Virus record (IMG/VR): IMGVR_UViG_3300023245_000006
Location: 1 to 64,000 of that record
Reading direction: 5' to 3' (one strand)
Length of the DNA stretch: 64,000 nucleotides
Source of the DNA: a virus
Shown: positions 1 to 64,000 of the stretch, piece by piece
Layout of the letters: each line of letters begins with the position of its first letter
Numbering within the stretch: the first letter of the stretch is position 1
Program-made: the position numbers and the translations under genes
Notes under the pieces: generated by a model
What the model saw: only the letters and a program-made list of their open reading frames with translations
What the model was told of the DNA's origin: nothing
The model's database searches: none

Positions 1-979
1 CCTTTCCAGTGGAAGGGGTTTGCGCTTTCTTGCTCGAAGCCTTTGGATTGTTTCCGGGGACTTCTGCCTTTTTGCTTTGAAGGGGTTTGATGTTACCCTT
101 GAAAGGTTTAAGATTTACATTTTTTTTCAAACCAATTACTTTGACAGCTTCTTCTTTGACATCATCGGATTCGTTACCGCGATTTTTTTCAAACTTTTTG
201 AACTTGCCTTTCATAGACTTGTTCTTTTTATTGGATGTCTTATCACCTTTCTTCTTTTTATCGAATTGGTCACGCTTAAACCCTTCACCGAATGGGTTGT
301 CAGAATCATCGTCTTCATCATCGTCTTCGTTGTCTTCTTCATCGGAACCGAAAGCATCTTCATCGTCTTCATCTTCCAAGTCTTCAATATCTTCAATATC
401 TTCGATATCTTCATCATCGTTAGAATCCTCATCTTCGTCGTCTCCGACAATTTGTTCTAATTGTGAAAGGACATCTCTAAGAGTAGAAACTAAGACACCG
501 AGATCAACTTCTTCACCACCGAGATCGTCTTCATCACCGAGATCTTCTTCATCACCGAGATCGTCTTCATCACCGAGATCATCAAGATCTAGGTCGTCTT
601 CATCACCGAATCCATTTTCAAGGTCTTCTGATCCAAAACCAGATTCTTCGTCTTCGACTGGTTCGATTTCATCTTCGTCTGTTGAAAAGTTGAAACTATT
701 TTCTCCAAGGATCTTGTTGTAAAGATCATCAAATGGGTTCTTGAACTCTTTTTTTAGTTTTTTAGGTTCACCTTTTTTGACATCACCTGAAAGATTTTTA
801 TCTTCGGATGGTTTGTCGATATCAACGAATTCATCAGAATCGTTGCCATCTTCAAATTTTCCGGCACTATCTCCGAATGGTTTATCACTTGGAGCAGTAG
901 CACCTTTGACAGCACTCGATTTGGTTTCGGTATCTTCGTTGAGAACCTTTAAATATGAACTGAGAATTTCGTCTTGCAT
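1..979 (-). CDS. Acidic low-complexity protein, partial (C-terminus off the window edge)
   Basis: An open frame runs leftward without a stop from the ATG at 979 to the window edge (326 residues visible). It begins MQDEILSSYLKVLNED. The middle is extremely acidic, with Asp/Glu runs and tandem LGDEDD-type units encoded around 515-610. The end visible here is basic (KKKKGDK, KSMKGKFKKFEKN). The composition recalls scaffold or prohead-core proteins of T4-like phages, but no domain is recognised. Its N-terminus loosely resembles the tag on the virion-cargo candidates. The + strand frames over this stretch are Ser/Phe-rich shadows of the acidic codons. Confidence 0.7.
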   Translation of the reverse strand, partial: MQDEILSSYLKVLNEDTETKSSAVKGATAPSDKPFGDSAGKFEDGNDSDEFVDIDKPSEDKNLSGDVKKGEPKKLKKEFKNPFDDLYNKILGENSFNFSTDEDEIEPVEDEESGFGSEDLENGFGDEDDLDLDDLGDEDDLGDEEDLGDEDDLGGEEVDLGVLVSTLRDVLSQLEQIVGDDEDEDSNDDEDIEDIEDIEDLEDEDDEDAFGSDEEDNEDDDEDDDSDNPFGEGFKRDQFDKKKKGDKTSNKKNKSMKGKFKKFEKNRGNESDDVKEEAVKVIGLKKNVNLKPFKGNIKPLQSKKAEVPGNNPKASSKKAQTPSTGK

Positions 980-1128
980 AATTGTGAAATTACTTAGTGT
1001 ATTCTGTCAACAAAGATGATAGAAATTTGCATTATTGTTTATTTTACTCCCGTATGATGATTTTCCCAAGCCTATAATGGTTGTAGGTTTGATATGATCA
1101 ATGTTCCATTTTTTAAAATTTTGTCATA

Positions 1129-1980
1129 TTAAGATCGGTGCCCACTAGTTTGAATATCGAAAAGATCTGATGCTTCTTTTTTAAGATCAAGAATCCCAAA
1201 CGTTTCACATCGATCACCGTTGAACCATAGAATATGACAATCACCCAACTTGTAAGGAGTATTTCTTTCGATCATTAGTTTATATAACCAAATCTGTAGG
1301 CTATATGTATTAAGTTCGCAGTTATCTAAATGACTTATGGGGTCCAACATACGATCTTTATACTTGCTAACGACATTGATAGCCTTGTTAGTTTTATAAT
1401 CGAAAATTACCAATTCATTAGTTTTTCGGTTGAATGAAAGATTATCAAGCGTTCCGGCTAGATTACATTCTTTATCACCGATAACCAATTCTGATTTGAT
1501 TAGTGTATGATCTTCCTTATACCATTCATACCATTCATGAAAACCAGATATCATCTTGGCCATTTTGATATAATATTTTTGTATAGAATCACTCTCTTTA
1601 AAATCTTCTCGGAATTTAAAAAATTTTGTAATAGATTCCTTATCTAGAGCGAGCCGTCGTCTTTCGAGATAATTTTCAACATATGCATGAAATTCGGTTC
1701 CGGCATGATTTGCATAATCTCGGGCGAAATCCCATTTATCTAATACATCTTTTTGGTCAACACCATCTTTTCGAGCAATGATATTCGACATATTATGAGA
1801 ATCGAATGGTTTTTTGTATTTAGATAATAATCCTGTCACGGATAAGGGGATCTTATTACCATCTATCTCATAGGTATGGTTCTTGGCTATAAATACAACG
1901 TCTTTAAAAGGGTCTAAAAGTGTGTTGTAGGAATCGAATGATGGATTAAAATCCAACTTTTGGTTCTTCTGGTTCTTCAT
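1129..1980 (-). CDS. PD-(D/E)XK nuclease (RecB/Cas4-like exonuclease fold)
   Basis: About 283 residues starting MKNQKNQKLDF. The nuclease core is visible in the second half: ELVIGDKECNLAGTLDNL followed by ELVIFDYKTNK, i.e. the GTLD acidic residue, then D-Y-K as the (D/E)XK element. A later helix (ELNTYSLQIWLYKL) resembles the Q-x-x-x-Y motif of RecB-type nucleases. Phage members usually act in DNA processing or recombination. A TTG 21 nt further upstream is also in frame, but the ATG at 1980 is preferred. It overlaps the end of the AAA ATPase gene upstream, so the two are probably cotranscribed. Confidence 0.8.
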   Translation of the reverse strand: MKNQKNQKLDFNPSFDSYNTLLDPFKDVVFIAKNHTYEIDGNKIPLSVTGLLSKYKKPFDSHNMSNIIARKDGVDQKDVLDKWDFARDYANHAGTEFHAYVENYLERRRLALDKESITKFFKFREDFKESDSIQKYYIKMAKMISGFHEWYEWYKEDHTLIKSELVIGDKECNLAGTLDNLSFNRKTNELVIFDYKTNKAINVVSKYKDRMLDPISHLDNCELNTYSLQIWLYKLMIERNTPYKLGDCHILWFNGDRCETFGILDLKKEASDLFDIQTSGHRS

Positions 1981-3127
1981 AAAATGTTGTTTCGGTTTCA
2001 AGGTTGTAAATGTCTGCCAAACTTGTCGGTTCTACTATAGATTCGGTGAGTTTGGCGGGGTATTCAAGATATTTACAAAGTTTTTGTGCGTTTTCAACCG
2101 ATAGTAGGTCGAACTTATAATTTGATTGTAATCTACCCTTTCTCAAAAGAGCCTTATCAATTTTATCCGTTTGGCAGTTATATGTGATAATAATCGATAT
2201 GTTTAATATGTCACTCAAAATACCATCAGAAAGATTCAATAATGCTGATACGGCGGAAGAATCTTGATTATCACCATGGCGTTGCATTACCAACCGTTCA
2301 GCATCTTCGAGAACGAACACTGAATTATTCTTTTCGATTAGCATTTTTAAAGATGCTGGATCTGTGGCGAATGTTTCTAGCATAGTAGTCGGAATATAAA
2401 TGAAATCTCTTTTAACATTTCCTGCCAAATATTTGATTAAACTTGATTTTCCGGTTCCGGGAGGTCCATGAAACATATATAATCCATTGGGTTTCTCTTC
2501 CAATCTCTTATGAATCATATTGTAAATGGGAACAAATTTTTCACCATAGTTCAGAGCTAGATCCATATTTTTAGGGACTTTCACCTTTAGTGGTTCTAAC
2601 GTGCATTCACCGTAACCGTCTTTGATGAATAAATGTATCTTAGACCCTTCAATCTCAGCAATGAATGGTATGAAGTCATCTATAGTCATTTTTGACCCAC
2701 AGGGTGCGATAATAGACAGATTAAAATATTTTTTTGATGTATAATTAATATTTTCTTCATCCCAGAAATGTGAATCCGAATCATCTTGACTTTTCACCGT
2801 TATTTTGATGAAATTGTCGTTTTTATATGTGAACCAAAATGTCCCTCCGCGAAAACCCATTGGTTCACCGATAGCTTTTTCACATTTACCGTTACTGGTA
2901 AACGATATCAGCGATCCGGTTTCCATAAGAAAATCTAATAGTTTATCATTGAAAACATCATCAGAATGGAACATTACCGGAAAACGATCATATATTTGAA
3001 CGATGTAATTCCGAATCGGAAAATCTGACCCCGATTCGGACGAAAAGTAATTTTTTGATTTATCTACCAGTTGGGGGTATAATCCTTTAGGTGATAGAGC
3101 TATTTCATTGAAATGATCGGTCTTCAT
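1946..3127 (-). CDS. AAA+ ATPase (BCS1-like)
   Basis: 393 residues. The C-terminal half holds a classical AAA module: Walker A GPPGTGKSS, Walker B VFVLEDAE, a sensor-1-like IIITYN, and an arginine-finger-like region KALLRKGRLQ. This order and spacing match BCS1/AAA ATPases found in large phages. The N-terminal ~200 residues are not recognised and may be the substrate-binding part. The gene starts 49 nt from the divergent metallopeptidase-like gene, leaving little room for a promoter. It is followed with overlap by a PD-(D/E)XK nuclease, which suggests a joint DNA-processing role. Confidence 0.85.
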   Translation of the reverse strand: MKTDHFNEIALSPKGLYPQLVDKSKNYFSSESGSDFPIRNYIVQIYDRFPVMFHSDDVFNDKLLDFLMETGSLISFTSNGKCEKAIGEPMGFRGGTFWFTYKNDNFIKITVKSQDDSDSHFWDEENINYTSKKYFNLSIIAPCGSKMTIDDFIPFIAEIEGSKIHLFIKDGYGECTLEPLKVKVPKNMDLALNYGEKFVPIYNMIHKRLEEKPNGLYMFHGPPGTGKSSLIKYLAGNVKRDFIYIPTTMLETFATDPASLKMLIEKNNSVFVLEDAERLVMQRHGDNQDSSAVSALLNLSDGILSDILNISIIITYNCQTDKIDKALLRKGRLQSNYKFDLLSVENAQKLCKYLEYPAKLTESIVEPTSLADIYNLETETTFYEEPEEPKVGF

Positions 3128-3163
3128 TCACCCACAATACACAACTTTTATGAAAAATCAAAA

Positions 3164-3179
3164 TATAAATACTTCTATG
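3164..3179 (+). promoter_or_regulatory. Late-type promoter TATAAATA 5 nt before an ATG
   Basis: TATAAATA at 3164-3171 is followed by CTTCT and ATG at 3177. It matches the T4 late promoter core and the other TATAAGTA/TATAAATA sites here. The spacing predicts a leaderless mRNA and decides the start of the following gene. Confidence 0.6.
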
Positions 3180-3563
3180 CGAAAAAAAATGACCAAAAAA
3201 GACGTAGACATCCTCATGGGTCGATGTATTAAATTGGTTCAAAGGAAACCACCTGAATTTTTTAATATGAAAAAATTGCGTGGTGCATGGGGGTATTGTT
3301 ATTGGATAAGTTTGGAAATGGACCCGAGACGGGCTTTTATATCAACAAGTATACATGAGTGTGTCCACTATCTAGAACCCGATTGGTCAGAATCGCAGGT
3401 TCTGTATGCTGAGTCGAGAATTATAAACCGCGCCGACTTTTTCGATATAGCAAAATTCTTAAAGTATTTATCCACAGCACTTTATAAGAACGAATTGCGT
3501 AAAAGACTCAAAAACCAGAGAGACACCAGTGTTCGTAAAATTTTGAAAAGGAGTAAGATATAA
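3177..3563 (+). CDS. Small HExxH zinc-metallopeptidase-like protein
   Basis: 128 residues starting MRKKMTKKDVDILMG. The motif STSIHECVHYLEPDW contains HExxH, with a downstream acidic candidate for the third ligand (YAESRI). Length and motif suggest a minimal zincin, though the family is not identified. An ATG at 3150 is in frame, but a late-type promoter placed just upstream of 3177 favours the shorter form. The protein ends in a basic tail (KRLKNQRD, ILKRSKI). Confidence 0.65.
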   Translation: MRKKMTKKDVDILMGRCIKLVQRKPPEFFNMKKLRGAWGYCYWISLEMDPRRAFISTSIHECVHYLEPDWSESQVLYAESRIINRADFFDIAKFLKYLSTALYKNELRKRLKNQRDTSVRKILKRSKI

Positions 3564-3614
3564 AAATAAAAAATAATTTTTGAAATGTGGACGGAATTAT
3601 GTAAATATAAACAC

Positions 3615-6600
3615 ATGTCAAAAGAATTTCTAAGCAATCTAGTCCACCACCGAACCTACGCAAAATATCTCCCAGAACACCAAAGACGAGAAACCAAATA
3701 TGAGACGATTACTCGAAATTTGGAAATGCACTGCAAAAGATTTCCACATCTTAGAGAAGAAATCACCAAAGCCTATGATCCCGTTTATAAAGAAATGGCG
3801 ATCCCTGCTATGCGAGCATTGGAAGATAGTACCCCGATTAGAACAGATATCGGATGGTCGATAGTCGGTGAGATAAAAACTGGTGATATGATTTTTGACT
3901 CCATAGGTGAACCAACATGTGTGGAAAAGGTTTTAAAATTTGATAACGTAGATTTATATGATGTATGTTTTAGTGATGGATCAAAATTAACATCATGCGA
4001 TGAACATCTATGGGTAGTTGCATCTGCTGATGATAGACTTTCTGGAAAAACGCGCATTGTAACAACAAAGCATATAAAAGAACATTTAACCCAAGGAAAG
4101 GTTAATAATTTTTGTATATATAATCCAAAGCCCATCAAACTACCTCATAAAGAACTATTTATAGATCCATATATAATGGGTTTATGGCTTGGTGATGGAT
4201 ACTCACCAGAATACCAATATTCAAGTAGTGTCGAAGACTCTTCGTTCTTCTCCGAACAATATAAAAATGCTGGATATGAAGGAATACAAAGTAAATCAAC
4301 CAACATATGGACTTGGACATGTCGTGGACTTTCTACCGATTTATGCAAATATGATTTAATAAATAATAAACATATTCCACAAGAATATCTCAATGGATCT
4401 ATTGAGCAGAGATTGTCGCTATTACAGGGTCTTATCGATTCCGATGGCTGTATAGATAAGAACGGAAAGGTACATTTTTCTAACACAAATAAAAAAATGA
4501 TTTCTGGTATCGTAGAACTCATATCGAGTTTAGGAATAAAATATACTCAGGAAGATATAAAACCAAAAAGTGAAAACCATAAACCGTCTCATATTATTAG
4601 GTTCACATCCGGCCTCGAAATCTCCAGATTACCTAGAAAGAAAGAAAATATAAGAAAAGATATATTGAAACAAACAGAACATAGAAAAATTATATCTGTA
4701 GATTTTGTTAAAAAAGGATCAGCAACATGTTTTGTTGTTTCTTCACCAGATAGAACATTTCTCGCTGGTAGGGAAATGATTGTGACTCATAATTGTATGC
4801 AATTTAGTGGTGAACCAATCGAACGGCGACAAAATCGCGCATTTAATTGTACATTTTTAAATATCACAAAATTTGTCGATATGGCTGATCTTTTTTATCA
4901 ATCGATGTCTGGTGCTGGTGTTGGTTATAGTGTTAAACAAAGGCACATTTCCCAATTACCGATTATTAGTGATGGTATTAATACCGAGAAATTCGTTATC
5001 CCCGATTCTGCGGAGGGTTGGTCAAATAGTTTGATTAAACTTCTCGAAAATCCTGATATACAATTTGATTATTCCCAAATTAGATTGATGGGCGAACCAT
5101 TATCTACAGGAGGCACGGCATCGGGTCCAAAATCGTTGATTCATATGCACTCGAATATTAGACAAATTTTACGAAAATCTATCGGTAAACAATTAACATC
5201 CTTCGAGACTCATCGGATTTGTTGCCTCATTTCAGATTGCGTGGTAGTGGGAGGTGTTAGGAGGTGCTTGTTGGGGACTGACGACGTTCTCACAGACCGT
5301 GGGTGTGTAAAACTTAGGGACGTAAAAAATGGAGACATGGTATTAACTCACAAGAATAGGTTTCAAAAAGTTGTTTCAAAAGTTAACAATGGCAGTAGAA
5401 ATCTACTTGAAATAAAAACAAACATTGGCTCTTTCTTTTCTACGGAAAACCATAAGTGGATTACTGCAACTGACCTATATGGAGGCGTATCGGAAAAACT
5501 GGCAAATGAACTTGGCGTGGAAGACACTTTGGTTTTTAATAAAACTAAAATCGAGGGAACAGAAACCCAAATGCCATCATCGCTTGAATATACCCCACCA
5601 GAGTTAACCGAAGATACGGCATGGTTTGTTGGATACTTTCTTGGGAACGGTTCATGCTCTGTTAGAAAACGTGCAGATAATGCAAACTTGGATTGTAAGT
5701 TTAGAATTGCTGCTCCCAAAAATTACCCAAAAATAATTGAAAAAATTCAAAATATATTTCCACTCTTTATCAAAACTATTTCACTATATGAAAGAAAAAA
5801 AGTGGTAGAGTTCACTACGAGTAGAGGAAATATCGCAAAATGGGGGCTGGAAAACCTAAAACAACCCAATTCTCCCATAAAAATTCCTACTTGGATAATG
5901 CAAGCCAGAGAAGAGATAAGAATGGCGTTCATTGCAGGAATTCTGGATAGTGACGGTACCGTAAGAAATGAAACAACAGAAGATGGCATTGGCACTGGTC
6001 AAGTTGCCATTGTTTCAACAAAATACGAAAATTTTGCAAAAGAATTACAATCCCTTATCTCTCTTAGTGGCATTCCCACAAGAAGGTTAGTTAAACACAG
6101 AGAGCAAAAATCGGACGAACATATAATAAAATCCATATCTTCTAGTTTTAGAAATATACTTGTAGAAAAAATTAGTGACTATTCCATAAAAATAGCTCAT
6201 GACTACGTGGTTACTAAAAAAAGCAGAGAAAGTAGCGGTCTCTCGTTTCTGAAAAACCTTGCATCAAAGCACGGAGAAAAATACAATTTGTGGAATAATA
6301 ACCCGCACATCTCTTATGAAATAATGCAAGAAAAGCAAGCCGTAGACTTTATACCAGTCAATATCTTGGGGGTATTGAAGACGAACATGGAGGAAGAAGT
6401 TTTTGATATCGAAGTGGAAGAGGATCATTCATTTTTCATTAATGGAATACTAACCCACAATTCAGCAACAATCGTGTTATTCGATCCCGAAGATACTGTC
6501 ATGCTGAACTGCAAGTCTGGAAAATGGTGGGAAAAATATCCAGAATTGGCCCGAGCCAATAATTCAGCAGTCGTTAATCGCGCAGATCCACAATCGGAAG

Positions 6601-7649
6601 AAAAGGCTCGCATGATTATTGATGCATGTTTCGCGGGTGGTCAGGCAGAACCAGGATTGGTTTGGACCAACCACGATGATGCCGGACTAAATCCATGCGC
6701 AGAAATTTCTTTTTCTGGCTCCGTGGGAGGATTTGGTGTTTGTAACTTAACTGAGGTTAATGCGTCCAAATGTTTATCAAAAGAAGATTGGTTAAAGGCG
6801 GTAGAAACTGCTACAATTATCGGTACACTTCAAGCATCTTATACCAACTTTTCTTACATCCAGCCAGAATGGAAGAAAAATGCCGAACAGGAATCACTTT
6901 TGGGTGTTTCCATTACCGGACAAGCCGAAAATATTGCTATTTTAACCCCTGAAAATTTACAAGAAGGTGCGAAACTAGCAGTCGAAATTAATAAAAAATG
7001 GGCTGAAAAAATAGGTATTAATCCGGCTAAACGTATTACGTGTGTTAAACCATCAGGAACAGCCTCGTCATGGTTAGGAACTACGGCAGGAATCCATGCA
7101 GGTCATGCTATCAAATATCTACGGAGAGTCCGATTAGATAAGGAATCGAAATTGGGAAAGGCACTACAAAGATACTTCCCTAATTTCATCGTGCCCGACA
7201 CATTTAAAGAGGGTGATATTATTATACAAATTCCTATCAGTATGTATGAGACGACACTACTTCGAACACAGGAAACATCCATTCAGTTGTTAGAACGTAT
7301 GAAAAACGTATATGATAATTGGATTCTACCGGGGCATGTCGAAGGGGATAATACCCACAACGTAAGTCTAACAGTCAGCTACCATGAACATGAGAAGAAT
7401 AATATTAAAGAATGGATGATCGAAAATCGAGAATCCTACATTGGTATTAGTCTGATTCCGTTCGATGGTGGTGACTATGCATATTTGCCATATAGTCAAC
7501 CACCACACCCAGAAGTGTTCGATATTCTCGAAAAATCCTTTAAACAATGCGAAAAAAACTTTAAATTTGAAAATATCAAAGAAAAGAAGGATATGACCGA
7601 GCATAAAAATGAAGCGGCATGTGCGGGTGGTGCATGTCTCTTAGATTAA
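3615..7649 (+). CDS. nrdJ: Class II (B12-dependent) ribonucleotide reductase with two inteins
   Basis: About 1344 residues from the ATG at 3615; an ATG at 3585 is also in frame. Removing two inteins leaves a ~619-residue reductase. Extein landmarks include MQFSGEPIERRQNRAFNC, SGAGVGYSVKQ, VVVGGVRR-SATIVLF, GLNPCAEIS, CNLTEVNAS, KPSGTAS, DNTHNVSLTVS and a C-terminal CAGGAC cysteine pair for re-reduction. These fit the monomeric adenosylcobalamin-dependent RTPR-like class, which makes deoxynucleotides without oxygen dependence. No small subunit gene is seen nearby, as expected for class II. It supplies dNTPs for phage replication and works beside the dCMP deaminase gene at 59.9 kb. Confidence 0.93.
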   Translation: MSKEFLSNLVHHRTYAKYLPEHQRRETKYETITRNLEMHCKRFPHLREEITKAYDPVYKEMAIPAMRALEDSTPIRTDIGWSIVGEIKTGDMIFDSIGEPTCVEKVLKFDNVDLYDVCFSDGSKLTSCDEHLWVVASADDRLSGKTRIVTTKHIKEHLTQGKVNNFCIYNPKPIKLPHKELFIDPYIMGLWLGDGYSPEYQYSSSVEDSSFFSEQYKNAGYEGIQSKSTNIWTWTCRGLSTDLCKYDLINNKHIPQEYLNGSIEQRLSLLQGLIDSDGCIDKNGKVHFSNTNKKMISGIVELISSLGIKYTQEDIKPKSENHKPSHIIRFTSGLEISRLPRKKENIRKDILKQTEHRKIISVDFVKKGSATCFVVSSPDRTFLAGREMIVTHNCMQFSGEPIERRQNRAFNCTFLNITKFVDMADLFYQSMSGAGVGYSVKQRHISQLPIISDGINTEKFVIPDSAEGWSNSLIKLLENPDIQFDYSQIRLMGEPLSTGGTASGPKSLIHMHSNIRQILRKSIGKQLTSFETHRICCLISDCVVVGGVRRCLLGTDDVLTDRGCVKLRDVKNGDMVLTHKNRFQKVVSKVNNGSRNLLEIKTNIGSFFSTENHKWITATDLYGGVSEKLANELGVEDTLVFNKTKIEGTETQMPSSLEYTPPELTEDTAWFVGYFLGNGSCSVRKRADNANLDCKFRIAAPKNYPKIIEKIQNIFPLFIKTISLYERKKVVEFTTSRGNIAKWGLENLKQPNSPIKIPTWIMQAREEIRMAFIAGILDSDGTVRNETTEDGIGTGQVAIVSTKYENFAKELQSLISLSGIPTRRLVKHREQKSDEHIIKSISSSFRNILVEKISDYSIKIAHDYVVTKKSRESSGLSFLKNLASKHGEKYNLWNNNPHISYEIMQEKQAVDFIPVNILGVLKTNMEEEVFDIEVEEDHSFFINGILTHNSATIVLFDPEDTVMLNCKSGKWWEKYPELARANNSAVVNRADPQSEEKARMIIDACFAGGQAEPGLVWTNHDDAGLNPCAEISFSGSVGGFGVCNLTEVNASKCLSKEDWLKAVETATIIGTLQASYTNFSYIQPEWKKNAEQESLLGVSITGQAENIAILTPENLQEGAKLAVEINKKWAEKIGINPAKRITCVKPSGTASSWLGTTAGIHAGHAIKYLRRVRLDKESKLGKALQRYFPNFIVPDTFKEGDIIIQIPISMYETTLLRTQETSIQLLERMKNVYDNWILPGHVEGDNTHNVSLTVSYHEHEKNNIKEWMIENRESYIGISLIPFDGGDYAYLPYSQPPHPEVFDILEKSFKQCEKNFKFENIKEKKDMTEHKNEAACAGGACLLD
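3816..4793 (+). other. Intein 1 in nrdJ (326 aa, LAGLIDADG, Ala at position 1)
   Basis: The extein reads IPAMR then CMQFSG. The insert begins ALEDSTPIRTDIGW and ends MIVTHN before Cys+1. Blocks with LGDG and GLIDSDGCIDKNG are the two LAGLIDADG homing-endonuclease motifs. The first residue is Ala rather than the usual Cys or Ser, as in class 2 inteins, where Cys+1 attacks the junction directly. The Cys at +1 fits that. The insertion point lies in the conserved active-site region, typical of inteins. Confidence 0.88.
5265..6461 (+). other. Intein 2 in nrdJ (399 aa, LAGLIDADG)
   Basis: The extein reads VVVGGVRR then SATIVLFDPED. The insert begins CLLGTDDVLTDRG and ends GILTHN before Ser+1, giving a canonical class 1 Cys1/Asn-last/Ser+1 intein. 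Homing-endonuclease motifs FLGNGS and GILDSDGTV are visible. The insertion is in another highly conserved reductase motif. Confidence 0.92.
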
Positions 7650-7653
7650 ACAT

Positions 7654-7842
7654 ATGAAAAAAATTATATGTTTATCTATATTATGTGTTGTTTGGTTATT
7701 GGGGTGCGTAACAACGAATCCCAAAGATCTTAATGAATATGGTTATCCGAAATATATAAACTATAACCCACCATTCTATATTTTAAATAAACAAAAATGG
7801 ATATCAAAACATACTTATAATATAAGTTATGATGAAAAATAA
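7654..7842 (+). CDS. Small lipoprotein
   Basis: 62 residues with a signal peptide (MKKIICLSILCVVWLLGC) ending in a lipobox LLGC, so it is probably lipidated and membrane-anchored. The remainder is short, Tyr/Asn-rich and of unknown role. It starts 4 nt after the nrdJ stop and overlaps the next gene by 14 nt. It could be an Rz1-like or superinfection-exclusion lipoprotein, but nothing in the sequence decides this. Confidence 0.75.
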   Translation: MKKIICLSILCVVWLLGCVTTNPKDLNEYGYPKYINYNPPFYILNKQKWISKHTYNISYDEK

Positions 7843-8059
7843 TCAATCACCCTGTAATAAAAAGTGTACGGTTAGAGATGGAACCTGTATTTCATGTAAA
7901 CGAACATTATTAGAGATAACCCAGTGGGAGAATCTCGGGATATCTGAAAGAATGGATATTATCAATCAAATCGTCGATAGACCTGATTGGTTATCTCTGA
8001 AGGAAGAAAAACTTATTCGTTCTCGGATGGGTGTAAAAATCCAGCCTGTCCTAAATTAG
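7829..8059 (+). CDS. DUF1289-like small Cys-rich protein
   Basis: 76 residues. The pattern SPCNKKCTVRDGTCISCKRTLLEITQW followed by a helix with SERMDII matches the DUF1289 pattern (SPC-x3-C...C-x2-C-x-RT-x2-E-x3-W). Four cysteines suggest metal binding. Two start ATGs are adjacent. Its 3' end converges with, and overlaps, the gene on the other strand. Confidence 0.7.
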   Translation: MMKNNQSPCNKKCTVRDGTCISCKRTLLEITQWENLGISERMDIINQIVDRPDWLSLKEEKLIRSRMGVKIQPVLN

Positions 8060-8519
8060 TTTTAAGTGAAGGAACCGAAACTTTTCCAGACCCACCCGTC
8101 TTAGCCGCCTTTTTAATTATTCCTTTTAGGAATTGAGCAACTTGATCGTAGTTGGCAATACTGTTATCAGTAACACCACCGACCTTTTTAAGATCATTTA
8201 CAAAATCATCGATACAATGGGAAAGTTTATTAACATGAGAGCGAATAACCGATGAAGATTTTCCACCCACAAATCCAGATTTAATATCTTTACCACTCTT
8301 CTTGAGATCACCGAAAAAACTATTCTTTCCTGTGAAGTTCTCGCGACTGCGAGCACTGTCAACCATATCTCTACCAGCCTCTAAGGTTCGTCCAGCGGCT
8401 TTACCGATTCCGGCAGCAGTTCCTTTAAGTCTATCGAAAATGCCTTCTTCGAGAAGGGCTTCTTTTTCTACGATAGCGTCGTAGGCGTCTTCTAATAATT
8501 GATGATCTTGATATTTCAT
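8013..8519 (-). CDS. Candidate virion cargo protein with capsid-targeting-like N-terminus
   Basis: 168 residues from the ATG at 8519, starting MKYQDHQLLEDAYDAIVEKE. This matches the tag shared by several proteins in the window. A Gly/Ala/Lys-rich linker follows (GIFDRLKGTAAGIGKAAGR), and then a helical domain of unknown function. TATAAGTA lies at 8532-8539 on the same strand, so late expression is likely. The 3' end overlaps the convergent DUF1289-like gene by 47 nt. Confidence 0.7.
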   Translation of the reverse strand: MKYQDHQLLEDAYDAIVEKEALLEEGIFDRLKGTAAGIGKAAGRTLEAGRDMVDSARSRENFTGKNSFFGDLKKSGKDIKSGFVGGKSSSVIRSHVNKLSHCIDDFVNDLKKVGGVTDNSIANYDQVAQFLKGIIKKAAKTGGSGKVSVPSLKTNLGQAGFLHPSENE

Positions 8520-8531
8520 ATAATATATCAA

Positions 8532-8539
8532 TACTTATA
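8532..8539 (-). promoter_or_regulatory. Late promoter TATAAGTA
   Basis: A perfect TATAAGTA on the - strand, 12 nt before the ATG at 8519. The same octamer precedes other late or structural genes here. Confidence 0.65.
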
Positions 8540-8540
8540 T

Positions 8541-8714
8541 CTAAGGCTTATCAACTTTAGATTTATTGACCGTAAGAGCAGGAGTATTGTGATACATTCG
8601 AACAATATAGTTATCGCCCCTTTCTTCTAAAATACAAACAACGCTTCCTTTTTTTAAAAAGAAAACGTCGTCGTTTAATATCCCTGTCGGATAATTATCT
8701 CTTCGCTTCATCAT
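8541..8714 (-). CDS. Small unknown protein (SH3-like composition)
   Basis: 57 residues from the ATG at 8714 (MMKRRDNYPTGILNDDVFFL...). Alternating hydrophobics and Gly (KKGSVVCILEERGDNYIVRMY) suggest a small beta-barrel, SH3-like fold. GATAAGTA at 8720-8727 lies 5 nt before the chosen start. The upstream in-frame ATG overlaps that box and is unlikely to be used. Confidence 0.55.
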   Translation of the reverse strand: MMKRRDNYPTGILNDDVFFLKKGSVVCILEERGDNYIVRMYHNTPALTVNKSKVDKP

Positions 8715-8744
8715 AATAATACTTATCATGATGCGGTGTTCGCA

Positions 8745-9821
8745 TTAACTTGCCTTGATAGTATATCCCAGAGTTGAGATACATGCTGATTTTTTGGCAA
8801 CCAAAACTTGCTCCACAGCAGGTTCAGATGTGTCGTTGTAATTGACAATCGAGAATGAATTCTGCCAATTTGCAGCAGTTGCATAACACGGTGTCAAATC
8901 ACATGCACAACCGTTTTCATAGACTCGAACAATCTTTTCTTTTTGGGAACCAATAGATGGAATCCTTTTGGATGTTGCACCAAATCGATGAGTGTGGTTG
9001 ATTATCATAGAGACTGTTCCCCATTTTTCCATCATACCCAATGCAGATTGTCCACCGTGTTTTCTTACAACATCACCATGTAGAACGATGAACCCTTCGA
9101 CAATTTCTACATAATCGACCAATTTGATTCTAGACCATGATTCGTGAGGGAAGAAAACATTTTCATATGAAAGATGTTCCTGTAGATCTGGTAAACTAGC
9201 CATATCACCGAGTCTATCTGATAGGTATCTCCAATAACGACCTTCTACCCCGTTACCACTATGGTTAGAATTTGTTTCGTAAATATCGGAACCATAAGAA
9301 CTTGTGATATCATGAAGCGTTTTTAAGAACTTGTGATATGCTTCGCGCTCTTGCAAAAGACTCGAAGATGTTCTGATGTCTTTTGGATATCGCGATAATG
9401 CGAACATATCCAATGTATCACCATTCAAAATAACCGTTTCGGGTCGAAGTTCTTCGACTGTCTTCAAAAAGATGTCAAGTGTAACTTCGGACTCTGATCC
9501 AAAATGTGTATCACCAATTACCATTGCAATTTTATTTGGTTCCAGCGCAACATCAATCGGGTCTGGTTCTTCGTATTGGATTGGTGCCAAATTTAAAATG
9601 AATTCTTTTAAATCATCAGAATCAGAATAATCATTCCGTTTGACGTTGACATAAGGGGTGGGAGATCCTAACCCTACCGTGGGTGTTTTTGGGACATCCA
9701 CGGTATCATTTATCCATGATCTTGCAGTCTCCCGCCCAATACCCAACATGGTTCCAATGGTTTTAAATGTGTATCCCTCATATCTGAGGCGTTTCGCGGT
9801 TTGTTTCGGTGTTTCTTGCAT
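8745..9821 (-). CDS. Calcineurin-like metallophosphoesterase with N-terminal HTH
   Basis: 358 residues from the ATG at 9821. The first ~45 residues form a helix-turn-helix (TAKRLRYEGYTFKTIGTMLGIGRETARSWI). The rest has the phosphoesterase signature blocks VIGDTHFGS, ILNGDTLD, NSNHSG (in place of GNHD), VLHGDV and NHTHRFG, giving the usual His/Asp metal ligands. Similar phage proteins with an HTH head are known but their substrates are not defined. TATAAATC sits 5 nt upstream of the start. Confidence 0.85.
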   Translation of the reverse strand: MQETPKQTAKRLRYEGYTFKTIGTMLGIGRETARSWINDTVDVPKTPTVGLGSPTPYVNVKRNDYSDSDDLKEFILNLAPIQYEEPDPIDVALEPNKIAMVIGDTHFGSESEVTLDIFLKTVEELRPETVILNGDTLDMFALSRYPKDIRTSSSLLQEREAYHKFLKTLHDITSSYGSDIYETNSNHSGNGVEGRYWRYLSDRLGDMASLPDLQEHLSYENVFFPHESWSRIKLVDYVEIVEGFIVLHGDVVRKHGGQSALGMMEKWGTVSMIINHTHRFGATSKRIPSIGSQKEKIVRVYENGCACDLTPCYATAANWQNSFSIVNYNDTSEPAVEQVLVAKKSACISTLGYTIKAS

Positions 9822-9883
9822 AATTTGATTTATAATACGATGGTTACTTGGGTTTGTCAAAAACTATTTTATATGATGGATCG

Positions 9884-11173
9884 TTACAGACCACAAAATA
9901 GTCTAAAAAGATAGTCGAAATTTTCCTTTACCGGACCAGTTTGTTCAGGTTGTTTATGGACAAAACCATAAACATAATCGATAATTTCGTTTGCTGTTTT
10001 TCGTATAACATCTTGATTTTGAGTGATATGCTCTGGATCAATTTTCCAAAGTGCCAAATATTTCGCAGCATGTTCACTACTCAAACCGAATTCTTCCAAG
10101 ACTACATATGCCACACCTTCGGCTTGAAGCTCTTTTATATTACTAGGAATTTCACCACGCATTCTAATTTCCATAGTATGAATCAATTCATGGGCAATTT
10201 CATGAACCATGGTCGATATATTTTTTTGTAGTAATTGTATCGAACCCACCGAACTCACACCGCGAGCATCACCCAAACCCTCGGAACCAATTTTTACCTT
10301 GATGTTTTTCATCTCGGCAAAACTCGATAGGGCCTCGAAAATGGATTCTGTGGTTTCGTCTAGATTTTCATCAGAATACCATTTTGGTTTTTCTGGTATC
10401 TTTGCAATATCTTCTTTACCCTCAATTGGTTCCGTATCAGAAATATCAAAAATTGGACCCAATTTAAATCGGGTGATTTTACGCACTTCATCATCTGGCG
10501 CAGGAACATGACCATCTTCGGGTTTATCTTTTACGATAATGGGGATAAAAATTTGTATACCCTTCGATCCTTTTTTTAATTTTCGTCCAAATTCTTTTTC
10601 CCATTTCACCCTACCAGCAACATGTGTTGCATCTTTTCTTTGTAGATATATGAGCATTTGGTTGTTGAATGAATAATTTCGGAATTTCTTTCTAAAATTT
10701 AGAAAATCTTGAATTTCTGGGGAATTAATATTTTCTTCTAGTTCCTTTTTCAACCTGGATAAAAAGTTTTCAATTTGATCTTGTGCTCCTAAATCAGCCA
10801 ATTCTTCGATTTCTTCGGATGCATCATCTAAATTTATAGGTGATGATCCAGATGATTTATTAAGAGACATGACCGCTTTCTTATATGTTGGAGCAGCTTT
10901 GTGAAAATCGGATTCCTCAAAACTATCCTTTGAAACCCATCTTCGAAGGTTCGCTTTATCAAAATAAAATAAACCAGTATCTCTAATACCAGTTTTCTTT
11001 TTAAATGTTTCGTTTCTTCCAGCAGAATCTGGCATATCACTATCAACAACAAAAATGAATTTCCCATCATCCATTCGTTTTCGTTTAAGGATTAAATTTT
11101 CTTCAATCGTTTCCGTGGGATTTAGTAGTTCCTTATAAAGATTTTCAAGAATTATTGTATCAACATCTCTCAT
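9884..11173 (-). CDS. ArdC-like antirestriction protein with capsid-targeting-like tag
   Basis: 429 residues. It starts with the shared tag MRDVDTIILENLYKELL. The middle carries the ArdC N-terminal ssDNA-binding pattern (DUF1738-like): YSFNNQMLIYLQ, ATHVAGRVKWEKEFGRKLKKGSKG, IQIFIPI. The C-terminal zincin has VHEIAHELIHTME and a downstream ELQAEGVAYVVLEEFG, giving HExxH plus Glu ligands. ArdC of plasmids protects incoming DNA from restriction. Combined with the tag, the protein is inferred to be packaged and injected. A late promoter TATAAATA lies 7 nt before the ATG. Confidence 0.85.
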   Translation of the reverse strand: MRDVDTIILENLYKELLNPTETIEENLILKRKRMDDGKFIFVVDSDMPDSAGRNETFKKKTGIRDTGLFYFDKANLRRWVSKDSFEESDFHKAAPTYKKAVMSLNKSSGSSPINLDDASEEIEELADLGAQDQIENFLSRLKKELEENINSPEIQDFLNFRKKFRNYSFNNQMLIYLQRKDATHVAGRVKWEKEFGRKLKKGSKGIQIFIPIIVKDKPEDGHVPAPDDEVRKITRFKLGPIFDISDTEPIEGKEDIAKIPEKPKWYSDENLDETTESIFEALSSFAEMKNIKVKIGSEGLGDARGVSSVGSIQLLQKNISTMVHEIAHELIHTMEIRMRGEIPSNIKELQAEGVAYVVLEEFGLSSEHAAKYLALWKIDPEHITQNQDVIRKTANEIIDYVYGFVHKQPEQTGPVKENFDYLFRLFCGL

Positions 11174-11180
11174 ATCTATA

Positions 11181-11205
11181 TATTTATACTTTGGTGTTAT
11201 AAGTA
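11181..11205. promoter_or_regulatory. Back-to-back late promoters
   Basis: TATAAATA on the - strand (11181-11188, 7 nt before the ArdC-like ATG at 11173) and TATAAGTA on the + strand (11198-11205, 6 nt before the ATG at 11212). Only 9 bp separate the two octamers. Both predict very short or absent 5' leaders. Confidence 0.7.
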
Positions 11206-11211
11206 TTGATT

Positions 11212-12105
11212 ATGCCGCAGCACGATTCACATATTTTAAAAGAGTTTATGGGAAATATCTATAATATGAAAAATATCACCGAAGGGTATTTCCACGTTCC
11301 ACAAGAGATATATAAGGATGTAAAAAACTATTACTTAACTGCATATAAAAAGGTTAAACTTGAAGGTATTAAGAAAATAACCAAAAAGAATTTACCTTCT
11401 AAGAATTTTATCATAGATTTCACGGGGACATCATATGAACATTTAAATAAGTTATCACCAAAACCCAATGTTGATGTTAAGCTATCGATATCTAAGGGTA
11501 GCCATTACAACAATATAAACATTGATGATAATAATGGTATCATTCAATTGAGTTTATTTGAACCTGCTCGCGAAGTTTATGATGTTATAGAACATGAGAT
11601 GTCCCACTTCGTTCAATTTTTAATACAAAAATATAACAGAGACGTTAAGAATATCGAACGATCTAAAATAGGTGGACTACCATCGAAACGTCACATGAAA
11701 GGTCAATCGAGTGTAATGGGTTACACTAATAATGGATATAAAAAAGCCCACTCGAAAAGACCTGTCGAATACTACCCAGATCTTCTTAGTTCGATCCGAG
11801 AATTACAATATATGTATCACAAAGAACATGAGGATAATTGGGAACAGATGGAAAAATCCGACCCAGATAAGAAAGATTTCCTCATCCGTTTCTTTAGATC
11901 TGTAAAAGAAAAAGAACCATTCGGTAGAGTTTCGTCATTGGCATTCAAATCATTTAAAAGTTTATCGCCAGAATTCTATCAAAATATGTCGCGCATACTG
12001 TATGATGCTTTTATGAACAAACCTATCAATTTCGACCCTGTAGAGATAAAGAACGCACTAGGTGGTGTGACCAGAGAGTTGATTCGTCGATCATCTAGTC
12101 GATAA
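11212..12105 (+). CDS. HExxH metallopeptidase-like candidate cargo protein
   Basis: 297 residues from the ATG at 11212. The N-terminus MPQHDSHILKEFMGNIYN resembles the capsid-targeting-like tag. A zincin motif VIEHEMSHFVQF (HExxH) lies near residue 125. The C-terminal half is helical and basic (GRVSSLAFKSFKSLSPEFY). The family is not identified. The late promoter and tag suggest a virion-internal protein. The 3' end overlaps the remnant on the opposite strand. Confidence 0.65.
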   Translation: MPQHDSHILKEFMGNIYNMKNITEGYFHVPQEIYKDVKNYYLTAYKKVKLEGIKKITKKNLPSKNFIIDFTGTSYEHLNKLSPKPNVDVKLSISKGSHYNNINIDDNNGIIQLSLFEPAREVYDVIEHEMSHFVQFLIQKYNRDVKNIERSKIGGLPSKRHMKGQSSVMGYTNNGYKKAHSKRPVEYYPDLLSSIRELQYMYHKEHEDNWEQMEKSDPDKKDFLIRFFRSVKEKEPFGRVSSLAFKSFKSLSPEFYQNMSRILYDAFMNKPINFDPVEIKNALGGVTRELIRRSSSR

Positions 12106-12325
12106 TTTGTTCAGAACTCCAACCATCGACATCATCGATTAGATCTGGGATGTTACCACCGATAGATTGTGCAAATCCTTCACCCTAAATGGTTTTGAAT
12201 ATCATTGTTATAGATATTTTCCGTAAACTTTGGATAGCATATTTTAATTTTTTTGCATAAGACCTGATGTTATTGAACTCTTCAAAGTTGAATGTTTCAG
12301 GGTATGATTCGGTTAAATATTTCAT
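12095..12325 (-). pseudogene. Truncated/interrupted small gene with in-frame TAG
   Basis: An ATG overlaps the stop of the upstream gene as ATGA at 12325-12322 and reads MKYLTESYPETFNFEEF and on for 46 residues to a TAG at 12185-12187. The same frame then continues as coding-like sequence (GEGFAQSIGGNIPDLIDDVD) to a stop at 12095. The start looks like a conserved T4-like phage N-terminus, but the body expected behind it is missing. Probably a decayed gene; readthrough cannot be excluded. Confidence 0.55.
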
Positions 12326-13770
12326 ACATTTCTATGGAAAAATTTCTTAAAGGATATCGATTCGGTTAAATTTAATTTATCTTTATCTTGGGGTTTAATA
12401 CCGTTTATAATAATGTCTGGAATGGGTTTTTTATTCCGAATTAATATATTCGCAACCTCAAAAGAACGTGCCCAATCTTTTGCAATAGAATTTAAAAACA
12501 TATCAGGAACGTCCTTTCCTTTTTCAATTAAAGCTTTGGCAAACTTATATGATTCATACGAATCTTTTGCAATAGAATTTAAAAATATATCAGGAACATC
12601 CTTTCCATTTTCGATTAAAGCTACTGCAAATCTATATGAACTATCCGAATATTTTGCAATAGAATTTAAAAATATATCAGGAAGGTCCTTTCCTTTTTCA
12701 ATTAAAGCTTTGGCAAACTTATATGATTCATACGAATCTTTTGCAATAGAATTTAAAAATATATCAGGAAGGTCCTTTCCATTTTTGATTAAGAATATAG
12801 CAAAATTAGACGATTCGTTTGAATCACCCGATCCGGCAAGAACATCACCTCTCTTTTTTATCCAAAGATTTTGTTCCGATGGTGTTAAGGATTTAAAATT
12901 CTCAGAATTGAGTTGATGACCCATATTTAAATATTCATTTTTTAAATTCTTATCTAAACATGATAAATCTGAAACCCCAAAACCACTTTTTATATATTCT
13001 TCTTTTTCTACATATTTTAGAGAATTGAACACATACACACTAAAATCATAGTTTAAAGATTCGTATTTTTTAATTTTTTGGATTTCTGATTCCAATAAAG
13101 GATCGTTTTTAAAAATACCATTAGAAAAAGGCTTAGATAGATCAGGAAAGGCTTCTACAATTTCTTCTTCGGTAATATCATCGGTTCCATGACCCTGAGA
13201 ACCATTATCAGCCCATGTCCATTGATATCGATCATCTGTTTGTGCATCGATAACAATATAATGACTAGGATCTTTAAACATACCTCTATCATCTTTTTCA
13301 GAAGTATTCTCTTTAAATCTCACAAAATAAAAGGTAGATGCTGCTCGTAACCTATATCCGGTCCATAAATTTCCTCCCGATGGTCGAGATACACAAAAAG
13401 AATAATAACCATTGTCACTTAGAATTATGGATTGTCCAGTGTTTGTAGATTTATACACGATTACCTCTGCATCCTCATAAACCTTTAGATCATCCTTAGA
13501 AACGCTCTCAACCTGTTTACTGGCACCCACCCTTGTCGAGTCGGTTGCATGTTCAAACTCATCGAATGTTTTATATTGAAATGGGTCTTTTTTTGGTAGC
13601 GTTGCACGAGCCTTCTCGAAGGTCGATATATAATCTCTGATAGTTTTTTCCGATAAATCGGTTGTTTTTTGAAAGTGGGCTACCATCATCGAAATCGCCT
13701 TTTCGGAGAATTCTAGTAGGAGAATATCTCGATAGAGTGTTTCTAAAATTAATGTGTCGTTGTCTCTCAT
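12322..13770 (-). CDS. Tagged repeat protein, candidate virion cargo
   Basis: 482 residues from the ATG at 13770 (MRDNDTLILETLYRDILLLEF). A central domain with EVIVYKSTNTGQS, YSFCVSRPSGGNLW, YIVIDAQTDDRYQW and a DLSKPFSNGIFK ending is also present, diverged, in the 881-aa protein at 39.4 kb. The C-terminal part is four 29-residue repeats (DIFLNSIAKDSYESYKFAKA then LIEKGKDLP), encoded by 87-bp DNA repeats at about 12480-12790. The start overlaps the GNAT stop as ATGA, so the two are translationally coupled. Function unknown. Confidence 0.75.
   Translation of the reverse strand: MRDNDTLILETLYRDILLLEFSEKAISMMVAHFQKTTDLSEKTIRDYISTFEKARATLPKKDPFQYKTFDEFEHATDSTRVGASKQVESVSKDDLKVYEDAEVIVYKSTNTGQSIILSDNGYYSFCVSRPSGGNLWTGYRLRAASTFYFVRFKENTSEKDDRGMFKDPSHYIVIDAQTDDRYQWTWADNGSQGHGTDDITEEEIVEAFPDLSKPFSNGIFKNDPLLESEIQKIKKYESLNYDFSVYVFNSLKYVEKEEYIKSGFGVSDLSCLDKNLKNEYLNMGHQLNSENFKSLTPSEQNLWIKKRGDVLAGSGDSNESSNFAIFLIKNGKDLPDIFLNSIAKDSYESYKFAKALIEKGKDLPDIFLNSIAKYSDSSYRFAVALIENGKDVPDIFLNSIAKDSYESYKFAKALIEKGKDVPDMFLNSIAKDWARSFEVANILIRNKKPIPDIIINGIKPQDKDKLNLTESISFKKFFHRNV
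12480..12790 (-). repeat. 87-bp tandem coding repeats
   Basis: The string TTTTGCAATAGAATTTAAAAA recurs with exact 87-nt spacing (TGC at 12481-range, 12568, 12655, 12742), coding a 29-residue solenoid-like unit. Copies are very similar at DNA level, so copy number may vary between strains. Confidence 0.8.
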
Positions 13771-14222
13771 AATTCCTTTTCCCATATAACACCATCGATG
13801 TGAGTAAATCCAGCCCTTTTCACCATATTTAACACCAACTCGCTATGAACTTCTAGATGGATAGCATCGGCCATTTCATTTTTTGCTTCGTTCAATCCCT
13901 GATTAAACAACATTCTTCCGATACCCTTTCCCTGATAATTCTCGTCAACGATAATATCGAACGAATATTGTCGTCCCATACCTTCATTATAAGAACTTCC
14001 GAATAGTGCCCCGACGATAATTCGATAACCTTCTTGTGGGGATGGTATAACTTCCAGAGCACCCATCAATTCTTTATCACTCAAAATATTTATCGGTGCA
14101 TTGGAGGCCAGATCCCATGCACCATCCATAACCTCTTGATCTTCAACATCAACCCATTCATATTGTTCGTTCGATACCGAATCATAAAGATTTTCTAAAA
14201 TTAATGTGTCGTTGTCTCTCAT
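13767..14222 (-). CDS. Tagged GNAT N-acetyltransferase, candidate virion cargo
   Basis: 151 residues. The N-terminus MRDNDTLILENLYDSV shares 30 identical nucleotides with the start of the downstream gene (13741-13770 against 14193-14222). The rest is a GNAT fold with the acetyl-CoA loop VDENYQGKGIGRMLF (Q-x-x-G-x-G/A) and a C-terminal MVKRAGFTHIDGVIWEKEL. The substrate is unknown. GATAAATA at 14230-14237 lies 7 nt before the ATG. A packaged acetyltransferase would act early on host targets. Confidence 0.82.
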   Translation of the reverse strand: MRDNDTLILENLYDSVSNEQYEWVDVEDQEVMDGAWDLASNAPINILSDKELMGALEVIPSPQEGYRIIVGALFGSSYNEGMGRQYSFDIIVDENYQGKGIGRMLFNQGLNEAKNEMADAIHLEVHSELVLNMVKRAGFTHIDGVIWEKEL

Positions 14223-14260
14223 AAATAGATATTTATCCTTGACATGATCCGAATATCTGC

Positions 14261-14268
14261 TATAAATT
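14261..14268 (+). promoter_or_regulatory. Late-type promoter TATAAATT
   Basis: TATAAATT followed by TGGACT and the ATG at 14275. It diverges from GATAAATA of the GNAT gene at 14230-14237. Confidence 0.5.
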
Positions 14269-14274
14269 TGGACT

Positions 14275-14472
14275 ATGGATATTTTAACATTAATAACGCT
14301 GGTTGTAGGTAGCCTCATCGGTATTCTCATTTTGGGATTTGCTGGATGGGTTATCTGCCTTTTCGTGACTCTACTAATCAATGCAATTGGATATGCACTA
14401 CAAGGCGGGTTCGTTCTTGGAATAATTATTATTATTGCTGCACTTATCTTTATTGGTATAATTGGTGCATAA
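14275..14472 (+). CDS. Small two-helix membrane protein
   Basis: 65 residues, almost entirely hydrophobic, with two predicted membrane spans (residues ~4-36 and ~44-64) and a short GYALQGG turn. Size and topology would allow a holin- or antiholin-like role, but nothing specific is seen. It has its own short-leader promoter. Confidence 0.65.
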   Translation: MDILTLITLVVGSLIGILILGFAGWVICLFVTLLINAIGYALQGGFVLGIIIIIAALIFIGIIGA

Positions 14473-14511
14473 AATTGTTGACAAAATCTATAAACCGGGA
14501 GATCATAAGAA

Positions 14512-15384
14512 ATGAATAATAGACTAAACACCGTTGCCATAGTTGGATCGAATGGATATATTGGACAATATTTCACCAAATATCTTTCAGAAATGGGATC
14601 TAACCTTGTGCACATCGGCAGAGATTTTACAAAAGAAGATGTTAAAGGAGCAACATTTTTAATCAATTGTGCCGGATTCACCGGAAAACCAAACGTCGAT
14701 GCCTGCGAAGATCAAAAATTGGAATGTTTTAAAGGGAACGCCGAATTACCTTTTCATATAGGTAATATATGTAAAACTTTGGGTATTCCGTGGGGTCACA
14801 TATCTTCTGGGTGTATTTATCACGGAACCAAAGAAGATGGAACCGGATTCACCGAGACCGATAAACCAAATTTTGCATTTGATTCGAAAGAACCTTGTAG
14901 TTTTTATAGTGGAACCAAGGCAGTAGGGGAAGAAACGATCCGAGATATGGAATGTTATATATGGAGACTTAGAATTCCTTTCAATTCCGATATTGACAAC
15001 ACTCGAAATTATCTTTATAAGTTGTTGAATTACAACAAATTGCTAAATGTTAGAAATTCGATTTCACATATTGGGGATTTTGTCAAGGCATCTATAGAAT
15101 GTGTGGAAAAGGAAATCCCATTTGGAATATATAACGTGGTCAATGGGGATATCACGACCGAAGATATTATTAAAATTTTCGGAAGAACCAAATATTTTAC
15201 AGAAAAGGGATTTTCATTCTATAACAGCGAAGAAGAATTCAACAAAACTATCAGAGCACCAAGATCTTCTTGTGTATTGAGCAACGAAAAATTATTTAGA
15301 CATGGTATCGAAATGCGGTCTGTTGATGAAGCACTAGAAGAATCGATCAACAAATATATAAATAAAAGGATCAATGAACTATGA
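14512..15384 (+). CDS. RmlD-like NAD-dependent sugar-nucleotide reductase/epimerase
   Basis: 290 residues. The Rossmann motif GSNGYIGQY sits near the N-terminus and the YSGTKAVGEE (Y-x3-K) catalytic motif near residue 140, with INCAGFTG and ISSGCIYHG between. The order matches short-chain reductases of the RmlD/dTDP-4-dehydrorhamnose type. It may modify a nucleotide sugar for phage DNA or surface glycosylation. The next gene overlaps its stop (ATGA). Confidence 0.85.
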   Translation: MNNRLNTVAIVGSNGYIGQYFTKYLSEMGSNLVHIGRDFTKEDVKGATFLINCAGFTGKPNVDACEDQKLECFKGNAELPFHIGNICKTLGIPWGHISSGCIYHGTKEDGTGFTETDKPNFAFDSKEPCSFYSGTKAVGEETIRDMECYIWRLRIPFNSDIDNTRNYLYKLLNYNKLLNVRNSISHIGDFVKASIECVEKEIPFGIYNVVNGDITTEDIIKIFGRTKYFTEKGFSFYNSEEEFNKTIRAPRSSCVLSNEKLFRHGIEMRSVDEALEESINKYINKRINEL

Positions 15385-15647
15385 AAACGATAAAAATTGG
15401 AACGGTTAAAAAAAGAGACCCACTTATCCCTTGGGTTGGGATGTGTTTTATATGTCCAGAATGTGAAGGAATGTTTGAATTCGAAATAAAAGATTTTAAG
15501 AATTATTCTGATAATCATGACAGATTTTTTAAATGTGAGACACCACACTGTGACGAATATATCTACCTACAAACAAATCCAACCAAAATTATAAATTTTC
15601 GGGGTGAAAATATCGAAGTTTCTAAAAACAGTATTGACAAATGGTAA
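15381..15647 (+). CDS. Small zinc-ribbon-like protein
   Basis: 88 residues with CPEC near residue 25 and CETPHC near residue 52, a likely four-cysteine metal site. It is coupled to the upstream reductase gene by ATGA. No family is recognised. Confidence 0.65.
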   Translation: MKTIKIGTVKKRDPLIPWVGMCFICPECEGMFEFEIKDFKNYSDNHDRFFKCETPHCDEYIYLQTNPTKIINFRGENIEVSKNSIDKW

Positions 15648-15868
15648 AAAAAGGACAATATGGCGGCATGAAAAACTGGATAAAGAATCAAATTTGGATC
15701 GCGAAGTTCTATATGGAACTTTTTAAACAAATGTTATTTCTTTTCATATGGAGAAATCGTATGAAAGATATGTCATTGATTAAAATTAAAGGTTGGAATA
15801 AGGCACTGGTGGATGATACACACACATGTCTTTTAATTCGAAAAACCGTAACATTCGAACTCTGGTAA
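15641..15868 (+). CDS. Hypothetical small protein
   Basis: 75 residues, overlapping the upstream stop by 7 nt, with a hydrophobic, aromatic-rich middle (MELFKQMLFLFIWRNRM). A start at the internal MKNWIKNQ is also possible. Nothing recognisable. Coding is plausible because of its position in the + strand run. Confidence 0.4.
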   Translation: MVKKGQYGGMKNWIKNQIWIAKFYMELFKQMLFLFIWRNRMKDMSLIKIKGWNKALVDDTHTCLLIRKTVTFELW

Positions 15869-15952
15869 ATATCGTGGACCGAATCAAATTTAGGAATTTA
15901 AAGACATGAATAAAAAACGTTGTAGAGAAAAATAAAAGAATCATAGAATTAT

Positions 15953-17575
15953 ATGGACAAAGAAATTATATTAAAAAAATACGGTAGGATTTATAGACTT
16001 TATCCTACAAAGGATCAAATCAAAATTTTCCAAGATTGGCAAAATGGTGCCAGAGCATATGGCAATGAAATTTTATGGAATCAAACAGTTTCGGAAAGAT
16101 TTTTCGATGAAAAGAAACGAGATATCGTCGAACTTAAAATAAAGGCACTTACCGATGTTGGAAAAACCGAAGAAGAAATTAAGGTTCTAAAAGATAAAGA
16201 CTTCTGGGTTACTATTAATAACCAACTCTCGGACCAATATCCGATCAAAGACGCGATTCGTAATGGTTTTAAAGAAATCAGGACAGAATTAACCATAGAT
16301 AAGAAGGGACCAGATCGAGAACTTTTAGATAAGATTATATTAGAAAGATATCCCAATTATGTTGATCTAAAAGATTCATCTAAAAGTTATCTGGGTGCAT
16401 GTGGAGAGGGAGGAATGTATAAGGTCGGAACCGGAAAATATAAACTACCTTCGGCACTGGTCATAGGGATTTTAAAATCTAATGATAAGGCATGGACCAC
16501 GTTCTACGAAATTTGTAAGAACGGAAAAAGTGTTCAACATCTCGTTGGTGCAAAAAAGAAAAAAGCCGCAAAAGGAAAGAGAGTTGATAATTTCGGAAAA
16601 CCCAAGTTTATGAAAAAGTGGGAAATTCCTAATCTTTTATTTTCTACCGGAAATCTGAAAGGACCGAATTTTGAAAAACAACAGGTATTTATTCAAACTT
16701 TGAAGACACCGATCAAGGCAAAATTAGATGTTTATCCCATAGGGATTATCACTTCTTATACAGTTTCAAATATAGGTAAGAAGTGGTTTATTTCTTATGG
16801 TCTAAAGACCAATGTAATAGAACCAGAACATCAACACATCGAATCACAGGTAGGGCTAGATTTGGGTGTAACCAAATTCTTGACCACCACCGATAGTTCC
16901 CAAAAGACCCGAATTTTTGAATTAGACAAAACCTCTAAGAAAAGACTGGCGATTTTGAAAAATCGGGTGAAGATGATCCAGACGATTATTTCGAGATTAG
17001 AACGAGCCGAACCGATGAACTATATAGAAATCAACTGGAAACTAAAAATGTCCGACAAGACAAATCCAGATTATAAACATTTCCAGAGACATAGTAATAA
17101 TTGGTTTAGATCAAATCAAAAACTGGTTGAAACGAAATATAAAATCAATGAAATTTTGAAAAATTTTAGACATCATGTTTCTAATGTGATCACCGATAAA
17201 TATGGAACCATCGGGATAGACAATCTACAAATTTCTAACATGACCAAATCCGGTAAAGGAACCAAAGATGAACATGGTAAAAATGTTAAACAAAAGGCAG
17301 GTCTGAATAGGTCGATCTTGGAACAGGGTTGGGGAATTTTTAATAACCAATTGAAATATAAGGCATCATGGAGAGGTGCAAAGGTTATCGAAATCGATCC
17401 TAAATACACTTCCCAGACATGTCCCGACTGTGGACACGTTTCCAGAGACAATAGAAAGACACAGGCAAAGTTCGAATGCATTGATTGTGGACATAGTGCC
17501 AATGCCGATGTGGTAGGATCACAAAATAATTTGAAAAAGATTAATAAAAAGGTTGCAATACCTGAGACTTTGTAG
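15953..17575 (+). CDS. TnpB/Cas12f-like RNA-guided RuvC effector of a compact type V-like CRISPR locus
   Basis: 540 residues, longer than a typical ~400-aa TnpB. The N-terminus KKYGRIYRLYPTKDQIKIF and GNEILWNQ match the TnpB/Cas12f WED-REC start. RuvC-I is VGLDLGVTKF (D303). The RuvC-II position reads GTIGIDNLQISNM, with D423 where Glu is standard. The zinc finger is C490/C493 and C509/C512, and RuvC-III is ANADVVGSQN (D519). About 130 extra residues lie between ~50 and ~180. A structured RNA with an anti-repeat and a CRISPR array follow on the same strand, with no cas1/cas2, so it is read as a Cas12f/type V-U-like effector rather than a transposon TnpB. The E-to-D change could weaken or abolish cleavage and favour a binding role. 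Confidence 0.88.
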   Translation: MDKEIILKKYGRIYRLYPTKDQIKIFQDWQNGARAYGNEILWNQTVSERFFDEKKRDIVELKIKALTDVGKTEEEIKVLKDKDFWVTINNQLSDQYPIKDAIRNGFKEIRTELTIDKKGPDRELLDKIILERYPNYVDLKDSSKSYLGACGEGGMYKVGTGKYKLPSALVIGILKSNDKAWTTFYEICKNGKSVQHLVGAKKKKAAKGKRVDNFGKPKFMKKWEIPNLLFSTGNLKGPNFEKQQVFIQTLKTPIKAKLDVYPIGIITSYTVSNIGKKWFISYGLKTNVIEPEHQHIESQVGLDLGVTKFLTTTDSSQKTRIFELDKTSKKRLAILKNRVKMIQTIISRLERAEPMNYIEINWKLKMSDKTNPDYKHFQRHSNNWFRSNQKLVETKYKINEILKNFRHHVSNVITDKYGTIGIDNLQISNMTKSGKGTKDEHGKNVKQKAGLNRSILEQGWGIFNNQLKYKASWRGAKVIEIDPKYTSQTCPDCGHVSRDNRKTQAKFECIDCGHSANADVVGSQNNLKKINKKVAIPETL

Positions 17576-17610
17576 TAATATACAAATATGTCGATGCTCA
17601 ATCGATCAAG

Positions 17611-17780
17611 GCGTTCGACAAAGGTAAAACTTTGTGAGCCATTAGGGTAAAACCTATTAGGACCAGAACGAAGTGGGAAGGTAACAACCCACATCTACCG
17701 AGAACGGTAGAATCATATTCAAAAGATACTGCGAACCTCTGAGGTTCTAAAAGGCCAAAGAGGTTCGCAGTTTTCTTTAT
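17611..17780 (+). ncRNA. Candidate tracrRNA/omega-like RNA with anti-repeat
   Basis: The stretch between effector and array folds into successive hairpins: ACAAAG/CTTTGT (17618-17635, loop GTAAAA), TAGG/CCTA (17643-17656, same loop), GTGGG/CCCAC (17673-17692), and CTACCG-AGAA-CGGTAG (17695-17710). A 12-bp stem follows, ACTGCGAACCTC/GAGGTTCGCAGT (17728-17771), then TTTTCTTT, a terminator. Between the last two lies AATCATATTCA (17711-17721), perfectly complementary to TGAATATGATT inside the CRISPR repeat. The layout matches tracrRNAs encoded next to Cas12f. The 5' end is not determined. Confidence 0.75.
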
Positions 17781-17868
17781 TTACTACAATTCAACGATTT
17801 ATAACGAAAACATGAAAGAAAAAAATGAAAATTGCAAAAATCTACAGGTTAGCGAAAATGAGAATGCA

Positions 17869-17899
17869 ACCCATTACAAGGCAATAGATTGTAATGGGT
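17869..17899 (+). promoter_or_regulatory. Hairpin immediately before the CRISPR array
   Basis: ACCCATTACAA/TTGTAATGGGT forms an 11-bp stem with a 9-nt loop, ending 3 nt before the first repeat. There is no U-tract, so it is not an obvious terminator. It may be a leader or processing element. Confidence 0.5.
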
Positions 17900-17902
17900 G
17901 CC

Positions 17903-18467
17903 CTAACAATAGAGTTTAGAGAATGAATATGATTGAGAGCTTCTCACCGGCTTTCTCCCCAAATGCTTTCCGACTAACAATAGAGTTTAGAGAATGAATA
18001 TGATTGAGAGTCATCGCCTTGAAGATACTAACAAAAGAGTTTAGAGAATGAATATGAATGAGAGCTTATCACACCAAGTCTTGGTGGACGGTCGGCGACT
18101 AACAATAGAGTTTAGAGAATGAATATGAATGAGAGCAGAGCGGGTGGCAGATCAGGCCGCAGATATGACTAACAATAGAGTTTAGAGAATGAATATGATT
18201 GAGAGGTATTGCCAGTTCGGGCAACAGCCCTTGTTTAACCTAACAATAGAGTTTAGAAAATGAATATGATTGAGAGTCATCGCCTTCAAGATGCTAACAA
18301 TAGAGTTTAGAAAATGAATATGATTGAGAGGAGGCATCGACAATCCAAATCAATACACTGCCCTCTAACAATAGAGTTTAGAGAATGAATATGATTGAGA
18401 GAACGGCCCTTAGTAGATTGACCGTGGTGACTAACAATAGAGTTTAGAAAATGAATATGATTGAGAG
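17903..18467 (+). CRISPR. CRISPR array, nine 37-nt repeats and eight spacers
   Basis: Repeats begin CTAACAATAGAGTTTAG and end GAATATGATTGAGAG. They start at 17903, 17974, 18028, 18099, 18169, 18240, 18294, 18365 and 18431. Variants are few: T-to-A near the 3' end of repeats 3 and 4, A for G in the middle of repeats 6, 7 and 9, and one change in repeat 3. Spacers are 34, 17, 34, 33, 34, 17, 34 and 29 nt. The two 17-nt spacers (18011-18027 and 18277-18293) differ at only two positions. Several long spacers look about half G+C, richer than the phage, suggesting foreign targets. No match to a spacer was noticed elsewhere in the window. Confidence 0.93.
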
Positions 18468-18477
18468 TAGCTAAAAT

Positions 18478-19194
18478 ATGAAAAAAAATAAAACATGGAC
18501 CAAAAAAGATGAGAAATTTCTGATAGATAATTATCGGATTAATGGTCTAAAATACTGCATGAATCACCTGAAAAGATCCGCACCATCTATCGTTAACCGA
18601 TCATTTTTACTAAACCTACAAAAAAAACATAAAGATAATCATGGCAGACCTTCCATACCGATAACCCTAAAATATATAGATGGAACAATAAAAACTTTCC
18701 CGAGTCGGAAAATCTGTTCCAAAGAAACCGGAATAAGACTAACAGAGTTCTCACTACTTTTAAAAAATTGTAACCGAAGTATAAATGGTTGGTATAATCC
18801 GGTCAAATTAGAAACCCCTATATACCTATATGATCCCGATGATAATATACATGCGGTTGATCATATATTAGAGTTCTGTTTAGAACATGGTCTCGAACCC
18901 AATATCATTGTAAGAATGATAAAAGGAACGGTTTTTTATTATAAAGGGTTCAGAAAGATCGAAACACCAAAAAAACCAAAAAATCTTAAAAGATGGGATA
19001 TTTTAATATCTCCCGATAAAAAGGAATATATTGTCCATAACATCGCGGCATTTTCTAGAGATATGGGAATCCATAAACAAGGATTCTACAAATTAAAATA
19101 TGATAATAGGTTATATAATAAAGGGTGGTTATGGGCAGATACCGTGCTGAAAGAATATAACAAAGGAAATAAATATGAAACCGTGGAAATCTAG
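18478..19194 (+). CDS. DNA-binding-like protein (SANT/NUMOD-like), directly after the array
   Basis: 238 residues starting 11 nt after the last repeat. The N-terminus (KTWTKKDEKFLIDNYRINGL...RSAPSIVNRSFLL) looks like a SANT/Myb-type helical domain. Two later segments (IYLYDPDDNIHAVDHILEFC and ILISPDKKEYIVHNIAAFSR, each followed by GFRKI or GWLW) resemble the NUMOD-type modules that bind DNA in phage homing endonucleases. No nuclease motif was seen. It could be a homing-endonuclease relic, a regulator, or a partner of the CRISPR effector. Confidence 0.6.
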   Translation: MKKNKTWTKKDEKFLIDNYRINGLKYCMNHLKRSAPSIVNRSFLLNLQKKHKDNHGRPSIPITLKYIDGTIKTFPSRKICSKETGIRLTEFSLLLKNCNRSINGWYNPVKLETPIYLYDPDDNIHAVDHILEFCLEHGLEPNIIVRMIKGTVFYYKGFRKIETPKKPKNLKRWDILISPDKKEYIVHNIAAFSRDMGIHKQGFYKLKYDNRLYNKGWLWADTVLKEYNKGNKYETVEI

Positions 19195-19366
19195 AACCAA
19201 AAAATCCAAAAAATTGTGGGATAAGTTCGTAAAAGAATTCGAATCGGAACCGGAAAACCATGAACTATACCAAGATAAATATATGGGTACCTTGGGAATA
19301 AGATGGGTGGTTCTCTCAGGAGGATATACCCCTGTTCCCCAGATTCGGCATCGCCCCCCATGGTAA
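19175..19366 (+). CDS. Doubtful small ORF
   Basis: 63 residues (MKPWKSRTKKSKKLWDKF...), overlapping the end of the preceding gene and ending just before the terminator. The first half is Lys-rich and coding-like; the end (PQIRHRPPW) is not convincing. Position is the only support. Confidence 0.3.
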   Translation: MKPWKSRTKKSKKLWDKFVKEFESEPENHELYQDKYMGTLGIRWVVLSGGYTPVPQIRHRPPW

Positions 19367-19375
19367 CATTTTGAA

Positions 19376-19420
19376 ACACCGAAGTCAAGCGAAATTTTGA
19401 CAGGTCGGTGTTTTTTTTTC
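19376..19420 (+). terminator. Rho-independent terminator of the CRISPR transcription unit
   Basis: ACACCGA (19376-19382) pairs with TCGGTGT (19405-19411), with a nested GTCAA/TTGAC stem, followed by nine T. It closes the + strand run. Confidence 0.85.
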
Positions 19421-19659
19421 GCATACCAAAAAAAACGCACCTTGTCAAATATATTCGTTTTATATTTTCGATGTTTTTTTGATTGACATTCGTTCCGGAT
19501 TGTGGGTTGTCCCGAGGATCTTCCCTAGGTCCTCCGACCCTTCCGGTGAGGGGCAACCCTTCCCCAGATTTCCTAGCCTGTCCTCGACAATCCTCGATGC
19601 ATTGCAAACCATCTTGACCCTCTAACATTGCGTACCATTGTAACAGATCAAACAAAGAA
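19421..19659. other. Gene-free stretch with a G+C-rich hairpin
   Basis: No convincing gene. GGGTTG-t-CCC (19504-19513) pairs with GGGCAACCC (19551-19559) around inner complementary segments (GAGGA/TCCTC), giving a stable ~56-nt structure in an otherwise A+T-rich genome. A small RNA is possible on either strand. Confidence 0.45.
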
Positions 19660-19660
19660 A

Positions 19661-19688
19661 GGGGAGGAACCCTTTCGAGTTCCTCCCC
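19661..19688 (-). terminator. Terminator hairpin of the DUF932 gene
   Basis: GGGGAGGAAC/GTTCCTCCCC with an 8-nt loop. On the - strand it is followed by TTTCTTTGTTT. Confidence 0.75.
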
Positions 19689-19711
19689 TGATTCCTTTTT
19701 TACTTTCCCTA

Positions 19712-20725
19712 TTAGCTTGCCATTGCCAAGAGAACTTTCTCCCCTCGACTTGTAACCCGTCCGAGTTCATCCTCATCCGTGAGTGTGTCGAAGAACAGTT
19801 CCTTCATACGTTGACCGCTTCCGAACTCCGAGGAAACGAATTGCCTCATTGCATTCTCCGGATTGTCCCCGCCACTTGATTCGTGTGTGAAGTAGTCTGT
19901 GGACGCTTGGAAGACATCGCAAAGGTTGCTTCCTGTGTTCCCGGCACCACTCATGAAGAGAGTCGATAGACGGTCAACCGTGTTGGCCATTCGAGTCTTT
20001 CCACGTTGCGACAATTCTTTCGACTCAAAGCCAACAGGGGCAAGGATTCCGCCGATAATCTTTCGTGCGTTCTCTTCATTGCAAGGTTGCGCTTCGAGGG
20101 AGTTCATTGCCAGTTCAAACTCTGCTTTGACTCCACAGTACGTTTCAATCGCATCTTCCATCCCCTCGATACGTGTGAGAGCGTTTTTGGTGTGCTTAAC
20201 ACTCAGATTCAAATCCTTGCCTTTTCGTCCGAGGTTCATTGCGAAGGTGTTGGCGCAAACCGTCACGGTGAACGAAGAACGCGCAATCAATGCAATGTTT
20301 CCACCATGTCCCCATAAGATGTTAAAGAGTGGTTCCGTGTTCCGAGATGCTGCTTGGAAGTCTTCGTCAAGTTTGACCGTGATAAAACCCTTGGAACGAT
20401 CATCCACGGTTCCGACTGAAACGATGTCATGTTTCGTTCCGGCCAGAGACTCGTTAACCATGTCCCAAATCCGAGGATTCGAAATAAGACAATATGCGTT
20501 GCTTACCGGTTTGCCGATAGGAAGACAATCATCCAGAGAGATGATTTGTCGATGATCAGTTTCGATTTTTTCGCCGTCTTTTCCGTCGATGTACAGCGGA
20601 ACGATGTCCATGTCATAATCGATTCCGGAGTTTTCACGATTGATGCACTCGACAATGTTCGTCATTCCGTGCCATGCTTGTGAGAGTCCAGTTTGAATAT
20701 CGCGTTCGAAGATGTTTGCGCTCAT
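19712..20725 (-). CDS. DUF932 family protein
   Basis: 337 residues. The opening (MSANIFERDIQTGLSQAWHGMTNIVE) and blocks such as YCLISNPRIWDMV, IARSSFTVTVCANTF and SVKHTKNALTRIEGM match the DUF932 / phage-plasmid TIGR03299 family. This family is widespread in phages and plasmids and its function is unresolved. The leader contains AAAACCAAAACCC and no Shine-Dalgarno site. A terminator follows. Confidence 0.8.
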   Translation of the reverse strand: MSANIFERDIQTGLSQAWHGMTNIVECINRENSGIDYDMDIVPLYIDGKDGEKIETDHRQIISLDDCLPIGKPVSNAYCLISNPRIWDMVNESLAGTKHDIVSVGTVDDRSKGFITVKLDEDFQAASRNTEPLFNILWGHGGNIALIARSSFTVTVCANTFAMNLGRKGKDLNLSVKHTKNALTRIEGMEDAIETYCGVKAEFELAMNSLEAQPCNEENARKIIGGILAPVGFESKELSQRGKTRMANTVDRLSTLFMSGAGNTGSNLCDVFQASTDYFTHESSGGDNPENAMRQFVSSEFGSGQRMKELFFDTLTDEDELGRVTSRGEKVLLAMAS

Positions 20726-20827
20726 AGTAGTATTTTTCCTATTTGGGTTTTGGTTTTCAGTAAGAGGTTGTCTCTAACTTGGATTAAATCTATTTTATTT
20801 TTATCTAAAAGACAAGAACTTTTTTAT

Positions 20828-21019
20828 TTAATTTTGTTCAATTGTGTAAAGTGTTGGATTCAAAGTCTTTACATTTCCACAATTTTTCAAACCATCGCGA
20901 CAAAATTTCACAATGACATCTGACATAGAAAGATCGTGCTTTGCTGCGATGGCTTGCAAGCCTGCTTTGACATCATCAGGAAGACGGAAAGACATTGCTG
21001 AATTTCTAGGTATTGCCAT
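20828..21019 (-). CDS. Ribbon-helix-helix (CopG/Arc-type) DNA-binding protein
   Basis: 63 residues. SAMSFRLPDDVKAGLQAIAAKHDLSMSDVIVKFCRDGL has the beta strand, helix A, turn, helix B pattern of RHH repressors. It is a likely transcription regulator of the early region. A repeated promoter-like element lies upstream at 21236-21285. Confidence 0.75.
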   Translation of the reverse strand: MAIPRNSAMSFRLPDDVKAGLQAIAAKHDLSMSDVIVKFCRDGLKNCGNVKTLNPTLYTIEQN

Positions 21020-21232
21020 GGTTTTTTTTGTGCTTAGGGTTGCGAGTGTATTCCTTTCGAGATTTGAAAGCTTTCGTTGTGGGCGGTTGACCCTTGCGAA
21101 TGGCTTGCAAGTCTTCTAAGAAGGAAGGAAGAGGTTTTCGAGTGGTAAGATTTTTCATTGAGGGAATACACTAGCCAGCATTTCAAAGTATTACAAGAAC
21201 ATTTTCATTTAATTTAGGTCCATAAATGTATT

Positions 21233-21290
21233 GACCAAATTTTAAATCCATGATAGTCTAAATTTATTGCACAAAGGGAAAAGACTTGTG
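21233..21290 (+). repeat. Promoter-like dispersed repeat, copy 1
   Basis: TTGACC-N17-TAGTCT followed by AAATTTATTGCACAAAGGGAAAAGACTT. About 44 nt are shared with copies at 22270 (same strand) and 37720 (inverted). It points rightward, against the local genes. Confidence 0.75.
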
Positions 21291-21309
21291 CTATTTAGGG
21301 GAAAGAAAA

Positions 21310-21339
21310 AGCGGGACGAACTTTTCAGTCCATCCCGCT
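21310..21339 (-). terminator. Terminator of the 265-aa gene
   Basis: AGCGGGA/TCCCGCT stem followed on the - strand by TTTTTCTTT. Confidence 0.75.
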
Positions 21340-21352
21340 GATTCCGAGCCTT

Positions 21353-22147
21353 TTAGATCAAGCCTTTGCGCTTTGCTTGTGCGTTGAATCCCGCAATATT
21401 CATGATTCCAGTCTTCCAAAAGACTGCGATTTGTTTGTTGCTGAATCCACGGTTTGCGAGCGCAACGTAATCGGATACGGTTTTTTTGGTTTTTGTTTTT
21501 GTCATATTTTTGAATTTGAGAACACCCATGGGCGAATGTCCATTGTAGTATGTTTCGAAAACTTCGCAAGAAATATTTGCCCACATATCTTTTTTGAAGT
21601 GTTTACATAGTGTATTTGCCCGATCATCAATATCTTTGATTCCACCAAAAATTTCCTTGGAATTTTTACAACCTCTAGGGTTAAGAAAAAAAGTGACATA
21701 ACATACTTCCGTGAAATCGGAAAGAGAGATGTTTTCGAGAATATCATATATATGTTTTTCGAGTTTTTCGGTTAATGTTCCACAAAAATCTAACCATAGA
21801 TAATTAGGGAGGGATTCGTCAAAAAAATTGTTAAAATGTTTGAAAAAATCTCCACGGATGAAATATCCATAATCATCTTCTCCACGATTTTCGTAGTAAT
21901 CACCTGAACGAGTTTGAGCATAATTTTCGGGAGTGGCTGTCATCGAACGTTCGTATCGAAAAAATGTTGTTCGTTTCATCCGACTATCAAACAATTTTTC
22001 GAATTCGAGATTTCCATGAGCACCACCAAGATAATGTAATGATATATTTGTTTTTCCAGCATCGATCTTAACATCATTGGCGATATTTTCGCGGGAAGAT
22101 TGTTTGGTGAAAGCGTTCGAGAGTTTTCGGCTATAGTGTTTAGACAT
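21353..22147 (-). CDS. Unknown early protein, 264 aa
   Basis: Starts MSKHYSRKLSNAFTKQ at 22147, behind a leader with (CCACTA)-type tandem repeats. The middle is rich in aromatic and acidic residues (GDFFKHFNNFFDESLPNYLW, CYVTFFLNPRGC). The end (SDYVALANRGFSNKQIAVFWK, AQAKRKGLI) looks like a helix-turn-helix or zinc-free recognition module. No family is recognised. Confidence 0.7.
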   Translation of the reverse strand: MSKHYSRKLSNAFTKQSSRENIANDVKIDAGKTNISLHYLGGAHGNLEFEKLFDSRMKRTTFFRYERSMTATPENYAQTRSGDYYENRGEDDYGYFIRGDFFKHFNNFFDESLPNYLWLDFCGTLTEKLEKHIYDILENISLSDFTEVCYVTFFLNPRGCKNSKEIFGGIKDIDDRANTLCKHFKKDMWANISCEVFETYYNGHSPMGVLKFKNMTKTKTKKTVSDYVALANRGFSNKQIAVFWKTGIMNIAGFNAQAKRKGLI

Positions 22148-22149
22148 TT

Positions 22150-22180
22150 TTTTAGTGGGTAGTGGGTAGTGGGTAGTGGT
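22150..22180 (-). repeat. Tandem hexamer in the 5' leader
   Basis: Four TAGTGGG-like units on the + strand, i.e. CCACTAC repeats in the leader of the gene starting at 22147. It belongs to a class of G-poor repeated leaders seen before several early genes. Confidence 0.7.
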
Positions 22181-22261
22181 TTCTTCTAACTTTTTGAATA
22201 CTATTCTTAAATAGAAAAAGGTAAAGAACATTTTCATTTAATTTAAATAGTTCTTTCTCTA

Positions 22262-22330
22262 GAAATGTATTGCATGAATTTTAAATCCATGATAGTCTAA
22301 ATTTATTGCACAAAGGGAAAAGACTTGTAG
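22262..22330 (+). repeat. Promoter-like dispersed repeat, copy 2
   Basis: Near-identical to copy 1 over AAATCCATGATAGTCTAAAT through GGGAAAAGACTTG. Its -35-like hexamer is TTGCAT. The 22331-22457 stretch beyond has no gene and could be the transcribed part of a small RNA. Confidence 0.75.
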
Positions 22331-22457
22331 GTTCTGTTCGCGCTCTTTTTGATGATCTCAAATGACTCTGTGCACCCCTCTTTTTGTGTATCAATAGCAG
22401 AGGTCCACCCCGCCACGATAAAGGCCGTACAGGTCAAATTTGAACCAGTGGGAAGGG

Positions 22458-22814
22458 CTACCTACCCCCACAGAACGACCGCAACAAATCTTCCCCGGCC
22501 TCATAACATTTTGCAAGATACTCATTTCCGGCAATGTCTTTTTGTCTGAACATTGCCAGCGGGTCTTTTTTCCTCCCGCCGTCCAGCCTCACCATATACC
22601 GCGCGAAACCATTTTCAAAATAAATCTTCTCAATTTTTCCACTCCCGCGAAATGGTGAAAATTCGCTCGAAGAAATTCTTTCCCCGATTTCAAAAAGTCG
22701 TTTTTCTTTCCCGGCGGGAGTTGCTGGAAGATTGATTTTTTCCAGCGCGTCACGGCGGGAGCTTGGCAGCGTTGCGAGAATATCAGTAAAATGCTCTTTC
22801 GTTTGCTTGTTCAT
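22458..22814 (-). CDS. Unknown small protein, 118 aa
   Basis: MNKQTKEHFTDILATLPSSR..., a charged helical N-terminus, then a beta-rich segment (GSGKIEKIYFENGFARYMVRL). G+C and codon choice look richer than in its neighbours, hinting at a different origin. No family is recognised. Confidence 0.6.
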   Translation of the reverse strand: MNKQTKEHFTDILATLPSSRRDALEKINLPATPAGKEKRLFEIGERISSSEFSPFRGSGKIEKIYFENGFARYMVRLDGGRKKDPLAMFRQKDIAGNEYLAKCYEAGEDLLRSFCGGR

Positions 22815-22898
22815 AAGTTAAAAACTATCATGCCTCCTTCCCCATGTCAAATTCTTTTTTATCGCTTGTGTCCCCCGGCACGAATAATTTTAGGCACG

Positions 22899-22934
22899 AA
22901 AAAAGCCGGGAGAGAATTTCTTCCCCACCGGCTC
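22899..22934 (-). terminator. Terminator hairpin
   Basis: AGCCGG/CCGGCT with an inner GGGGAAGA/TCTCTCC pairing, followed on the - strand by TTTTTT. Confidence 0.75.
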
Positions 22935-22945
22935 CCTCTTATGTA

Positions 22946-23086
22946 CTAGATTGTTCCAGATCTTAAACGCTTCCAATCGTTAAAGATAGTCGAAAAATGC
23001 AAGGGATCATTTCGACGGATTTTTTTCGTGTGAGGGTAGGTCTCACAAAAATAAGCGCGGGTTAATTTTTTAATTTGTTTTTTCAT
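22946..23086 (-). CDS. Small basic ORF, 46 aa
   Basis: ATG at 23086, TAG at 22946; reads MKKQIKKLTRAYFCETYPHT and on. It is Lys/Arg-rich and ends just before a terminator, which supports it as a real short gene. Function unknown. Confidence 0.5.
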   Translation of the reverse strand: MKKQIKKLTRAYFCETYPHTKKIRRNDPLHFSTIFNDWKRLRSGTI

Positions 23087-23159
23087 AAGGCAATCAATCT
23101 ACTCTTTCCTTCCCGCCATGTCAAGCCCCTTCTCAAAAAAAATAAAATTGAAAAGAACT

Positions 23160-23240
23160 TGACTATCTCGAAAGCATTCTATATCTTTTAGGTATCAAGT
23201 GGGAAGACCGCCAGCGATAAAATTCTAAGGGAACCTAACC
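23160..23240 (+). repeat. Promoter-like repeat, family B copy 1
   Basis: TTGACT then ATTCTATAT, GGGAAGACC, CCAGC and AAAATTCTAAGGGAAC. A second copy lies at 24058-24145. Both point rightward between leftward genes, so a small RNA family is suspected. Confidence 0.55.
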
Positions 23241-23330
23241 TAAATTTTTTGAAAAAAAAGTTCGTCGATTAAATTATAGCAAAAATTTTGCGAGATTGTC
23301 AATCGAATAATAAAAATAATTTTTGACACA

Positions 23331-23366
23331 AAAAGGCCGGAAAGGAATTTCTTCCCTCCCGGCCTT
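23331..23366 (-). terminator. Terminator hairpin
   Basis: AAGGCCGG/CCGGCCTT with an inner GGAA/TTCC pairing and T-rich sequence after it on the - strand. It lies 16 nt beyond the stop of the 182-aa gene. Confidence 0.75.
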
Positions 23367-23381
23367 TCCCTTATGACTACC

Positions 23382-23930
23382 TTAGCTCTGGACTTCGATC
23401 ACGTCACCATTGACGATGATCCCGGCGATGTTCGAATCGCTCAAGATGAACTGTCCGAACTTGTTGCGTTTAAAGTCACAAGCCTTTTCGATGGACTTCT
23501 TTGCCAAAGTTAGAGGGCGAGAATTGACCTTTTTCTTTTCGATTGTAGGGGGGGCCACTTGCTCTTTATTTTGGATGAATCCATAGATGTAAATCTCTCC
23601 AGTTTCTCGGTGTTGGCGGATTCCCTTGCCGAGGTGGTCAAACGTGTCTTTCTGAGTATAGGACTGAGAAACACCTTCCACAAGGGTTTCCGTGAGGCTT
23701 TTCAACATTTCGCCTTTGGCTTGGATTTCGAGGTCACTAGAAGGCTCGTAGGCTTCGAGAACGGTCTTGTCGGAATCGCAGGCATTTCGGTAATTGATGC
23801 CGAAATTGATTAGATAGCGGGATGTCTCACCCGTTCCTTTACCAGTATAAAGGAATGACATAAATTTGCATCCTTTTTCAGTGGCGGAACGAAGGGCATC
23901 GATGGTTTTGATTTTGGTGATTTTGATCAT
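23382..23930 (-). CDS. Unknown early protein, 182 aa
   Basis: MIKITKIKTIDALRSATEKGCKFMSFLYTGKG..., a conserved-looking phage protein without a recognised domain. Its leader has the hairpin AAGAAC-aaaac-GTTCTT and A/C-rich sequence before the ATG. Confidence 0.65.
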   Translation of the reverse strand: MIKITKIKTIDALRSATEKGCKFMSFLYTGKGTGETSRYLINFGINYRNACDSDKTVLEAYEPSSDLEIQAKGEMLKSLTETLVEGVSQSYTQKDTFDHLGKGIRQHRETGEIYIYGFIQNKEQVAPPTIEKKKVNSRPLTLAKKSIEKACDFKRNKFGQFILSDSNIAGIIVNGDVIEVQS

Positions 23931-24057
23931 ATTTGTCTATTTTTGATGTTTGGGTTCGTAAGAACGTTTTGTTCTTAACTTCCACCATCGTCGCATAAAA
24001 TAGAAAAGAGTCAATACCTTTCCGAAAAATATAAAAAAAAGAATTTTGATATATGTA

Positions 24058-24145
24058 TTGACCTTTAGAATACTTTCCTTTAGATTCTATATATCGAAGA
24101 GGGACAGACCACTCCAGCCGAAAAATTCTAAGGGAACGTGTTCAA
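24058..24145 (+). repeat. Promoter-like repeat, family B copy 2
   Basis: TTGACC, ATTCTATATAT, GGGACAGACC, CCAGCC and AAATTCTAAGGGAAC in the same order as copy 1 at 23160. Confidence 0.55.
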
Positions 24146-24176
24146 AAATAATTCTTGCTTATTGAGATTGAGTCTC

Positions 24177-24292
24177 ATAATCATTTGTTTTACATTGTAA
24201 TCATTTGTTTTACATTGTAATCATTTGTTTTACATTGTAATAATTTGTTTTACAATGTTTTACAATGTTTTACAATGTAATCATTTGTTTTA
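24177..24292. repeat. Tandem array around palindromic TTACAATGTAA
   Basis: Units of about 20 nt (TAATCATTTGTTTTACATTG) repeat at least three times, then TTTTACAATG repeats. TTACAATGTAA and TTACATTGTAA are palindromic or near-palindromic and could be protein-binding sites. The gap 23931-24430 carries no gene otherwise. Confidence 0.7.
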
Positions 24293-24430
24293 TTTAGATA
24301 ATCATTTTGCACATTCATGTTGACAGTCTGCACAACAATTACATAAACCATCTCTATCATTATTAATTTCCTCCATATATGGACAAGTGTGTAGTGGTAT
24401 AACTTTTTTATTACCAATCCCACAAAGATG

Positions 24431-24640
24431 TTATATTTCTGATAGATTTTTTTCGGGTGGAATAATCTTGACCATATAATTTACGAGCCGATATTCATCA
24501 CCTTTGTAATCGATGAACGTTTCGCCATTGTAGTTTTCCACATCATAATCTCAGATCTCGAAAGGATTTTCACATCCTTTAGGTGGTTTGATCAAGGTAA
24601 TATCGTGACCGTTCAGTTCGATGATAATTGGTGCTTTCAT
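24431..24640 (-). pseudogene. Small gene interrupted by an in-frame TGA
   Basis: ATG at 24640 reads MKAPIIIELNGHDITLIKPP and on to a TGA at 24551-24553. The same frame then continues as good coding sequence (DYDVENYNGETFIDYKGDEY) to a TAA at 24431. TTGACA and TATAAA lie upstream. One base change would restore a 69-aa protein. Decay, sequencing error or recoding are all possible. Confidence 0.6.
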
Positions 24641-24809
24641 AATTTTGAAGTTTATATCGTTTTAATAGTTGTGTCAAGGAAGTTTATGTTGTATTGTAAC
24701 ATGGTGCGCCAATTTTATAAGGTGTTGTATGAAAACAGATAGTCATTTGTAATAGGGAACAAGATGGATAGTAGAGGAAGAGTTTTCAATTCGTTAAACT
24801 TTTCCTCTG

Positions 24810-25061
24810 TCATTCCGTCAATGAACACTTTTTATATTTGTCAAATAACTCTTCCTGTGTAGGAAATTCTTTGCCGTCTTTCTTGTGATGGTTACGTTCA
24901 TCTTCCGGGGAAAAATCATGAGATGTCTTGATGGAGAGTCTATTTCCGTTAGAATCTTCAAAAAGATCACGGAAACACCCCATGCCGGGGGAAGTTCCGA
25001 CAAGTTGACTTTTGGCTATTAGTTGCATATTTTTTCTATCAAAAAGAGTTGTTTGTTTCAT
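24810..25061 (-). CDS. Small early protein, 83 aa
   Basis: MKQTTLFDRKNMQLIAKSQL..., hydrophilic, no recognised domain. Promoter TTGACT (25091-25096), 17 nt, TATAAA (25068-25073), then 6 nt to the ATG. Confidence 0.6.
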   Translation of the reverse strand: MKQTTLFDRKNMQLIAKSQLVGTSPGMGCFRDLFEDSNGNRLSIKTSHDFSPEDERNHHKKDGKEFPTQEELFDKYKKCSLTE

Positions 25062-25096
25062 GTGCCCTTTATAGTTTAATAACGTCTCTGAGTCAA
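25062..25096 (-). promoter_or_regulatory. Early promoter, leaderless arrangement
   Basis: TTGACT-N17-TATAAA with 6 nt to the ATG at 25061. Transcription would begin at or next to the start codon. Confidence 0.7.
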
Positions 25097-25135
25097 TATA
25101 AAAGATTACTTTTTGATCTATTTAAAAATCTTTCG

Positions 25136-25561
25136 TCATCTTAACTTCAAAGAATTCAACAGATTTTGAGCCTGATTGTTAAGAGTTTTTTCAGGAACAT
25201 TGTGAATATCCTTGTTACCATGTCGATTTTCAAGGACGACCGAAAAGATTTGATATCCGTGTTCTTCGGCGGCGTCCATATACCCGCTAATTTCTCTCTC
25301 TTGCGTGCTTGTGTTGGCCAGAATCACCAGAGATGCGCCACCTTGACAGGCATTGGTAAATTTCTCCATGCACGCTTTGTGAGCATTTCCAAGATGCGAT
25401 GCGTCAAATTTATACTCCCCGGTTGTATTATCTGTAAAATAATCATCGGCTGTACAAATAACCGGGGGAACCCCGTCGTGGAGATTTGCAATGTATTCTG
25501 CAAAGGTGGACTTTCCAGAACCGGAAATTCCTCGAATTACTATCACTTGTCGATTAGTCAT
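25136..25561 (-). CDS. P-loop kinase (AAA_33 / polynucleotide-kinase-like)
   Basis: 141 residues. Walker A GISGSGKST sits at the N-terminus, then TADDYFT and FDASHLGNAHKACMEKF, the order seen in N4BP2/PNK-like AAA_33 kinases. Substrates could be nucleotides or RNA ends. With two RNA ligases further along, an RNA-repair role is plausible but not shown. Confidence 0.8.
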   Translation of the reverse strand: MTNRQVIVIRGISGSGKSTFAEYIANLHDGVPPVICTADDYFTDNTTGEYKFDASHLGNAHKACMEKFTNACQGGASLVILANTSTQEREISGYMDAAEEHGYQIFSVVLENRHGNKDIHNVPEKTLNNQAQNLLNSLKLR

Positions 25562-25576
25562 TTGGTATAACTATTA

Positions 25577-25798
25577 TCAAGTAAGCAAGAAACAGTCTCC
25601 CGTTTCGGTATTGGCATAATATCCGCCGAACAAATTATCCTTATCTCGCACAAGTTTATAGCCTGCAAACATCTGGCAATATTTCTTGCAAGCGTCAACC
25701 GTGCCAGAAAAAATAATAGTCAAATCGGTAATATCCTTACCCTCATTGACGGCTTGAATATCGAGAAGGCGAACATCTACATTGCATTTTGGTTTCAT
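25577..25798 (-). CDS. Small early protein, 73 aa
   Basis: MKPKCNVDVRLLDIQAVNEG..., ending GGYYANTETGDCFLLT. It is beta-rich with no recognised family. A leaderless-type promoter lies just upstream. Confidence 0.6.
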   Translation of the reverse strand: MKPKCNVDVRLLDIQAVNEGKDITDLTIIFSGTVDACKKYCQMFAGYKLVRDKDNLFGGYYANTETGDCFLLT

Positions 25799-25834
25799 AA
25801 TTTGAATATATCTTAAAAATGAACTTTGTCAACC
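25796..25834 (-). promoter_or_regulatory. Early promoter module, copy 1
   Basis: TTGACA (25827-25832), 16 nt, TATATT (25805-25810), 6 nt, ATG. Thirty-nine nucleotides including the ATG are identical to 25967-26005. Confidence 0.75.
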
Positions 25835-25969
25835 AATAACTCGCAATTTTTTATAGATCACTCCATAGCCATTCTCCACGAATAGTTCCACAATTTGAAA
25901 GTTTGCCTCATGCGATTCCACCCAAGTAGATTGTGCCTTTAATGTTTTGAAGAGTTTAGTGTTCCACAT
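25829..25969 (-). CDS. Small early protein, 46 aa
   Basis: MWNTKLFKTLKAQSTWVESH and on to a TGA at 25829. It sits directly behind the duplicated promoter module, which is the main support. Its stop overlaps the next promoter. Function unknown. Confidence 0.55.
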   Translation of the reverse strand: MWNTKLFKTLKAQSTWVESHEANFQIVELFVENGYGVIYKKLRVIG

Positions 25970-26005
25970 AATTTGAATATATCTTAAAAATGAACTTTGT
26001 CAACC
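25967..26005 (-). promoter_or_regulatory. Early promoter module, copy 2
   Basis: TTGACA (25998-26003), 16 nt, TATATT (25976-25981), 6 nt, ATG at 25969. It is a direct duplicate of the 25796 module. Confidence 0.75.
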
Positions 26006-26171
26006 TATTTTTCTCAACTTTTAATCATTTGCATCATTTTCGTTGACGAAACCGCCGATATTATTTAGGATGATGAATTATTTTCATGGTTCGTTGTGAT
26101 ATTCCCGTTCAATTCGTTCCACAATAGAGTATCGTATAAAGATTGTCAAGCGTTTTTGCCATAATAAAAAG

Positions 26172-26244
26172 TGCGCCTGACTGGATTCGAACCAGTAACC
26201 AATCAGTTATGAGCCGACTGCTCTGACCATTGAGCTACAAGCGC
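26172..26244 (-). tRNA. tRNA with CAT anticodon (Met or lysidine-type Ile)
   Basis: On the - strand: acceptor GCGCTTG, D stem GCTC/GAGC, anticodon loop CTCATAA (CAT), T arm ACTGG-TTCGAAT-CCAGT, acceptor CAGGCGC with one G-U pair. All four arms form; CCA is not encoded. Phages often carry tRNA-Met or tRNA-Ile(CAT) genes, and the sequence alone does not separate the two. Confidence 0.9.
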
Positions 26245-26254
26245 ATTAAATCAG

Positions 26255-26404
26255 TTATCGACTACGCCAAAATTCACGCCCATGACGAATCTTGCGAGCA
26301 TAGAAGCTATCCTCGTAGGTAATCATAAAGATATGTTGACCGAACGGGGTAATCTTTGTTGGGAGGAACGCTTCGGATAAAAGAGTGAGTAGGTGTTTAA
26401 TCAT
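26255..26404 (-). CDS. Small early protein, 49 aa
   Basis: MIKHLLTLLSEAFLPTKITP and on, ending REFWRSR; stop just before the tRNA. Amphipathic N-terminal helix. Function unknown. Confidence 0.5.
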   Translation of the reverse strand: MIKHLLTLLSEAFLPTKITPFGQHIFMITYEDSFYARKIRHGREFWRSR

Positions 26405-26425
26405 GTTTAGGATATTGGTTGATTT

Positions 26426-26647
26426 TTAGATATTTGTCAATGTTAATCGATCCTTACGAAATTTGAATTCTAAAATTTCCACAAGATCTTCGTATTCGTC
26501 ATAACAACTCAGGGGGTTTGGAAATCCTTTAATATATACGAGAGAACGAATCTTTACCATATTTCCACTTGATGCACTAATTGCCAAGATGTTTTTGATG
26601 GGGAAGGTGATTAGACCTTCGGGACATTCGATTGTGATTGTTTTCAT
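26426..26647 (-). CDS. Small early protein, 73 aa
   Basis: MKTITIECPEGLITFPIKNIL..., a beta-strand-rich protein without a known domain. Upstream TTGACA and a TATACA-like -10 fit the early promoter pattern. Confidence 0.6.
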   Translation of the reverse strand: MKTITIECPEGLITFPIKNILAISASSGNMVKIRSLVYIKGFPNPLSCYDEYEDLVEILEFKFRKDRLTLTNI

Positions 26648-26689
26648 AATTTTGAATATAGTTATGTATAAATTAAAGCTCTCTCTTTG

Positions 26690-26866
26690 TCAATCTATTT
26701 TATTCGTCGTTATATAAATCCACACTCGACCATTCCATCCACATAAATCTTGAAAAATTGGATTCTTGACGACAATAATCGCTAACCGTTCAAAGTTATC
26801 TCGCCAGCGATTGCTTTTCTTGAACCTATTACGCGCATTCTCGTTTGTAATTTCTGTAATAGTCAT
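26690..26866 (-). CDS. Small early protein, 58 aa
   Basis: MTITEITNENARNRFKKSNR and on, ending TTNKID. The ATG overlaps the previous stop as ATGA, and the stop overlaps the promoter of the next gene. Basic; function unknown. Confidence 0.55.
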   Translation of the reverse strand: MTITEITNENARNRFKKSNRWRDNFERLAIIVVKNPIFQDLCGWNGRVWIYITTNKID

Positions 26867-27099
26867 TCTACGGGAAGATCAACATCATATTCGACAATCC
26901 ATTCATTTAAAACTCCATCAATGATAGGCATATCGTTTATTATATTCGGGAAGATTATCTGAGGTATAACATCTTGACATCCAACTACTTGTGAAGTCAC
27001 CGCCATTTGTGACGTTTGGAGTAAATGATAAAAATAATATCCAACAATTCCAATGGGAGCAAAAAGTTGAAAGGTGATAAAAATTTGGATAGCTTTCAT
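26863..27099 (-). CDS. Small membrane-anchored protein, 78 aa
   Basis: MKAIQIFITFQLFAPIGIVGYYFYHLLQ... gives one N-terminal membrane span, then an acidic soluble tail. Coupled by ATGA at both ends to its neighbours. Confidence 0.6.
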   Translation of the reverse strand: MKAIQIFITFQLFAPIGIVGYYFYHLLQTSQMAVTSQVVGCQDVIPQIIFPNIINDMPIIDGVLNEWIVEYDVDLPVE

Positions 27100-27293
27100 C
27101 GGTCAGATTGTCTAAAAAACCCACTATCCGTGTCAATGTCTGCCAGACCCAGATTTGTGGCCGCTAGAGAAATTTCATCTAACATGTCGGCATTCCAGTC
27201 TTTTTCTTCTTCTAAGATTTGTAAGACAGTAAAGGCAAAAATTTCTAAACTTGTCATTTTCTCGATATTTCTAAATTGGTTTTTGTTATTCAT
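27096..27293 (-). CDS. Small acidic early protein, 65 aa
   Basis: MNNKNQFRNIEKMTSLEIFA..., helical and acidic. First gene of a three-gene coupled set (ATGA junctions). Promoter TTGACA (27322-27327), 17 nt, TAATAC (27299-27304), 5 nt to the ATG. Confidence 0.6.
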   Translation of the reverse strand: MNNKNQFRNIEKMTSLEIFAFTVLQILEEEKDWNADMLDEISLAATNLGLADIDTDSGFFRQSDR

Positions 27294-27316
27294 AATTCGT
27301 ATTATTGTTTTTTTGG

Positions 27317-27652
27317 TTAAATGTCAAGACATTTTTTGTAGGCTGATACGATTCGACCACTTTTAATCTTGTCACCATCTTTGAATGGTTTACCTGTATT
27401 CCAGTACCATGATCCAGAAATCTGAATGATTGCAAATGGTTTAGGCAAGTATGCATTGATTCTTTTCTTGGTGGTTGCCGATTGTCTTCCGTGTGTGTTT
27501 ATAACAATAGACCCATCTTTCTTGAAGTGTAGAATATCGGTGCTATAGTATCGAATCATAACGCCATCGATTCGAGCATGTAGATTTGTTTTGCTTTCCA
27601 TCGATAGAAATGAACGACCATTAAGAAGTTTCTTTGCAAGATGTAGATCCAT
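27317..27652 (-). CDS. Conserved phage protein, 111 aa
   Basis: Starts MDLHLAKKLLNGRSFLS at 27652. YYSTDILHFKKDGSIVINTH followed by GRQSATTKKRINAYLP resembles a recurrent phage family with a D-G-x-I-x-L/I-N-T-x-G/H-x-R-x-T-T-K-x-R-x-N core. Role unknown. Confidence 0.65.
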   Translation of the reverse strand: MDLHLAKKLLNGRSFLSMESKTNLHARIDGVMIRYYSTDILHFKKDGSIVINTHGRQSATTKKRINAYLPKPFAIIQISGSWYWNTGKPFKDGDKIKSGRIVSAYKKCLDI

Positions 27653-27654
27653 GG

Positions 27655-27843
27655 CTAGAAGTATAGTAGATCTTCGAGATAATTGAAAGATTTTTCTAGT
27701 GAATAACTTTCCCATTTTCGAATAGTGTCCTCTAATTCTTGGTGCTCTTCCAGTGTGTCGTTTTCGGTGTAATTGTGGAGAATTCCGGCAAGGTCTTTTA
27801 CCTTGGTATTACCATGATTCTTGAGTAGGTCTTTTTTGTTCAT
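27655..27843 (-). CDS. Small early protein, 62 aa
   Basis: MNKKDLLKNHGNTKVKDLAG..., helical and acidic. Leaderless-type promoter upstream: TTGACA (27874-27879), 17 nt, TAGATA (27851-27856), 7 nt. Confidence 0.6.
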   Translation of the reverse strand: MNKKDLLKNHGNTKVKDLAGILHNYTENDTLEEHQELEDTIRKWESYSLEKSFNYLEDLLYF

Positions 27844-27853
27844 ATGATACTAT

Positions 27854-28021
27854 CTAGCGTATATCCGGAATCGTGTCAAGGATGTTCGGAAAGTTTTGTT
27901 GTTGTTTGGTGATTTTAGGGTCTTGTGACTTATCATCTTTAGGTAATGATGCACAAGATCCTAGGAAAAGAAAATAGAATAGTAAAAGAAAATAGAATAG
28001 GAAAAGAATTGTTTTAAACAT
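27854..28021 (-). CDS. Small lipoprotein, 55 aa
   Basis: ATG at 28021; signal MFKTILFLFYFLLLFYFLFL then GSC (lipobox LGSC), followed by a short polar tail to TAG at 27854. It follows a 12-codon ORF. The role could be envelope-related or superinfection exclusion, but this is open. Confidence 0.65.
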   Translation of the reverse strand: MFKTILFLFYFLLLFYFLFLGSCASLPKDDKSQDPKITKQQQNFPNILDTIPDIR

Positions 28022-28032
28022 AATATGCTTCA

Positions 28033-28071
28033 TTAATCCCGAGGAAATGGTTCGAATTTCATAATTTTCAT
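28033..28071 (-). CDS. 12-codon leaderless mini-ORF
   Basis: MKIMKFEPFPRD, with TTGACA (28101-28106), 17 nt, TACCTT (28078-28083) and 6 nt to the ATG. It precedes the lipoprotein gene by 11 nt and may couple its translation. Confidence 0.4.
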   Translation of the reverse strand: MKIMKFEPFPRD

Positions 28072-28109
28072 GTTGTTAAGGTAGTTTATTTTTGGATTTT
28101 TGTCAAGGG

Positions 28110-28346
28110 TTATCGAAATTCGAAATAGGGAAATTCTTGGTTTCCCTTTCGTACGAAAATTTCCAGTTGGTGACGACTCTTGAAAGAAAGACTCAGACGG
28201 CTATCGTTTACATCGGAAAGATAAAGAAACTCTCTCGGAATATGATTCCTGTGACTGTAATCAATGATCCATGTTTGAACATCACGATCTTTTTCATTCA
28301 GTTCCCGATTTAGATATTCCACACTTACACTTAGATTTATTTTCAT
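28110..28346 (-). CDS. Small early protein, 78 aa
   Basis: MKINLSVSVEYLNRELNEKD..., ending EFPYFEFR. No recognised domain. TATAAATA lies close upstream of the ATG. Confidence 0.6.
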   Translation of the reverse strand: MKINLSVSVEYLNRELNEKDRDVQTWIIDYSHRNHIPREFLYLSDVNDSRLSLSFKSRHQLEIFVRKGNQEFPYFEFR

Positions 28347-28674
28347 TTTATTTATATTGGTTATTGAGGAACCGAAGGACCATATCCTTTCGCCTCATGT
28401 TTAAGACTTTACTAAAATTCTTGAGATTGTCGAGATATATTTCAAAAAAGTTTTATCTATTTTAAATAAGATTTATCCATCTATCTATCTGAAAATATAC
28501 AAGAGGCTTCGCCCTTTCGGGTATACCCTCATTATGGGTTGTTTTTGGAATTTTGTCAAAACAATTATTTAAAAAGTTTTTTGGGTAAAATCATTTAAAT
28601 TTTAAATTGTCAAACAAAATTAAATACTTTACATGGCCTTAATATATTGCAATGCATTGAATCATATGTATTTA
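28347..28674. other. Gene-free stretch
   Basis: A+T-rich with short repeats (ATCTATCTATCT) and a hairpin-prone segment (GAGGCTTCGCCC, GGGTATACCC) near 28500-28540. No gene was seen. Confidence 0.5.
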
Positions 28675-28720
28675 TGAAAAGGGGCATAGATATAGACTAT
28701 GAAAACTCTATCTATGCCCC
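28675..28720 (-). terminator. Terminator hairpin
   Basis: GGGGCATAGATA (28681-28692) pairs with TATCTATGCCCC (28709-28720), followed by TTTTC on the - strand. Confidence 0.75.
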
Positions 28721-28781
28721 TCATGAACAACTAACTCAACTAACTCAACTAACTCAACTACACTGGAACTCTAGCCAATGA

Positions 28782-29480
28782 TTATTTTTCAACCAATGTG
28801 AAGGTTGACGTTTCTCGAACATCGTAACGATAGATTTTTTCATCTGTAAAAAAAACATATTTCTGTGCTTCTTTAGGGTCGATATAATGTTGCGCCAATC
28901 GAACCATCTCGGTGTATTCGATTGGATTATCAATTATTTCACGTTTTTGCAATCCGTGCTCTTTGACGTGTTCCGAAACATCATCATGATACGGTCCTCC
29001 ACAATAAAATAAAGGATTATTGTCTTGTAGTAGGGTAGCAATAACATACACCGTCTGAATAGGACGATCTTCCATAAAATACTCAGAAAAATCTGGGGAT
29101 CTATTATCAGGTTCATCGCGATACGATTTTTGCATCAAGTTAACACCATGTGACTTTTCAACACCATGTTCCAAATAAAAGGCATATGCCCTTGACACTG
29201 CTAGGTTTGCACCAGTCTTGAAACAGAAGTTGTCTTGATCCGAACAGGTTGCCAAGAAGTTTTCGGCGGTTTTAAAGAATACATACGTTTCACCACCTTT
29301 GGTTGCATACTCTGGTTTCTTACCGTGTTTCAATTTGAAACGATTGTTCCGATAAGTCAAAACCATTTTTTTATATGTAGGATGGTTTTGTTTATTGAGA
29401 ATTCGATAATGTATGATCTCAGCAGGGTACCCGTTGAGTTTCATGACATCCAACATTTCTTGTGTAGATAGTTTATTCAT
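28782..29480 (-). CDS. Unknown early protein, 232 aa
   Basis: Starts MNKLSTQEMLDVMKLNGYP at 29480, behind a leader of repeated AACA units ((CAAA)n at 29485-29510). Lys/Tyr-rich N-terminal half, mixed C-terminal half (PLFYCGGPYHDDVSEHVKEH). No domain recognised. Confidence 0.65.
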   Translation of the reverse strand: MNKLSTQEMLDVMKLNGYPAEIIHYRILNKQNHPTYKKMVLTYRNNRFKLKHGKKPEYATKGGETYVFFKTAENFLATCSDQDNFCFKTGANLAVSRAYAFYLEHGVEKSHGVNLMQKSYRDEPDNRSPDFSEYFMEDRPIQTVYVIATLLQDNNPLFYCGGPYHDDVSEHVKEHGLQKREIIDNPIEYTEMVRLAQHYIDPKEAQKYVFFTDEKIYRYDVRETSTFTLVEK

Positions 29481-29536
29481 CTGATTTTTGTTTGTTTGTT
29501 TGTTTGTTATCCGGTTTTGTTTGTTATTGGTGGTTG

Positions 29537-29570
29537 AGCCGGAATGACTATCACAATCATTCCGGCTCTT
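29537..29570 (-). terminator. Hairpin after rIIB
   Basis: GAGCCGGAATGA/TCATTCCGGCTC, a 12-bp perfect stem beyond the rIIB stop. There is no clear U-tract on the - strand, so termination is only inferred. Confidence 0.5.
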
Positions 29571-29590
29571 TACCACTACCTCTTTACCAC

Positions 29591-30505
29591 TCAATTTTTG
29601 ATGAATTGTCCTTTGTCATTTCGTTTGTTGTAGAACTTATGACCACAAGGTTTTGTTCCATAAATCTCTTCGCTGTCCTCGTCCCAATCTCCACCATTCG
29701 ATGAGTATAGATATTCATCGAATCCATTGTCCTCGTCCCAATCTCCACCATTCGATGAGTATAGATATTCATCGAATCCATTGTCCGAACGATTTCTCCA
29801 ATCCTCCTCGTATTCAGCAACGACTTCGTAGGTATTTGCCCTTGCCTTAGTATTTGCATAATCGCTCGGGACACTGACAACATCAGACGGATTGACCTTG
29901 ACAATCATCGTGTGGCCATTCGTATCTGAGAAGTTAGGCAGATAGGCCAAAGAGCAAAAGTGCAAGCCTGTAGAACAGGTTTGATCTTTGTTCTCATCCA
30001 CCAGATTGCGAGGCATCCAAGGCTTTTGACCAACCGAATTGTCAAACTTTCCAGAATGAATATCGTGGAAGTTTGCGCGAACATTTTTAAATGCAAGGAA
30101 GCACCCATCTTCGGTGATAGGCATTTCCCCTACTTCCAAAAAGTTATAGAGTTCATTGACCGCACGACTCGAAGGATTCTTCAAAAGATTCTCCAAGAAT
30201 TTAATAAGTGGTTCAACCGGAAGATCTTCCCGCATGAATTTCAAGATCCGAACGGTGAGCGAATTATGAAGAGGTTCCCCTGCATACATGATCGCACCGT
30301 CATTGATTTCGATGTTCTGTCCACCGTATTCTTTGAGACCTTGAGCAAGGTCAAGAAGTCCGGTGAGTTTGTTCCATTCTTTCGACTTGAGAACTTCAAG
30401 AACCTTTCGGTAATTTGGGTGATCGGTTTCAACCGTCAAAGGCTTGTTATCGATGCAAGCAGAGATTCGTCCGGTTCCGCTGATTGTGTAGGCTACTTGT
30501 TTCAT
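29591..30505 (-). CDS. rIIB: rIIB-like protein
   Basis: 304 residues. The block EMPITEDGCFLAFKNVRANF, then HSGKFDNSVGQKPWMPRNLVDE, CSTGLHFCSLAYLPNF and NPSDVVSVPSDY follow the order of the T4 rIIB family. It lies directly downstream of rIIA, as in T4. rII proteins protect against prophage exclusion and affect lysis timing; the mechanism is not settled. An internal 54-bp tandem duplication repeats DNGFDEYLYSSNGGDWDE. A TTGACA-N16-TAACAA promoter lies inside the end of rIIA, and the leader has (AAAACC)n repeats. Confidence 0.9.
   Translation of the reverse strand: MKQVAYTISGTGRISACIDNKPLTVETDHPNYRKVLEVLKSKEWNKLTGLLDLAQGLKEYGGQNIEINDGAIMYAGEPLHNSLTVRILKFMREDLPVEPLIKFLENLLKNPSSRAVNELYNFLEVGEMPITEDGCFLAFKNVRANFHDIHSGKFDNSVGQKPWMPRNLVDENKDQTCSTGLHFCSLAYLPNFSDTNGHTMIVKVNPSDVVSVPSDYANTKARANTYEVVAEYEEDWRNRSDNGFDEYLYSSNGGDWDEDNGFDEYLYSSNGGDWDEDSEEIYGTKPCGHKFYNKRNDKGQFIKN
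29674..29786 (-). repeat. 54-bp tandem duplication inside rIIB
   Basis: Two copies with period 54 (TGTCCTCGTCCC at 29674 and 29728), adding 18 codons without breaking the frame. Confidence 0.9.
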
Positions 30506-30509
30506 TTTA

Positions 30510-30553
30510 ATAGGTATTTGGTTTTGGTTTTGGTTTTGGTTTTGGTTTTGGTT
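30510..30553 (-). repeat. (AAAACC)n repeats in the rIIB leader
   Basis: About six GGTTTT units on the + strand, i.e. ACCAAA repeats in the transcript, ending shortly before the rIIB ATG. The leader lacks G and any Shine-Dalgarno site. Confidence 0.8.
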
Positions 30554-30574
30554 TGTATCCGTTCTTTAGGATGT

Positions 30575-32566
30575 TTAGATTGTTACAGAAGTTTGGTTGA
30601 TTGTCAAATCTTTCCTATCGAATTTGTAAATTATTTTCAAGATTTCTGAAATGTCCCAATTATAGGTTCCAATTTTATTGGCCATCATGTGGTAGAATTC
30701 ATCGGTGGTCCCAAGTTTTACTTCGGTTCCTCCGGTGGAATTTCCATCCTTCATGAAGCTAACATTATTCTTATACACTTTCAAGACACTATCAATAGCC
30801 AACATATAAACCTTGAAGGGATTCATATCACAAAGGAGTTTGAAAGTTGGATTTTTAACAATCTCCTTGATATACGAACCATGATGGAAGTGTTTTTTAT
30901 AGGTAGCAACATCATCCTTAGAATAACTAATAGGGACAATCTCCTCAATAAACTTTTTAAACGGTTCTACGCCATCCTTGAGCAATTGCACGGCACCCCG
31001 CTTGCTAACCATTACAACTTCATCAATAACTATTTTGTAATGATTACAAATATCTCTTAGAGTATAGGGGTCTTGACAAGAGACAACATCATTAGATAGA
31101 TCAAAATCTTTGTTGTTACCTTCCCGTTCGATGAAGTAGGCCGGAAGATTGTTTTGGTCATAATCACACGAATTCCATACTACACCACAAAGTCTAAAGA
31201 TTTTGAACGGTGGAATTGAACCCCTAGAGGTAGTCACGGCTCGGGCAACTTTAGGCAGAGAACTTGTGAGCAAGAACAGGCTATCATCGAATCCATTAGC
31301 AATCATTTCCTTATGAGAATCTTCCGAGAAGATCATAATATGTTTATCATTATCAATGACATATCGCTTTGCCCTACTGAGGGTTGCCCTTTGGAGATCG
31401 TCCTTATACCAGACAATGTTAGGATCAAGGCTAATCCTTTCGGACACCCTAGTCTTACCACGACCATAGGATTTAATATAAACTTGAGTAATACCTGTAT
31501 TCTTAACCAGTCCATTTGTAAAGATTTCGGGTTGACTAATATCCAGACCTTGCCATGTTGCTGCCTTAGAACGCAGAGACTTGTCGAGAAAGTTAAACTT
31601 GCGATCAAAGGCATAAACCGCTCGAAGAGCCTCTAAGATAGTTGGTTTGTTTTGAATTGTTTGATTATAGCAGATTGCAAAATCTTCTTTCACGTATTCG
31701 ATCTTTGCATTAATAGCCGCAATCGTGTCATCATCATACGATAGTGCCTCTCTACTTGGCACAAAATCAAGTTCGCCCATTTCGAAAAACATAACCAATC
31801 CGGTATTACGGAGCATTTCACGATGGGCGTAGGAAACCTTATCCGAATCAATTTTATAGGCAACTCCACCCATGATTGCATAGGTTGTATCATAGCCAAA
31901 AGACTCGTAAGATTTCCAGTTCTTCCCTTCGAATGTAGGAACATCGTCGTTCCATGCAATGCTTCCACCGCTGATAGTTGGTTTGACCTCGAAGAAACGA
32001 AAGGCACTTCGAACAGCATCTTCAAAAGTGTGTAAATCAGTGGTCTTGATAGGGATTTGAATAGCCAATCCATTCCCTTCCGATGTAAAATTTGTGGACA
32101 TCAAACCACAGGCAGGCAATCCTTTTTCATCGAAAAAGATGTTGTAGATTCGTTGGGTTCCATCAACAATCGAAGTAACCGTGAAGTTATCGGTGTAGCA
32201 CAATGGAGACTTGCTTCCAAGTCCAAGGCAACCAATTTGGTCATTGCTCTCGGTTTTTGTTGATGCAAAGTATTGTGTATAGACTTCGTAAATATCCTCA
32301 TGGGAAATTCCGGTTCCAAAGTCCTTAAAGGTAATCCAAGGTTCCAGCGTATTAGGAAGATGAATATGAAAAGGTTGATCTTTCTTTCCGGAAGCACTCA
32401 TCGAATCGGAAGCATTGCACCCAAGTTCTCGGACGATGGCAAGAGGCTTATCTGAGTATAAATCACTCAAAATGGCGAACGCCTTTCTCGATTGTTTCAT
32501 TCCGAAATTGCGAGTTTCGGTTGTTCCGGAAGTTTCAATGGTAATTTGATTGTCTTGTAAGATCAT
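30575..32566 (-). CDS. rIIA: rIIA-like GHKL ATPase-domain protein
   Basis: 663 residues. The N-terminal GHKL fold shows ELGCNASDSMSASGK (N-box), FKDFGTGISHEDI (D-x-G-x-G) and IGCLGLGSKSPLCYTD (G-x-G-x-K-S). The long C-terminal part is rIIA-like. Followed by rIIB as in T4, which confirms the assignment. It is expected at the membrane, antagonising exclusion systems. The leader has ACAAACC repeats after a TTGACC-N16-TATTTT promoter. Confidence 0.9.
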   Translation of the reverse strand: MILQDNQITIETSGTTETRNFGMKQSRKAFAILSDLYSDKPLAIVRELGCNASDSMSASGKKDQPFHIHLPNTLEPWITFKDFGTGISHEDIYEVYTQYFASTKTESNDQIGCLGLGSKSPLCYTDNFTVTSIVDGTQRIYNIFFDEKGLPACGLMSTNFTSEGNGLAIQIPIKTTDLHTFEDAVRSAFRFFEVKPTISGGSIAWNDDVPTFEGKNWKSYESFGYDTTYAIMGGVAYKIDSDKVSYAHREMLRNTGLVMFFEMGELDFVPSREALSYDDDTIAAINAKIEYVKEDFAICYNQTIQNKPTILEALRAVYAFDRKFNFLDKSLRSKAATWQGLDISQPEIFTNGLVKNTGITQVYIKSYGRGKTRVSERISLDPNIVWYKDDLQRATLSRAKRYVIDNDKHIMIFSEDSHKEMIANGFDDSLFLLTSSLPKVARAVTTSRGSIPPFKIFRLCGVVWNSCDYDQNNLPAYFIEREGNNKDFDLSNDVVSCQDPYTLRDICNHYKIVIDEVVMVSKRGAVQLLKDGVEPFKKFIEEIVPISYSKDDVATYKKHFHHGSYIKEIVKNPTFKLLCDMNPFKVYMLAIDSVLKVYKNNVSFMKDGNSTGGTEVKLGTTDEFYHMMANKIGTYNWDISEILKIIYKFDRKDLTINQTSVTI

Positions 32567-32659
32567 GGTATTTTATTTGTGGTTTGTGGTTTGTGTTTAC
32601 GATTAAGAAAATATAGATTTTTAGGAAAAGGTCAAGAAAAATTTCAATGAACCATTTTA

Positions 32660-32905
32660 TTAAAATTCTAATTCGACTTTTCCGGTCCAGATTTTTGCGG
32701 TTCCTGCTTCGATATTATCGATACACCAATCTTGTCGATAGTGTCCAAGGGGTCGAGGATACGGATTTTTATTATCGCAGGAGGTTTCTTTAATAACAAA
32801 TCCTTTTTGACCTTCAAGAATCAATACGACTGTTTTGTCTGCGAATTGTATACAATATGGTTTTTTTTCTCCAAGGATTTGTGAAGGTGTAAGTTTTGAT
32901 TTCAT
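32660..32905 (-). CDS. Small early protein, 81 aa
   Basis: MKSKLTPSQILGEKKPYCIQ..., beta-rich, no recognised family. TTGACA lies upstream inside the stop of the next gene's unit. Confidence 0.6.
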   Translation of the reverse strand: MKSKLTPSQILGEKKPYCIQFADKTVVLILEGQKGFVIKETSCDNKNPYPRPLGHYRQDWCIDNIEAGTAKIWTGKVELEF

Positions 32906-32936
32906 GGTTTTAAGGTATTTTAGTTTTGATTAAATG

Positions 32937-33095
32937 TCAATCCTCATCTTCGAGTTCTTCACCTTCCGATGTCACAAGAGACCATCCAAGTTGTGTAAGT
33001 GCTTCGGTTCGAGGTTCTTGTCCTTCTTCAACAGAGAATTCAATCTTATCTGCTTCATCGAAGGTGCTCAGTAGTTTGTAGTTTTTTTCTTCCAT
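32937..33095 (-). CDS. Small acidic protein, 52 aa
   Basis: MEEKNYKLLSTFDEADKIEF and on, ending EELEDED. The G-free leader AAAACAAAACAAATAAAAAT precedes the ATG. The stop overlaps the -35 box of the downstream gene. Confidence 0.55.
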   Translation of the reverse strand: MEEKNYKLLSTFDEADKIEFSVEEGQEPRTEALTQLGWSLVTSEGEELEDED

Positions 33096-33136
33096 ATTTT
33101 AGTTTTATTTTTATTTGTTTTGTTTTAGATTTTTGT

Positions 33137-33367
33137 TTACCATATATCCACGAAAGTTCCGTGTACATCAGTCTGAACATTGTTGATCATATTTTCTAGA
33201 CTTTCTAAGTATTCCATCGATTCTTGGTCAGGGCTTCTACCTGTTTCGCAAACTTCACTTTGTTCGTCAATATCCAATATATCAACTTTGATTTCGCCTT
33301 CGGGAAAGTTACCAGATACTCCAGTAACGACCCCACCGTCAACTGTGATGATGATTCTTTTTGTCAT
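33137..33367 (-). CDS. Small early protein, 76 aa
   Basis: Starts MTKRIIITVDGGVVTGVSGN at 33367. Promoter TTGACA (33398-33403), 17 nt, TAATCG (33375-33380), 7 nt. The -35 region lies in the end of the upstream gene. Acidic, unknown. Confidence 0.6.
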   Translation of the reverse strand: MTKRIIITVDGGVVTGVSGNFPEGEIKVDILDIDEQSEVCETGRSPDQESMEYLESLENMINNVQTDVHGTFVDIW

Positions 33368-33377
33368 ATTATTACGA

Positions 33378-34052
33378 TTAGAGGATTTCTTGCATTTTGT
33401 CAATGCTTTTCTTCTGTGTTCCGTGGGCCGGAAAATAGATAATGTAATCTTTTCGTTCCATTTTTTGGCACAGTCCGCATTTTTCGCAGGTCATTGCATC
33501 GCGATAGGTGGCCGGACAGGCAAGGAACTTTTCGCCCTTGTATTCAAAGCTGGTGCGAGATTCGCCACTAGGAACTACTGCACAAACCGGAACACCATGT
33601 TTTGCAAGTTCAACGGCATGGTCCGGATCATTGGCCGAAAGATTGATAGAAAATCCACCGCTGATAGCAGTCTTGATTGTTGCAAGGTTATGGGGTGTAG
33701 GTTCATGGTGGGTGTAGGTAAATCCGCGTTTACCTTTGTTGGCACTGGTGAGCTTTTCAACAAAATCTTTATCGATTGCCCCGAAAAAGTTAGGAAGATC
33801 GCCTGCCTGATTGTGCCTCCATAGTTGACCCTTTGGAAAGGCACTAACACCTTTGAGGAAAGAAGCACCATCAATACCACGATCAGTATCCGTTACTTTG
33901 TTCCAGTGAATATTAAGAGGGCCGTTCTTTGCATAGCATCCTTTTTCATAGAAAGAACAAGTCGTAGGACAAGAATCTTTAGATGTAGTTGTAACCGGAA
34001 TAGGTCCTGTTTTGGAATTGCTAGATTTTCGAGTAATGTGGTATTTTGTCAT
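33378..34052 (-). CDS. Cys-rich conserved phage protein, 224 aa
   Basis: N-terminal CPTTCSFYEKGCYAKNGPLN, central FTYTHHEPTPHN, and C-terminal CPATYRDAMTCEKCGLC suggest bound metal or an iron-sulfur cluster, somewhat like radical-SAM-type phage proteins. Function unproven. Promoter TTGACT (34083-34088), 17 nt, TATTCT (34060-34065), 7 nt to the ATG. Confidence 0.7.
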   Translation of the reverse strand: MTKYHITRKSSNSKTGPIPVTTTSKDSCPTTCSFYEKGCYAKNGPLNIHWNKVTDTDRGIDGASFLKGVSAFPKGQLWRHNQAGDLPNFFGAIDKDFVEKLTSANKGKRGFTYTHHEPTPHNLATIKTAISGGFSINLSANDPDHAVELAKHGVPVCAVVPSGESRTSFEYKGEKFLACPATYRDAMTCEKCGLCQKMERKDYIIYFPAHGTQKKSIDKMQEIL

Positions 34053-34109
34053 GGATAGTAGAATAGTAAAAGTTTATGGTATAGTCAAGGCATTTTAATA
34101 AAAAGATAG

Positions 34110-34165
34110 TCTGTCCCCTCTCCTAAATCTTCTACCATTAAAAGACTCTGGAGAAGGGACAAACA
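34110..34165 (-). terminator. Terminator-like hairpin
   Basis: TGTCCC/GGGACA with GAGAAGG/CCTCTC pairing across a ~45-nt span, then CTATCTTTTTATT on the - strand. Confidence 0.6.
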
Positions 34166-34177
34166 AATCTATTTAGG

Positions 34178-34426
34178 TTAGAACCTACAGTTTGAACCGT
34201 TTCCGGCAATTACCTCAATTGGGCGAGACTTCTCGTTGATAATGACCTTGTTGACAGTCTCGCCTTCTTCGGCAAAACGATCATCCCGAGCACTTGCCCG
34301 ACTGGAATAAACGAGGGCGTTCTCCAAATTGGCCGTATAGACCGATTTTGTATTGCGATTTAGGAATCGTCCGGTTTTGATGTTTCGGATAACCCATGCT
34401 GTTGCTGTTTTTGTTTTTGTTTTCAT
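34178..34426 (-). CDS. Internal small gene, 82 aa, with own leaderless-type promoter
   Basis: ATG at 34426 with TTGACA (34457-34462), 16 nt, TACGAT (34435-34440), 8 nt. Sequence MKTKTKTATAWVIRNIKTGR and on. Expression as a separate product is likely. Confidence 0.5.
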   Translation of the reverse strand: MKTKTKTATAWVIRNIKTGRFLNRNTKSVYTANLENALVYSSRASARDDRFAEEGETVNKVIINEKSRPIEVIAGNGSNCRF

Positions 34427-34951
34427 ATTTTTTAATCGTATCAGTTTTTTAATATTTGTCAATTGTTTTGTGCAAATAAAGATATTTTTACCAGCCGAGC
34501 TAACGGTGAAGAGAGTTTCGAGAACTTTCTTAAATGCATTACTATCTTGCTCCTCGAAGTATCTTGGAGATTGTGGATAGTTGATGATCAAGAGTCCACC
34601 CCTTTTAATGCCCTTGTGTATCTCCATAAGGGCACGACCTTGCATTTTGGCATCAGACCATGTATTTGCAACATTAGAGGCATATACGACATCGTAGCTC
34701 GAACGTGCTACCTTTGTTACCATTCCAGGTTTCCGGTTATTCCCAAAGTCGTAGGCATCAACCTTAAATCCTAGATCATTTAAACGGTGTGCATGAATTT
34801 GATCGGGTCCGCACCCATAATCCAAAATATGAAGTTCTCTAGAAAGAACATCTTCTACGAATCGAGGGACGAGCGCATTCTTTCCGACGATGCCAGCAGA
34901 CCGTGCAGATTTGTTGGCTTTGATTATTTCGAGTGGTAATACTTTCATCAT
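34178..34951 (-). CDS. SAM methyltransferase fused in frame to a small early protein
   Basis: 257 residues. Residues ~1-165 form a class I methyltransferase (LHILDYGCGPDQIHAHRL, VVYASNVANTW, GGLLIINYPQ). The frame then runs without a stop into an 82-residue segment starting MKTKTKTATAWVIRN that has its own promoter and ATG (34426). The linker (TKQLTNIKKLIRLKN) is a translation of that promoter. This looks like two genes merged by loss of a stop. Leaderless-type promoter for the whole at 34952-34986. Confidence 0.75.
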   Translation of the reverse strand: MMKVLPLEIIKANKSARSAGIVGKNALVPRFVEDVLSRELHILDYGCGPDQIHAHRLNDLGFKVDAYDFGNNRKPGMVTKVARSSYDVVYASNVANTWSDAKMQGRALMEIHKGIKRGGLLIINYPQSPRYFEEQDSNAFKKVLETLFTVSSAGKNIFICTKQLTNIKKLIRLKNMKTKTKTATAWVIRNIKTGRFLNRNTKSVYTANLENALVYSSRASARDDRFAEEGETVNKVIINEKSRPIEVIAGNGSNCRF

Positions 34952-34975
34952 TTTTTAAGGTTATGTAATTTTTGT

Positions 34976-35206
34976 TTAGATGTCAAGGTTCGAAGTTTTG
35001 CAGACGAGAATTAATGCTCTTTTTCTAGGTCCATATGCAGAAGAATGAGATAATCTATAATACCCAGTGTCTCCGATTGGTCCAGATCCCGAAGCATTAG
35101 ATGATTTACTTTCTAAAAGTTTTTTGATTTCATTTTTATCGGCGATATCGATCACCTGATATTTTCCTTTAGGGTAGAATTGTTCGAGCGAAAGTTCTTT
35201 GGACAT
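34976..35206 (-). CDS. Small early protein, 76 aa
   Basis: MSKELSLEQFYPKGKYQVID..., no recognised domain. Promoter TTGACA (35236-35241), 16 nt, TAGTCT (35214-35219), 7 nt to the ATG. Confidence 0.6.
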   Translation of the reverse strand: MSKELSLEQFYPKGKYQVIDIADKNEIKKLLESKSSNASGSGPIGDTGYYRLSHSSAYGPRKRALILVCKTSNLDI

Positions 35207-35329
35207 GGATCAAAGACTAGGGGTTTTTACACAAATGTCAAGGACCGATTCCCAAAGAATGATTTTTTACTTTGGGAGATATTTCCCTTATATTTAAAAT
35301 CAATCGGTTCTTCCCCGAAAAGGAAATTT

Positions 35330-35638
35330 TCATTTGATAATTTTGATCTTGTAGCCAAGTAGTTTTTCCAGTTCGGCTACTGTAATGTCTTTGGAGGTTT
35401 GTGTTTTGATTTTAAACTCAGACTCCGTGTATTCCTTACCATTGATGTACCATGATTTATATCCATTTGGATCTTCAATTGCAGGTCCGTCTTCACGATG
35501 GAGATTACCATTGAGGTACCATGCACTATATCCATCGGAATCTTCAATGGCTGGTCCGTCTTCACGATGGAGATTGCCATTGAGGTACCATGATTTATGC
35601 CCATCCTCCACTTCGACTGTGTATGTGATTTTATTCAT
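35330..35638 (-). CDS. HREDGPA-repeat protein, paralogue 1 of 5
   Basis: 102 residues with W-Y-x-N-G-x-x-HREDGPA-x-E-x-x-x-G-Y units (MORN-like, about 17-22 residues) and the shared C-terminus YTESEFK...ITVAELEKLLGYKIK. It starts within the stop of paralogue 2 (ATGA), so the two are coupled. Similar repeats are common in large phages; function unknown. Confidence 0.8.
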   Translation of the reverse strand: MNKITYTVEVEDGHKSWYLNGNLHREDGPAIEDSDGYSAWYLNGNLHREDGPAIEDPNGYKSWYINGKEYTESEFKIKTQTSKDITVAELEKLLGYKIKIIK

Positions 35639-36012
35639 TTGATAATTTTGATCTTGTAACCAATTAGTTCTTCCAGTTCGACTACCGTAAGGTCTTTGGG
35701 TTTTTGTGTTTTGGCTTTAAACTCAGACTCCGTGTATTTCACACCATTGATGTACCATGCACTATATCCATTTGAATCTTCAATGGCTGGACCGTCTTCC
35801 CGGTGGAACTTATTATTGAGGTACCATGCACTATATCCATTTAGGCCCTCAAGTGCTGGTCCGTCTTCCCTGTGGAGTTCCCCGTTGAGGTACCATTGTT
35901 TATTCCCATTTGGATCTTCAACGGCTGGACCGTCTTCACGATGGAGTTTGCCATTGAGGTACCATGCACTATATCCGTCCTCTACTTCTACTGTGTATGT
36001 GATTTTATTCAT
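35635..36012 (-). CDS. HREDGPA-repeat protein, paralogue 2 of 5
   Basis: 125 residues with four repeat units. Own promoter TTGACA (36043-36048), 17 nt, TAATAT (36020-36025), 7 nt to the ATG. C-terminus LTVVELEELIGYKIKIIK. Confidence 0.8.
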   Translation of the reverse strand: MNKITYTVEVEDGYSAWYLNGKLHREDGPAVEDPNGNKQWYLNGELHREDGPALEGLNGYSAWYLNNKFHREDGPAIEDSNGYSAWYINGVKYTESEFKAKTQKPKDLTVVELEELIGYKIKIIK

Positions 36013-36048
36013 TTGATCTATATTAGTTTAGAGTTTGTTACGTGTCAA
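36013..36048 (-). promoter_or_regulatory. Representative early leaderless-type promoter
   Basis: TTGACA-N17-TAATAT and 7 nt to ATG 36012. The same layout recurs before 36371, 36801, 37297 and 37577. Confidence 0.75.
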
Positions 36049-36056
36049 GGCTATTT

Positions 36057-36371
36057 TCATGTTTTGGAGATAATTTTGATCTTGTAGCCAAGTAGTTTTT
36101 CGAGTTCGGCTACTGTGATGTCTTTGGAGGTTTGTATTTTGATTTTAAACTCAGACTCCGTATATTTCACACCATTGAGGTACCATGATTTATTCTCATT
36201 TGACCATTCAACGGCTGGTCCGTCTTCACGATGGAGTTCACCATTGAGGTACCATGATTTATGCCCATTTGAATCTTCAACGGCTGGACCGTCTTCCCGG
36301 TGGAGTTTACCATTGAGGTACCATTCTTTATAGCCATCCTCTACTTCGACTGTGTATGTGATTTTATTCAT
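36057..36371 (-). CDS. HREDGPA-repeat protein, paralogue 3 of 5
   Basis: 104 residues, three units. Promoter TTGACA (36401-36406), 17 nt, TAGTAT (36378-36383), 6 nt to the ATG. Confidence 0.8.
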   Translation of the reverse strand: MNKITYTVEVEDGYKEWYLNGKLHREDGPAVEDSNGHKSWYLNGELHREDGPAVEWSNENKSWYLNGVKYTESEFKIKIQTSKDITVAELEKLLGYKIKIISKT

Positions 36372-36414
36372 TTTTATATACTAGCTTAGGGTTTTATACG
36401 TGTCAAGGCCATTT

Positions 36415-36801
36415 TCATTTGATAATTTTGATCTTGTAGCCAAGTAGTTTTTCGAGTTCGGCTACTGTGATGTCTTTGGAGGTTTGTATTTTGATTTTAA
36501 ACTCAGACTCCGTATATTTCACACCATTGATGAACCATTTTTTAGTCCCATTTGAGTATTCAATGGCTGGTCCGTCTTCCCTATGGAGTTCACCATTGAT
36601 GTACCATGCATTATATCCACTATCTCCATTTGAGTATTCAACGGCTGGTCCGTCTTCACGATGGAGATTACCATTGATGAACCATGCACTATATCCACTT
36701 AAACCTTCAATGGCCGGACCATCTTCGCGATGGCGTTTACCATTGAGGTACCATGCACTATAGCCATCCTCTACTTCGACTGTGTATGTGATTTTATTCA
36801 T
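36415..36801 (-). CDS. HREDGPA-repeat protein, paralogue 4 of 5
   Basis: 128 residues, four units, one with an extra GDSGYNA insertion. Promoter TTGACA (36831-36836), 17 nt, TAGTAT (36808-36813), 6 nt. Confidence 0.8.
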   Translation of the reverse strand: MNKITYTVEVEDGYSAWYLNGKRHREDGPAIEGLSGYSAWFINGNLHREDGPAVEYSNGDSGYNAWYINGELHREDGPAIEYSNGTKKWFINGVKYTESEFKIKIQTSKDITVAELEKLLGYKIKIIK

Positions 36802-36844
36802 TTTTATATACTAGCTTAGGGTTTTATATATGTCAAGGCAGTTT

Positions 36845-37297
36845 TCATGTTTTGGAGATAATTTTAATCTTGTAGCCAAGTAGTTTTTCCAGTTCGGCTA
36901 CGGTAATGTTTTTGGTTTTTTGTGTTTTGATTTTAAACTCAGACTCCGTGTGTTTCTCACCATTGATGAACCATGATTTATCCCCATTTGAGTATTCAAC
37001 GGCTGGTCCGTCCTCCCGATGGAGTTTGCCATTGAGGTACCATTCTTTATATCCATTTGGACTTTCAACGGCTGGACCGTCTTCCCTGTGGAGTTTACCA
37101 TTGAGGAACCATTTTTTAGTCCCATTTGAGTATTCAATGGCTGGTCCGTCTTCACGATGGAGTTCACCATTGATGAACCATGCACTATATCCATCTGAAT
37201 TTAGAACGGCTGGACCGTCTTCCCGATGGAACTTATCATTGAGGTACCATGCACTATAGCCATCCTCTACTTCGACTGTGTATGTGATTTTATTCAT
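36845..37297 (-). CDS. HREDGPA-repeat protein, paralogue 5 of 5
   Basis: 150 residues, five units, the longest member. Promoter TTGACG (37327-37332), 17 nt, TAGTAT (37304-37309), 6 nt. Members differ mostly in repeat number, suggesting gene duplication plus unit recombination. Confidence 0.8.
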   Translation of the reverse strand: MNKITYTVEVEDGYSAWYLNDKFHREDGPAVLNSDGYSAWFINGELHREDGPAIEYSNGTKKWFLNGKLHREDGPAVESPNGYKEWYLNGKLHREDGPAVEYSNGDKSWFINGEKHTESEFKIKTQKTKNITVAELEKLLGYKIKIISKT

Positions 37298-37328
37298 TTT
37301 TATATACTAGGTTAGAGTTTTATATACG

Positions 37329-37577
37329 TCAAACACAATTTTCACAAATCTCAACCGTCGTTTCGGCACTCTGATAATATGTATTTTTCCAGCCAAAATT
37401 TGACCTATATGCACTGGTGACATATTCTCCGGTGGTATATTTACGATAACCATAGGCAATGTGAGAAAGAACACGGTCCACGGTGCCGATGATTACGGTT
37501 GTTGCTCTTCCATATCCGTTCCTGCGGGCAATGATGTTTGCTCGGAGCTGTTGCTGTGGGATGATTTCTTGTTTCAT
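37329..37577 (-). CDS. Small early protein, 82 aa
   Basis: MKQEIIPQQQLRANIIARRN..., Tyr/Arg-rich, unknown. Promoter TTGACA (37607-37612), 17 nt, TAGTTT (37584-37589), 6 nt to the ATG. Confidence 0.65.
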   Translation of the reverse strand: MKQEIIPQQQLRANIIARRNGYGRATTVIIGTVDRVLSHIAYGYRKYTTGEYVTSAYRSNFGWKNTYYQSAETTVEICENCV

Positions 37578-39112
37578 ACCTACAAACTACGCACAATTTA
37601 CAACCATGTCAAATAAAATTATTCTCTAGGGGAAAAGTAATGATCCAAAGTTGTAAATAGTTTATTTAAAATCATTTAGAAAAGTTCAGAAATTTCTCGT
37701 TTTTTAGAACCACTAAGTCTTTTCCCTTTGTGCAATAAATTTAGACTATCATGGATTTGAAATTTTGTCACCAACAATCTTTATGTATTTTTCAGAATTT
37801 TAAAAAAATTCAACCCTGTCTCCCCTTGTAACACAATAGCAAAACCTTGAAATTTGTCAAGACTAAATTTTCAGAATTTTCAGAATTTTCAGAAAACTCG
37901 GCCCGTGCCAATTTTTCTGAATTTTCTGAAAGGGGTAGGTGTTCCCTGTGTGGTATAAATTTATTCTTACATATTTTGAGAATTTTGTCAATCTTTTAAA
38001 TTTTCTGCAATTGTAAACCATTGATTTACAAGCATTTACGATGTTTCAGAAGATTTTTCTTTACATTTTCGAAATGGATTCGGTAATTTTTTTACATGAT
38101 AAATGAAGGAGGCGAAATTAAATAAACGTGTATGTAGTTGGTTTTCAGTAACTTACGAATAATCGGATAGCCGAAGTTCGTAAGTCATTGGTAATCATTG
38201 GTTTATGCAAGTGGTTGTAAGTCATTGGTAATCATTGGTTTATGCAAGTGGTTGTAAGTCATTGGTAATCATTGGTTTACAGAAAAGTCATAAGTGGTTG
38301 AAAATCAGTAACTTATCTAAGTCATTGATATTCAAAGACTTAGATTATTACACAAAAATAGTAAATACTAAAAAATAGTAAATACTCTTTATTACACAAA
38401 AACCGTAAAAACCTGTAAAACCTGTAAAACCTGTGAAAAAATCGTCCTACGGACAAAACATCCACAAATTTTTAAATGGTCGGTGCTATTTTGATACTAT
38501 GAACAAAAAAGAAAAAAACCTATATTATTTTTCATTTGTTCTCCTATTAATATAATCTGGTTCTTTTCTTTGGTAAACCTTAGTGTACAAAAACAGATCT
38601 ATGTTCCCTTATACCTGTCACACTGTCTATATGAAAATAGTCTAGGGAAATTTTTTTTTTTAGATCGTCTGGTTCTGTTCTTGGTTTGAGAAAGATACTT
38701 TTTCACATATCCTTTTATAATGAATCACCATATATATATGGTCTTGTTTATATTATTAATGATCCTATATACATTTTCTTGATCTAATAGATATATCATA
38801 TCACCAGATCGTTTATTCTTTATTAATTCGAGTCTCATAATTTTTTGGTTCATATTGATATCAGTGTTGTATTCTTACACCATGTTCTATTTCTACACCA
38901 TGTTCTATTATTACACCTAGTTCCTTTTCATTCTATTCTCATTATAGTATAGGGTCTTATCTATATCTACGATCTTAATTAACCAGATGTTCTATTTTAG
39001 TTCTTTTTTTTTTGCACACGATTCCAACAAAGGTTTCGGGTTTTGCCCTTTTCTTCTACCCACCGGACATTTTGGTTTTTCATATTTTAATTTGTTATAG
39101 ATAAAAAACCTA
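37578..39112. other. Gene-free, repeat-rich region; candidate origin or regulatory region
   Basis: About 1.5 kb with no credible gene. It contains an inverted copy of the promoter-like dispersed repeat (37718-37772); TTTTCAGAATTTTCAGAA-type repeats facing TTTCTGAATTTTCTGAAA (37865-37935); three direct repeats of GTAAGTCATTGGTAATCATT (about 38177-38285); AAAACCTGT repeats (38405-38435); and CACCATGTTCTATT repeats (38878-38925). It is strongly A+T-rich. Iteron-like repeats suit an origin, but this is inference. Confidence 0.6.
38177..38300 (+). repeat. Iteron-like direct repeats
   Basis: GTAAGTCATTGGTAATCATT followed by GGTTTATGCAAGTGGTT repeats with a 37-nt period, two full copies and a third diverging after GGTTTA. 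Confidence 0.85.
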
Positions 39113-39307
39113 TTATCCCCCAATTCTGTTCCATTTATGATCCGAGAATTTATCGGGATTTTCTGCTAATTGGGATGTATGGGTGGGTAGAGATTTTATC
39201 TCGTTATAACCCTTGACCATTAAAAATTCATTGATGTTTTCGTTGGTGGGTGGGATATCTTCTAGAATTTCATCCAATTTAGGATCTTTGATCAATTTTA
39301 GGTTCAT
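39113..39307 (-). CDS. Small early protein, 64 aa
   Basis: Starts MNLKLIKDPKLDEILEDIPP at 39307. TTGACA-N16-TATGAT lies upstream, so the in-frame ATGs further up fall in the promoter. Acidic, unknown. Confidence 0.6.
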   Translation of the reverse strand: MNLKLIKDPKLDEILEDIPPTNENINEFLMVKGYNEIKSLPTHTSQLAENPDKFSDHKWNRIGG

Positions 39308-39423
39308 AATATTTCCCACGATCATACCACACACATTTACCTTGTCAAAATATATTTGTTTAATGGTTCCATTTGTCCATTATTACGAACATTTAGTAAC
39401 AATTCGAATATTTTTGGTCCCTT

Positions 39424-42069
39424 TTACCTGAAAAAGAAGTCCCTAAATCGCCCAAATGATTCATTTCGGGTCTTTGTAGCAACCTTTTCGATAGTTTCTT
39501 TTTGTGTATCGGTCAGTTGATCCATCAAAATTTTGGGTGGTACCATTGCCGGATCGTGAACATATGTCATGTGATATACTATACTATTAACAATTTCATT
39601 ATCTTTCAAAATTGGTTTAAAATATGCATCTGGGATGTCTTTGATGTTATCATTGATCAGCCCTTTGAGGAACCTAATAGCAGTCGGGATCGTAGAAAGG
39701 GCACTTTCTATCAATTCTTTTGGAACCTTTTCAATCATTTTTCCATGGTTCATGTCTTTATAGTTTTTGGGAGCATCTCGTTCTATAATTTTAAAGATCA
39801 TTTTGGTTGCCGTTTCGGGATGGAGTGCAATTACCTTGATCCATTTATCAGGAATTTCTTCGCCTTTATCGATGAATTTTCTGTATACAAATTTAGCCTG
39901 TGTTGAAGATGACCCTCCTTTTATGATCCCATCTACAATATATTCAGGGATCTTGGCACCCATTCTTTTAGATAAAATATGCACCACAAAGTCGTCCAGA
40001 ACCAAATCATCATCTAAAATTGGTTCTATCAAATATTTTGGATATGCATCGATTGGAATAAAATCGGCCATATTAGCACGTTTATAAACATCATAGGATG
40101 CTCGTGCTGATTTAGAAATAGTATCTAATAATTTCGGAGGAATATTATGCAGATCGACATCTCTGAGCATAAAGATCGCAACATCCCTAGACAGTGTATA
40201 ACTCTTGGCTAGTGCTTCAATAACCTCATTCGGTAGTGTTAAATCATCGGCCTTTTTTAATAATTCTTGCGATATGTTAAGTACATTGTATTCTAGTGCT
40301 CCACCTGCGGTTGCCAAAGCCGTGTCTCGAATCTTTTGAGGGATACGATAATAATCAACACTATTTCTAATGGCTCTTTGAATAAAGTTAGATGAGTTTG
40401 AAGTATCAGAAGAGATTCGATCAATTAAAGATTCATGAATTTTTTGATTGTTATTGATTAAAAATAGTGCTGTTTTAAATGCTGATACCTCATTTTCGAT
40501 TACGGCACCGATTAGTTCATCCGTAATTGGAATTTTTTTATCCATTAAAAATGTTATATAGTCGGCACTTGCATATGGACTTTGTAAAATTTGATTGTGA
40601 ATAGCTTCAGGAACCTTTAGGTTATTTGATAGTAACTTTTCGGCAATATTAACCGAAAATGATGGGCTATAAAGAGCCACTCTCTGATATAGTCTTTCAT
40701 CTATTGGTTGTTTCTTATCAAGTAGTACACTTAGAATATCATAAATGGTTTCTGGTGATCCGGTGGTTAATATTCTTTTATAGACTTCTTCAGGAACATC
40801 CGATAATGATCTTCCATTATCTATTAGTGTCACAACATACATTCCGGCCTTGGTAGAATTTGATAATAGTGTATCAATGAAATTTTGCGGAACTTCTTTT
40901 ATCTGTCCTAAGATTTTCAATTCGTCTGGGGTGAAATCAAATTCATCATCGTCGTCCCATGCACCCAATTCTCGTTCTACGTTTTGTTTCTTCTTGTCCC
41001 AATATCTCTTCTTTGGTGCCGGATATTGATCTAAGGTTTCATAATCGAGATTAATGTCTTCGTCTTCTGAGTTTTCAACGGCTACTTCGAGAACAGGCTT
41101 AACCAGATCTCTTTGCCTGATATTTTCCCAATCTTCTTTAGTTAGGTTATGAAACGAAGTATACATTAAGATGTCTTCCAAAGTTTTAAAATGTTCGACT
41201 CCATTTTCCTCATAGAACTTTTCATAATATTCTTGTTCTTTTCCGGTGATCGGAACCGATTTAAAGATTCCTTGATCAAATGCACGTTTAAGATCTGGAT
41301 ACTTTTTGATGATCTGTTTGGGGGTGGAACTATAATCATGATTCTCTTTGACGTTGTTGTATTGATAACCACCATCTTCGACTGCATCGACCAAGATATA
41401 TCTATTTTCTTTCTTTAGCCATATAAAGTATGTGGTTAGTTTCTTCTCCCATCTATAAGAATGGTAGTAGTGACTAGCCGATGAACCGGAAATACAAAGA
41501 TTAGTTCCTTTACCGTATTTCTTACAGCTAGAAACAGATTTTCTAGGATCATCGGAATTGTTAGATAAGAACACGGTAATGTTTTCATCATCATATACTT
41601 TATTAGGATCTGCATCGGTTCCTAAGACGTGCAATTCTTGATTTGCACGTCCTTCTGACATTTTGGAATGAATCTGTTCGGTCCATTTAAGAAAATCTGG
41701 TGCCTTATGGATGGTTTTTTGGTTGAAAAGTGATGCTTGCTCGGTGTAATCCTTATATTCTTTACTTAATAAGTTGATATTGGCCCCTGCTACTAAGAAA
41801 TTGGTAAGAGGAACAATGTCTGAAAGGTTTTTATCCTTTGGGTTGTATTTGGTAATGATCTCGGCTAATGATTCGACGGTTCCGTTCCATTTTGTCTTGG
41901 CACTGTCAAAGGCATCTTTGTTCTCTGGGTTGTTCTTGGCCTTAAAAACTTGGTATCCGATTTCTTTTTTAACCAAAATGTTTAGTGCCTGCGCCTTACT
42001 AGATTCTGCATCTTCTTCCAAAATTGATAGGTAGAGGCTTTCTAACAGAATTGTGTCGTTATCGCGCAT
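39424..42069 (-). CDS. Large tagged repeat protein, candidate virion cargo
   Basis: 881 residues starting with the shared tag MRDNDTILLESLYLSILEED. Residues ~150-290 match the central domain of the 12.3-kb protein (DDENITVFLSNNSDD, CKKYGKGTNLCISGSSAS, YILVDAVEDGGYQYN, DLKRAFDQGIFKSVPI). The remaining ~500 residues are degenerate ~30-residue helical repeats with IP-x-x-L/I-x-x-x-I motifs (VPEEVYKRIL, VPEAIHNQIL, IPPKLLDTIS). Function is unknown; a packaged effector with a solenoid is a reasonable guess. TATAAGTA lies 7 nt before the ATG. Confidence 0.8.
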   Translation of the reverse strand: MRDNDTILLESLYLSILEEDAESSKAQALNILVKKEIGYQVFKAKNNPENKDAFDSAKTKWNGTVESLAEIITKYNPKDKNLSDIVPLTNFLVAGANINLLSKEYKDYTEQASLFNQKTIHKAPDFLKWTEQIHSKMSEGRANQELHVLGTDADPNKVYDDENITVFLSNNSDDPRKSVSSCKKYGKGTNLCISGSSASHYYHSYRWEKKLTTYFIWLKKENRYILVDAVEDGGYQYNNVKENHDYSSTPKQIIKKYPDLKRAFDQGIFKSVPITGKEQEYYEKFYEENGVEHFKTLEDILMYTSFHNLTKEDWENIRQRDLVKPVLEVAVENSEDEDINLDYETLDQYPAPKKRYWDKKKQNVERELGAWDDDDEFDFTPDELKILGQIKEVPQNFIDTLLSNSTKAGMYVVTLIDNGRSLSDVPEEVYKRILTTGSPETIYDILSVLLDKKQPIDERLYQRVALYSPSFSVNIAEKLLSNNLKVPEAIHNQILQSPYASADYITFLMDKKIPITDELIGAVIENEVSAFKTALFLINNNQKIHESLIDRISSDTSNSSNFIQRAIRNSVDYYRIPQKIRDTALATAGGALEYNVLNISQELLKKADDLTLPNEVIEALAKSYTLSRDVAIFMLRDVDLHNIPPKLLDTISKSARASYDVYKRANMADFIPIDAYPKYLIEPILDDDLVLDDFVVHILSKRMGAKIPEYIVDGIIKGGSSSTQAKFVYRKFIDKGEEIPDKWIKVIALHPETATKMIFKIIERDAPKNYKDMNHGKMIEKVPKELIESALSTIPTAIRFLKGLINDNIKDIPDAYFKPILKDNEIVNSIVYHMTYVHDPAMVPPKILMDQLTDTQKETIEKVATKTRNESFGRFRDFFFR

Positions 42070-42076
42070 ATGGAAT

Positions 42077-42084
42077 TACTTATA
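42077..42084 (-). promoter_or_regulatory. Late promoter TATAAGTA
   Basis: Perfect octamer 7 nt before the ATG at 42069, on the - strand. Confidence 0.7.
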
Positions 42085-42144
42085 GCGGTTTAAATATATT
42101 CAGAGGATATGATCAAAGAAAATGGTCTTTTAGTGTCTAATTAG

Positions 42145-42152
42145 TATAAGTA
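42145..42152 (+). promoter_or_regulatory. Late promoter TATAAGTA
   Basis: Perfect octamer 11 nt before the ATG at 42164, diverging from the site at 42077. Confidence 0.7.
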
Positions 42153-42163
42153 GTTGATATATT

Positions 42164-42889
42164 ATGGGCGTAAAAATTTCTGAATTACCACTAAACACAA
42201 ATCCTACACTATCGAGTGCAGTCATTCCGATGGTTGATGGTGGGGTGACATATCGGGTTACTCTATATGATGTTGTTGTTCCGTCCCTTTCGGCTCTAGA
42301 TCTTAAAGAACCTATACAAACACCAGCCACCCAACTCGAAGCCGAAGCCGGGACGGAAGCGGCCTTGCGGTCGTGGAGTCCTTTGCGCGTCGGGGAGGCA
42401 GTGGCAGCACTCTCACAGGGCCCGGCCATAATTATCCGGGCGGGATTTTCGGGGGAGTCCTCAACTCAACAGGCGCTTTCGCAAGGCAGCTGGGGTAAAA
42501 TCATATTTAATGCATCCGTGAGCGGAGGAAGCTATATAGATCTAGCTGGGGGAATAATCACCCCACCAGCGGGGTTTGGGCTGATCAGCACTTACTGCGC
42601 GATTAAGCCCGTGACCACAAAGGAATTCATGATAGCGACGGGGGTGTGGGTTAATGGAAGCGAATCGCACACCGAATCTATTCGAGCGTCTGACTTAGTG
42701 GTTCCGGACCCTGCAAACTTCGATGGAACAATTCCGTCAAGCTCAGGGATCGCGGTAGAATCGACAGCTTACTTCACATCAGACGGCACAAAGACATTTG
42801 AACTCCGAGCGTGGGTGGGAGTAGCGTCTCACATGATGTCGTATTTCAAATCAGGCACGCGAATGGTGCTCCTATGGTTCCCTTCTTAA
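42164..42889 (+). CDS. Tail fibre/structural-like chimera
   Basis: 241 residues. The N-terminus MGVKISELPLNTNPTLSSAV and GGVTYRVTLYDVV resembles the opening of phage tail or structural proteins. From about residue 50 codon use turns G+C-rich (AEAGTEAALRSWSPLRVGEA), and the C-terminus (SHMMSYFKSGTRMVLLWFPS) looks like a foreign fibre tip. The late promoter fits a virion protein. The join suggests horizontal exchange of the receptor-binding part. Confidence 0.65.
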   Translation: MGVKISELPLNTNPTLSSAVIPMVDGGVTYRVTLYDVVVPSLSALDLKEPIQTPATQLEAEAGTEAALRSWSPLRVGEAVAALSQGPAIIIRAGFSGESSTQQALSQGSWGKIIFNASVSGGSYIDLAGGIITPPAGFGLISTYCAIKPVTTKEFMIATGVWVNGSESHTESIRASDLVVPDPANFDGTIPSSSGIAVESTAYFTSDGTKTFELRAWVGVASHMMSYFKSGTRMVLLWFPS

Positions 42890-42908
42890 CCAAAAACAAA
42901 ACAAAATT

Positions 42909-43286
42909 ATGATAGGTAAAACACTTCTACATTTATTCCCGGACATTGACTTGATGGGAGACGTTACAATCGGGTCGGATCATGGCGTGGAGTCGATTAT
43001 GGAATGGCGATATTCGGAGCCACAACCGACGCAGGCGACGATTGAGGAGATATGGGAGGAGATTAAAGATATTGAGCCTACCCCTCCGATCCAAGTTCGA
43101 CTCCGCGCAATCCTTGCACTCCAACCCGCTGCCGTTCGTGCGGCGTTCCTGCCCATCACCGCAGGAGTAAACTATGCCTTAGAGCAAGGGGACACCGAAG
43201 CCGCTCTGGCTGCCATCACCGCTACGGAGGTCCCGGCTAAACTGGAACCAGCCAAGGCGGCTTTGATTGCTGAGTTCGAAATTTAA
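42909..43286 (+). CDS. Phage tail-associated small protein (XkdW-like start)
   Basis: 125 residues. WRYSEPQPTQATIEEIWEEI resembles the short acidic proteins that follow tail fibre genes, such as XkdW-type. The second half is Ala-rich and helical. It lies within the G+C-rich foreign block. Confidence 0.55.
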   Translation: MIGKTLLHLFPDIDLMGDVTIGSDHGVESIMEWRYSEPQPTQATIEEIWEEIKDIEPTPPIQVRLRAILALQPAAVRAAFLPITAGVNYALEQGDTEAALAAITATEVPAKLEPAKAALIAEFEI

Positions 43287-43290
43287 TGTC

Positions 43291-43596
43291 ATGCCGCCTA
43301 TCCCCGATCCCACCGACCTTCCTGGTCTCTTTGAAACCGCGAATTTTATGGCCCAACAGACCGACCGCTGGATGTTCGTCGCCATGCTGGTAATTTTCCT
43401 GATTTGCGGCGCGTGGATGACTCGCTATTTTACTGCGCAAATCCACCAAGCGCGACTGGAATTTGCGGTGCTGAGTAAAGAATTCACGGAGCATCTCATC
43501 ACCACGAATCGGGAGCTTGCTATACTGCTGGCAGGAACAACTAAAGCACTTGCGGACAACACGCGGGCTCTCGAACACGTCAAAGAAAAATTATGA
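43291..43596 (+). CDS. Single-span membrane protein, holin/spanin-like
   Basis: 101 residues from MPPIPDPTDLPG. One membrane helix (MFVAMLVIFLICGAWM), then a long amphipathic helix (EFAVLSKEFTEHLITTNREL). The topology would suit a phage lysis accessory or Rz-like protein. It is part of the G+C-rich block and overlaps the next ORF by 4 nt. Confidence 0.55.
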   Translation: MPPIPDPTDLPGLFETANFMAQQTDRWMFVAMLVIFLICGAWMTRYFTAQIHQARLEFAVLSKEFTEHLITTNRELAILLAGTTKALADNTRALEHVKEKL

Positions 43597-43778
43597 AGAA
43601 CACATTCCTCCGACTCTGGGCCTGGATTACTGGCTCATCCGTTGCATTATTTAATTTCCTCGCGCCGATCCTAGCATCGTCTGCGGCAACCCTCTTGGAG
43701 CAACTCGCGCCGGAATCTCCACCGGATACACCATTTCCCAAGTCGATCTTTCCAGCTTTACTAACTACGCATAATCTA
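43593..43778 (+). pseudogene. Truncated foreign ORF fused into the lipoprotein frame
   Basis: MKNTFLRLWAWITGSSVALF, then ASSAATLLEQLAPESPPDTP. It is the start of a small membrane protein that normally continues; here it runs in frame into the resident lipoprotein gene near 43770. This marks the right edge of the G+C-rich block. Confidence 0.5.
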
Positions 43779-44156
43779 ATGAAAAACCTGTGCATACTAT
43801 TTGCATGTCTACTTTTTTTAGTATCATGTGTTACCAATCCTCCGGTTCCTGCTGCGCCTTGGGTTGGAGTTTATCGTAATGCATGTGTTCCAGAGGCTAT
43901 CTCAATGGCCCAAGGATTGCGTGGGTCTGGTGTTCAGTCCAGAGTCTTGATGTTCTCCACTCCGACCTATTCACATGCTGCCACGGTCTATCTATATCCA
44001 TCAGGACAAAATCAATTGTGGGTTTGGGATTCTTATTGGAAATCTACAACGGTTAGAGCCTTTTGGTACGAACCAAAACAAATTGCCCAAGTTTGGTTAC
44101 AAAAGTGCGGAAGACGAGAACAGGTTTTAAAGGCTCACTTTCTTGAGACCGAATAA
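43779..44156 (+). CDS. Lipoprotein, 125 aa
   Basis: Starts MKNLCILFACLLFLVSC, a signal peptide with lipobox LVSC. The mature part (VGVYRNACVPEAISMAQGLR, SHAATVYLYPSGQNQLWVWD) looks like a small papain/transglutaminase-like domain, with a Cys near residue 37 and SHA and WDSYW behind. Catalytic function is only suggested. Codon use returns to the phage norm. Confidence 0.65.
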   Translation: MKNLCILFACLLFLVSCVTNPPVPAAPWVGVYRNACVPEAISMAQGLRGSGVQSRVLMFSTPTYSHAATVYLYPSGQNQLWVWDSYWKSTTVRAFWYEPKQIAQVWLQKCGRREQVLKAHFLETE

Positions 44157-44158
44157 TT

Positions 44159-44620
44159 CTAAGAAGTATATTTGACCCAATATACCGGGAAACCTACTTC
44201 TTTAAAAATGCCTTCTACCATAGGTCTAACAATGGAAAAATTTCCACCCGCCAAACAACACCCGATTTTCCAAGGAAACCCAAGGATGATATTAGAATCT
44301 CCATCGATTCTTTTGGTGCATAGATGGTTTTTTAAATGCACCAGTGCTATCTCTAATTTGTCTTCCATAAGTCTTTTACCAGACCCGAACGAATATTGCC
44401 CGTATAAGTTATATATGAATTTTCCAGAAGACTCGGCACAGGTGAATTGTCCTAATTTATTTATATCACCTTTCTTGGTATTCAGGTCTGCATCATATGC
44501 CTCTGGATATTGTTCTCTAATTTGTCGAGCAATTCCGGCTCCGAACGTATGAAAACAGTTTGCACAGTGAGCAATGTGATTACATTCGCTATTTAATAGA
44601 TCACCATCAATTATTTTCAT
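44159..44620 (-). CDS. Macro domain protein
   Basis: 153 residues from MKIIDGDLLNSECNHIAHCA at 44620. The loops AHCANCFHTFGAGIARQIRE and FPWKIGCCLAGGNF match macro domains that bind or hydrolyse ADP-ribose derivatives. In phages such proteins may clear ADP-ribosylation or ADP-ribose signals made by host defences. Substrate unknown. Confidence 0.85.
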   Translation of the reverse strand: MKIIDGDLLNSECNHIAHCANCFHTFGAGIARQIREQYPEAYDADLNTKKGDINKLGQFTCAESSGKFIYNLYGQYSFGSGKRLMEDKLEIALVHLKNHLCTKRIDGDSNIILGFPWKIGCCLAGGNFSIVRPMVEGIFKEVGFPVYWVKYTS

Positions 44621-44729
44621 CGGTTTTTTTATTATACCAAGACTTAATGGTTTCCCATTCAAACTAACCTCTTAAATCGTCTCAAATGAAAGATTAGGAC
44701 CATGCCTCCGAGGGTCGAGATAAGAGATT

Positions 44730-45227
44730 TTAATCATTGTCTTCTTTTTCATCGTTTAGTTTATCTAGATAATCCTTTACAGGATCAACCTTAGAATTCT
44801 TATTATTCCATGATTGGTAGAGGCAGTCAAGTCCTTTTTGTATAAGTTCATTAGCGGAACATGTATATTCTTCTGATGCTTTAACAAGTCCAATGAAAAG
44901 ATTGACGACAGATGCTGCTAATCCAGAATTTAACATATGGATATTTTTTAGAGATTCAATGTCATATACACCATTTTCCACCGTTGAAAGTGCTTCTAGA
45001 TTATTATATTGAAACACTGCCTTTTGTTTTTTGGCATCATCATCTATGGTTGTTAGTAGTGGAAAAATATATATAGGGATATTTCGTTTGGTTATTTCTT
45101 CTAACACTTCTTCAATATATGTCATCTCATTAATCTCTTCTTCGGTAAGGAACACCTGACGATATTTTCGATCCTCATCTATTTCAGATTGTTTACTATC
45201 ATAATCATCTTTTTTTTGTCTTTTCAT
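44730..45227 (-). CDS. Unknown acidic protein, 165 aa
   Basis: Starts MKRQKKDDYDSKQSEIDEDR. Helical, acidic, ending LDKLNDEKEDND. AATAAATAATATG precedes the start. No domain recognised. Confidence 0.65.
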   Translation of the reverse strand: MKRQKKDDYDSKQSEIDEDRKYRQVFLTEEEINEMTYIEEVLEEITKRNIPIYIFPLLTTIDDDAKKQKAVFQYNNLEALSTVENGVYDIESLKNIHMLNSGLAASVVNLFIGLVKASEEYTCSANELIQKGLDCLYQSWNNKNSKVDPVKDYLDKLNDEKEDND

Positions 45228-45228
45228 A

Positions 45229-46236
45229 TTATTTATTAAGTTTATACCAGTCAACAAATCGGGCTTCGACCTGTTCTTTGGTATGGGTTAAAATGTAATC
45301 GGAATCCAATGGACCATTATGATCTTTAAATGCGCGGATGATGTTTCCTAGGTCCTTTCCTTCGGCTCCGGTTACTTCCATAACCAAACTACCAGAAAAT
45401 TTAGATGCCATATCTTTTTTTACCAAATGATCTCCCAACATCTTTTTCCATTTATCTAATATGTCCACAGAAAAGTGTTTTGAAATTTCTTTGATGTAAA
45501 CGGTCTTATCAGGATCACCGATAAAGGTATTTTTCATATCTTTAATATATTCTAACCAACGATTATAATCACCCCGTTTCGCATTCCTATTTTTATTGAT
45601 ACTGTTCAAATTTTCAAAGGCAAAGATATCCTTGCTAAAGAATCGAGAACCTGTAAGAAATTGGAAGATATCTCGTTCTTCATAGAAATTACCATAACCG
45701 ACATCAGATTCAAAGAATTCAACGACACTCTCCAAATTGGTGCTAATGGGGATACAACCCAATTGTTCACTATCGGATAGTTTAACAGGGTATGTAAGTC
45801 CATCAATACCCCATTTCAAACCAGCCTGTTTGAGCATATACCCCATACAGTTACCGATAGGAGAATATGAACAAAAACTTAGGTATGCATGATAAGGTTT
45901 TGTATCTTCAAAGACCGCAAGATCTATCTGATATTTTTCCAAAAAGTCAAATGAATATACGTTCGAATTTTTTCGGACGTATCGAGCCTTATAGGTTTCT
46001 TTGATCTTACGACTCATGTTCTCAAAATTATTGGCATCTCGGTCCATGGTGACACAATCAACATCACCATGATCTTTCTTAAATTCATAAGAAGGGATGA
46101 TCTTGACACCACGGAAACGATCTTTAGTTGCAAATGGAAGTCCTTGACGGAGTTGGTTGCACACGAATTCATATTCTTGTGCAGACATCCTCTGTCCTTC
46201 AAATCCAAATTTTTCTTTTAGTGCCGTGTTTCCCAT
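45229..46236 (-). CDS. Nucleotidyltransferase-like protein
   Basis: 335 residues from MGNTALKEKFGFEGQRMSAQ. KKDHGDVDCVTMDRD resembles the G-D-x-D metal-binding strand of minimal nucleotidyltransferases, followed by YQIDLAVFED as a possible third acidic residue. The upstream gene stops 5 nt before this start. Assignment is motif-based only. Confidence 0.55.
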   Translation of the reverse strand: MGNTALKEKFGFEGQRMSAQEYEFVCNQLRQGLPFATKDRFRGVKIIPSYEFKKDHGDVDCVTMDRDANNFENMSRKIKETYKARYVRKNSNVYSFDFLEKYQIDLAVFEDTKPYHAYLSFCSYSPIGNCMGYMLKQAGLKWGIDGLTYPVKLSDSEQLGCIPISTNLESVVEFFESDVGYGNFYEERDIFQFLTGSRFFSKDIFAFENLNSINKNRNAKRGDYNRWLEYIKDMKNTFIGDPDKTVYIKEISKHFSVDILDKWKKMLGDHLVKKDMASKFSGSLVMEVTGAEGKDLGNIIRAFKDHNGPLDSDYILTHTKEQVEARFVDWYKLNK

Positions 46237-46240
46237 AATT

Positions 46241-46762
46241 TTATTCTGTTCCGTGTAGTTGTTCTGGTTCCATCTTATATCGTTTTTCTTGACCTGAATG
46301 TTTTTCACACAGAGCCTTCACCCAATTCGAACTTTTATCGAGTTTACCATAGTCTCCACATACCTCACAAGTTTGAGATGACAGGTATTCGATATGTGAT
46401 TCTAATACTCTCCAAATTTCTCGATAGATTCCGGTTAGGTTGTGATCACCTTGATTGGTTAGAGTCCCGAATTTCTCTTTCATGATGCACGAAGTGATCC
46501 GTGCATCTGGTTGGATACCACTCTTAACAAGTAGATCAACCAAAGTGCAGGCTCGTTCGGCTAATTTATCAGCAAGTCCTAACCATCCGATCCCAAATTC
46601 CATTGAATATCGAAGGTTGCAAGATTCTTCCTCTTTGATATGACCTAGTTTTATATATTGATCTGTGTAGCTACCATCCATCGGAACGATGAAAAATTGA
46701 GGCCATTTGTTTACGATAACCAGTTCTTCTGGTTTAAGATTTTTGATTGTAAATTCTTTCAT
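46241..46762 (-). CDS. Conserved phage protein with C-terminal zinc-binding motif
   Basis: 173 residues. EFGIGWLGLADKLAE, IMKEKFGTL and SQTCEVCGDYGKLDKSSNWVKALCEKH form a pattern seen in phage proteins of unknown function; the C-x2-C...C-x2-H end probably binds zinc. Confidence 0.65.
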   Translation of the reverse strand: MKEFTIKNLKPEELVIVNKWPQFFIVPMDGSYTDQYIKLGHIKEEESCNLRYSMEFGIGWLGLADKLAERACTLVDLLVKSGIQPDARITSCIMKEKFGTLTNQGDHNLTGIYREIWRVLESHIEYLSSQTCEVCGDYGKLDKSSNWVKALCEKHSGQEKRYKMEPEQLHGTE

Positions 46763-46803
46763 GGTTTTAATATATCAGAATTTTCAAATAAGGTCAATCA
46801 ATT

Positions 46804-47505
46804 TTATCGGTTGAATTTTCTTTCTAGTTCCATCCTTTTCAAACATTGCAGTGCCGTTTCATTAGGAAGTAGTTTATATCCACAACCAATGGTTCCACCT
46901 TTCCAACTTCCTGTTCCTTCGCCAACTTCTTGATCGAAATCTACCCGAATTGTGGTTGATCGATTTTTAATAAAAGGCAAACCTCTCCAGTGCCATGTCA
47001 TTCTATCTAGATGATATGTGGCAATTACATTTTGTATTTGACCGTTCTTTAGCGTATAAGTGTATGGTTCTTGTTTAGAATGTCGTTCTTCGGCTTTTGT
47101 TAAAGCGTCATGATCTGTACCATTTTTTCTGGAGTCTTTAAATAGTGATTCAAAACTTATAGTATCTAGAACCTCTGTTGATTCCCAATCAAGAGACCAT
47201 GGAAGACGAATAGTTTTCCTATATTCACCCCATCCGAAGACAATGGAACAATAATCATAAAATCCTAGATTATATTTTCTATATCGTTCATCATCAAAGA
47301 ATTCAATTTCTCCGTGATTTAGATGGATATATAGATCCATAAAGGGCAGATGGAAACCCAACATCTTTCCTCCCGAAACATTGTCGGTGGATAATCCACA
47401 ACCCAACCAAGAACCACGTAAATTGAATTTATGAAAATTCAGTTCTCCCCAAGTGTATCGAGTGTCGTATTTGTGGCCGATTAGTTTTTTAAGTTTTTGG
47501 ATCAT
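46804..47505 (-). CDS. Conserved phage protein, 233 aa
   Basis: Start MIQKLKKLIGHKYDTRYTWG at 47505 is preferred; MNYFQNL at 47541 is possible but overlaps the upstream remnant more. Trp/Tyr/Gly-rich (RGSWLGCGLSTDNVSGGK, VVFGWGEYRKTIRL-like). No family or function recognised. Confidence 0.6.
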   Translation of the reverse strand: MIQKLKKLIGHKYDTRYTWGELNFHKFNLRGSWLGCGLSTDNVSGGKMLGFHLPFMDLYIHLNHGEIEFFDDERYRKYNLGFYDYCSIVFGWGEYRKTIRLPWSLDWESTEVLDTISFESLFKDSRKNGTDHDALTKAEERHSKQEPYTYTLKNGQIQNVIATYHLDRMTWHWRGLPFIKNRSTTIRVDFDQEVGEGTGSWKGGTIGCGYKLLPNETALQCLKRMELERKFNR

Positions 47506-47722
47506 TGTATGTTTGTAGGTTAAATTTTGAAAATAGTTCATAGTCTTCTTGGGCGATCTCACTGACTCGTCTAACAATGTTTTCCATCTTACACTCATAT
47601 AGACCAGCCGAAGAAAAGGAAGTGAGTTCCATTACCCAATAATTTTTATCAGAGTCTTCACAGATGTCAATACAAAAAACAGAATCAGGGTAGTAACCCA
47701 GATCGAGAAATTGTCTTTGATA
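47489..47722 (-). pseudogene. C-terminal remnant of an ATP-grasp-like (R2K) gene
   Basis: An open frame without a start reads FLDLGYYPDSVFCIDICEDS, then KNYWVMELTSFSSAGLYECK and MENIVRRVSEIAQEDYEL to a stop at 47489. The D...E-L-x-x-F-S-S-A-G-L-Y pattern resembles the end of DUF4343/R2K ATP-grasp proteins. The N-terminal two thirds are absent (in-frame TGA at 47723). Confidence 0.55.
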
Positions 47723-47751
47723 TCATTTCTGGGAAGATCTCGGTTATCGAT

Positions 47752-47943
47752 TTAGCACCCATTTTTTAATAGTCTTTGGTGAAGATCTTCAACCTTTTCT
47801 TCTAATGTTTTGCTCTCCCATATTAATTGATCTTTGATTTTTTGGTCCATTGCCTTCAAACCAGAACAAAAATTACAATTTCCATTGGTATGATAATAAA
47901 CCTTTTTACAGTATGGACAATATTTGTTGATTACGTGGGCCAT
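47752..47943 (-). CDS. Small zinc-ribbon protein, 63 aa
   Basis: CPYCKKVYYHTNGNCNFC is a clear four-Cys ribbon, followed by a charged helix. AAATAATATG precedes it, as with its neighbours. Confidence 0.65.
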   Translation of the reverse strand: MAHVINKYCPYCKKVYYHTNGNCNFCSGLKAMDQKIKDQLIWESKTLEEKVEDLHQRLLKNGC

Positions 47944-47944
47944 A

Positions 47945-48169
47945 TTATTTTTTAGTGTCTCGTAATTTTTTAAATCGTTTATCGATTATTTTGTTTTGTT
48001 CCTTTTCGGTAAATTCTCCATTACCTTGTCGGTGTGCATAACTCCACATATCGGCATTATGTACCAGATCTTTGATCTTTTCGTTTTTTCCGATAATACA
48101 ATATAAATTAATGTCATGTAGAAATCCCTCATACATTGCAATCTTTTCTTTTTGGGTTGGTCGTTTCAT
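47945..48169 (-). CDS. Small basic protein, 74 aa
   Basis: MKRPTQKEKIAMYEGFLHDI..., helical, Lys-rich, unknown. It lies 1 nt from the next gene, in an operon. Confidence 0.6.
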   Translation of the reverse strand: MKRPTQKEKIAMYEGFLHDINLYCIIGKNEKIKDLVHNADMWSYAHRQGNGEFTEKEQNKIIDKRFKKLRDTKK

Positions 48170-48170
48170 A

Positions 48171-48314
48171 TTATTGAATTAGTGCCCAGACAACCCAAAT
48201 ACAAACGGTTATATTGAACGCAACATTCATAGATTCTGAATTATTTGGTGATAGTGATGCAATTGCACAGGATACCCACACTACATAGGTTAAAATTAAG
48301 AAAGGGTTATCCAT
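48171..48314 (-). CDS. Small two-span membrane protein, 47 aa
   Basis: MDNPFLILTYVVWVSCAIAS, a polar turn, then AFNITVCIWVVWALIQ. Paralogous in layout to the 49-aa gene at 48562. The ATG overlaps the end of the upstream gene. Confidence 0.6.
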   Translation of the reverse strand: MDNPFLILTYVVWVSCAIASLSPNNSESMNVAFNITVCIWVVWALIQ

Positions 48315-48555
48315 TTGTTATATTATAAATTTCTCTTTCGGTTTGAAGCACGAAGGCAGAATCTATTCTGTGAGACATTCCATGAATAGGATCGATCCAT
48401 TGGAACCAACAATGATCCGGAGAAATCATGTCGATATTTTTCCATCCAGTGGATTCTAGATACTTCCCAATAGATACGAATGCATCATCTTTATGATCAA
48501 CTTTTTTAGAGGGTTTCGACTTTTTGAGCAAATTCTGTGTGAATGTGTTATACAT
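48307..48555 (-). CDS. Small protein, 82 aa
   Basis: MYNTFTQNLLKKSKPSKKVD..., containing WFQWIDPIHGMSHRIDSAF. No recognised domain. Sits between the two small membrane protein genes. Confidence 0.55.
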   Translation of the reverse strand: MYNTFTQNLLKKSKPSKKVDHKDDAFVSIGKYLESTGWKNIDMISPDHCWFQWIDPIHGMSHRIDSAFVLQTEREIYNITNG

Positions 48556-48561
48556 ATTATT

Positions 48562-48711
48562 TTATAATTTTGTTGCAAACACCCAAACTACAAAAATGAA
48601 GAAGGTCATACTTGTTGCAAGTCCCATAGTATCTACGTTTTTGGTAAATGCTGTGGCGAATCCACAAGACAACCAGATCACACATGCTAGAATTAGATAA
48701 GGATTATTCAT
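48562..48711 (-). CDS. Small two-span membrane protein, 49 aa
   Basis: MNNPYLILACVIWLSCGFAT, then TSMTFFIFVVWVFATKL. Same M-x-N-P-[FY]-L-I-L start as the 47-aa gene, so the two are likely a duplicated pair. Confidence 0.6.
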   Translation of the reverse strand: MNNPYLILACVIWLSCGFATAFTKNVDTMGLATSMTFFIFVVWVFATKL

Positions 48712-48762
48712 AAGGTGCATTATATATAATAACGTAGATATGTCAAGAATTATGAAAATTTA

Positions 48763-49215
48763 TTAAGAAAGTAATTTTATTAGATTTGTTGTATAATCCA
48801 TAAACCCATTTCGTTCCATAGAACCATCTGGAAAAATTATATATATTTTTTTATTTTTCTTTTTAGAGTATCGGATGGTTGCCCATGTTCCTGATCTAAC
48901 TTGTTCGATTTTACTACTAGGACATGCTATCATGATATTCGATGCGTCCACAATATCATGATTCCTTGCAAGATATTCTTTAGATTCGAGAACAACTCCA
49001 TCCTCACAAAACGATCTTTTAATCTCGTTGATCGGTGGATGGATAATAATCTTACCGGACGAGACTTCTTTATAAATATTATGAGCATCCGTATCTGCTC
49101 CGATACAGTCTCCATGATGAAATTCAACAGAGACTATATCAGAAAAGATACTTAGAACAACGTGCTTTTGCTCGTTACTCATACCAACTTGATTACCAGT
49201 AAATCCAAATTTCAT
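48763..49215 (-). CDS. SLOG/DprA-like nucleotide-binding protein
   Basis: 150 residues. FGFTGNQVGM, then HHGDCIGADTDAHNI and CPSSKIEQVRSGTWATIRYS show the Rossmann-like SLOG pattern (G-D-C-x-G-A-D and a late R-S-G-T-W). SLOG proteins bind nucleotides and often appear in defence or counter-defence. The start overlaps the RNA ligase stop. Confidence 0.75.
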   Translation of the reverse strand: MKFGFTGNQVGMSNEQKHVVLSIFSDIVSVEFHHGDCIGADTDAHNIYKEVSSGKIIIHPPINEIKRSFCEDGVVLESKEYLARNHDIVDASNIMIACPSSKIEQVRSGTWATIRYSKKKNKKIYIIFPDGSMERNGFMDYTTNLIKLLS

Positions 49216-50321
49216 GATTTTTTAAGGACTTGCCAAAAAATCTTTATGATTTGATCATGTGTTAAATTTTTTCCATCCAATTTAGAGAAACAAAAAGACG
49301 CTCTATTTGTTGGACCATATGATTCTATAATCATCTGGGCTTGTTCTTTTCTCGTTTTTAAATTTTTTATAGTTCTTACGAAATCATTAATATGATCTAA
49401 TATTCGATTCACTTCTTTTGCACCATCAGATAGTCTCGAAATTTGACCACGGAGTTGTTCTGCAATCTCATGATCGAAGCTAGTTTCGATCAGGTTGTAA
49501 AAACCTTGGTAATCAGGCATATCATTTTTGACATAGAATTGAATCAGGTTATTTTCAGAAGATAATTCGGACTTGATTCGATGTTTTACAAGGTAGGCAT
49601 CAGCTTTGGTTTTTTTCAAAACTTGACCATTATTTCCATAAATAACTATACCCTCACCCTTTGTCCATTTTTCTACATCGTTCACCATATCTTCGATGGA
49701 GGGAAACAAATAACGAGATGGTCGTTTAACCCCAAAAGAAATAGCCACATCATCTAATTTGTCTTGTATAATATACGTATAGTGTGGGTGTTCTACGATT
49801 CCGGTCAACCACAATTCGGGTTCCAAACTTTCACGCTCCACTATTATATTTACTGGAGAATACCATTCACATATAATAGAATATCCTTCACTATCCAACA
49901 AATCATTATCAAACAATCTAGGATATTTATCTTTGAGAATCGGTATTTCGTAACCGTTTTCCATCGTTGATTCGGCATCAACCGTTCCTCGGGTTCGCAC
50001 GATTAATTCTTTTTTAAATTTGGATATAATCAAAGCCGAACCATCCATCTTACGAATATATTCAATATCACCTTTAATATTTAAAGGTTCGAACTCTGGT
50101 TGCTCTGGTAAATTTGTAAATTTTCTATAAGATGCGCTCACGAGTTCGCCATCTTCGGTCCATATGGAACTTCTGAAATATTTGTTGGTTTCATCCCACT
50201 TGACACCAATTTGTCGGGGGAATATAAGTTTACACGTTGTATTTGATATAATACAATCTCGTATATAAAACTCTTCTTCTGATGGAAACCTGTCAATTTT
50301 CATACCGTCTATATTATCCAT
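49212..50321 (-). CDS. RNA ligase, T4 Rnl1-like
   Basis: 369 residues. Nucleotidyltransferase motif I KMDGSALI, then IVRTRGT, GYSIICEWYSP, EGIVIYGNNGQVLKKTKADAYL and a helical C-terminal domain, as in T4 RNA ligase 1. It would reseal tRNAs cut by host anticodon nucleases. A second, different RNA ligase lies at 54.7 kb. Confidence 0.88.
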   Translation of the reverse strand: MDNIDGMKIDRFPSEEEFYIRDCIISNTTCKLIFPRQIGVKWDETNKYFRSSIWTEDGELVSASYRKFTNLPEQPEFEPLNIKGDIEYIRKMDGSALIISKFKKELIVRTRGTVDAESTMENGYEIPILKDKYPRLFDNDLLDSEGYSIICEWYSPVNIIVERESLEPELWLTGIVEHPHYTYIIQDKLDDVAISFGVKRPSRYLFPSIEDMVNDVEKWTKGEGIVIYGNNGQVLKKTKADAYLVKHRIKSELSSENNLIQFYVKNDMPDYQGFYNLIETSFDHEIAEQLRGQISRLSDGAKEVNRILDHINDFVRTIKNLKTRKEQAQMIIESYGPTNRASFCFSKLDGKNLTHDQIIKIFWQVLKKS

Positions 50322-50473
50322 TTTTATGGAATTGTCAATAAATATTTGAGATATTCGTGAATGTTCAGTATAATTATATATGGTTATGAAATTAATTATG
50401 AAAAATAAAATGTCTCTAGTTTCATAAAAAAGATATTATCAAAATTTGTTATAGTGTCAAGGACAATGTGATT

Positions 50474-51088
50474 TTAATGGTCTAAAACATCACACTTGTC
50501 ACAATCATCCATACGAGCAGAAATTTGATCACACGTATGAAGCAACCATGCAAGTTTCGTGTGTGGTGCAACAGGACTACCCCATTCTCTTCGACCATGA
50601 TGGGCAAGAATGGCATGTAAGATATCATCATGATGTTCTTTATATAGATCGTATTTATCAACAGCTTTACTCCAAACCAACCCAGATCGGCTAATGTGGT
50701 GAATTTCGCGTTTATGGTCGGTTCCTTCCCAACCACCACGATCAAATGGATTCATCATATCTAGGGTTTTGGGTATGCGAAATTTTCTACTATAATCCCA
50801 CATCTTACCAACATCATGAAATAATCCAGCCAAGATAATATGATCTGGTCTGATATTTAGATTGAGAACTTCCTTGGTTTTTAACATCAAAGTAATGACC
50901 TCAAATGTGTGCGTAGACAACCCATGATCACCATAATGGTGATGTTCTAGTTTAGCAGAACCACTCCAAATTCCGAAATTGGGAAGATCATTGAAGATGG
51001 CACTAGAAATCATAAAGATATCACCAGAATTACACTGTTCGCGGATCAATTTTTTGATGTCAGGTGTTTTATCGGTGTATTTATTCAT
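50474..51088 (-). CDS. HD-domain phosphohydrolase
   Basis: 204 residues from MNKYTDKTPDIKKLIREQCN at 51088. HHHYGDHGLSTHTFEV, LAGLFHDVGKMWDY and ILAHHGRREWG give the H...HD...H...D metal-binding order of HD enzymes, close to the YhaM-like 3'-5' exoribonuclease/phosphohydrolase pattern. Substrate could be RNA ends or nucleotides. Confidence 0.8.
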   Translation of the reverse strand: MNKYTDKTPDIKKLIREQCNSGDIFMISSAIFNDLPNFGIWSGSAKLEHHHYGDHGLSTHTFEVITLMLKTKEVLNLNIRPDHIILAGLFHDVGKMWDYSRKFRIPKTLDMMNPFDRGGWEGTDHKREIHHISRSGLVWSKAVDKYDLYKEHHDDILHAILAHHGRREWGSPVAPHTKLAWLLHTCDQISARMDDCDKCDVLDH

Positions 51089-51185
51089 TTGTAATATATG
51101 TGATAAGATAGAGAGAAAAATTCTAAATGTTATGTTGACGAGGTTTTGCGAATTATAAAACAACTATTAATCCATTGCCATTATT

Positions 51186-51680
51186 TTAAAATGTAAATTT
51201 AACTTCTCCTGTATATCCTTTTAGGGCATGGACTGCTGCCAACTGAAATCCCGTCTGAGGCCAAGGTTTGGGTGGTGTATCTACCATCAACACTTCAACC
51301 AATCCAAAACCATTTTCTTGCATATCTCGAACCCTAGCTTTCATAAACCATGCATTTAGTAGAGCAAGAAAAACAATGTTGTTCGATACTTCCATAGACT
51401 TTTTCAAAAATTTCCTGAATTGTGACCATGGCGGGTTCGTAATGATCCAATCAACCTTATCATTAAATTCTAAGAAGTCAACACCTTTATCAATTTCACA
51501 CCAAATGGCATCATTTATACCATTTCTGGAAAATGCCCTCATAAAAGAGCCTTCACCCTTACATGGTTCTAAAATGAGTCCAGAAGGTTGAAAATGATCT
51601 ACGATACGGAAAGCCAGATCATCTGGTGTCCATACTTTATCGTTTCCACCCTTCGGTGCTAATGGTCTGCCTTTTTTCAT
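51186..51680 (-). CDS. SAM-dependent methyltransferase, adenine-N6-like
   Basis: 164 residues. ILEPCKGEGSF is motif I and WIITNPPWSQF the NPPW/Y catalytic motif of amino-methyltransferases. It is shorter than restriction methylases and carries no target domain, so it may act as a solitary DNA or RNA methylase. Confidence 0.8.
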   Translation of the reverse strand: MKKGRPLAPKGGNDKVWTPDDLAFRIVDHFQPSGLILEPCKGEGSFMRAFSRNGINDAIWCEIDKGVDFLEFNDKVDWIITNPPWSQFRKFLKKSMEVSNNIVFLALLNAWFMKARVRDMQENGFGLVEVLMVDTPPKPWPQTGFQLAAVHALKGYTGEVKFTF

Positions 51681-51681
51681 A

Positions 51682-52545
51682 TTACTTCAAACAATTGTTG
51701 TAGTCCACTCGGGAAAAGTTAGGAACTCCGAGTCCGGTTAGATTGTTATAGAGGAATGTCACCGTCTTACCGATCCATTGATCTTTATCGTCCAAGAATT
51801 TTTTAGCCTCTTCTTGGGTTCCTTTGAACGAAGCATCAAATTCTTTTCCGTTCCATTTAAGAGTAATGACCTTACCCATCCCTGCCCAATTTCCGGTCCC
51901 TTCTTTGATATCTAAGATTTCGGCTTCTGAATCATCTGTCTGCTTCATTTTGAGAAGATTTGCAGATCGTTTGTTTTCATAAGGTGCATTAAGTAACCTA
52001 ATGATTGATCCTTCTTCACCATCCTCAACCAATTTTCCAAAATGCTTATAGATGTCTTCAAGGTTGTTACACATGACATTCTGAACCAATTTGATATAAG
52101 GAGTCGTTTCGAGTTCGATACTGATCCGAGCATATCTCGACATGTAAATAGATTCTTTGGTAACATTTCCTATATTGTATCCATCGTAAACAAAGAACCG
52201 AACCCGTTGTTCACTGTTCTTCAAATGTTCTGGTGTGATATGGACACTCCGACGAATCAATTTCATCGTTTCGTTCAATTTATCTTTGAGACCATCACCC
52301 ATCAATTCACCATCTAAAACCGCATCGGGATATACCGCGAAGAATCCTTTCAAAGCATCTTCGATATGAGGCACTGTCATATACTTTTCACCCTTACGAG
52401 TGTATAGACCTTCTTTGGTTGCAATGCCGCGACAATTATGTGCTAAAATGCCATTAGCATAAAAGTTATGATTTCCTACGATTTCTAAATCGTATCGATT
52501 TTGCGGTGGTATCTTTTTTATAGATTTAATTTTTACAGTTTTCAT
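51682..52545 (-). CDS. Split intein C-part + C-terminal half of ATP-dependent DNA ligase
   Basis: 287 residues. Residues 1-37 (MKTVKIKSIKKIPPQNRYDL...FYANGILAHN) are an intein C-fragment ending His-Asn, followed by Cys+1. Residues 38-287 are ligase: CRGIATKEG, AVLDGELMGDGL, RFFVYDGY, EGSIIRLLNAPYE, LLKMKQ and an OB-fold. Trans-splicing with the product of 53452-54126 would restore a ~370-aa ligase. Joins nicks in phage DNA. Confidence 0.9.
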   Translation of the reverse strand: MKTVKIKSIKKIPPQNRYDLEIVGNHNFYANGILAHNCRGIATKEGLYTRKGEKYMTVPHIEDALKGFFAVYPDAVLDGELMGDGLKDKLNETMKLIRRSVHITPEHLKNSEQRVRFFVYDGYNIGNVTKESIYMSRYARISIELETTPYIKLVQNVMCNNLEDIYKHFGKLVEDGEEGSIIRLLNAPYENKRSANLLKMKQTDDSEAEILDIKEGTGNWAGMGKVITLKWNGKEFDASFKGTQEEAKKFLDDKDQWIGKTVTFLYNNLTGLGVPNFSRVDYNNCLK

Positions 52546-53392
52546 TTATAATTTTCTTTATTTTATCTGGATTTTTTCGAATGTCAAGCTCCCATAAAAC
52601 AATCACTTTATATCCAAAATCTTCTATGTGATGAATTCGTATTTTATCCTTTTTTCGAATCTCTCTCGCCGTTTTATTTCCACCCCAAATCGGAATTATA
52701 TCCGTTGCTTTATATATTTTGGGATTTCCATGCCAGATATCACCATTTATCTCTATAACAATCTTTTTAGATTCTATCAATATGTCCGGTCTGGGACAAA
52801 ACTCTCGATTCAATTTTTTATTAAATTTAAAGAATCTATGTTGTGGTTCATATTCGAATTCTATGTTCAATTCTTTTAACATATCCTCTACGATAATTTG
52901 TAACTTGCTTCTATATCCGCTATGTTTTGGACGATTTGGAAGATAATTTGGGTTTGTGACTCCATATTTTGTCATCAGAGTCTCTTTACTTTTTTCTTTC
53001 GTCGATTCTAACTGAAACACGTTCGCAATATTATACCTATTCTTTACTGTTTTATTCCTTTTTTTATAAAATCTGGAATTTTTCGACATAGGATGTTCCA
53101 TACCATATCTCGTATCACATGTTTCTTTAAATTTGTTGCGAACTTTGGGATTATTGGCAGAATCTACCATGGTCGGTGTATCTATTCCATAAGTTTTACA
53201 ACGATATATGATCGCCGCCGCAGACATTTTTATACCCCTCGGTTGAAGAATATTCTGGGCGATGAAATTCATACTAAATTTATGGAAATTCACGACTTCG
53301 TCCAAAAATTCTTTCGAGATTATCCCTTTTAAATATTTTCTTCGAGTCCAGTCATTTGGATGTCGAGATATAATCTCCATATCTATTTTCAT
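52526..53392 (-). CDS. Homing endonuclease, Vsr/EDxHD-like, inside the fractured ligase
   Basis: About 288 residues from MKIDMEIISRHPNDWTRRKY (a GTG 27 nt upstream is in frame). The C-terminal part SKLQIIVEDMLKELNIEFEY...FCPRPDILIESKKIVIEING-DIWHGNP...VIVLWELDIRKN has the Vsr-like fold pattern (PDI, E-I-N-G, D-I-W-H, W-E). The N-terminal part is a DNA-binding region. It overlaps the intein C-part gene by 20 nt. This layout is known as a fractured gene. Confidence 0.82.
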   Translation of the reverse strand: MKIDMEIISRHPNDWTRRKYLKGIISKEFLDEVVNFHKFSMNFIAQNILQPRGIKMSAAAIIYRCKTYGIDTPTMVDSANNPKVRNKFKETCDTRYGMEHPMSKNSRFYKKRNKTVKNRYNIANVFQLESTKEKSKETLMTKYGVTNPNYLPNRPKHSGYRSKLQIIVEDMLKELNIEFEYEPQHRFFKFNKKLNREFCPRPDILIESKKIVIEINGDIWHGNPKIYKATDIIPIWGGNKTAREIRKKDKIRIHHIEDFGYKVIVLWELDIRKNPDKIKKIINENCKN

Positions 53393-53451
53393 TTTTTTAA
53401 ATTTTTCTAAATGGTTCACATATATACTTACACATAAAATACAATGGTTTG

Positions 53452-54126
53452 TTATTTTTTTAATGCCAATACATCGCTATCCTTTATTTGATCGACCCGT
53501 CTCCAACACTTTAATCTTGGTAGATATAGCCTATGATTACCCGTGACCTGTATTTTTTTACCATTCATCAATTCTATTTCGAACCAATCGGGATTTTGTT
53601 CCTTTTCATCGAAACAATCTTTAAACCCCATTTTAATCGGTTTAAATTCGGTTTTCCTACTTACCATATTATAAGTCAAAACTTCACAATCGATATTATT
53701 CTCAACGATATCACCGATATTAATATCTCCTAGATTTGTAGTAATTTTTGTATCATAGGCAAAACATCCATTATACTTCACCTGTGAGACGCATGGATAA
53801 GTAATCTTTTTGATACGATCCTTGAAGTTCTTGGCAAGCATAGGCTCGACGAATGACATCTTACCAATATCATCGATATTTTCAAAATACCCACCCGATT
53901 TCTTTTTCTTTTTCCACATGGCTTCGGCTTCGAATAGTGCCTGTGCTTCGGGATCGCGTTGATTGGCTCGACCAGCATTGGTCATAACCGTATCGGTCCA
54001 TGCTGCCTCGACGATCTTTCCATCTTTCTGACCATAACGGGTGGTGAAAGATCCACCATCAACAATAACCTCCCATTGTTGAATTGCACCAGTCGAAGTG
54101 AGTGAATATAGAATAGGTAATTTCAT
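53452..54126 (-). CDS. N-terminal part of DNA ligase + split intein N-part
   Basis: 224 residues. Residues 1-120 are the ligase N-terminus up to the active-site motif VSQVKYNG (K117; Asn replaces the usual Asp of KxDG). Residues 121-224 are an intein N-fragment starting CFAYDTKITTNLG with the VTGNHRLYLP block. The split falls right after the catalytic lysine motif, so neither half can be active alone. Confidence 0.9.
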   Translation of the reverse strand: MKLPILYSLTSTGAIQQWEVIVDGGSFTTRYGQKDGKIVEAAWTDTVMTNAGRANQRDPEAQALFEAEAMWKKKKKSGGYFENIDDIGKMSFVEPMLAKNFKDRIKKITYPCVSQVKYNGCFAYDTKITTNLGDINIGDIVENNIDCEVLTYNMVSRKTEFKPIKMGFKDCFDEKEQNPDWFEIELMNGKKIQVTGNHRLYLPRLKCWRRVDQIKDSDVLALKK

Positions 54127-54147
54127 GATGTGACTATATCCAATTTT

Positions 54148-54651
54148 TTAAGAAAGGTCGACCCTTTTCTTCAAAAGTTCATCAACCAAATTTCGCAAGG
54201 CATCATAAGCACATTTCAAACCAGCACGATCATCGAGAAGGATGTTGAAATAAATCTTACTACGACTCCAATCATGGCTCTTTACAGGATGCCAATCGAT
54301 CAGATCTTCGTTGATACCATCAATCACGATTCCGAGCTTATTACATTCCATATGGATAGCTATATGACGTTCTTTCGAAGATCCACTAAAGATCACGATT
54401 CTAAAACCTAGTGCATTACAATCTTTCATTAGTGCAACGAGTTTAGGAAATTTATATCCTTTTTTGTGATAGTCGAATAAAGTCGAGTCAAAATCACATG
54501 CAATAATAAGTTTCTTATGTTTATTATATTCATCTTGAAGTCTATTGAAAACATGATGTGGTTCCATGAATGGATCATTCATAAAATTTTCAGGTTGATT
54601 CTCAATTTCCCATATACGCTGTTCTCTGTCTTCTGTTTGTGTTGATATCAT
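54148..54651 (-). CDS. HAD-family phosphatase
   Basis: 167 residues from MISTQTEDREQRIWEIENQP at 54651. Motif I LIIACDFDSTLFDY (D-x-D-x-T), motif II VIFSGSS and a late ILLDDRAGL are typical of HAD hydrolases. In T4-type phages small HAD enzymes process 5'/3' phosphates or nucleotides; a link with the RNA ligases is possible. Confidence 0.82.
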   Translation of the reverse strand: MISTQTEDREQRIWEIENQPENFMNDPFMEPHHVFNRLQDEYNKHKKLIIACDFDSTLFDYHKKGYKFPKLVALMKDCNALGFRIVIFSGSSKERHIAIHMECNKLGIVIDGINEDLIDWHPVKSHDWSRSKIYFNILLDDRAGLKCAYDALRNLVDELLKKRVDLS

Positions 54652-54746
54652 GATTGGTTTAATTTTAATAGTAAATTTTGTGTGTCGCTGACTTGAAACA
54701 ATTCTTTTCATGATCGATATCAAAAACTTGTTATAATTTCTCTGGA

Positions 54747-55793
54747 TTATTTCTTTGCATCGTAAGGGCTTGATATAAACTTCACGCTCCAATTCTTACC
54801 CAAAACGTTAGACCTGATAGGCTCTACAGTTTTAAGGACAAGACCTTCACCATCGGTCTTACCGTTGTCGTATTTAACACTATCGGCAATAATTTGCAAT
54901 TCTTCGAGGGAAGGCATGTCTTCGACTTTGAAACGGAATAATTCTTCTACAGGTTGCAAGTAATCGCTACGCATACAAAACTCCAACACATCATCCCAAG
55001 AAAACCAATTTCCACCATCAAGATTTTTGATTCCAAAGATAAACATATGTTGTCCTTTAAGGTTCATTTTATTTCCTTGAATACCTTCACCACAGATTTC
55101 TGATTGAATGGCCAAATTCCGACCATCCAATTTGAGAGTGTCTTCGATCTTGTATTTTTCGGCCATCTTCCAAAAGGTGTTGTTTTCATCCTTTTTAAGT
55201 TCAAGGTTACGAGAACAAACACGCAAATGATTTCCTTGGATAGTTCCGTACCAATTAAAAAACGTTCCCGAAGAACCATCACACTTAGTTGTGGCTACGA
55301 GTTCTTGTCCTTGGAACCTATCTTCTTTCAATTCCAAGATTGCATCTGGGTTACTTCGGTAGTTATCTTCATCCGTTTTCGAAACGATGAAAGTTGGGAA
55401 ATCGCCAAGAGCGATTCCGGCTAATTGTGATGACATCGGTGTTTCATATTTTTCGATGTTTAGATATTCTGCAACATCCATTCCCTCTTCCAAAACCAAT
55501 CCATCATTGAGAACCTCAAATCCCAATACGGATGCTGGGAGAACTAGACCAGCGGAAAACTGCCCCCGCATTTTCATGGTTTTGAGACGAATTCTTTCAT
55601 TTCCTTCATACGTTGAATCGATAAGTTTCTTATCGATTAGGGTATCGGGAAATACAAAAATAACAGTATCTCCAACTTTATGTAGACCTTTTCTAACCAC
55701 GCAATACCACCCCAATACAAGCGAACGTTCGATAAAATCCGAATTTGGGATGGGGGTTAATTCTAAAATTTTGGTGACTTGTGTTAATTTCAT
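54747..55793 (-). CDS. RNA ligase, DraRnl/Rnl5-like
   Basis: 348 residues. An N-terminal OB-like domain (LELTPIPNSDFIERSLVLGW, RKGLHKVGDTVIFVF) precedes the ligase core TTKCDGSSGTFF, CSRNLELKKDE, AIQSEICGEGIQGN and DGEGLVLKT. This order matches the Deinococcus Rnl-type RNA ligases that seal 3'-OH/5'-P nicks. It lies two genes from the DNA ligase. Confidence 0.85.
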   Translation of the reverse strand: MKLTQVTKILELTPIPNSDFIERSLVLGWYCVVRKGLHKVGDTVIFVFPDTLIDKKLIDSTYEGNERIRLKTMKMRGQFSAGLVLPASVLGFEVLNDGLVLEEGMDVAEYLNIEKYETPMSSQLAGIALGDFPTFIVSKTDEDNYRSNPDAILELKEDRFQGQELVATTKCDGSSGTFFNWYGTIQGNHLRVCSRNLELKKDENNTFWKMAEKYKIEDTLKLDGRNLAIQSEICGEGIQGNKMNLKGQHMFIFGIKNLDGGNWFSWDDVLEFCMRSDYLQPVEELFRFKVEDMPSLEELQIIADSVKYDNGKTDGEGLVLKTVEPIRSNVLGKNWSVKFISSPYDAKK

Positions 55794-55823
55794 GACCTGA
55801 CTATATCTAAATTTATAAAAATG

Positions 55824-56501
55824 TCAAATACTAATCACCGAATAATCAGACAAAGTTTTAAAACCTTCATTTCGAAGGATTTCCGCCGATGCATCATTGT
55901 GGTGATATGTGTAAAAATTCTTATGATCTTTATATTCCAAAAGTTCTTGGTAATAACAATGCACACCATTATTAAATGTGGAAGCATCATGAAAAACCGT
56001 GGTTCCTTTACTTAATGATGTCGATAAAAAGGATAACGGTTTTCCAATATCACCAGAAAATGTTAAGATGTTGTCACCTTCAAATAAAAAAGCCCCGCTA
56101 GAATTTACACCCTTGATATGTTCAGAATCTGTAGAAAATGTTATGATGTCAGGATCTCCCAAAGATCGGTATTCAACATTTCTTTGCATACCGCCCATAT
56201 ATAAAATATTTTCGACATCTTGCATAACGGTATTACTAGCCACAATTTGAATCGGTTTCTGGGGTTTGGTGCAAAACCATCTATAGTAAATTAATGATTC
56301 AAGACTTCCAACATGGTCAGCATTAACATGGGTGATATAAATCAAATCGATCTTATCAACCCATCCAGTTTTAATCAATTTAGGAAAAACATCCCAACCA
56401 CAATCAACCAATATAGTCTTACCATTCGTTTCAACGATAAAAGAAGAATTCCCTTCATAAACATCAAAAGCACCACCGTAACCTAGTGTATGTATTTTCA
56501 T
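55824..56501 (-). CDS. Metallo-beta-lactamase-fold protein
   Basis: 225 residues from MKIHTLGYGGAFDVYEGNSS. YITHVNADHVGSLESL is the H-x-H-x-D-H motif with Asn in place of the second His; further ligands may be ILTFSGDIG and VFHDAS. It resembles RNase Z-type or cyclic-nucleotide MBL proteins. Coupled by ATGA to the gene upstream. Confidence 0.78.
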   Translation of the reverse strand: MKIHTLGYGGAFDVYEGNSSFIVETNGKTILVDCGWDVFPKLIKTGWVDKIDLIYITHVNADHVGSLESLIYYRWFCTKPQKPIQIVASNTVMQDVENILYMGGMQRNVEYRSLGDPDIITFSTDSEHIKGVNSSGAFLFEGDNILTFSGDIGKPLSFLSTSLSKGTTVFHDASTFNNGVHCYYQELLEYKDHKNFYTYHHNDASAEILRNEGFKTLSDYSVISI

Positions 56502-56866
56502 AGAACTTCCTCTAAAATTCTCCAACTTTTAAATGTATTAAAATCTACAGACACTTCTATAGGTTTACCAATTAATTGATCAACCGTAGAACATTTGGCA
56601 TCGTTTAAAATCTGACTGACTTCTTTACACATATTAGCCATGGATTTTGATCGATCATCCTCGTCCCATTTTGTATATTTGGTGACATCGATATTAGAAT
56701 AGTCCCAACCACCGTCAACAAATGTTGATCCATCACCACCTTTGATACTGAAAGATATATTAAGTCCCATTTGAACATCTTGATATCCGCCCAGACCAAA
56801 TTTAGCCGATGTTATTTTTCCAAGATTTTTCTCGAAATCGTCGTGTTGTTTTGATTTATATTCCAT
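56498..56866 (-). CDS. Unknown protein, 122 aa
   Basis: MEYKSKQHDDFEKNLGKITS..., Gly/Asp-rich beta segment (GLGGYQDVQMGLNISFSIKG). A conserved-looking phage protein without a known domain; coupled to the MBL gene. Confidence 0.6.
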   Translation of the reverse strand: MEYKSKQHDDFEKNLGKITSAKFGLGGYQDVQMGLNISFSIKGGDGSTFVDGGWDYSNIDVTKYTKWDEDDRSKSMANMCKEVSQILNDAKCSTVDQLIGKPIEVSVDFNTFKSWRILEEVL

Positions 56867-56867
56867 A

Positions 56868-56960
56868 TTATTTAAACCAAAGAAGAATTCCAGCCCAGAA
56901 CAAAAATCCCATACTTATTAAGATAAGTGCGATCACATCACTCATAGTTCCAATTTTCAT
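56868..56960 (-). CDS. Tiny membrane protein, 30 aa
   Basis: MKIGTMSDVIALILISMGFL and on, one membrane span. Its ATG overlaps the stop of the inserted TnpB gene. Confidence 0.45.
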   Translation of the reverse strand: MKIGTMSDVIALILISMGFLFWAGILLWFK

Positions 56961-58342
56961 TGAGAAATCTGTGGTGCCCTGTTGGACAACAACGATTCCA
57001 TTGGTTTTTGAGCCTGACGGACTATAAGCTCGTCAGTGGGAGGACTGGAACTGTTCCAATAGAACCCGGAACGGTTCCAGTGTTGCTCCCGAGCAGCCTT
57101 CGGCAATAAAGGAAGGTCAAGGCTAATGTTCACGGAGCCATTCATATCTGCATTCTGTGCGTTTCCGCACCCTTTGCAAACGAACTGTTCTCCGCGTCTA
57201 TTAGCCTTCTGCACCCATCCGCAGCACGAACATCGCTGGCTGGTAAACATCGGATTTACCTCAGACACTTGGACGCCAAGTGATTGAGCCTTTTGTTTAA
57301 CGGCGTTTAGTAGCTTTGTTGCGCTCCAGTGAGAAAGTGATTTTGAGGTTCGGCGACCTCGCTTTAGATGTTTGATGCGTTCCACGCGAACAGACGCGAC
57401 TCCCGTGAAATTGAGCCGATTTACGGATTCGCCCACGAAGTTTCGGCAGTGTGATTCGGCGCGTTTAAAGCCGTCACTCCCGCGCTTGCATCGCGCCATC
57501 TTATTGTTTATATCTTTGAGGGACCATCCGTGGTTTCCCGTTTTGATCTGTGAACCATCACTCACCGAAAAGATGGACGTTTGCCCGATGTCAATGCCTA
57601 TTGCGGGAACAATTCCTATTGCGGGAACAACTCCTATTGAGGAAAGAGTCAATTCCGCAGGTTGCGGCTCTGGAATCTCAAAGGATAACGAGACCTCTGT
57701 TTTGGACATTCGAACGCTATTGAGGCGCGTTCCAGTCTCTTGTATGGAGTTAAAATGCTTGTGGTAATTTAGAGGAATTAGCAACTTCTCGCCGCGAATG
57801 CCCGTTGGGCCTCCTACAACCTTGGTGTCTTTTACGCCCGTGGTGTCCTTTGTGCCCTTGGCACCCCTCAAACTCTTGATCGTAAGCCACGCATCAAAAC
57901 TCGTTGAAATAGAAGGGTTTAGATCGAAGAATCTGCTATCTAGTTGAGCCTCAACGTGATTCGTTGCTGGACAAGAGACCTTGTTTTTTTCAATGATTGC
58001 TCGCAGAACCCGTGCCTTCTTGTGTTGCCCTGCTTTTTCAAACTCCTTTACTTGCCATTCTCTGCGCTTATTCTTCGCAAGACTGCCATTGGCAATGCCA
58101 CTAGATTGTTTCGCGGCACACTGAATTGCTCTCGCAGAAAGCCAAGTTTGAACGTTCGTAATCTCGCCGCTAGGCATCTGTTGTACTTGCTTCCCATCGT
58201 TCAGCTCGTGCCAAAACCGCCCCACGAATTCTGTCACGACGCGTGCATATTCGTCTAGGAATTCAGCAACCTTTTCGCTTTTATGAGCGTTAGCGAATTT
58301 AAGCGTTAGCCGAGACGAACGGATGTTGCGTTTTTTCTTCAT
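56957..58342 (-). CDS. tnpB: IS605-family TnpB (RNA-guided nuclease)
   Basis: 461 residues. RuvC-I AIGIDIGQTSIF (D251), RuvC-II VRVERIKHL (E321), zinc finger C371/C374/C389/C392, RuvC-III AQNADMNGSV (D399): the catalytic set is intact. A small duplication (VVPAIGI) precedes RuvC-I. G+C is clearly richer than in the phage, so it is recently acquired. No tnpA is present, so it would need help to move. It is unlike the 540-aa CRISPR-linked effector in length and sequence. Confidence 0.9.
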   Translation of the reverse strand: MKKKRNIRSSRLTLKFANAHKSEKVAEFLDEYARVVTEFVGRFWHELNDGKQVQQMPSGEITNVQTWLSARAIQCAAKQSSGIANGSLAKNKRREWQVKEFEKAGQHKKARVLRAIIEKNKVSCPATNHVEAQLDSRFFDLNPSISTSFDAWLTIKSLRGAKGTKDTTGVKDTKVVGGPTGIRGEKLLIPLNYHKHFNSIQETGTRLNSVRMSKTEVSLSFEIPEPQPAELTLSSIGVVPAIGIVPAIGIDIGQTSIFSVSDGSQIKTGNHGWSLKDINNKMARCKRGSDGFKRAESHCRNFVGESVNRLNFTGVASVRVERIKHLKRGRRTSKSLSHWSATKLLNAVKQKAQSLGVQVSEVNPMFTSQRCSCCGWVQKANRRGEQFVCKGCGNAQNADMNGSVNISLDLPLLPKAAREQHWNRSGFYWNSSSPPTDELIVRQAQKPMESLLSNRAPQISQ

Positions 58343-58400
58343 GGACTTCTAATAATTACACTTAAATCTCAGTTATTCCACATTTTTTCACGAAAAGTGA
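56957..58400 (-). mobile_element. IS605-type element carrying only tnpB
   Basis: The G+C-rich segment lies between two small phage genes. Past RuvC-III the gene runs into a structured end with hairpin CTGACG/CGTCAG (57014-57036), typical of the right end and omega RNA. Exact ends are not determined; the left end lies within 58343-58440. Confidence 0.65.
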
Positions 58401-58507
58401 AGCTGCTGAACGATACCGAGAAGAAGTAAAAAAAAATGAACCAATATATAAGTTTCCATATATGTTATATTACCAGTTTTTCGGAAATTGTCAATGACTA
58501 TTTAAAA

Positions 58508-58666
58508 TTATCGCAACCCCATCAGGTGTATAAATTCCATCAATTTAAAATTCCGTATGGTGCGTAGGGCTTTATTATAATCTTCGATTGTAAGAGTTAG
58601 ATATCTATTACCGTATTGGTCGTACATACCATTTTCATCTGGCTTAATTTGTTCTAGTTCGTTCAT
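58508..58666 (-). CDS. Small protein, 52 aa
   Basis: MNELEQIKPDENGMYDQYGN and on, ending LMGLR. Typical small phage protein; it lies upstream of the IS insertion, with ATAATAATATG before the start. Confidence 0.55.
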   Translation of the reverse strand: MNELEQIKPDENGMYDQYGNRYLTLTIEDYNKALRTIRNFKLMEFIHLMGLR

Positions 58667-58676
58667 ATTATTATAT

Positions 58677-59111
58677 TTAGTCTTTCAAACTTCGTGATTT
58701 TTGTTTGCATTGGTTTATTCCTTTGGTTGATAAAATCGTGATATGAAAATATGCAAATCCATCGGTTTTTTTCAAGATCCCTAGATCCTTGGCAATAGTC
58801 TCGCACTCGGTCGAAAAAATATTTAACCAGAAGTTCAAGAATCCCTTTTCAAACCCACCATAATTACCCGAAACGTCATAGTCAAACCAAATCTCTTTAC
58901 CGTTCAATTTTTTATATTTCGAACAGTTGGTTCCTTTATGGTGTTTCGGGTTACAGATGCCTATGTGTGCCCCGTAACGAGGCGTCTGGTTCTTGATAGT
59001 GTCCCAATGAGCCTTGTTGAAAAGGGCGCGATAGTATCGACAAAAATCAAGATCGGTTGTGATCTTGATAAAGTCTTTTCCCACTAAAAATTTTCCCTTT
59101 GCTCTTAACAT
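58677..59111 (-). CDS. 2H-phosphoesterase-like protein (possible anti-CBASS type)
   Basis: 144 residues. RYGAHIGICNPKHHKG and, ~75 residues later, FAYFHITIL resemble the paired H-x-[ST]-x motifs of 2H phosphoesterases, although the first has Gly instead of Thr/Ser. Phage 2H proteins of this size include Acb1, which degrades cyclic oligonucleotide signals. This is a motif-level suggestion only. Confidence 0.5.
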   Translation of the reverse strand: MLRAKGKFLVGKDFIKITTDLDFCRYYRALFNKAHWDTIKNQTPRYGAHIGICNPKHHKGTNCSKYKKLNGKEIWFDYDVSGNYGGFEKGFLNFWLNIFSTECETIAKDLGILKKTDGFAYFHITILSTKGINQCKQKSRSLKD

Positions 59112-59154
59112 TCCCGAAATATATATAAACCATGTAGGTTAGTCAAGAAAATCA

Positions 59155-59712
59155 TCATTTTGATTTATAATATTTAGAAAACTTTTTAATCGGGCATTTA
59201 CAAAATACATTCAAACTACAGTCATCACAATCGCGATTTTTTAGAAAAATATCAGGACGGATGCAATTTGATTTGGTTTCTTTTTCACAGGCCTCTCGAT
59301 TTTTTGATAGATCGATTATTACGGTCTTTTTATGGAGATCAATTACTGGTAAATTTTTCCGAATTTCATCGGCCCTTATATCCATCTCTTCGCGAGTCAT
59401 AATATTTACAATTTTAGGTAAATAAACTTCGTTTTCCTTTTTCTCTTTTTTAACAATTTCTTTAATTCGATCCTTTTCGAATTTAACACACATTTTACAA
59501 TTTGTGGTAGTCAGGATGGTTGAGATGTTAGAACCAATCAGAAGTTTCTTAACCTTTTGGGGCGACATACTAGCCCTCTGCATTTTACACTCACAACAAT
59601 AAATTTCTATGTATGGGAGTTTTCCATGGCTTTCATAAAATGAAAGCCATTTCTTCATATCCTCAAATTGTTTAGGTTTTGGTAGTTTGAGTTTTTTCTT
59701 GGTATGTTTCAT
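59155..59712 (-). CDS. Cys-rich protein, 185 aa
   Basis: Starts MKHTKKKLKLPKPKQFEDMK at 59712. CCECKMQ, NCKMC and a C-terminal cluster CIRPDIFLKNRDCDDCSLNVFCKC suggest several metal sites. Function unknown. Confidence 0.6.
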   Translation of the reverse strand: MKHTKKKLKLPKPKQFEDMKKWLSFYESHGKLPYIEIYCCECKMQRASMSPQKVKKLLIGSNISTILTTTNCKMCVKFEKDRIKEIVKKEKKENEVYLPKIVNIMTREEMDIRADEIRKNLPVIDLHKKTVIIDLSKNREACEKETKSNCIRPDIFLKNRDCDDCSLNVFCKCPIKKFSKYYKSK

Positions 59713-59769
59713 GACAGTATTTATCAACATTAACACCAGATTCGAAAAATATCAAGTCCATTTATCAGA

Positions 59770-59870
59770 TTTTTATAAATTCTCCCACCACCACAGAGGT
59801 TGAATATTGGTGTAATGAAAACACCTCTACTGCTCTGGGTCCGAAAGAGCAAATTTCTGTTTTTCTCTGC
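59770..59870. ncRNA. Hairpin-rich gap, possible small RNA or terminator
   Basis: AGAGGT...ACCTCT and GCTCT-gggtccgaa-AGAGC hairpins, the latter followed on the + strand by AAATTTCTGTTTTTC. Confidence 0.4.
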
Positions 59871-59885
59871 GATCATTCATCAGAA

Positions 59886-60362
59886 TTATTTATAATTAAG
59901 TAGTTCCATTTTTAAAAAATTTTGAATATTTCTTCTACTATCTTCTGATATAATATTATATTCGATGTTATGGAAATCGAAAAAATCTTTGAATCCACTA
60001 CATTTAGAATATTCTTCGAGATAAAAAACTCTCTTAATTTGCATGGCTCCTATCGTTTGACAGCATTTTATACAAGGAGATATGGTTATATATAAATCTC
60101 GACATTCCCCTATTTTAATAAGGGAACATACATTAGATTCAGCATGAATGAATAACTCAGCCTTTTTATGTCTGTTTTTTTCTAGAAACATCCATTCAGG
60201 TATTTTTTTATTAGGTGACAGCCCATTATAACCAGTAGCAATTATTCTATTGCTATAATCCATGGCACAAGCCCCAACTTTCGTATGCGGATCTTCGCTT
60301 CTTGCTTTTGATGTAAGTGCCAACAATCCACCATATTCTATAAATGATAATCTATTTTTCAT
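59886..60362 (-). CDS. dCMP deaminase family protein
   Basis: 158 residues. DPHTKVGACAM, FIHAESNVCSL (H-A-E) and TISPCIKCCQTI (P-C-x2-C) are the zinc deaminase signature in the right order. It converts dCMP to dUMP for thymidylate supply, next to nrdJ in pathway terms. Confidence 0.9.
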   Translation of the reverse strand: MKNRLSFIEYGGLLALTSKARSEDPHTKVGACAMDYSNRIIATGYNGLSPNKKIPEWMFLEKNRHKKAELFIHAESNVCSLIKIGECRDLYITISPCIKCCQTIGAMQIKRVFYLEEYSKCSGFKDFFDFHNIEYNIISEDSRRNIQNFLKMELLNYK

Positions 60363-60390
60363 ATTAATATTTTCTCCATATCCAAATAGG

Positions 60391-60687
60391 TTATACGTGG
60401 CTGACTGGTAGTGGCGCGTGATTTGGATCGGGCAACTTGGTCTGGTTGTCGGCGTCGTGACCTACTGTTTCTGGAGAAGGATACTTTAATCTACCAAAAA
60501 TCGGCTGATGATACGGACTGTCATATCGACCGATTAAGCATCCTTGGTATGCTGAGTGCGAAGAAACAGAAAAATCCGAACAGAGCGATCCAGGGAACTC
60601 CCGTCCCTGCTGGACTTCTGTCATGGGAGATGCGTTATTTTTGGTTTCTTGGCTGCTGTTTTGCATATCTTGGTCTTTCGGTTTCAT
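60391..60687 (-). CDS. Doubtful ORF, 98 aa
   Basis: MKPKDQDMQNSSQETKNNAS..., Ser/Pro/Gln-rich, with a frame of similar length on the other strand. It lies between two solid genes, but no domain or start signal supports it. Confidence 0.35.
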   Translation of the reverse strand: MKPKDQDMQNSSQETKNNASPMTEVQQGREFPGSLCSDFSVSSHSAYQGCLIGRYDSPYHQPIFGRLKYPSPETVGHDADNQTKLPDPNHAPLPVSHV

Positions 60688-60724
60688 CGGGATACCTCAT
60701 CTTGGGCGTAAGAATCTAAATTAG

Positions 60725-62164
60725 TTAAATTGTTACTTGATTGTATCGTTCTGCATTTATGGTTTCCAACATGACATCCAGCGGAGAGATAGTGTTACCC
60801 GAAAGCAACGTCTTCAAGATAGATGGCGAACACCCGCTTACGAGACATGTTCCCTTATCATCCTTGGTGATCGGTGACTGACTGTTTCGGGCATTGACAT
60901 TCCAGAACACCAAGTTTGGTTGCACATATCCTGCTGCTTCATACTTGAGACGGGTAGCCTCATAGTTTGTAACAGACTGTCCACGACAAGCCATATCGAA
61001 TTCCATATCCGAAACAATGTAGAGGGTATCAGGCATATCTTCCTGCGGAACATCATTCCGCATTCCTGTAGTAAGAATCAGATCGAACGTTGCTTGCAAG
61101 TTAGTAGACATATCCCAATCCGCCCTTTCAAGGTTCTGAACCTTCTCTCGAATATTGTTTCCAACAACAGATTGAAGTGTTGGGGTTTCGGAGAACGTGA
61201 AGAACTTGTTGGCAAAGGCACCCTTGTTCTTTTCGGCAAAATAAATTGCCAAAGAGATAGAGACTGCCATTGGTCTGCCAGTCATGCTACCGCTCACATC
61301 CGCAATAACGATTCCGTTGTGCTTGTTCTCTCCGATATAATCAGGTAGAGCATCCCAAAGGACATCCAAAGTATCACTCTTATCACATCGATTCAGAATC
61401 TTTTCAACAATTTCGTAAGGATACAATGTAGATGCATTGATCTTAGTTTCACCCTTCTTAACTGCCGCCAAAAAGTTTTCATAACGTTCCTTATCGTGCT
61501 TACGGAAGGCATCTTTATAGGTCAAAGATGCCTTCGAAGGAACATGAGAATATTCGATCTGGTCCCACTTGTTTGCACAAAGAAGAGGCTCAACAACCTT
61601 TGTCTTCTCACGCATATGAGAAAGAGTTTGACGGTATTCCTTAGATGATAGTCCAAGGTGCTTACGCAAAATCGTAGCAAGTCGTCTAGTTGACTTAGAA
61701 GAAGTATTTTCCGAACAAGACCATTTGAAGATTAGAGAGTTCGTCTCGAACCCCTTGTTCCACTCATTACCCCAAAATTCTAGAGCCTTGTCCCAAGACT
61801 TGGTTCCTTCCAAGAAAAAAAGATCATCATATCGACCATAGAACACGATGTTTTCTAGATTATTTACGACAATAGTTGGATACTCATTGCCCAACCACTT
61901 GATGATTGTTCGGAAAGTCTTACGCTCGCCCATTCCCCCTCGGGCGTCACGGAAATAAAACATGGTTTTTAGAGCCAGTTCTTGATCTTCGGCAAATGCC
62001 TTAGAAAACAAGGAAATAACATCTTCATCAGAACGAGAACGCATAGCACCACCTAGACCAAAGAAATCCAATAGATTACTCAAAGTAGACTTGTGAGTAA
62101 AGGCACCATTCTCGGTTAGAGTGAAATTTTGGTTCTTTTCGATAGAGTTGATTAGTGAGTTCAT
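60725..62164 (-). CDS. TROVE/DUF2828-like vWA protein (Ro60-like)
   Basis: 479 residues. The N-terminal helical part (FRDARGGMGERKTFRTIIKWL) resembles TROVE/DUF2828. The C-terminal vWA has the MIDAS motif GIVIADVSGSMTGRPM, then DWDMSTNLQATFDLIL and LYIVSDMEFDMA. Ro60-type proteins bind small Y-like RNAs and join RNA quality control, in keeping with the RNA ligases here. The leader has GACCAATCAA tandem repeats. Confidence 0.85.
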   Translation of the reverse strand: MNSLINSIEKNQNFTLTENGAFTHKSTLSNLLDFFGLGGAMRSRSDEDVISLFSKAFAEDQELALKTMFYFRDARGGMGERKTFRTIIKWLGNEYPTIVVNNLENIVFYGRYDDLFFLEGTKSWDKALEFWGNEWNKGFETNSLIFKWSCSENTSSKSTRRLATILRKHLGLSSKEYRQTLSHMREKTKVVEPLLCANKWDQIEYSHVPSKASLTYKDAFRKHDKERYENFLAAVKKGETKINASTLYPYEIVEKILNRCDKSDTLDVLWDALPDYIGENKHNGIVIADVSGSMTGRPMAVSISLAIYFAEKNKGAFANKFFTFSETPTLQSVVGNNIREKVQNLERADWDMSTNLQATFDLILTTGMRNDVPQEDMPDTLYIVSDMEFDMACRGQSVTNYEATRLKYEAAGYVQPNLVFWNVNARNSQSPITKDDKGTCLVSGCSPSILKTLLSGNTISPLDVMLETINAERYNQVTI

Positions 62165-62167
62165 ATT

Positions 62168-62212
62168 TTTATTTGGTCTTGATTGGTCTTGATTGGTCTT
62201 GATTGGTCAAGA
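62168..62212 (-). repeat. Tandem repeats in the vWA gene leader
   Basis: GGTCTTGATT units repeat about four times on the + strand just upstream of the ATG at 62164, i.e. GACCAATCAA in the transcript. Confidence 0.8.
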
Positions 62213-62374
62213 TGCTGGTTTTTTCATTAAGATAAGTTGATTGCTGCAAGCACCTTTATATTGTTATGTTATAGATTTTTATTAAATTGTCAAGATGCGT
62301 TTTTTCCATTTTGATTGCTGTCTGCATCTTTATTGATTGATATTTATCATACCAGTTTTTTTGATTAAGTCAAA

Positions 62375-63106
62375 TTATTTAATCTGTTTAAATTCATCGA
62401 TATCTAAGCACCGATAAACTCTATTATTATGAGAATCGAAAACGTAATGACTTTGATGATAGTGACCGAAATAATGAGACTGACATTCTGATAAATCAGA
62501 CATGTGCTGAACCAGTTCCATTTCGTGAATCAATTCACCTAATAGATCACCACCCTGCATGGCCTCTACACCGTGATAGTGCATAACCATAGAGTTTGTC
62601 TCGGCTTTAGATAATCCACAGTTTGTAGGGCCAATGTGCGTCATTAAGATATCAACCTTCTCGATTCGTTCAGGTTCAAAGACCACTTCTTCGTTTTCCC
62701 ACCAAGATTTACCAATAATTCGTTCAGATCGGTCGATAGAGATACCACCACCGATTATCTGAATACGTTTGTCATTAATATCGTATATTGAATAATCCGG
62801 TGAAAAATAAACTCTTTCACCAAATTCTCGATTAGCCCAATGATTTTGATGGAAAAATATGGGATTACTATGGTTCCCTCGACAAATTATTAAATAAGAA
62901 TTGATTTTGGTCATATATTCATATAATTTACGTATTAGATGTCTTTCTTTAATGGGATGGTGGAACCCTTCACCCGCATCACCACAATGTAGAAAGACAC
63001 AATCTTGAAAGTCTTCTGGGATTTTTTTTTCGAAAAGATTAACCAGTTTTAATGAATGTGTATCTCCGATAAGAATAATCGATATATTTTTGAAAGTCGT
63101 TCTCAT
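62375..63106 (-). CDS. Calcineurin-like metallophosphoesterase
   Basis: 243 residues. ILIGDTHSL, LHCGDAGEGF, ICRGNHSNP, LMTHIGPTN and YFGHYHQSHY are the five metallophosphoesterase blocks. Substrate unknown; distinct from the HTH-bearing phosphoesterase at 8.7 kb. Confidence 0.85.
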   Translation of the reverse strand: MRTTFKNISIILIGDTHSLKLVNLFEKKIPEDFQDCVFLHCGDAGEGFHHPIKERHLIRKLYEYMTKINSYLIICRGNHSNPIFFHQNHWANREFGERVYFSPDYSIYDINDKRIQIIGGGISIDRSERIIGKSWWENEEVVFEPERIEKVDILMTHIGPTNCGLSKAETNSMVMHYHGVEAMQGGDLLGELIHEMELVQHMSDLSECQSHYFGHYHQSHYVFDSHNNRVYRCLDIDEFKQIK

Positions 63107-63250
63107 ATTATATATCTATATCAGAATTGTAAACAATGTCGAGAACTTTCTTTTTTAAAATAATTTTTCTCAGATTTTCTATCTAAAAACACCGTAGAAT
63201 CTTTATATAACCAATCTAAAAATTTCTTGGATCTCAATTCTCCACACAAT

Positions 63251-63877
63251 TTAAAACTTCAAAAACATGTTCCAATCCACACAAATTGCCGATTTGATCA
63301 AAATATGTGCTGGAACTGGTTTCGGTTTATTAAGTTGGTATTTAGGAATAATACCAAACTCTTCGGGTGTTCTATCAGCCTTTTTTCTATTTAATTCTGG
63401 GGACGAAATAGCCAAATTCTCCCAAGTGTTTTCACCACCACGACTTCTTGGGTGCATATGCTCTATGGTAGCACTTTTATAAGGAACCACGTCACCCGTC
63501 CATATACACTTTCCTCCATAATGGTTATAGATATTTCTCTTTGTTGCTCGGAACGTCTTGACGGGCATTTTATTATAATTAGAACCCACAATGATAACCG
63601 TAGGAAGTCTGACATCCAAAGAAACCGTTCGGATAGAATCTTCATCGAATTCTCTAGGTGATAAGGTAGCCCATTCTTTCCAAGACAAAGGAATAACCTC
63701 GGTTGGGGCAGAAAAATCAAAATTTCCTTGATCATCTTTCATATATTCGATCTTTAGTGCCTTTTTAGGGTATTTAGATGAGTTCATATCTTCAAGTGCA
63801 TCCTTTACCGTTGTATGTCCTATTGGTTTCCAAGATTTGTTCAATACTAAGACATGTATGTTTAATGCTTTGCTCAT
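63251..63877 (-). CDS. HNH endonuclease
   Basis: 208 residues. CIWTG, then TIEHMHPRSRGGENTWENLA and SPELNRKKADRTPEE form the HNH core (H-x13-N-x8-N/K type). It may be a homing or DNA-processing nuclease. N-terminal half unassigned. Confidence 0.85.
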   Translation of the reverse strand: MSKALNIHVLVLNKSWKPIGHTTVKDALEDMNSSKYPKKALKIEYMKDDQGNFDFSAPTEVIPLSWKEWATLSPREFDEDSIRTVSLDVRLPTVIIVGSNYNKMPVKTFRATKRNIYNHYGGKCIWTGDVVPYKSATIEHMHPRSRGGENTWENLAISSPELNRKKADRTPEEFGIIPKYQLNKPKPVPAHILIKSAICVDWNMFLKF

Positions 63878-63933
63878 AATTAGCCAATTATAATATCCTA
63901 CGAAAAAATGTCAAGAAATAAGTAAGTATTTCC

Positions 63934-64000
63934 GTGCGAGAAAATTTAGAGGAATTATTAACGAAAGTAGAACTTCGTCAGAATGACTTGGAAAAATTAT
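63934..64000 (+). CDS. Possible start of a + strand gene (partial)
   Basis: GTG at 63934 opens VRENLEELLTKVELRQNDLE and runs off the window. AATAAGTA lies 9 nt before it. Weak support. Confidence 0.3.
   Translation, partial: MRENLEELLTKVELRQNDLEKL

What the first reader, a model, noticed from the sequence alone, without database searches (positions are those of the whole stretch)
25062..37612. A whole early region built on leaderless-type promoters
At least 16 leftward promoters have TTGAC(A/T/G)-N16/17-TANNNT with only 5-8 nt between the -10 box and the ATG (e.g. 25061, 25798, 25969, 27293, 27843, 28071, 33367, 34052, 34951, 35206, 36012, 36371, 36801, 37297, 37577). Transcription should start at or beside the ATG. 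Shine-Dalgarno sites are absent. Systematic leaderless expression across a phage early region is unusual.
Basis: partly seen in the sequence, partly recalled or inferred. Interest (0 to 1): 0.8.

Follow-up and report, generated by a model that had tools for sequence, protein, structure and literature searches.

The report
Phage genes start without ribosome-binding sites
In this uncultured T4-like phage, most early genes carry their own promoter so close to the start codon that the messenger RNA should begin at the AUG itself, and the rest of the sequenced genome also largely lacks the usual ribosome-binding sites, so the phage seems to make its proteins without the standard bacterial way of starting translation.

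Summary
In 25.06-37.61 kb, 18 of 30 leftward starts have TTGAC(N)-N16/17-TANNN(T) ending 5-8 nt, mostly 6, before an ATG. With a strict pattern the region holds 13 sites against 0.13 per shuffle; the whole 96.7 kb record holds 27 against 0.8. Homology fixes the N-termini of several of these genes, so those start codons are right. Shine-Dalgarno sequences are absent from the region and near background across the record. Leaderless sigma70-like promoters continue to 80 kb. T4-late-like TATAAGTA boxes sit 6-12 nt before the ATG of six large ORFs, so late mRNAs should be (near-)leaderless too. The remaining early genes mostly use stop-start overlaps or G-poor, unstructured leaders. The best reading is a phage whose translation is almost wholly Shine-Dalgarno-independent. 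A syntenic relative (G002) shares the trait. A distant T4-like virus (G010) shows a denser early array but has Shine-Dalgarno sites on its other genes. T4, S-PM2, HTVC008M and NiceHouse lack the trait; Thermus phage phiYS40 shows it more weakly. So this is a striking, probably recurrent variant of a known kind. Host and transcript ends are unknown.

The parts
25062..25096 (-). leaderless promoter for gene 24810-25061: TTGACT-N17-TATAAA-N6-ATG
25799..25832 (-). leaderless promoter for 25577-25798: TTGACA-N16-TATATT-N6-ATG; its TGA is the stop codon of gene 25829-25969; identical to the next one
25970..26003 (-). leaderless promoter for 25829-25969, identical copy of 25799-25832
26405..26440 (-). 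weaker leaderless promoter for 26255-26404: TTGACA-N17-CAATAT-N7-ATG
27294..27327 (-). leaderless promoter for 27096-27293: TTGACA-N17-TAATAC-N5-ATG
27844..27879 (-). leaderless promoter for 27655-27843: TTGACA-N17-TAGATA-N7-ATG
28072..28106 (-). leaderless promoter TTGACA-N17-TACCTT-N6-ATG; the ATG (28071) opens a 12-codon ORF that overlaps (TAATG) the start of 27854-28033
32906..32940 (-). leaderless promoter for 32660-32905: TTGACA-N17-TACCTT-N6-ATG; its TGA is the stop of gene 32937-33095
33368..33403 (-). leaderless promoter for 33137-33367: TTGACA-N17-TAATCG-N7-ATG, inside the 3' end of the preceding gene
34053..34088 (-). leaderless promoter for 33378-34052 (DUF7227): TTGACT-N17-TATTCT-N7-ATG
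   Evidence: N-terminus fixed by PF23872 (protein 3-220 = model 2-220)
34427..34462 (-). promoter inside ORF 34178-34951: TTGACA-N16-TACGAT-N8-ATG, in-frame 82-codon ORF downstream
34952..34986 (-). leaderless promoter for 34178-34951: TTGACA-N17-TAACCT-N6-ATG
35207..35241 (-). leaderless promoter for 34976-35206: TTGACA-N16-TAGTCT-N7-ATG
36013..36048 (-). leaderless promoter for 35635-36012 (MNKITYTVEVEDG family): TTGACA-N17-TAATAT-N7-ATG
36372..36406 (-). leaderless promoter for 36057-36371 (same family): TTGACA-N17-TAGTAT-N6-ATG
36802..36836 (-). leaderless promoter for 36415-36801 (same family): TTGACA-N17-TAGTAT-N6-ATG
37298..37332 (-). leaderless promoter for 36845-37297 (same family): TTGACG-N17-TAGTAT-N6-ATG; its TGA is the stop of gene 37329-37577
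37578..37612 (-). leaderless promoter for 37329-37577: TTGACA-N17-TAGTTT-N6-ATG
22815..22850 (-). leaderless promoter for 22458-22814: TTGACA-N17-TAGTTT-N7-ATG
46763..46797 (-). leaderless promoter for 46241-46762: TTGACC-N17-TATATT-N6-ATG
48712..48746 (-). leaderless promoter for 48562-48711: TTGACA-N16-TATAAT-N7-ATG
55794..55827 (-). leaderless promoter for RNA ligase gene 54747-55793: TTGACA-N16-TATAGT-N6-ATG
   Evidence: N-terminus fixed by PF21189 (protein 3-86 = model 1-91)
59112..59146 (-). leaderless promoter for 58677-59111: TTGACT-N17-TATATT-N6-ATG
32567..32635 (-). rIIA control region: TTGACC-N16-TATTTT then 41 nt to the ATG; G-poor, unstructured, SD-free leader
   Evidence: -45..-1: 1 G in 45, MFE 0.0
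30506..30550 (-). rIIB leader of CAAAAC-type repeats, no G in 45 nt, no SD, no predicted structure
42070..42084 (-). T4-late-like box TATAAGTA, 7 nt before the ATG of 39424-42069 (881 aa)
42145..42163 (+). T4-late-like box TATAAGTA, 11 nt before the ATG of 42164-42889
11174..11211 (.). divergent pair of late-like boxes: TATAAATA (minus, 7 nt to ATG 11173) and TATAAGTA (plus, 6 nt to ATG 11212)
8520..8539 (-). T4-late-like box TATAAGTA, 12 nt before the ATG of 8013-8519

Best explanation
The window is part of a T4-like phage that makes its proteins almost entirely without Shine-Dalgarno (SD) sequences. Most small early genes, and many DNA-metabolism genes, have their own strong sigma70-type promoter (TTGACA-N16/17-TANNNT) placed so that the A of the ATG is the transcription start, or within 1-2 nt of it. 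The mRNA is then leaderless and would be started by ribosomes binding the 5'-terminal AUG (70S-type initiation). Genes lacking such a promoter are reached by ribosomes arriving from the upstream gene (ATGA, TAATG, TAA-T-ATG junctions) or have leaders almost without G and without structure. Late genes carry a T4-late-like TATAAGTA box 6-12 nt before the ATG, giving leaders of roughly 0-7 nt. Shown here: the sequences, their spacing, their excess over chance, the missing SDs, and their presence in relatives. Inferred: the actual transcript ends, the 70S route, the timing classes, and that the host translates such mRNAs well.
For: Sharp 6-7 nt spacing and strong excess over shuffles, with the backwards pattern at 0. 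29% of 119 genes score as leaderless against 1.6% of control ATGs; phiYS40 gives 18%, and T4, S-PM2, HTVC008M, NiceHouse and Mel-JY01 give 0-4%. SD 4-mers: 0 of 24 starts in the region, 10% record-wide against 5% at internal ATGs and 49% in T4. Start codons are independently fixed for DUF7227 and the RNA ligase, and the promoter-bearing MNKITYTVEVEDG genes share their N-terminus from the ATG. In relative G002, rIIB (58% identical) starts at TTGACA-N17-TAGTAT-N6-ATG. Few SD-led alternative starts occur downstream: 3 in 25 genes. TATAAGTA: 6 of 8 copies lie 6-12 nt before an ORF >=100 codons, against 2.7% for permuted motifs, and 0 of 279 permutations reach it. G-poor, structure-free leaders at rIIA, rIIB and others.
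Against: No transcript has been mapped. A discriminator can vary by 1-3 nt, so 5' ends a few nt inside or outside the ATG are possible. Read-through transcripts from upstream promoters could supply leadered mRNAs. The host is unknown, so its ability to translate leaderless mRNA is untested. About 70% of the record's genes do not score as sigma70-leaderless and are explained by weaker arguments. In 1-24.7 kb, 6 of 27 called starts have an SD-like 4-mer, and gene starts there are less secure.
Confidence: 0.8

Rival explanations
1. Host-driven: the phage simply mirrors a host lineage whose own genes lack SD sites and are often leaderless, so nothing phage-specific is happening. This concerns the cause and is compatible with the best explanation's account of how expression works.
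For: SDs are near background along the whole record, not just in early genes. The relatives G002 and G006 are also SD-poor at 7%. Leaderless genes are about 20-46% of genes in Actinobacteria and Deinococcus-Thermus (PMC3160421).
Against: G006, though SD-poor, has almost no leaderless promoters. G010 uses leaderless early genes yet has SD 4-mers at 55/148 of its other starts against 51/686 internal ATGs, so phages can choose per gene class. A Bacteroidota-type promoter is not enriched.
Confidence: 0.45
2. Compaction only: promoters were pushed against the start codons because intergenic space is minimal; the mRNAs that matter are read-through transcripts from upstream, and leaderless starts are by-products.
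For: Gaps are 30-45 bp, and in three cases the TGA of the -35 box is the stop codon of the upstream gene.
Against: Compaction alone would not fix the distance at 6-7 nt, and read-through mRNAs would still lack SDs at these starts. T4-like controls do not show it.
Confidence: 0.1
3. Early-specific switch: leaderless mRNAs are used early to exploit 70S ribosomes or to escape control of SD initiation, whereas late genes use standard initiation.
For: G010: about 21 leaderless genes packed in its 132-146 kb early-like region while the other genes have SDs.
Against: In G000 the late-like promoters are also within 12 nt of the ATG and late genes lack SDs.
Confidence: 0.2
4. Chance or over-reading of AT-rich sequence.
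For: AT-rich DNA gives many TANNNT matches; four listed -10 boxes are imperfect.
Against: Shuffles keeping dinucleotides give 0.13 sites against 13 observed in the region; T4, at similar GC, has no gene at the higher score cut-off.
Confidence: 0.02

Closest known systems
Thermus phage phiYS40
   Same: A large lytic phage with many sigma70-like sites 6-8 nt before the ATG: 18% of genes in the 50 kb tested. From memory, its middle and late transcripts were mapped as leaderless; the original paper was not read here.
   Different: phiYS40 also has strong SDs (GGAGG 15 observed against 2.3 expected upstream). G000 has none above background, has more leaderless genes, and carries T4-late-like boxes.
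Leaderless ('TA-led', -10 adjacent to ORF) genes of Actinobacteria and Deinococcus-Thermus (PMC3160421; PMC12340547)
   Same: A TANNNT box about 10 bp upstream of the start codon with no SD; shown in Deinococcus to act as the -10 of a promoter for leaderless mRNA (PMC12340547).
   Different: There it is a fraction of cellular genes (about 20-46%), and in Deinococcus the -10 can act without a -35. Here most sites have a near-perfect TTGACA and sit in a phage.
T4 early and late promoters
   Same: rIIA/rIIB and a late-type TATAA(A/G)TA box; sigma70-type early promoters.
   Different: T4 starts have SDs (49% SD 4-mers) and 1% of genes score leaderless.
IMG/VR G010 (IMGVR_UViG_3300023174_000064)
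   Same: About 21 small genes with TTGACA-N17-TANNNT-N6-ATG in one 13 kb block.
   Different: Distant virus: only three weak protein matches to G000; SDs present on its other genes.
IMG/VR G002/G003
   Same: Relatives (rIIA 42% identical; in G002 structural genes 26-53% identical and in the same order) with leaderless promoters and SD-poor starts.
   Different: Fewer sites found; which gene has a leaderless start differs (rIIB leaderless in G002, leadered in G000).

Membership tests
Leaderless gene with adjacent -10 (Zheng 2011; Zhong 2025) | TANNNT -10 a few nt upstream of the start codon, no SD | tested here: met
Leaderless gene with adjacent -10 (Zheng 2011; Zhong 2025) | transcript 5' end at or within a few nt of the start codon | not testable with these tools
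   needs 5'-end RNA mapping
phiYS40-type systematic leaderless phage | large share of phage genes with promoter directly before the ATG | tested here: met
   29% against 18% in phiYS40 and 0-4% in T4, S-PM2, HTVC008M, Mel-JY01, NiceHouse, RM378
phiYS40-type systematic leaderless phage | relationship by descent to Thermus phages | tested here: inconclusive
   Thermus phages appear only among weak TnpB matches (about 23-28% identity); DNA of window 20-44 kb has no match in the phage set
T4-like myovirus | rIIA/rIIB homologues | tested here: met
   phrog_612 5.5e-118, phrog_609 4.5e-75
T4-like myovirus | late promoter TATAAATA-type before late genes | tested here: met
   variant TATAAGTA, 6 of 8 copies, (TATAAATA alone not enriched)
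T4-like myovirus | SD-led starts as in T4 | tested here: not met
Bacteroidota-type SD-less expression | TTTG / TANNTTTG promoters | tested here: not met
   TANNTTTG 3 observed, 6.8 expected

The most novel reading that the evidence does not exclude
A T4-like phage lineage has dropped Shine-Dalgarno initiation throughout: leaderless early and middle mRNAs, near-leaderless late mRNAs from a T4-type late promoter moved against the ATG, and stop-start coupling or G-free leaders for the rest, so that infection runs largely on 70S or otherwise SD-independent initiation. A distant virus (G010) has independently, or by gene exchange, built a leaderless early array.
Probability: 0.5. Interest if true: 0.7.

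Novelty: new variant of a known kind. Interest (0 to 1): 0.55.

Why it matters
Leaderless translation is usually studied gene by gene. A virus that appears to rely on it for whole gene classes would be a natural test of how well ribosomes start on 5'-terminal AUGs, and of whether a phage can sidestep SD initiation in its host. It also affects annotation: gene callers that expect SDs or leaders may misplace starts here. G010 offers the cleanest contrast, with leaderless early-type genes and SD-led other genes in one genome.

Tried and rejected
Host identification failed. Two genome-contig scans with the TnpB-like proteins found no relative, plasmid and phage matches are too distant, the genome search draws no relatives for a virus record, and IMG/VR names carry no host.

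A Bacteroidota host was rejected as an explanation of the promoters, because TTTG/TANNTTTG is not enriched.

A phage-encoded initiator tRNA as a helper for leaderless mRNA was considered. The record has many tRNAs, but neither tRNA-Met looks like an initiator, since neither has the GGG/CCC anticodon stem.

MazF-type 'stress ribosomes' as a mechanism were set aside; a review says other laboratories could not reproduce the original claim (PMC9031893).

The trait does not belong to all viruses sharing a gene with this one: G006 (RNA ligase 54% identical) and G004 do not have it.

In the 80 loci shown only one (L087, from G010) had an array.

TATAAATA on its own is not enriched before ATGs in G000; only TATAAGTA is.
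Full report
What the window is. The 64 kb window is part of G000, a 96.7 kb IMG/VR virus record. It encodes rIIA and rIIB homologues, RNA ligases and a DNA ligase, and a structural block at 82-96 kb that is syntenic with G002, whose own structural genes include one matching T4-like baseplate wedge proteins at about 23% identity. It is a T4-like virus far from cultured ones: DNA of 20-44 kb has no match in 50,697 phage records.

The observation. I examined every plausible leftward start in 24.8-37.7 kb. Of 30 starts, 18 have TTGAC(N)-N16/17-TANNN(T) (one of them CAATAT) ending 5-8 nt before the ATG. The strict form occurs 13 times in the region against 0.13 per dinucleotide shuffle, and 27 times in the record against 0.8. 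On the coding strand the next ATG after such a promoter is 6 or 7 nt away in 24 cases; the opposite strand and reversed sequence show no peak. With a standard 6-nt discriminator this puts +1 on the A of the ATG (established promoter geometry, not measured here).

Are the starts right? Three independent checks say yes. The DUF7227 model begins at residue 3 of gene 33378-34052. The N-terminal OB domain of the RNA ligase family begins at residue 3 of 54747-55793. The MNKITYTVEVEDG paralogues are alike from the ATG onward; four of the five have this promoter and the fifth starts at an ATGA overlap. SD-led alternatives within 35 codons downstream occur only three times in 25 genes.

SD sites. In the region 0 of 24 called starts have GGAG, GAGG or AGGA in the SD window. 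Across the record it is 12 of 119 (10%), against 5% at internal in-frame ATGs; T4 has 49%, S-PM2 37%, HTVC008M 41%. In 1-24.7 kb the figure is 6 of 27, so a few SD-led genes may exist there.

Beyond the named interval. The same promoters occur at 46-80 kb, including an RNA ligase gene. TATAAGTA, a T4-late-like box, occurs eight times in the record; six copies lie 6-12 nt before the ATG of ORFs of 168-1507 codons. Permuted motifs do this 2.7% of the time, and none of 279 permutations reaches six. If +1 lies about 6 nt after the box, as in T4 (recalled), these leaders would be about 0-7 nt.

The other early genes. Several starts sit on stop-start junctions: ATGA at 26866, 27099 and 35638; TAATG at 28033; TAG-CC-ATG at 27652; elsewhere TAA-T-ATG at 45227, 47943, 48169, 51680 and 88061. 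rIIA, rIIB, 29480, 33095 and 62164 have leaders with 0-4 G in 45 nt and predicted folding energy near zero; rIIA has a sigma70-like promoter 41 nt upstream, with weaker candidates 74 nt upstream of rIIB and 101 nt upstream of 62164. Two starts, 26647 and 28346, remain unclear. A review describes 70S scanning as working from unstructured leaders and from upstream genes, and leaderless mRNAs as bound mostly by 70S particles (PMC9031893). That gives one simple mechanism for all these classes, but it is an inference.

Modularity. The promoter at 25799-25832 is repeated exactly at 25970-26003 before a different gene; the promoters of three tandem paralogues (36371, 36801, 37297) are near-copies. 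In three places the TGA inside the -35 box is the stop codon of the upstream gene (coordinates). The ORF 34178-34951 reads straight through a second such promoter, with an in-frame ATG at 34426, suggesting a gene fused to its neighbour.

Relatives and controls. G002 and G003 have the promoters, and rIIB of G002 is leaderless while rIIB of G000 is not: the architecture persists while gene assignments turn over. G006 and G004 lack it. A pattern scan of viral contigs found G010, a 146 kb virus with T4-like portal, head and baseplate proteins and only three weak protein matches to G000. It has about 21 small genes with TTGACA-N17-TANNNT-N6/7-ATG at 133-145 kb, while its remaining genes have SD 4-mers at 55/148 starts against 51/686 internal ATGs. 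Of the cultured phages tested, only phiYS40 stands out at 18%; its leaderless middle and late transcripts are from memory.

What is known. Leaderless genes are about 20-46% of genes in Actinobacteria and Deinococcus-Thermus (PMC3160421), and the adjacent -10 box has been shown to be the promoter in Deinococcus (PMC12340547). One paper remarks that phage transcripts are 'often leaderless' (PMC5312081). So the kind is known; the extent, the T4-like setting and the near-total lack of SDs are the new part.

Limits. There are no RNA data; the host is unknown; G000 is a fragment; the gene caller was a simple codon-based script, so gene counts are approximate.

Noticed in passing
L012 3033-12946 (G000 66033-75946, outside the window): 22 predicted tRNA genes in 10 kb plus one tRNA-Met at window 26171-26244; neither tRNA-Met looks like an initiator.
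   Followed up: partly
window 51682-54126: DNA ligase gene split in two ORFs, each carrying part of an intein splicing domain, with another ORF (52526-53227) between them: looks like a split intein with an inserted homing-type gene.
   Followed up: no
window 3585-7649: 1354-aa ORF matching ribonucleotide reductase at its C-terminus and terminase/recombinase-like ATPases at its N-terminus; probably interrupted by an intein.
   Followed up: no
window 15953-17575 and 56957-58342: Two TnpB-like (IS605/Cas12f-like) proteins with no close relative found in bacterial genomes.
   Followed up: partly
window 35330-37297: Five tandem paralogues of a repeat protein (MNKITYTVEVEDG...WYLNGKLHREDGPA), four with their own similar leaderless promoter.
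   Followed up: partly
window 34178-34951: Methyltransferase-like ORF that runs in frame through a second leaderless promoter into what looks like a separate 82-aa gene.
   Followed up: no
G010 (IMGVR_UViG_3300023174_000064) 132000-146037: Array of about 21 leaderless small genes in a block at 56% GC, whereas the whole contig is 40% GC: early-like region of different base composition from the rest.
   Followed up: partly
window 42000-44200: Local rise in G+C to 49% in an otherwise 36% genome, over ORFs 42164-44156.
   Followed up: no
upstream of window 29480 (about 29510-29550): Perfect 12-bp hairpin GAGCCGGAATGA/TCATTCCGGCTC just before a C/A-rich leader, without a T run.
   Followed up: no

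What the first reader, a model, noticed from the sequence alone, without database searches (positions are those of the whole stretch)
51682..54126. DNA ligase fractured by a split intein with a Vsr-like homing endonuclease between the halves
The N-half ends after motif I KYNG plus intein N-part, a 288-aa endonuclease gene follows, then intein C-part (37 aa) plus the ligase C-half. Fractured genes of this type are known from marine metagenomes for other genes. The break lies immediately after the catalytic lysine motif, so activity depends fully on trans-splicing.
Basis: partly seen in the sequence, partly recalled or inferred. Interest (0 to 1): 0.75.

Follow-up and report, generated by a model that had tools for sequence, protein, structure and literature searches.

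The report
Phage DNA ligase fractured by split intein
A tailed-phage DNA ligase gene is cut in two right at its catalytic lysine by a self-splicing protein element (split intein) with a DNA-cutting homing gene between the halves; the arrangement is a known kind, but here one mobile element family is seen to sit at the same catalytic motif in several different ligase families.

Summary
On the minus strand lie an N-half (120-aa N-extein ending KYNG + 104-aa intein N-part), a Vsr-like homing endonuclease (297 aa, GTG start, rather than 288), and a C-half (37-aa intein C-part + 250-aa C-extein). All class 1 splicing residues are present; the best solved match is the NrdJ-1 intein. The endonuclease model matches Vsr (Z 12.3) and I-Bth0305I (Z 11.4), with catalytic residues kept. 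No other DNA ligase was found in the two virus records, though both may be incomplete. This is a "fractured gene" of the kind described in 2009. What I add: (1) 79 of the 80 closest ligases are intact; fractured alleles scatter over the ligase tree (at least 6-7 changes). (2) L181 is an empty-site sister of two fractured alleles and keeps the +1 Cys. (3) Intein and endonuclease are under purifying selection, and one allele pair shows they moved as a unit. (4) The same endonuclease family sits at motif I of two DNA-ligase types and at least two RNA-ligase types, and once free-standing beside an intact ligase. (5) Split inteins with other endonucleases occupy KxDG| in DUF6267. Trans-splicing and homing are inferred, not shown.

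The parts
53767..54126 (-). N-extein of ATP-dependent DNA ligase (120 aa), ends in motif I KYNG; catalytic Lys117 codon 53776-53778
   Evidence: (phrog_114 4.2e-15); alignment with intact ligases
53452..53766 (-). intein N-part (104 aa + stop): Cys1, block A, block B TGNH
52526..53419 (-). Vsr-like (EDxHD-type) homing endonuclease gene, GTG start, 297 aa; 32 nt after the N-half stop, 20 nt overlap with the C-half; E178, D212, H230, D258 = putative active site
52435..52545 (-). intein C-part (37 aa): block F YDLEIVGNHNF, block G AHN
51682..52434 (-). C-extein of DNA ligase (250 aa + stop), +1 Cys; nucleotidyltransferase motifs III-V and OB domain
52560..52587 (-). promoter-like TTGACA-N16-TAAAAT (11/12) inside the 3' end of the endonuclease gene, just upstream of the C-half start; same position and spacing in L080, L081 (11/12) and L082 (10/12); suggestive only
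49212..50321 (-). intact RNA ligase (phrog_562, motif I KMDG), neighbour, not invaded
54747..55793 (-). intact RNA ligase (phrog_968, motif I KCDG), neighbour, not invaded

Best explanation
It is a fractured DNA ligase gene of a tailed phage. A class 1 split intein sits between Gly120 of motif I (K-Y-N-G) and the following Cys, and a free-standing Vsr/EDxHD-type homing endonuclease gene lies where an intein normally carries its endonuclease domain. The two halves are made as separate proteins. IntN (104 aa) and IntC (37 aa) associate, splice in trans (Cys1 thioester, transfer to Cys+1, Asn cyclisation) and give a 370-aa ligase with restored motif I KYNGCRG. The endonuclease cuts intein-less ligase alleles near the motif I codons during co-infection, so that recombination copies intein, endonuclease and the adjacent +1 Cys codon into them. 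Shown here: the anatomy, motif conservation, predicted Vsr fold and active-site residues, purifying selection in relatives, patchy distribution with an empty-site sister allele, and one case of the element moving independently of its flanks. Inferred: splicing, cleavage and homing themselves.
For: Both halves match the ligase family and both intein parts match inteins. All class 1 residues are present: Cys1, TGNH, block F Asp/His, His-Asn, +1 Cys. The endonuclease C-domain is Vsr-like by fold (1cw0 Z 12.3; 3r3p Z 11.4), with D212/H230/D258 aligned to Vsr D51/H69/D97 (Vsr numbering of the catalytic residues from my own knowledge). Other fractured ligases split at the same residue: L080-L083, L085-L092, L098 with the endonuclease, L037 and L055 without. 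Ka/Ks for the L080/L081 pair: IntN 0.16, endonuclease 0.18, IntC 0.04, exteins 0.09-0.11. L086/L087: intein+endonuclease pS 0.19-0.30 against 0.51-0.74 in the exteins, so the element moved as a unit. Ligase tree: 7 changes; one clade of the fractured type-A alleles is rejected, p-AU 1.5e-44; the window's ligase groups with intact L166-L169 at 100/99. Empty-site sister L181, KMDG|CRAIV in one frame. No other DNA ligase in the records.
Against: No experiment. Neither virus record is shown to be complete, so a second DNA ligase cannot be excluded. This intein's own sequence is known from one virus only (two nearly identical records); selection was measured on relatives. IntN/IntC charge segregation is weak (0 / +4). 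Transcription and translation of the three genes are not known.
Confidence: 0.9

Rival explanations
1. The halves do not splice but assemble non-covalently into a working ligase; the intein parts act only as a docking device.
For: Phage Aeh1 NrdA and other endonuclease-split enzymes work as two chains (PMC2988022).
Against: Cys1, block B His, HN and +1 Cys are all kept, and intein parts are under purifying selection in relatives. The break is inside the active site, next to the catalytic lysine.
Confidence: 0.05
2. A decaying remnant: the ligase is dead, and the phage relies on a host ligase or an unseen second ligase.
For: The virus records may be fragments, so another ligase could be unseen.
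Against: All five segments are open and keep their family motifs. Ka/Ks is well under 0.3 over extein and intein segments in the related pairs computed. No other DNA ligase in about 122 kb of combined records.
Confidence: 0.04
3. The endonuclease is not a homing enzyme for this site but a free-standing gene that happened to insert here.
For: L084 carries a 44% identical endonuclease free-standing just downstream of an intact ligase with no intein.
Against: Nearly all of the closest relatives of this endonuclease in IMG/VR lie in the motif I intein of a ligase gene. In L086/L087 the endonuclease and intein share a history that differs from the exteins.
Confidence: 0.08

Closest known systems
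Fractured genes (Dassa et al. 2009, NAR 37:2560; paper not held, content from memory and from citing papers)
   Same: Enzyme gene broken by a split intein with a free-standing endonuclease gene in between; Vsr-like endonuclease in many loci; phage genes.
   Different: Host gene and site: here ATP-dependent DNA ligase, directly after motif I. I could not check whether DNA ligase was among the eight enzyme types of that paper.
NrdJ-1, gp41-1 and IMPDH-1 split inteins (metagenomic, fast-splicing)
   Same: Same architecture, a long IntN and a short IntC; NrdJ-1 is the best PDB match (9e-10).
   Different: Other host genes; this intein has not been tested.
I-Bth0305I / EDxHD (Vsr-like) homing endonucleases
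   Same: C-terminal Vsr-like catalytic domain (Z 11.4) behind an N-terminal helical, repeat-rich region.
   Different: I-Bth0305I belongs to a group I intron (from memory); this one is associated with a split intein.
Pseudomonas phage MIJ3 PolB split intein with HNH endonuclease (PMC6892783)
   Same: Isolated phage, replication gene fractured by split intein plus endonuclease.
   Different: DNA polymerase B and an HNH enzyme.

Membership tests
Fractured gene (split intein + free-standing endonuclease) | Conserved enzyme gene in two ORFs, each ending or beginning with an intein part | tested here: met
Fractured gene (split intein + free-standing endonuclease) | Separate endonuclease gene between the two intein parts | tested here: met
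Naturally split class 1 intein | Cys/Ser1, block B TxxH, block F Asp/His, penultimate His, terminal Asn, +1 Cys/Ser/Thr | tested here: met
   sequence read directly; TGNH
Naturally split class 1 intein | Trans-splicing activity | not testable with these tools
   needs co-expression of the halves
EDxHD / Vsr-like homing endonuclease | Vsr fold of the catalytic domain | tested here: met
   predicted model: 1cw0 Z 12.3 over 113 residues at 3.0 A; 3r3p Z 11.4 over 94 residues at 3.4 A
EDxHD / Vsr-like homing endonuclease | Conserved E, D, H, D active-site residues | tested here: met
   E178, D212, H230, D258 invariant in A1; D212/H230/D258 aligned to Vsr
EDxHD / Vsr-like homing endonuclease | Site-specific cleavage and homing | not testable with these tools
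   only indirect: patchy distribution, empty site, element moved as a unit
ATP-dependent DNA ligase (phrog_114, PF01068) | Motif I lysine, EG motif IV, K.K motif V and OB domain in the joined exteins | tested here: met
   KYNG, EGSIIR, LLKMK kept in alignment A2; PF01068 8.9e-12, OB 1.6e-5. KxNG instead of KxDG is shared with intact relatives L166-L169 and L208

The most novel reading that the evidence does not exclude
One lineage of Vsr-like endonuclease with its split intein parasitises a catalytic motif rather than a gene: motif I (K-x-D/N/H-G|) of the covalent nucleotidyltransferases. It has jumped between non-orthologous enzymes (two DNA-ligase types, two or more RNA-ligase types) because the motif is conserved. 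Other split inteins with unrelated endonucleases converged on the same K-x-D-G site in RNA ligases and in DUF6267, which is then a divergent nucleotidyltransferase.
Probability: 0.5. Interest if true: 0.65.

Novelty: new member of a known kind. Interest (0 to 1): 0.52.

Why it matters
It gives natural comparisons for how split inteins and homing endonucleases spread: fractured alleles, split alleles without the endonuclease (L037, L055), a contiguous large intein (L064), a near-identical empty site (L181), and an intact ligase with the endonuclease free-standing beside it (L084). The break inside the active site makes ligase activity a direct readout of trans-splicing. Its relatives are a source of new, possibly orthogonal split inteins at Gly|Cys, Gly|Ser and Gly|Thr junctions.

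Tried and rejected
Fetching Dassa 2009: not held, and no held paper that I searched names DNA ligase as a split-intein host, so priority for the ligase site could not be settled. Single-sequence scan for the endonuclease found only the same virus; the alignment scan worked. A scan of bacterial and archaeal genomes gave one weak partial match in Bacillus, so no host lead. hhalign of DUF6267 against ligases and RNA ligases gave no support beyond the shared intein part. A model of the DUF6267 C-part ranks T4 RNA ligase 2, DNA ligase 1 and other nucleotidyltransferases high in VIA-align, but only at Z 4.4-6.1 and mixed with unrelated helical proteins; Foldseek alone gave nothing: suggestive only. 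Intrinsic terminators: none found, promoter-like counts at chance level overall.

Full report
What is there. The window is part of a 96.7-kb IMG/VR virus record. On the minus strand, in order: an N-half (53452-54126), a 297-aa endonuclease gene (52526-53419) and a C-half (51682-52545). The N-half is 120 residues of ligase ending ...VSQVKYNG followed by 104 residues of intein (C1, block B TGNH). The C-half is 37 residues of intein (YDLEIVGNHNFYANGILAHN) followed by 250 residues of ligase beginning CRGIATK. Joined, the exteins make a 370-aa ATP-dependent DNA ligase (phrog_114; PF01068 and OB domain). The joined intein is closest, among solved structures, to NrdJ-1, then DnaX, Npu DnaE and gp41-1. 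A RIIA homologue and other phage genes in the window mark a tailed phage.

The endonuclease. Relatives of the same kind align from the GTG at 53419, so the gene is 297 aa long. An AlphaFold2 model from seven sequences (mean pLDDT 80) places residues about 169-297 in the Vsr fold: 1cw0 Z 12.3 (113 residues, 3.0 A), I-Bth0305I catalytic domain Z 11.4 (94 residues, 3.4 A). D212, H230 and D258 align with Vsr residues that I number D51, H69 and D97, and E178 is invariant. The middle carries repeated KYG...N motifs (DUF7487), probably DNA binding.

Same site, many loci. A DNA pattern for K-Y-[DN]-G-C-[x]-x-x-D-T and one for K-x-D-G-C... were scanned over IMG/VR; the second gave 61 stretches. By eye 11 are chance, 2 are Hint domains elsewhere, and 48 are inteins at K-x-D-G|: 15 in DNA ligases, 4 in RNA ligases, 29 in DUF6267 (Pfam). 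Most are split. DNA ligases of the window's kind are split with the Vsr-like endonuclease (L030/L083, L035/L080, L070/L081, L026/L082), split without it (L037 69 nt, L055 98 nt between the halves), or hold a contiguous large intein (L064). A second DNA-ligase type (L023/L085, L025/L089, L057/L090, L086, L087, L091) carries the same endonuclease family; its intact relatives are in Bacillus and Vibrio phages. DUF6267 carries other endonucleases, one of them endonuclease VII-like (L017).

The endonuclease family follows the motif. A scan with the endonuclease alignment returned 170 relatives, 80 kept. The closest are in fractured DNA ligases. The next ones sit at motif I of RNA-ligase-like genes, K-x-H-G|T (L093, L095, L097, L111) and K-x-D-G|S (L094, L099, L100, L149). 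In the endonuclease tree the DNA-ligase and RNA-ligase sets are separated by a starred branch, 97/97. L084 holds a 44% identical endonuclease 48 nt downstream of an intact ligase (KLDG|MRC) with no intein. More distant relatives lie in other genes or stand free.

Mobility. Of the 80 best ligase relatives in IMG/VR, 79 are intact; after KxDG they have I, V, M, L or A, T once and Cys only once. That one, L181, is an almost identical sister of the fractured L080 and L081 in a careful tree (100/99) and reads KMDG|CRAIV in one frame: an empty site, either never filled or emptied with the co-converted Cys left. On the ligase tree fractured alleles need at least 6-7 changes, and a single clade is rejected (p-AU 1.5e-44). 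The window's ligase groups with intact KYNG ligases (100/99), while its intein and endonuclease are nearest to L080/L081 (IntN 50-56%, endonuclease 50-51%, IntC 70-73%, C-extein only 37%). In L086 against L087 the intein and endonuclease differ at pS 0.19-0.30 but the exteins at 0.51-0.74, so intein and endonuclease moved together. Ka/Ks is low in intein and endonuclease alike (at most about 0.23).

Expression. The C-half start overlaps the endonuclease gene by 20 nt in the window, L080 and L081, and by 28-41 nt in many others. A TTGACA-N16-TAAAAT element lies 14 nt upstream of the C-half start, and the same position and spacing are kept in L080, L081 and L082 (11, 11 and 10 of 12; codon-shuffle 0-0.025), though not in L083 or L085. 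This was noticed after the fact and is only suggestive of a promoter for the C-half.

Second ligase. No other match to PF01068, phrog_114 or the NAD-dependent ligase domain was found in this record or (for the last two) in its near-identical partner, which by its coordinates extends about 25 kb beyond it. Two intact RNA ligases flank the locus. The records may be incomplete.

Known or new. The arrangement is the fractured gene of Dassa et al. 2009, down to the Vsr-like endonuclease. That paper was not held, so whether DNA ligase was already listed is open. I file this as a new member of a known kind. What looks less well known is that one endonuclease lineage occupies the same catalytic motif across several nucleotidyltransferase families, and that other endonucleases are found at K-x-D-G| too. 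That DUF6267 is itself a nucleotidyltransferase is only suggested.

Noticed in passing
window 3585-7649 (+): Class II-like ribonucleotide reductase (phrog_367) of 1354 aa that holds two contiguous intein-like inserts of LAGLIDADG size (ends THNC and THNS); so this phage carries at least three inteins.
   Followed up: partly
window 15953-17575 (+) and 56957-58342 (-): Two TnpB/OrfB-like transposase genes with zinc ribbons in a phage genome (phrog_506, phrog_12300).
   Followed up: no
L017, L020-L022, L024, L027-L029, L031, L033, L034, L036, L041, L042, L044, L048, L051, L052 and others: DUF6267 (phrog_455, common in cyanophages) is fractured at K-x-D-G|S by split inteins with several non-Vsr endonucleases; its C-part model resembles nucleotidyltransferases weakly.
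   Followed up: partly
L086, L087, L089-L091 and L093, L095, L097, L111: Block B of these split inteins reads TGND or TGNN instead of TGNH, an unusual loss of the conserved His in otherwise well-kept inteins.
   Followed up: no
L084:1470-3535: Intact DNA ligase with a free-standing endonuclease of the same family directly downstream and no intein: a possible intermediate or remnant.
   Followed up: partly
window 39424-42069, 12322-13785, 9884-11173 (-): Several large ORFs start with a similar MRDxDTxxLExLY leader peptide, perhaps a shared processing or targeting signal.
   Followed up: no
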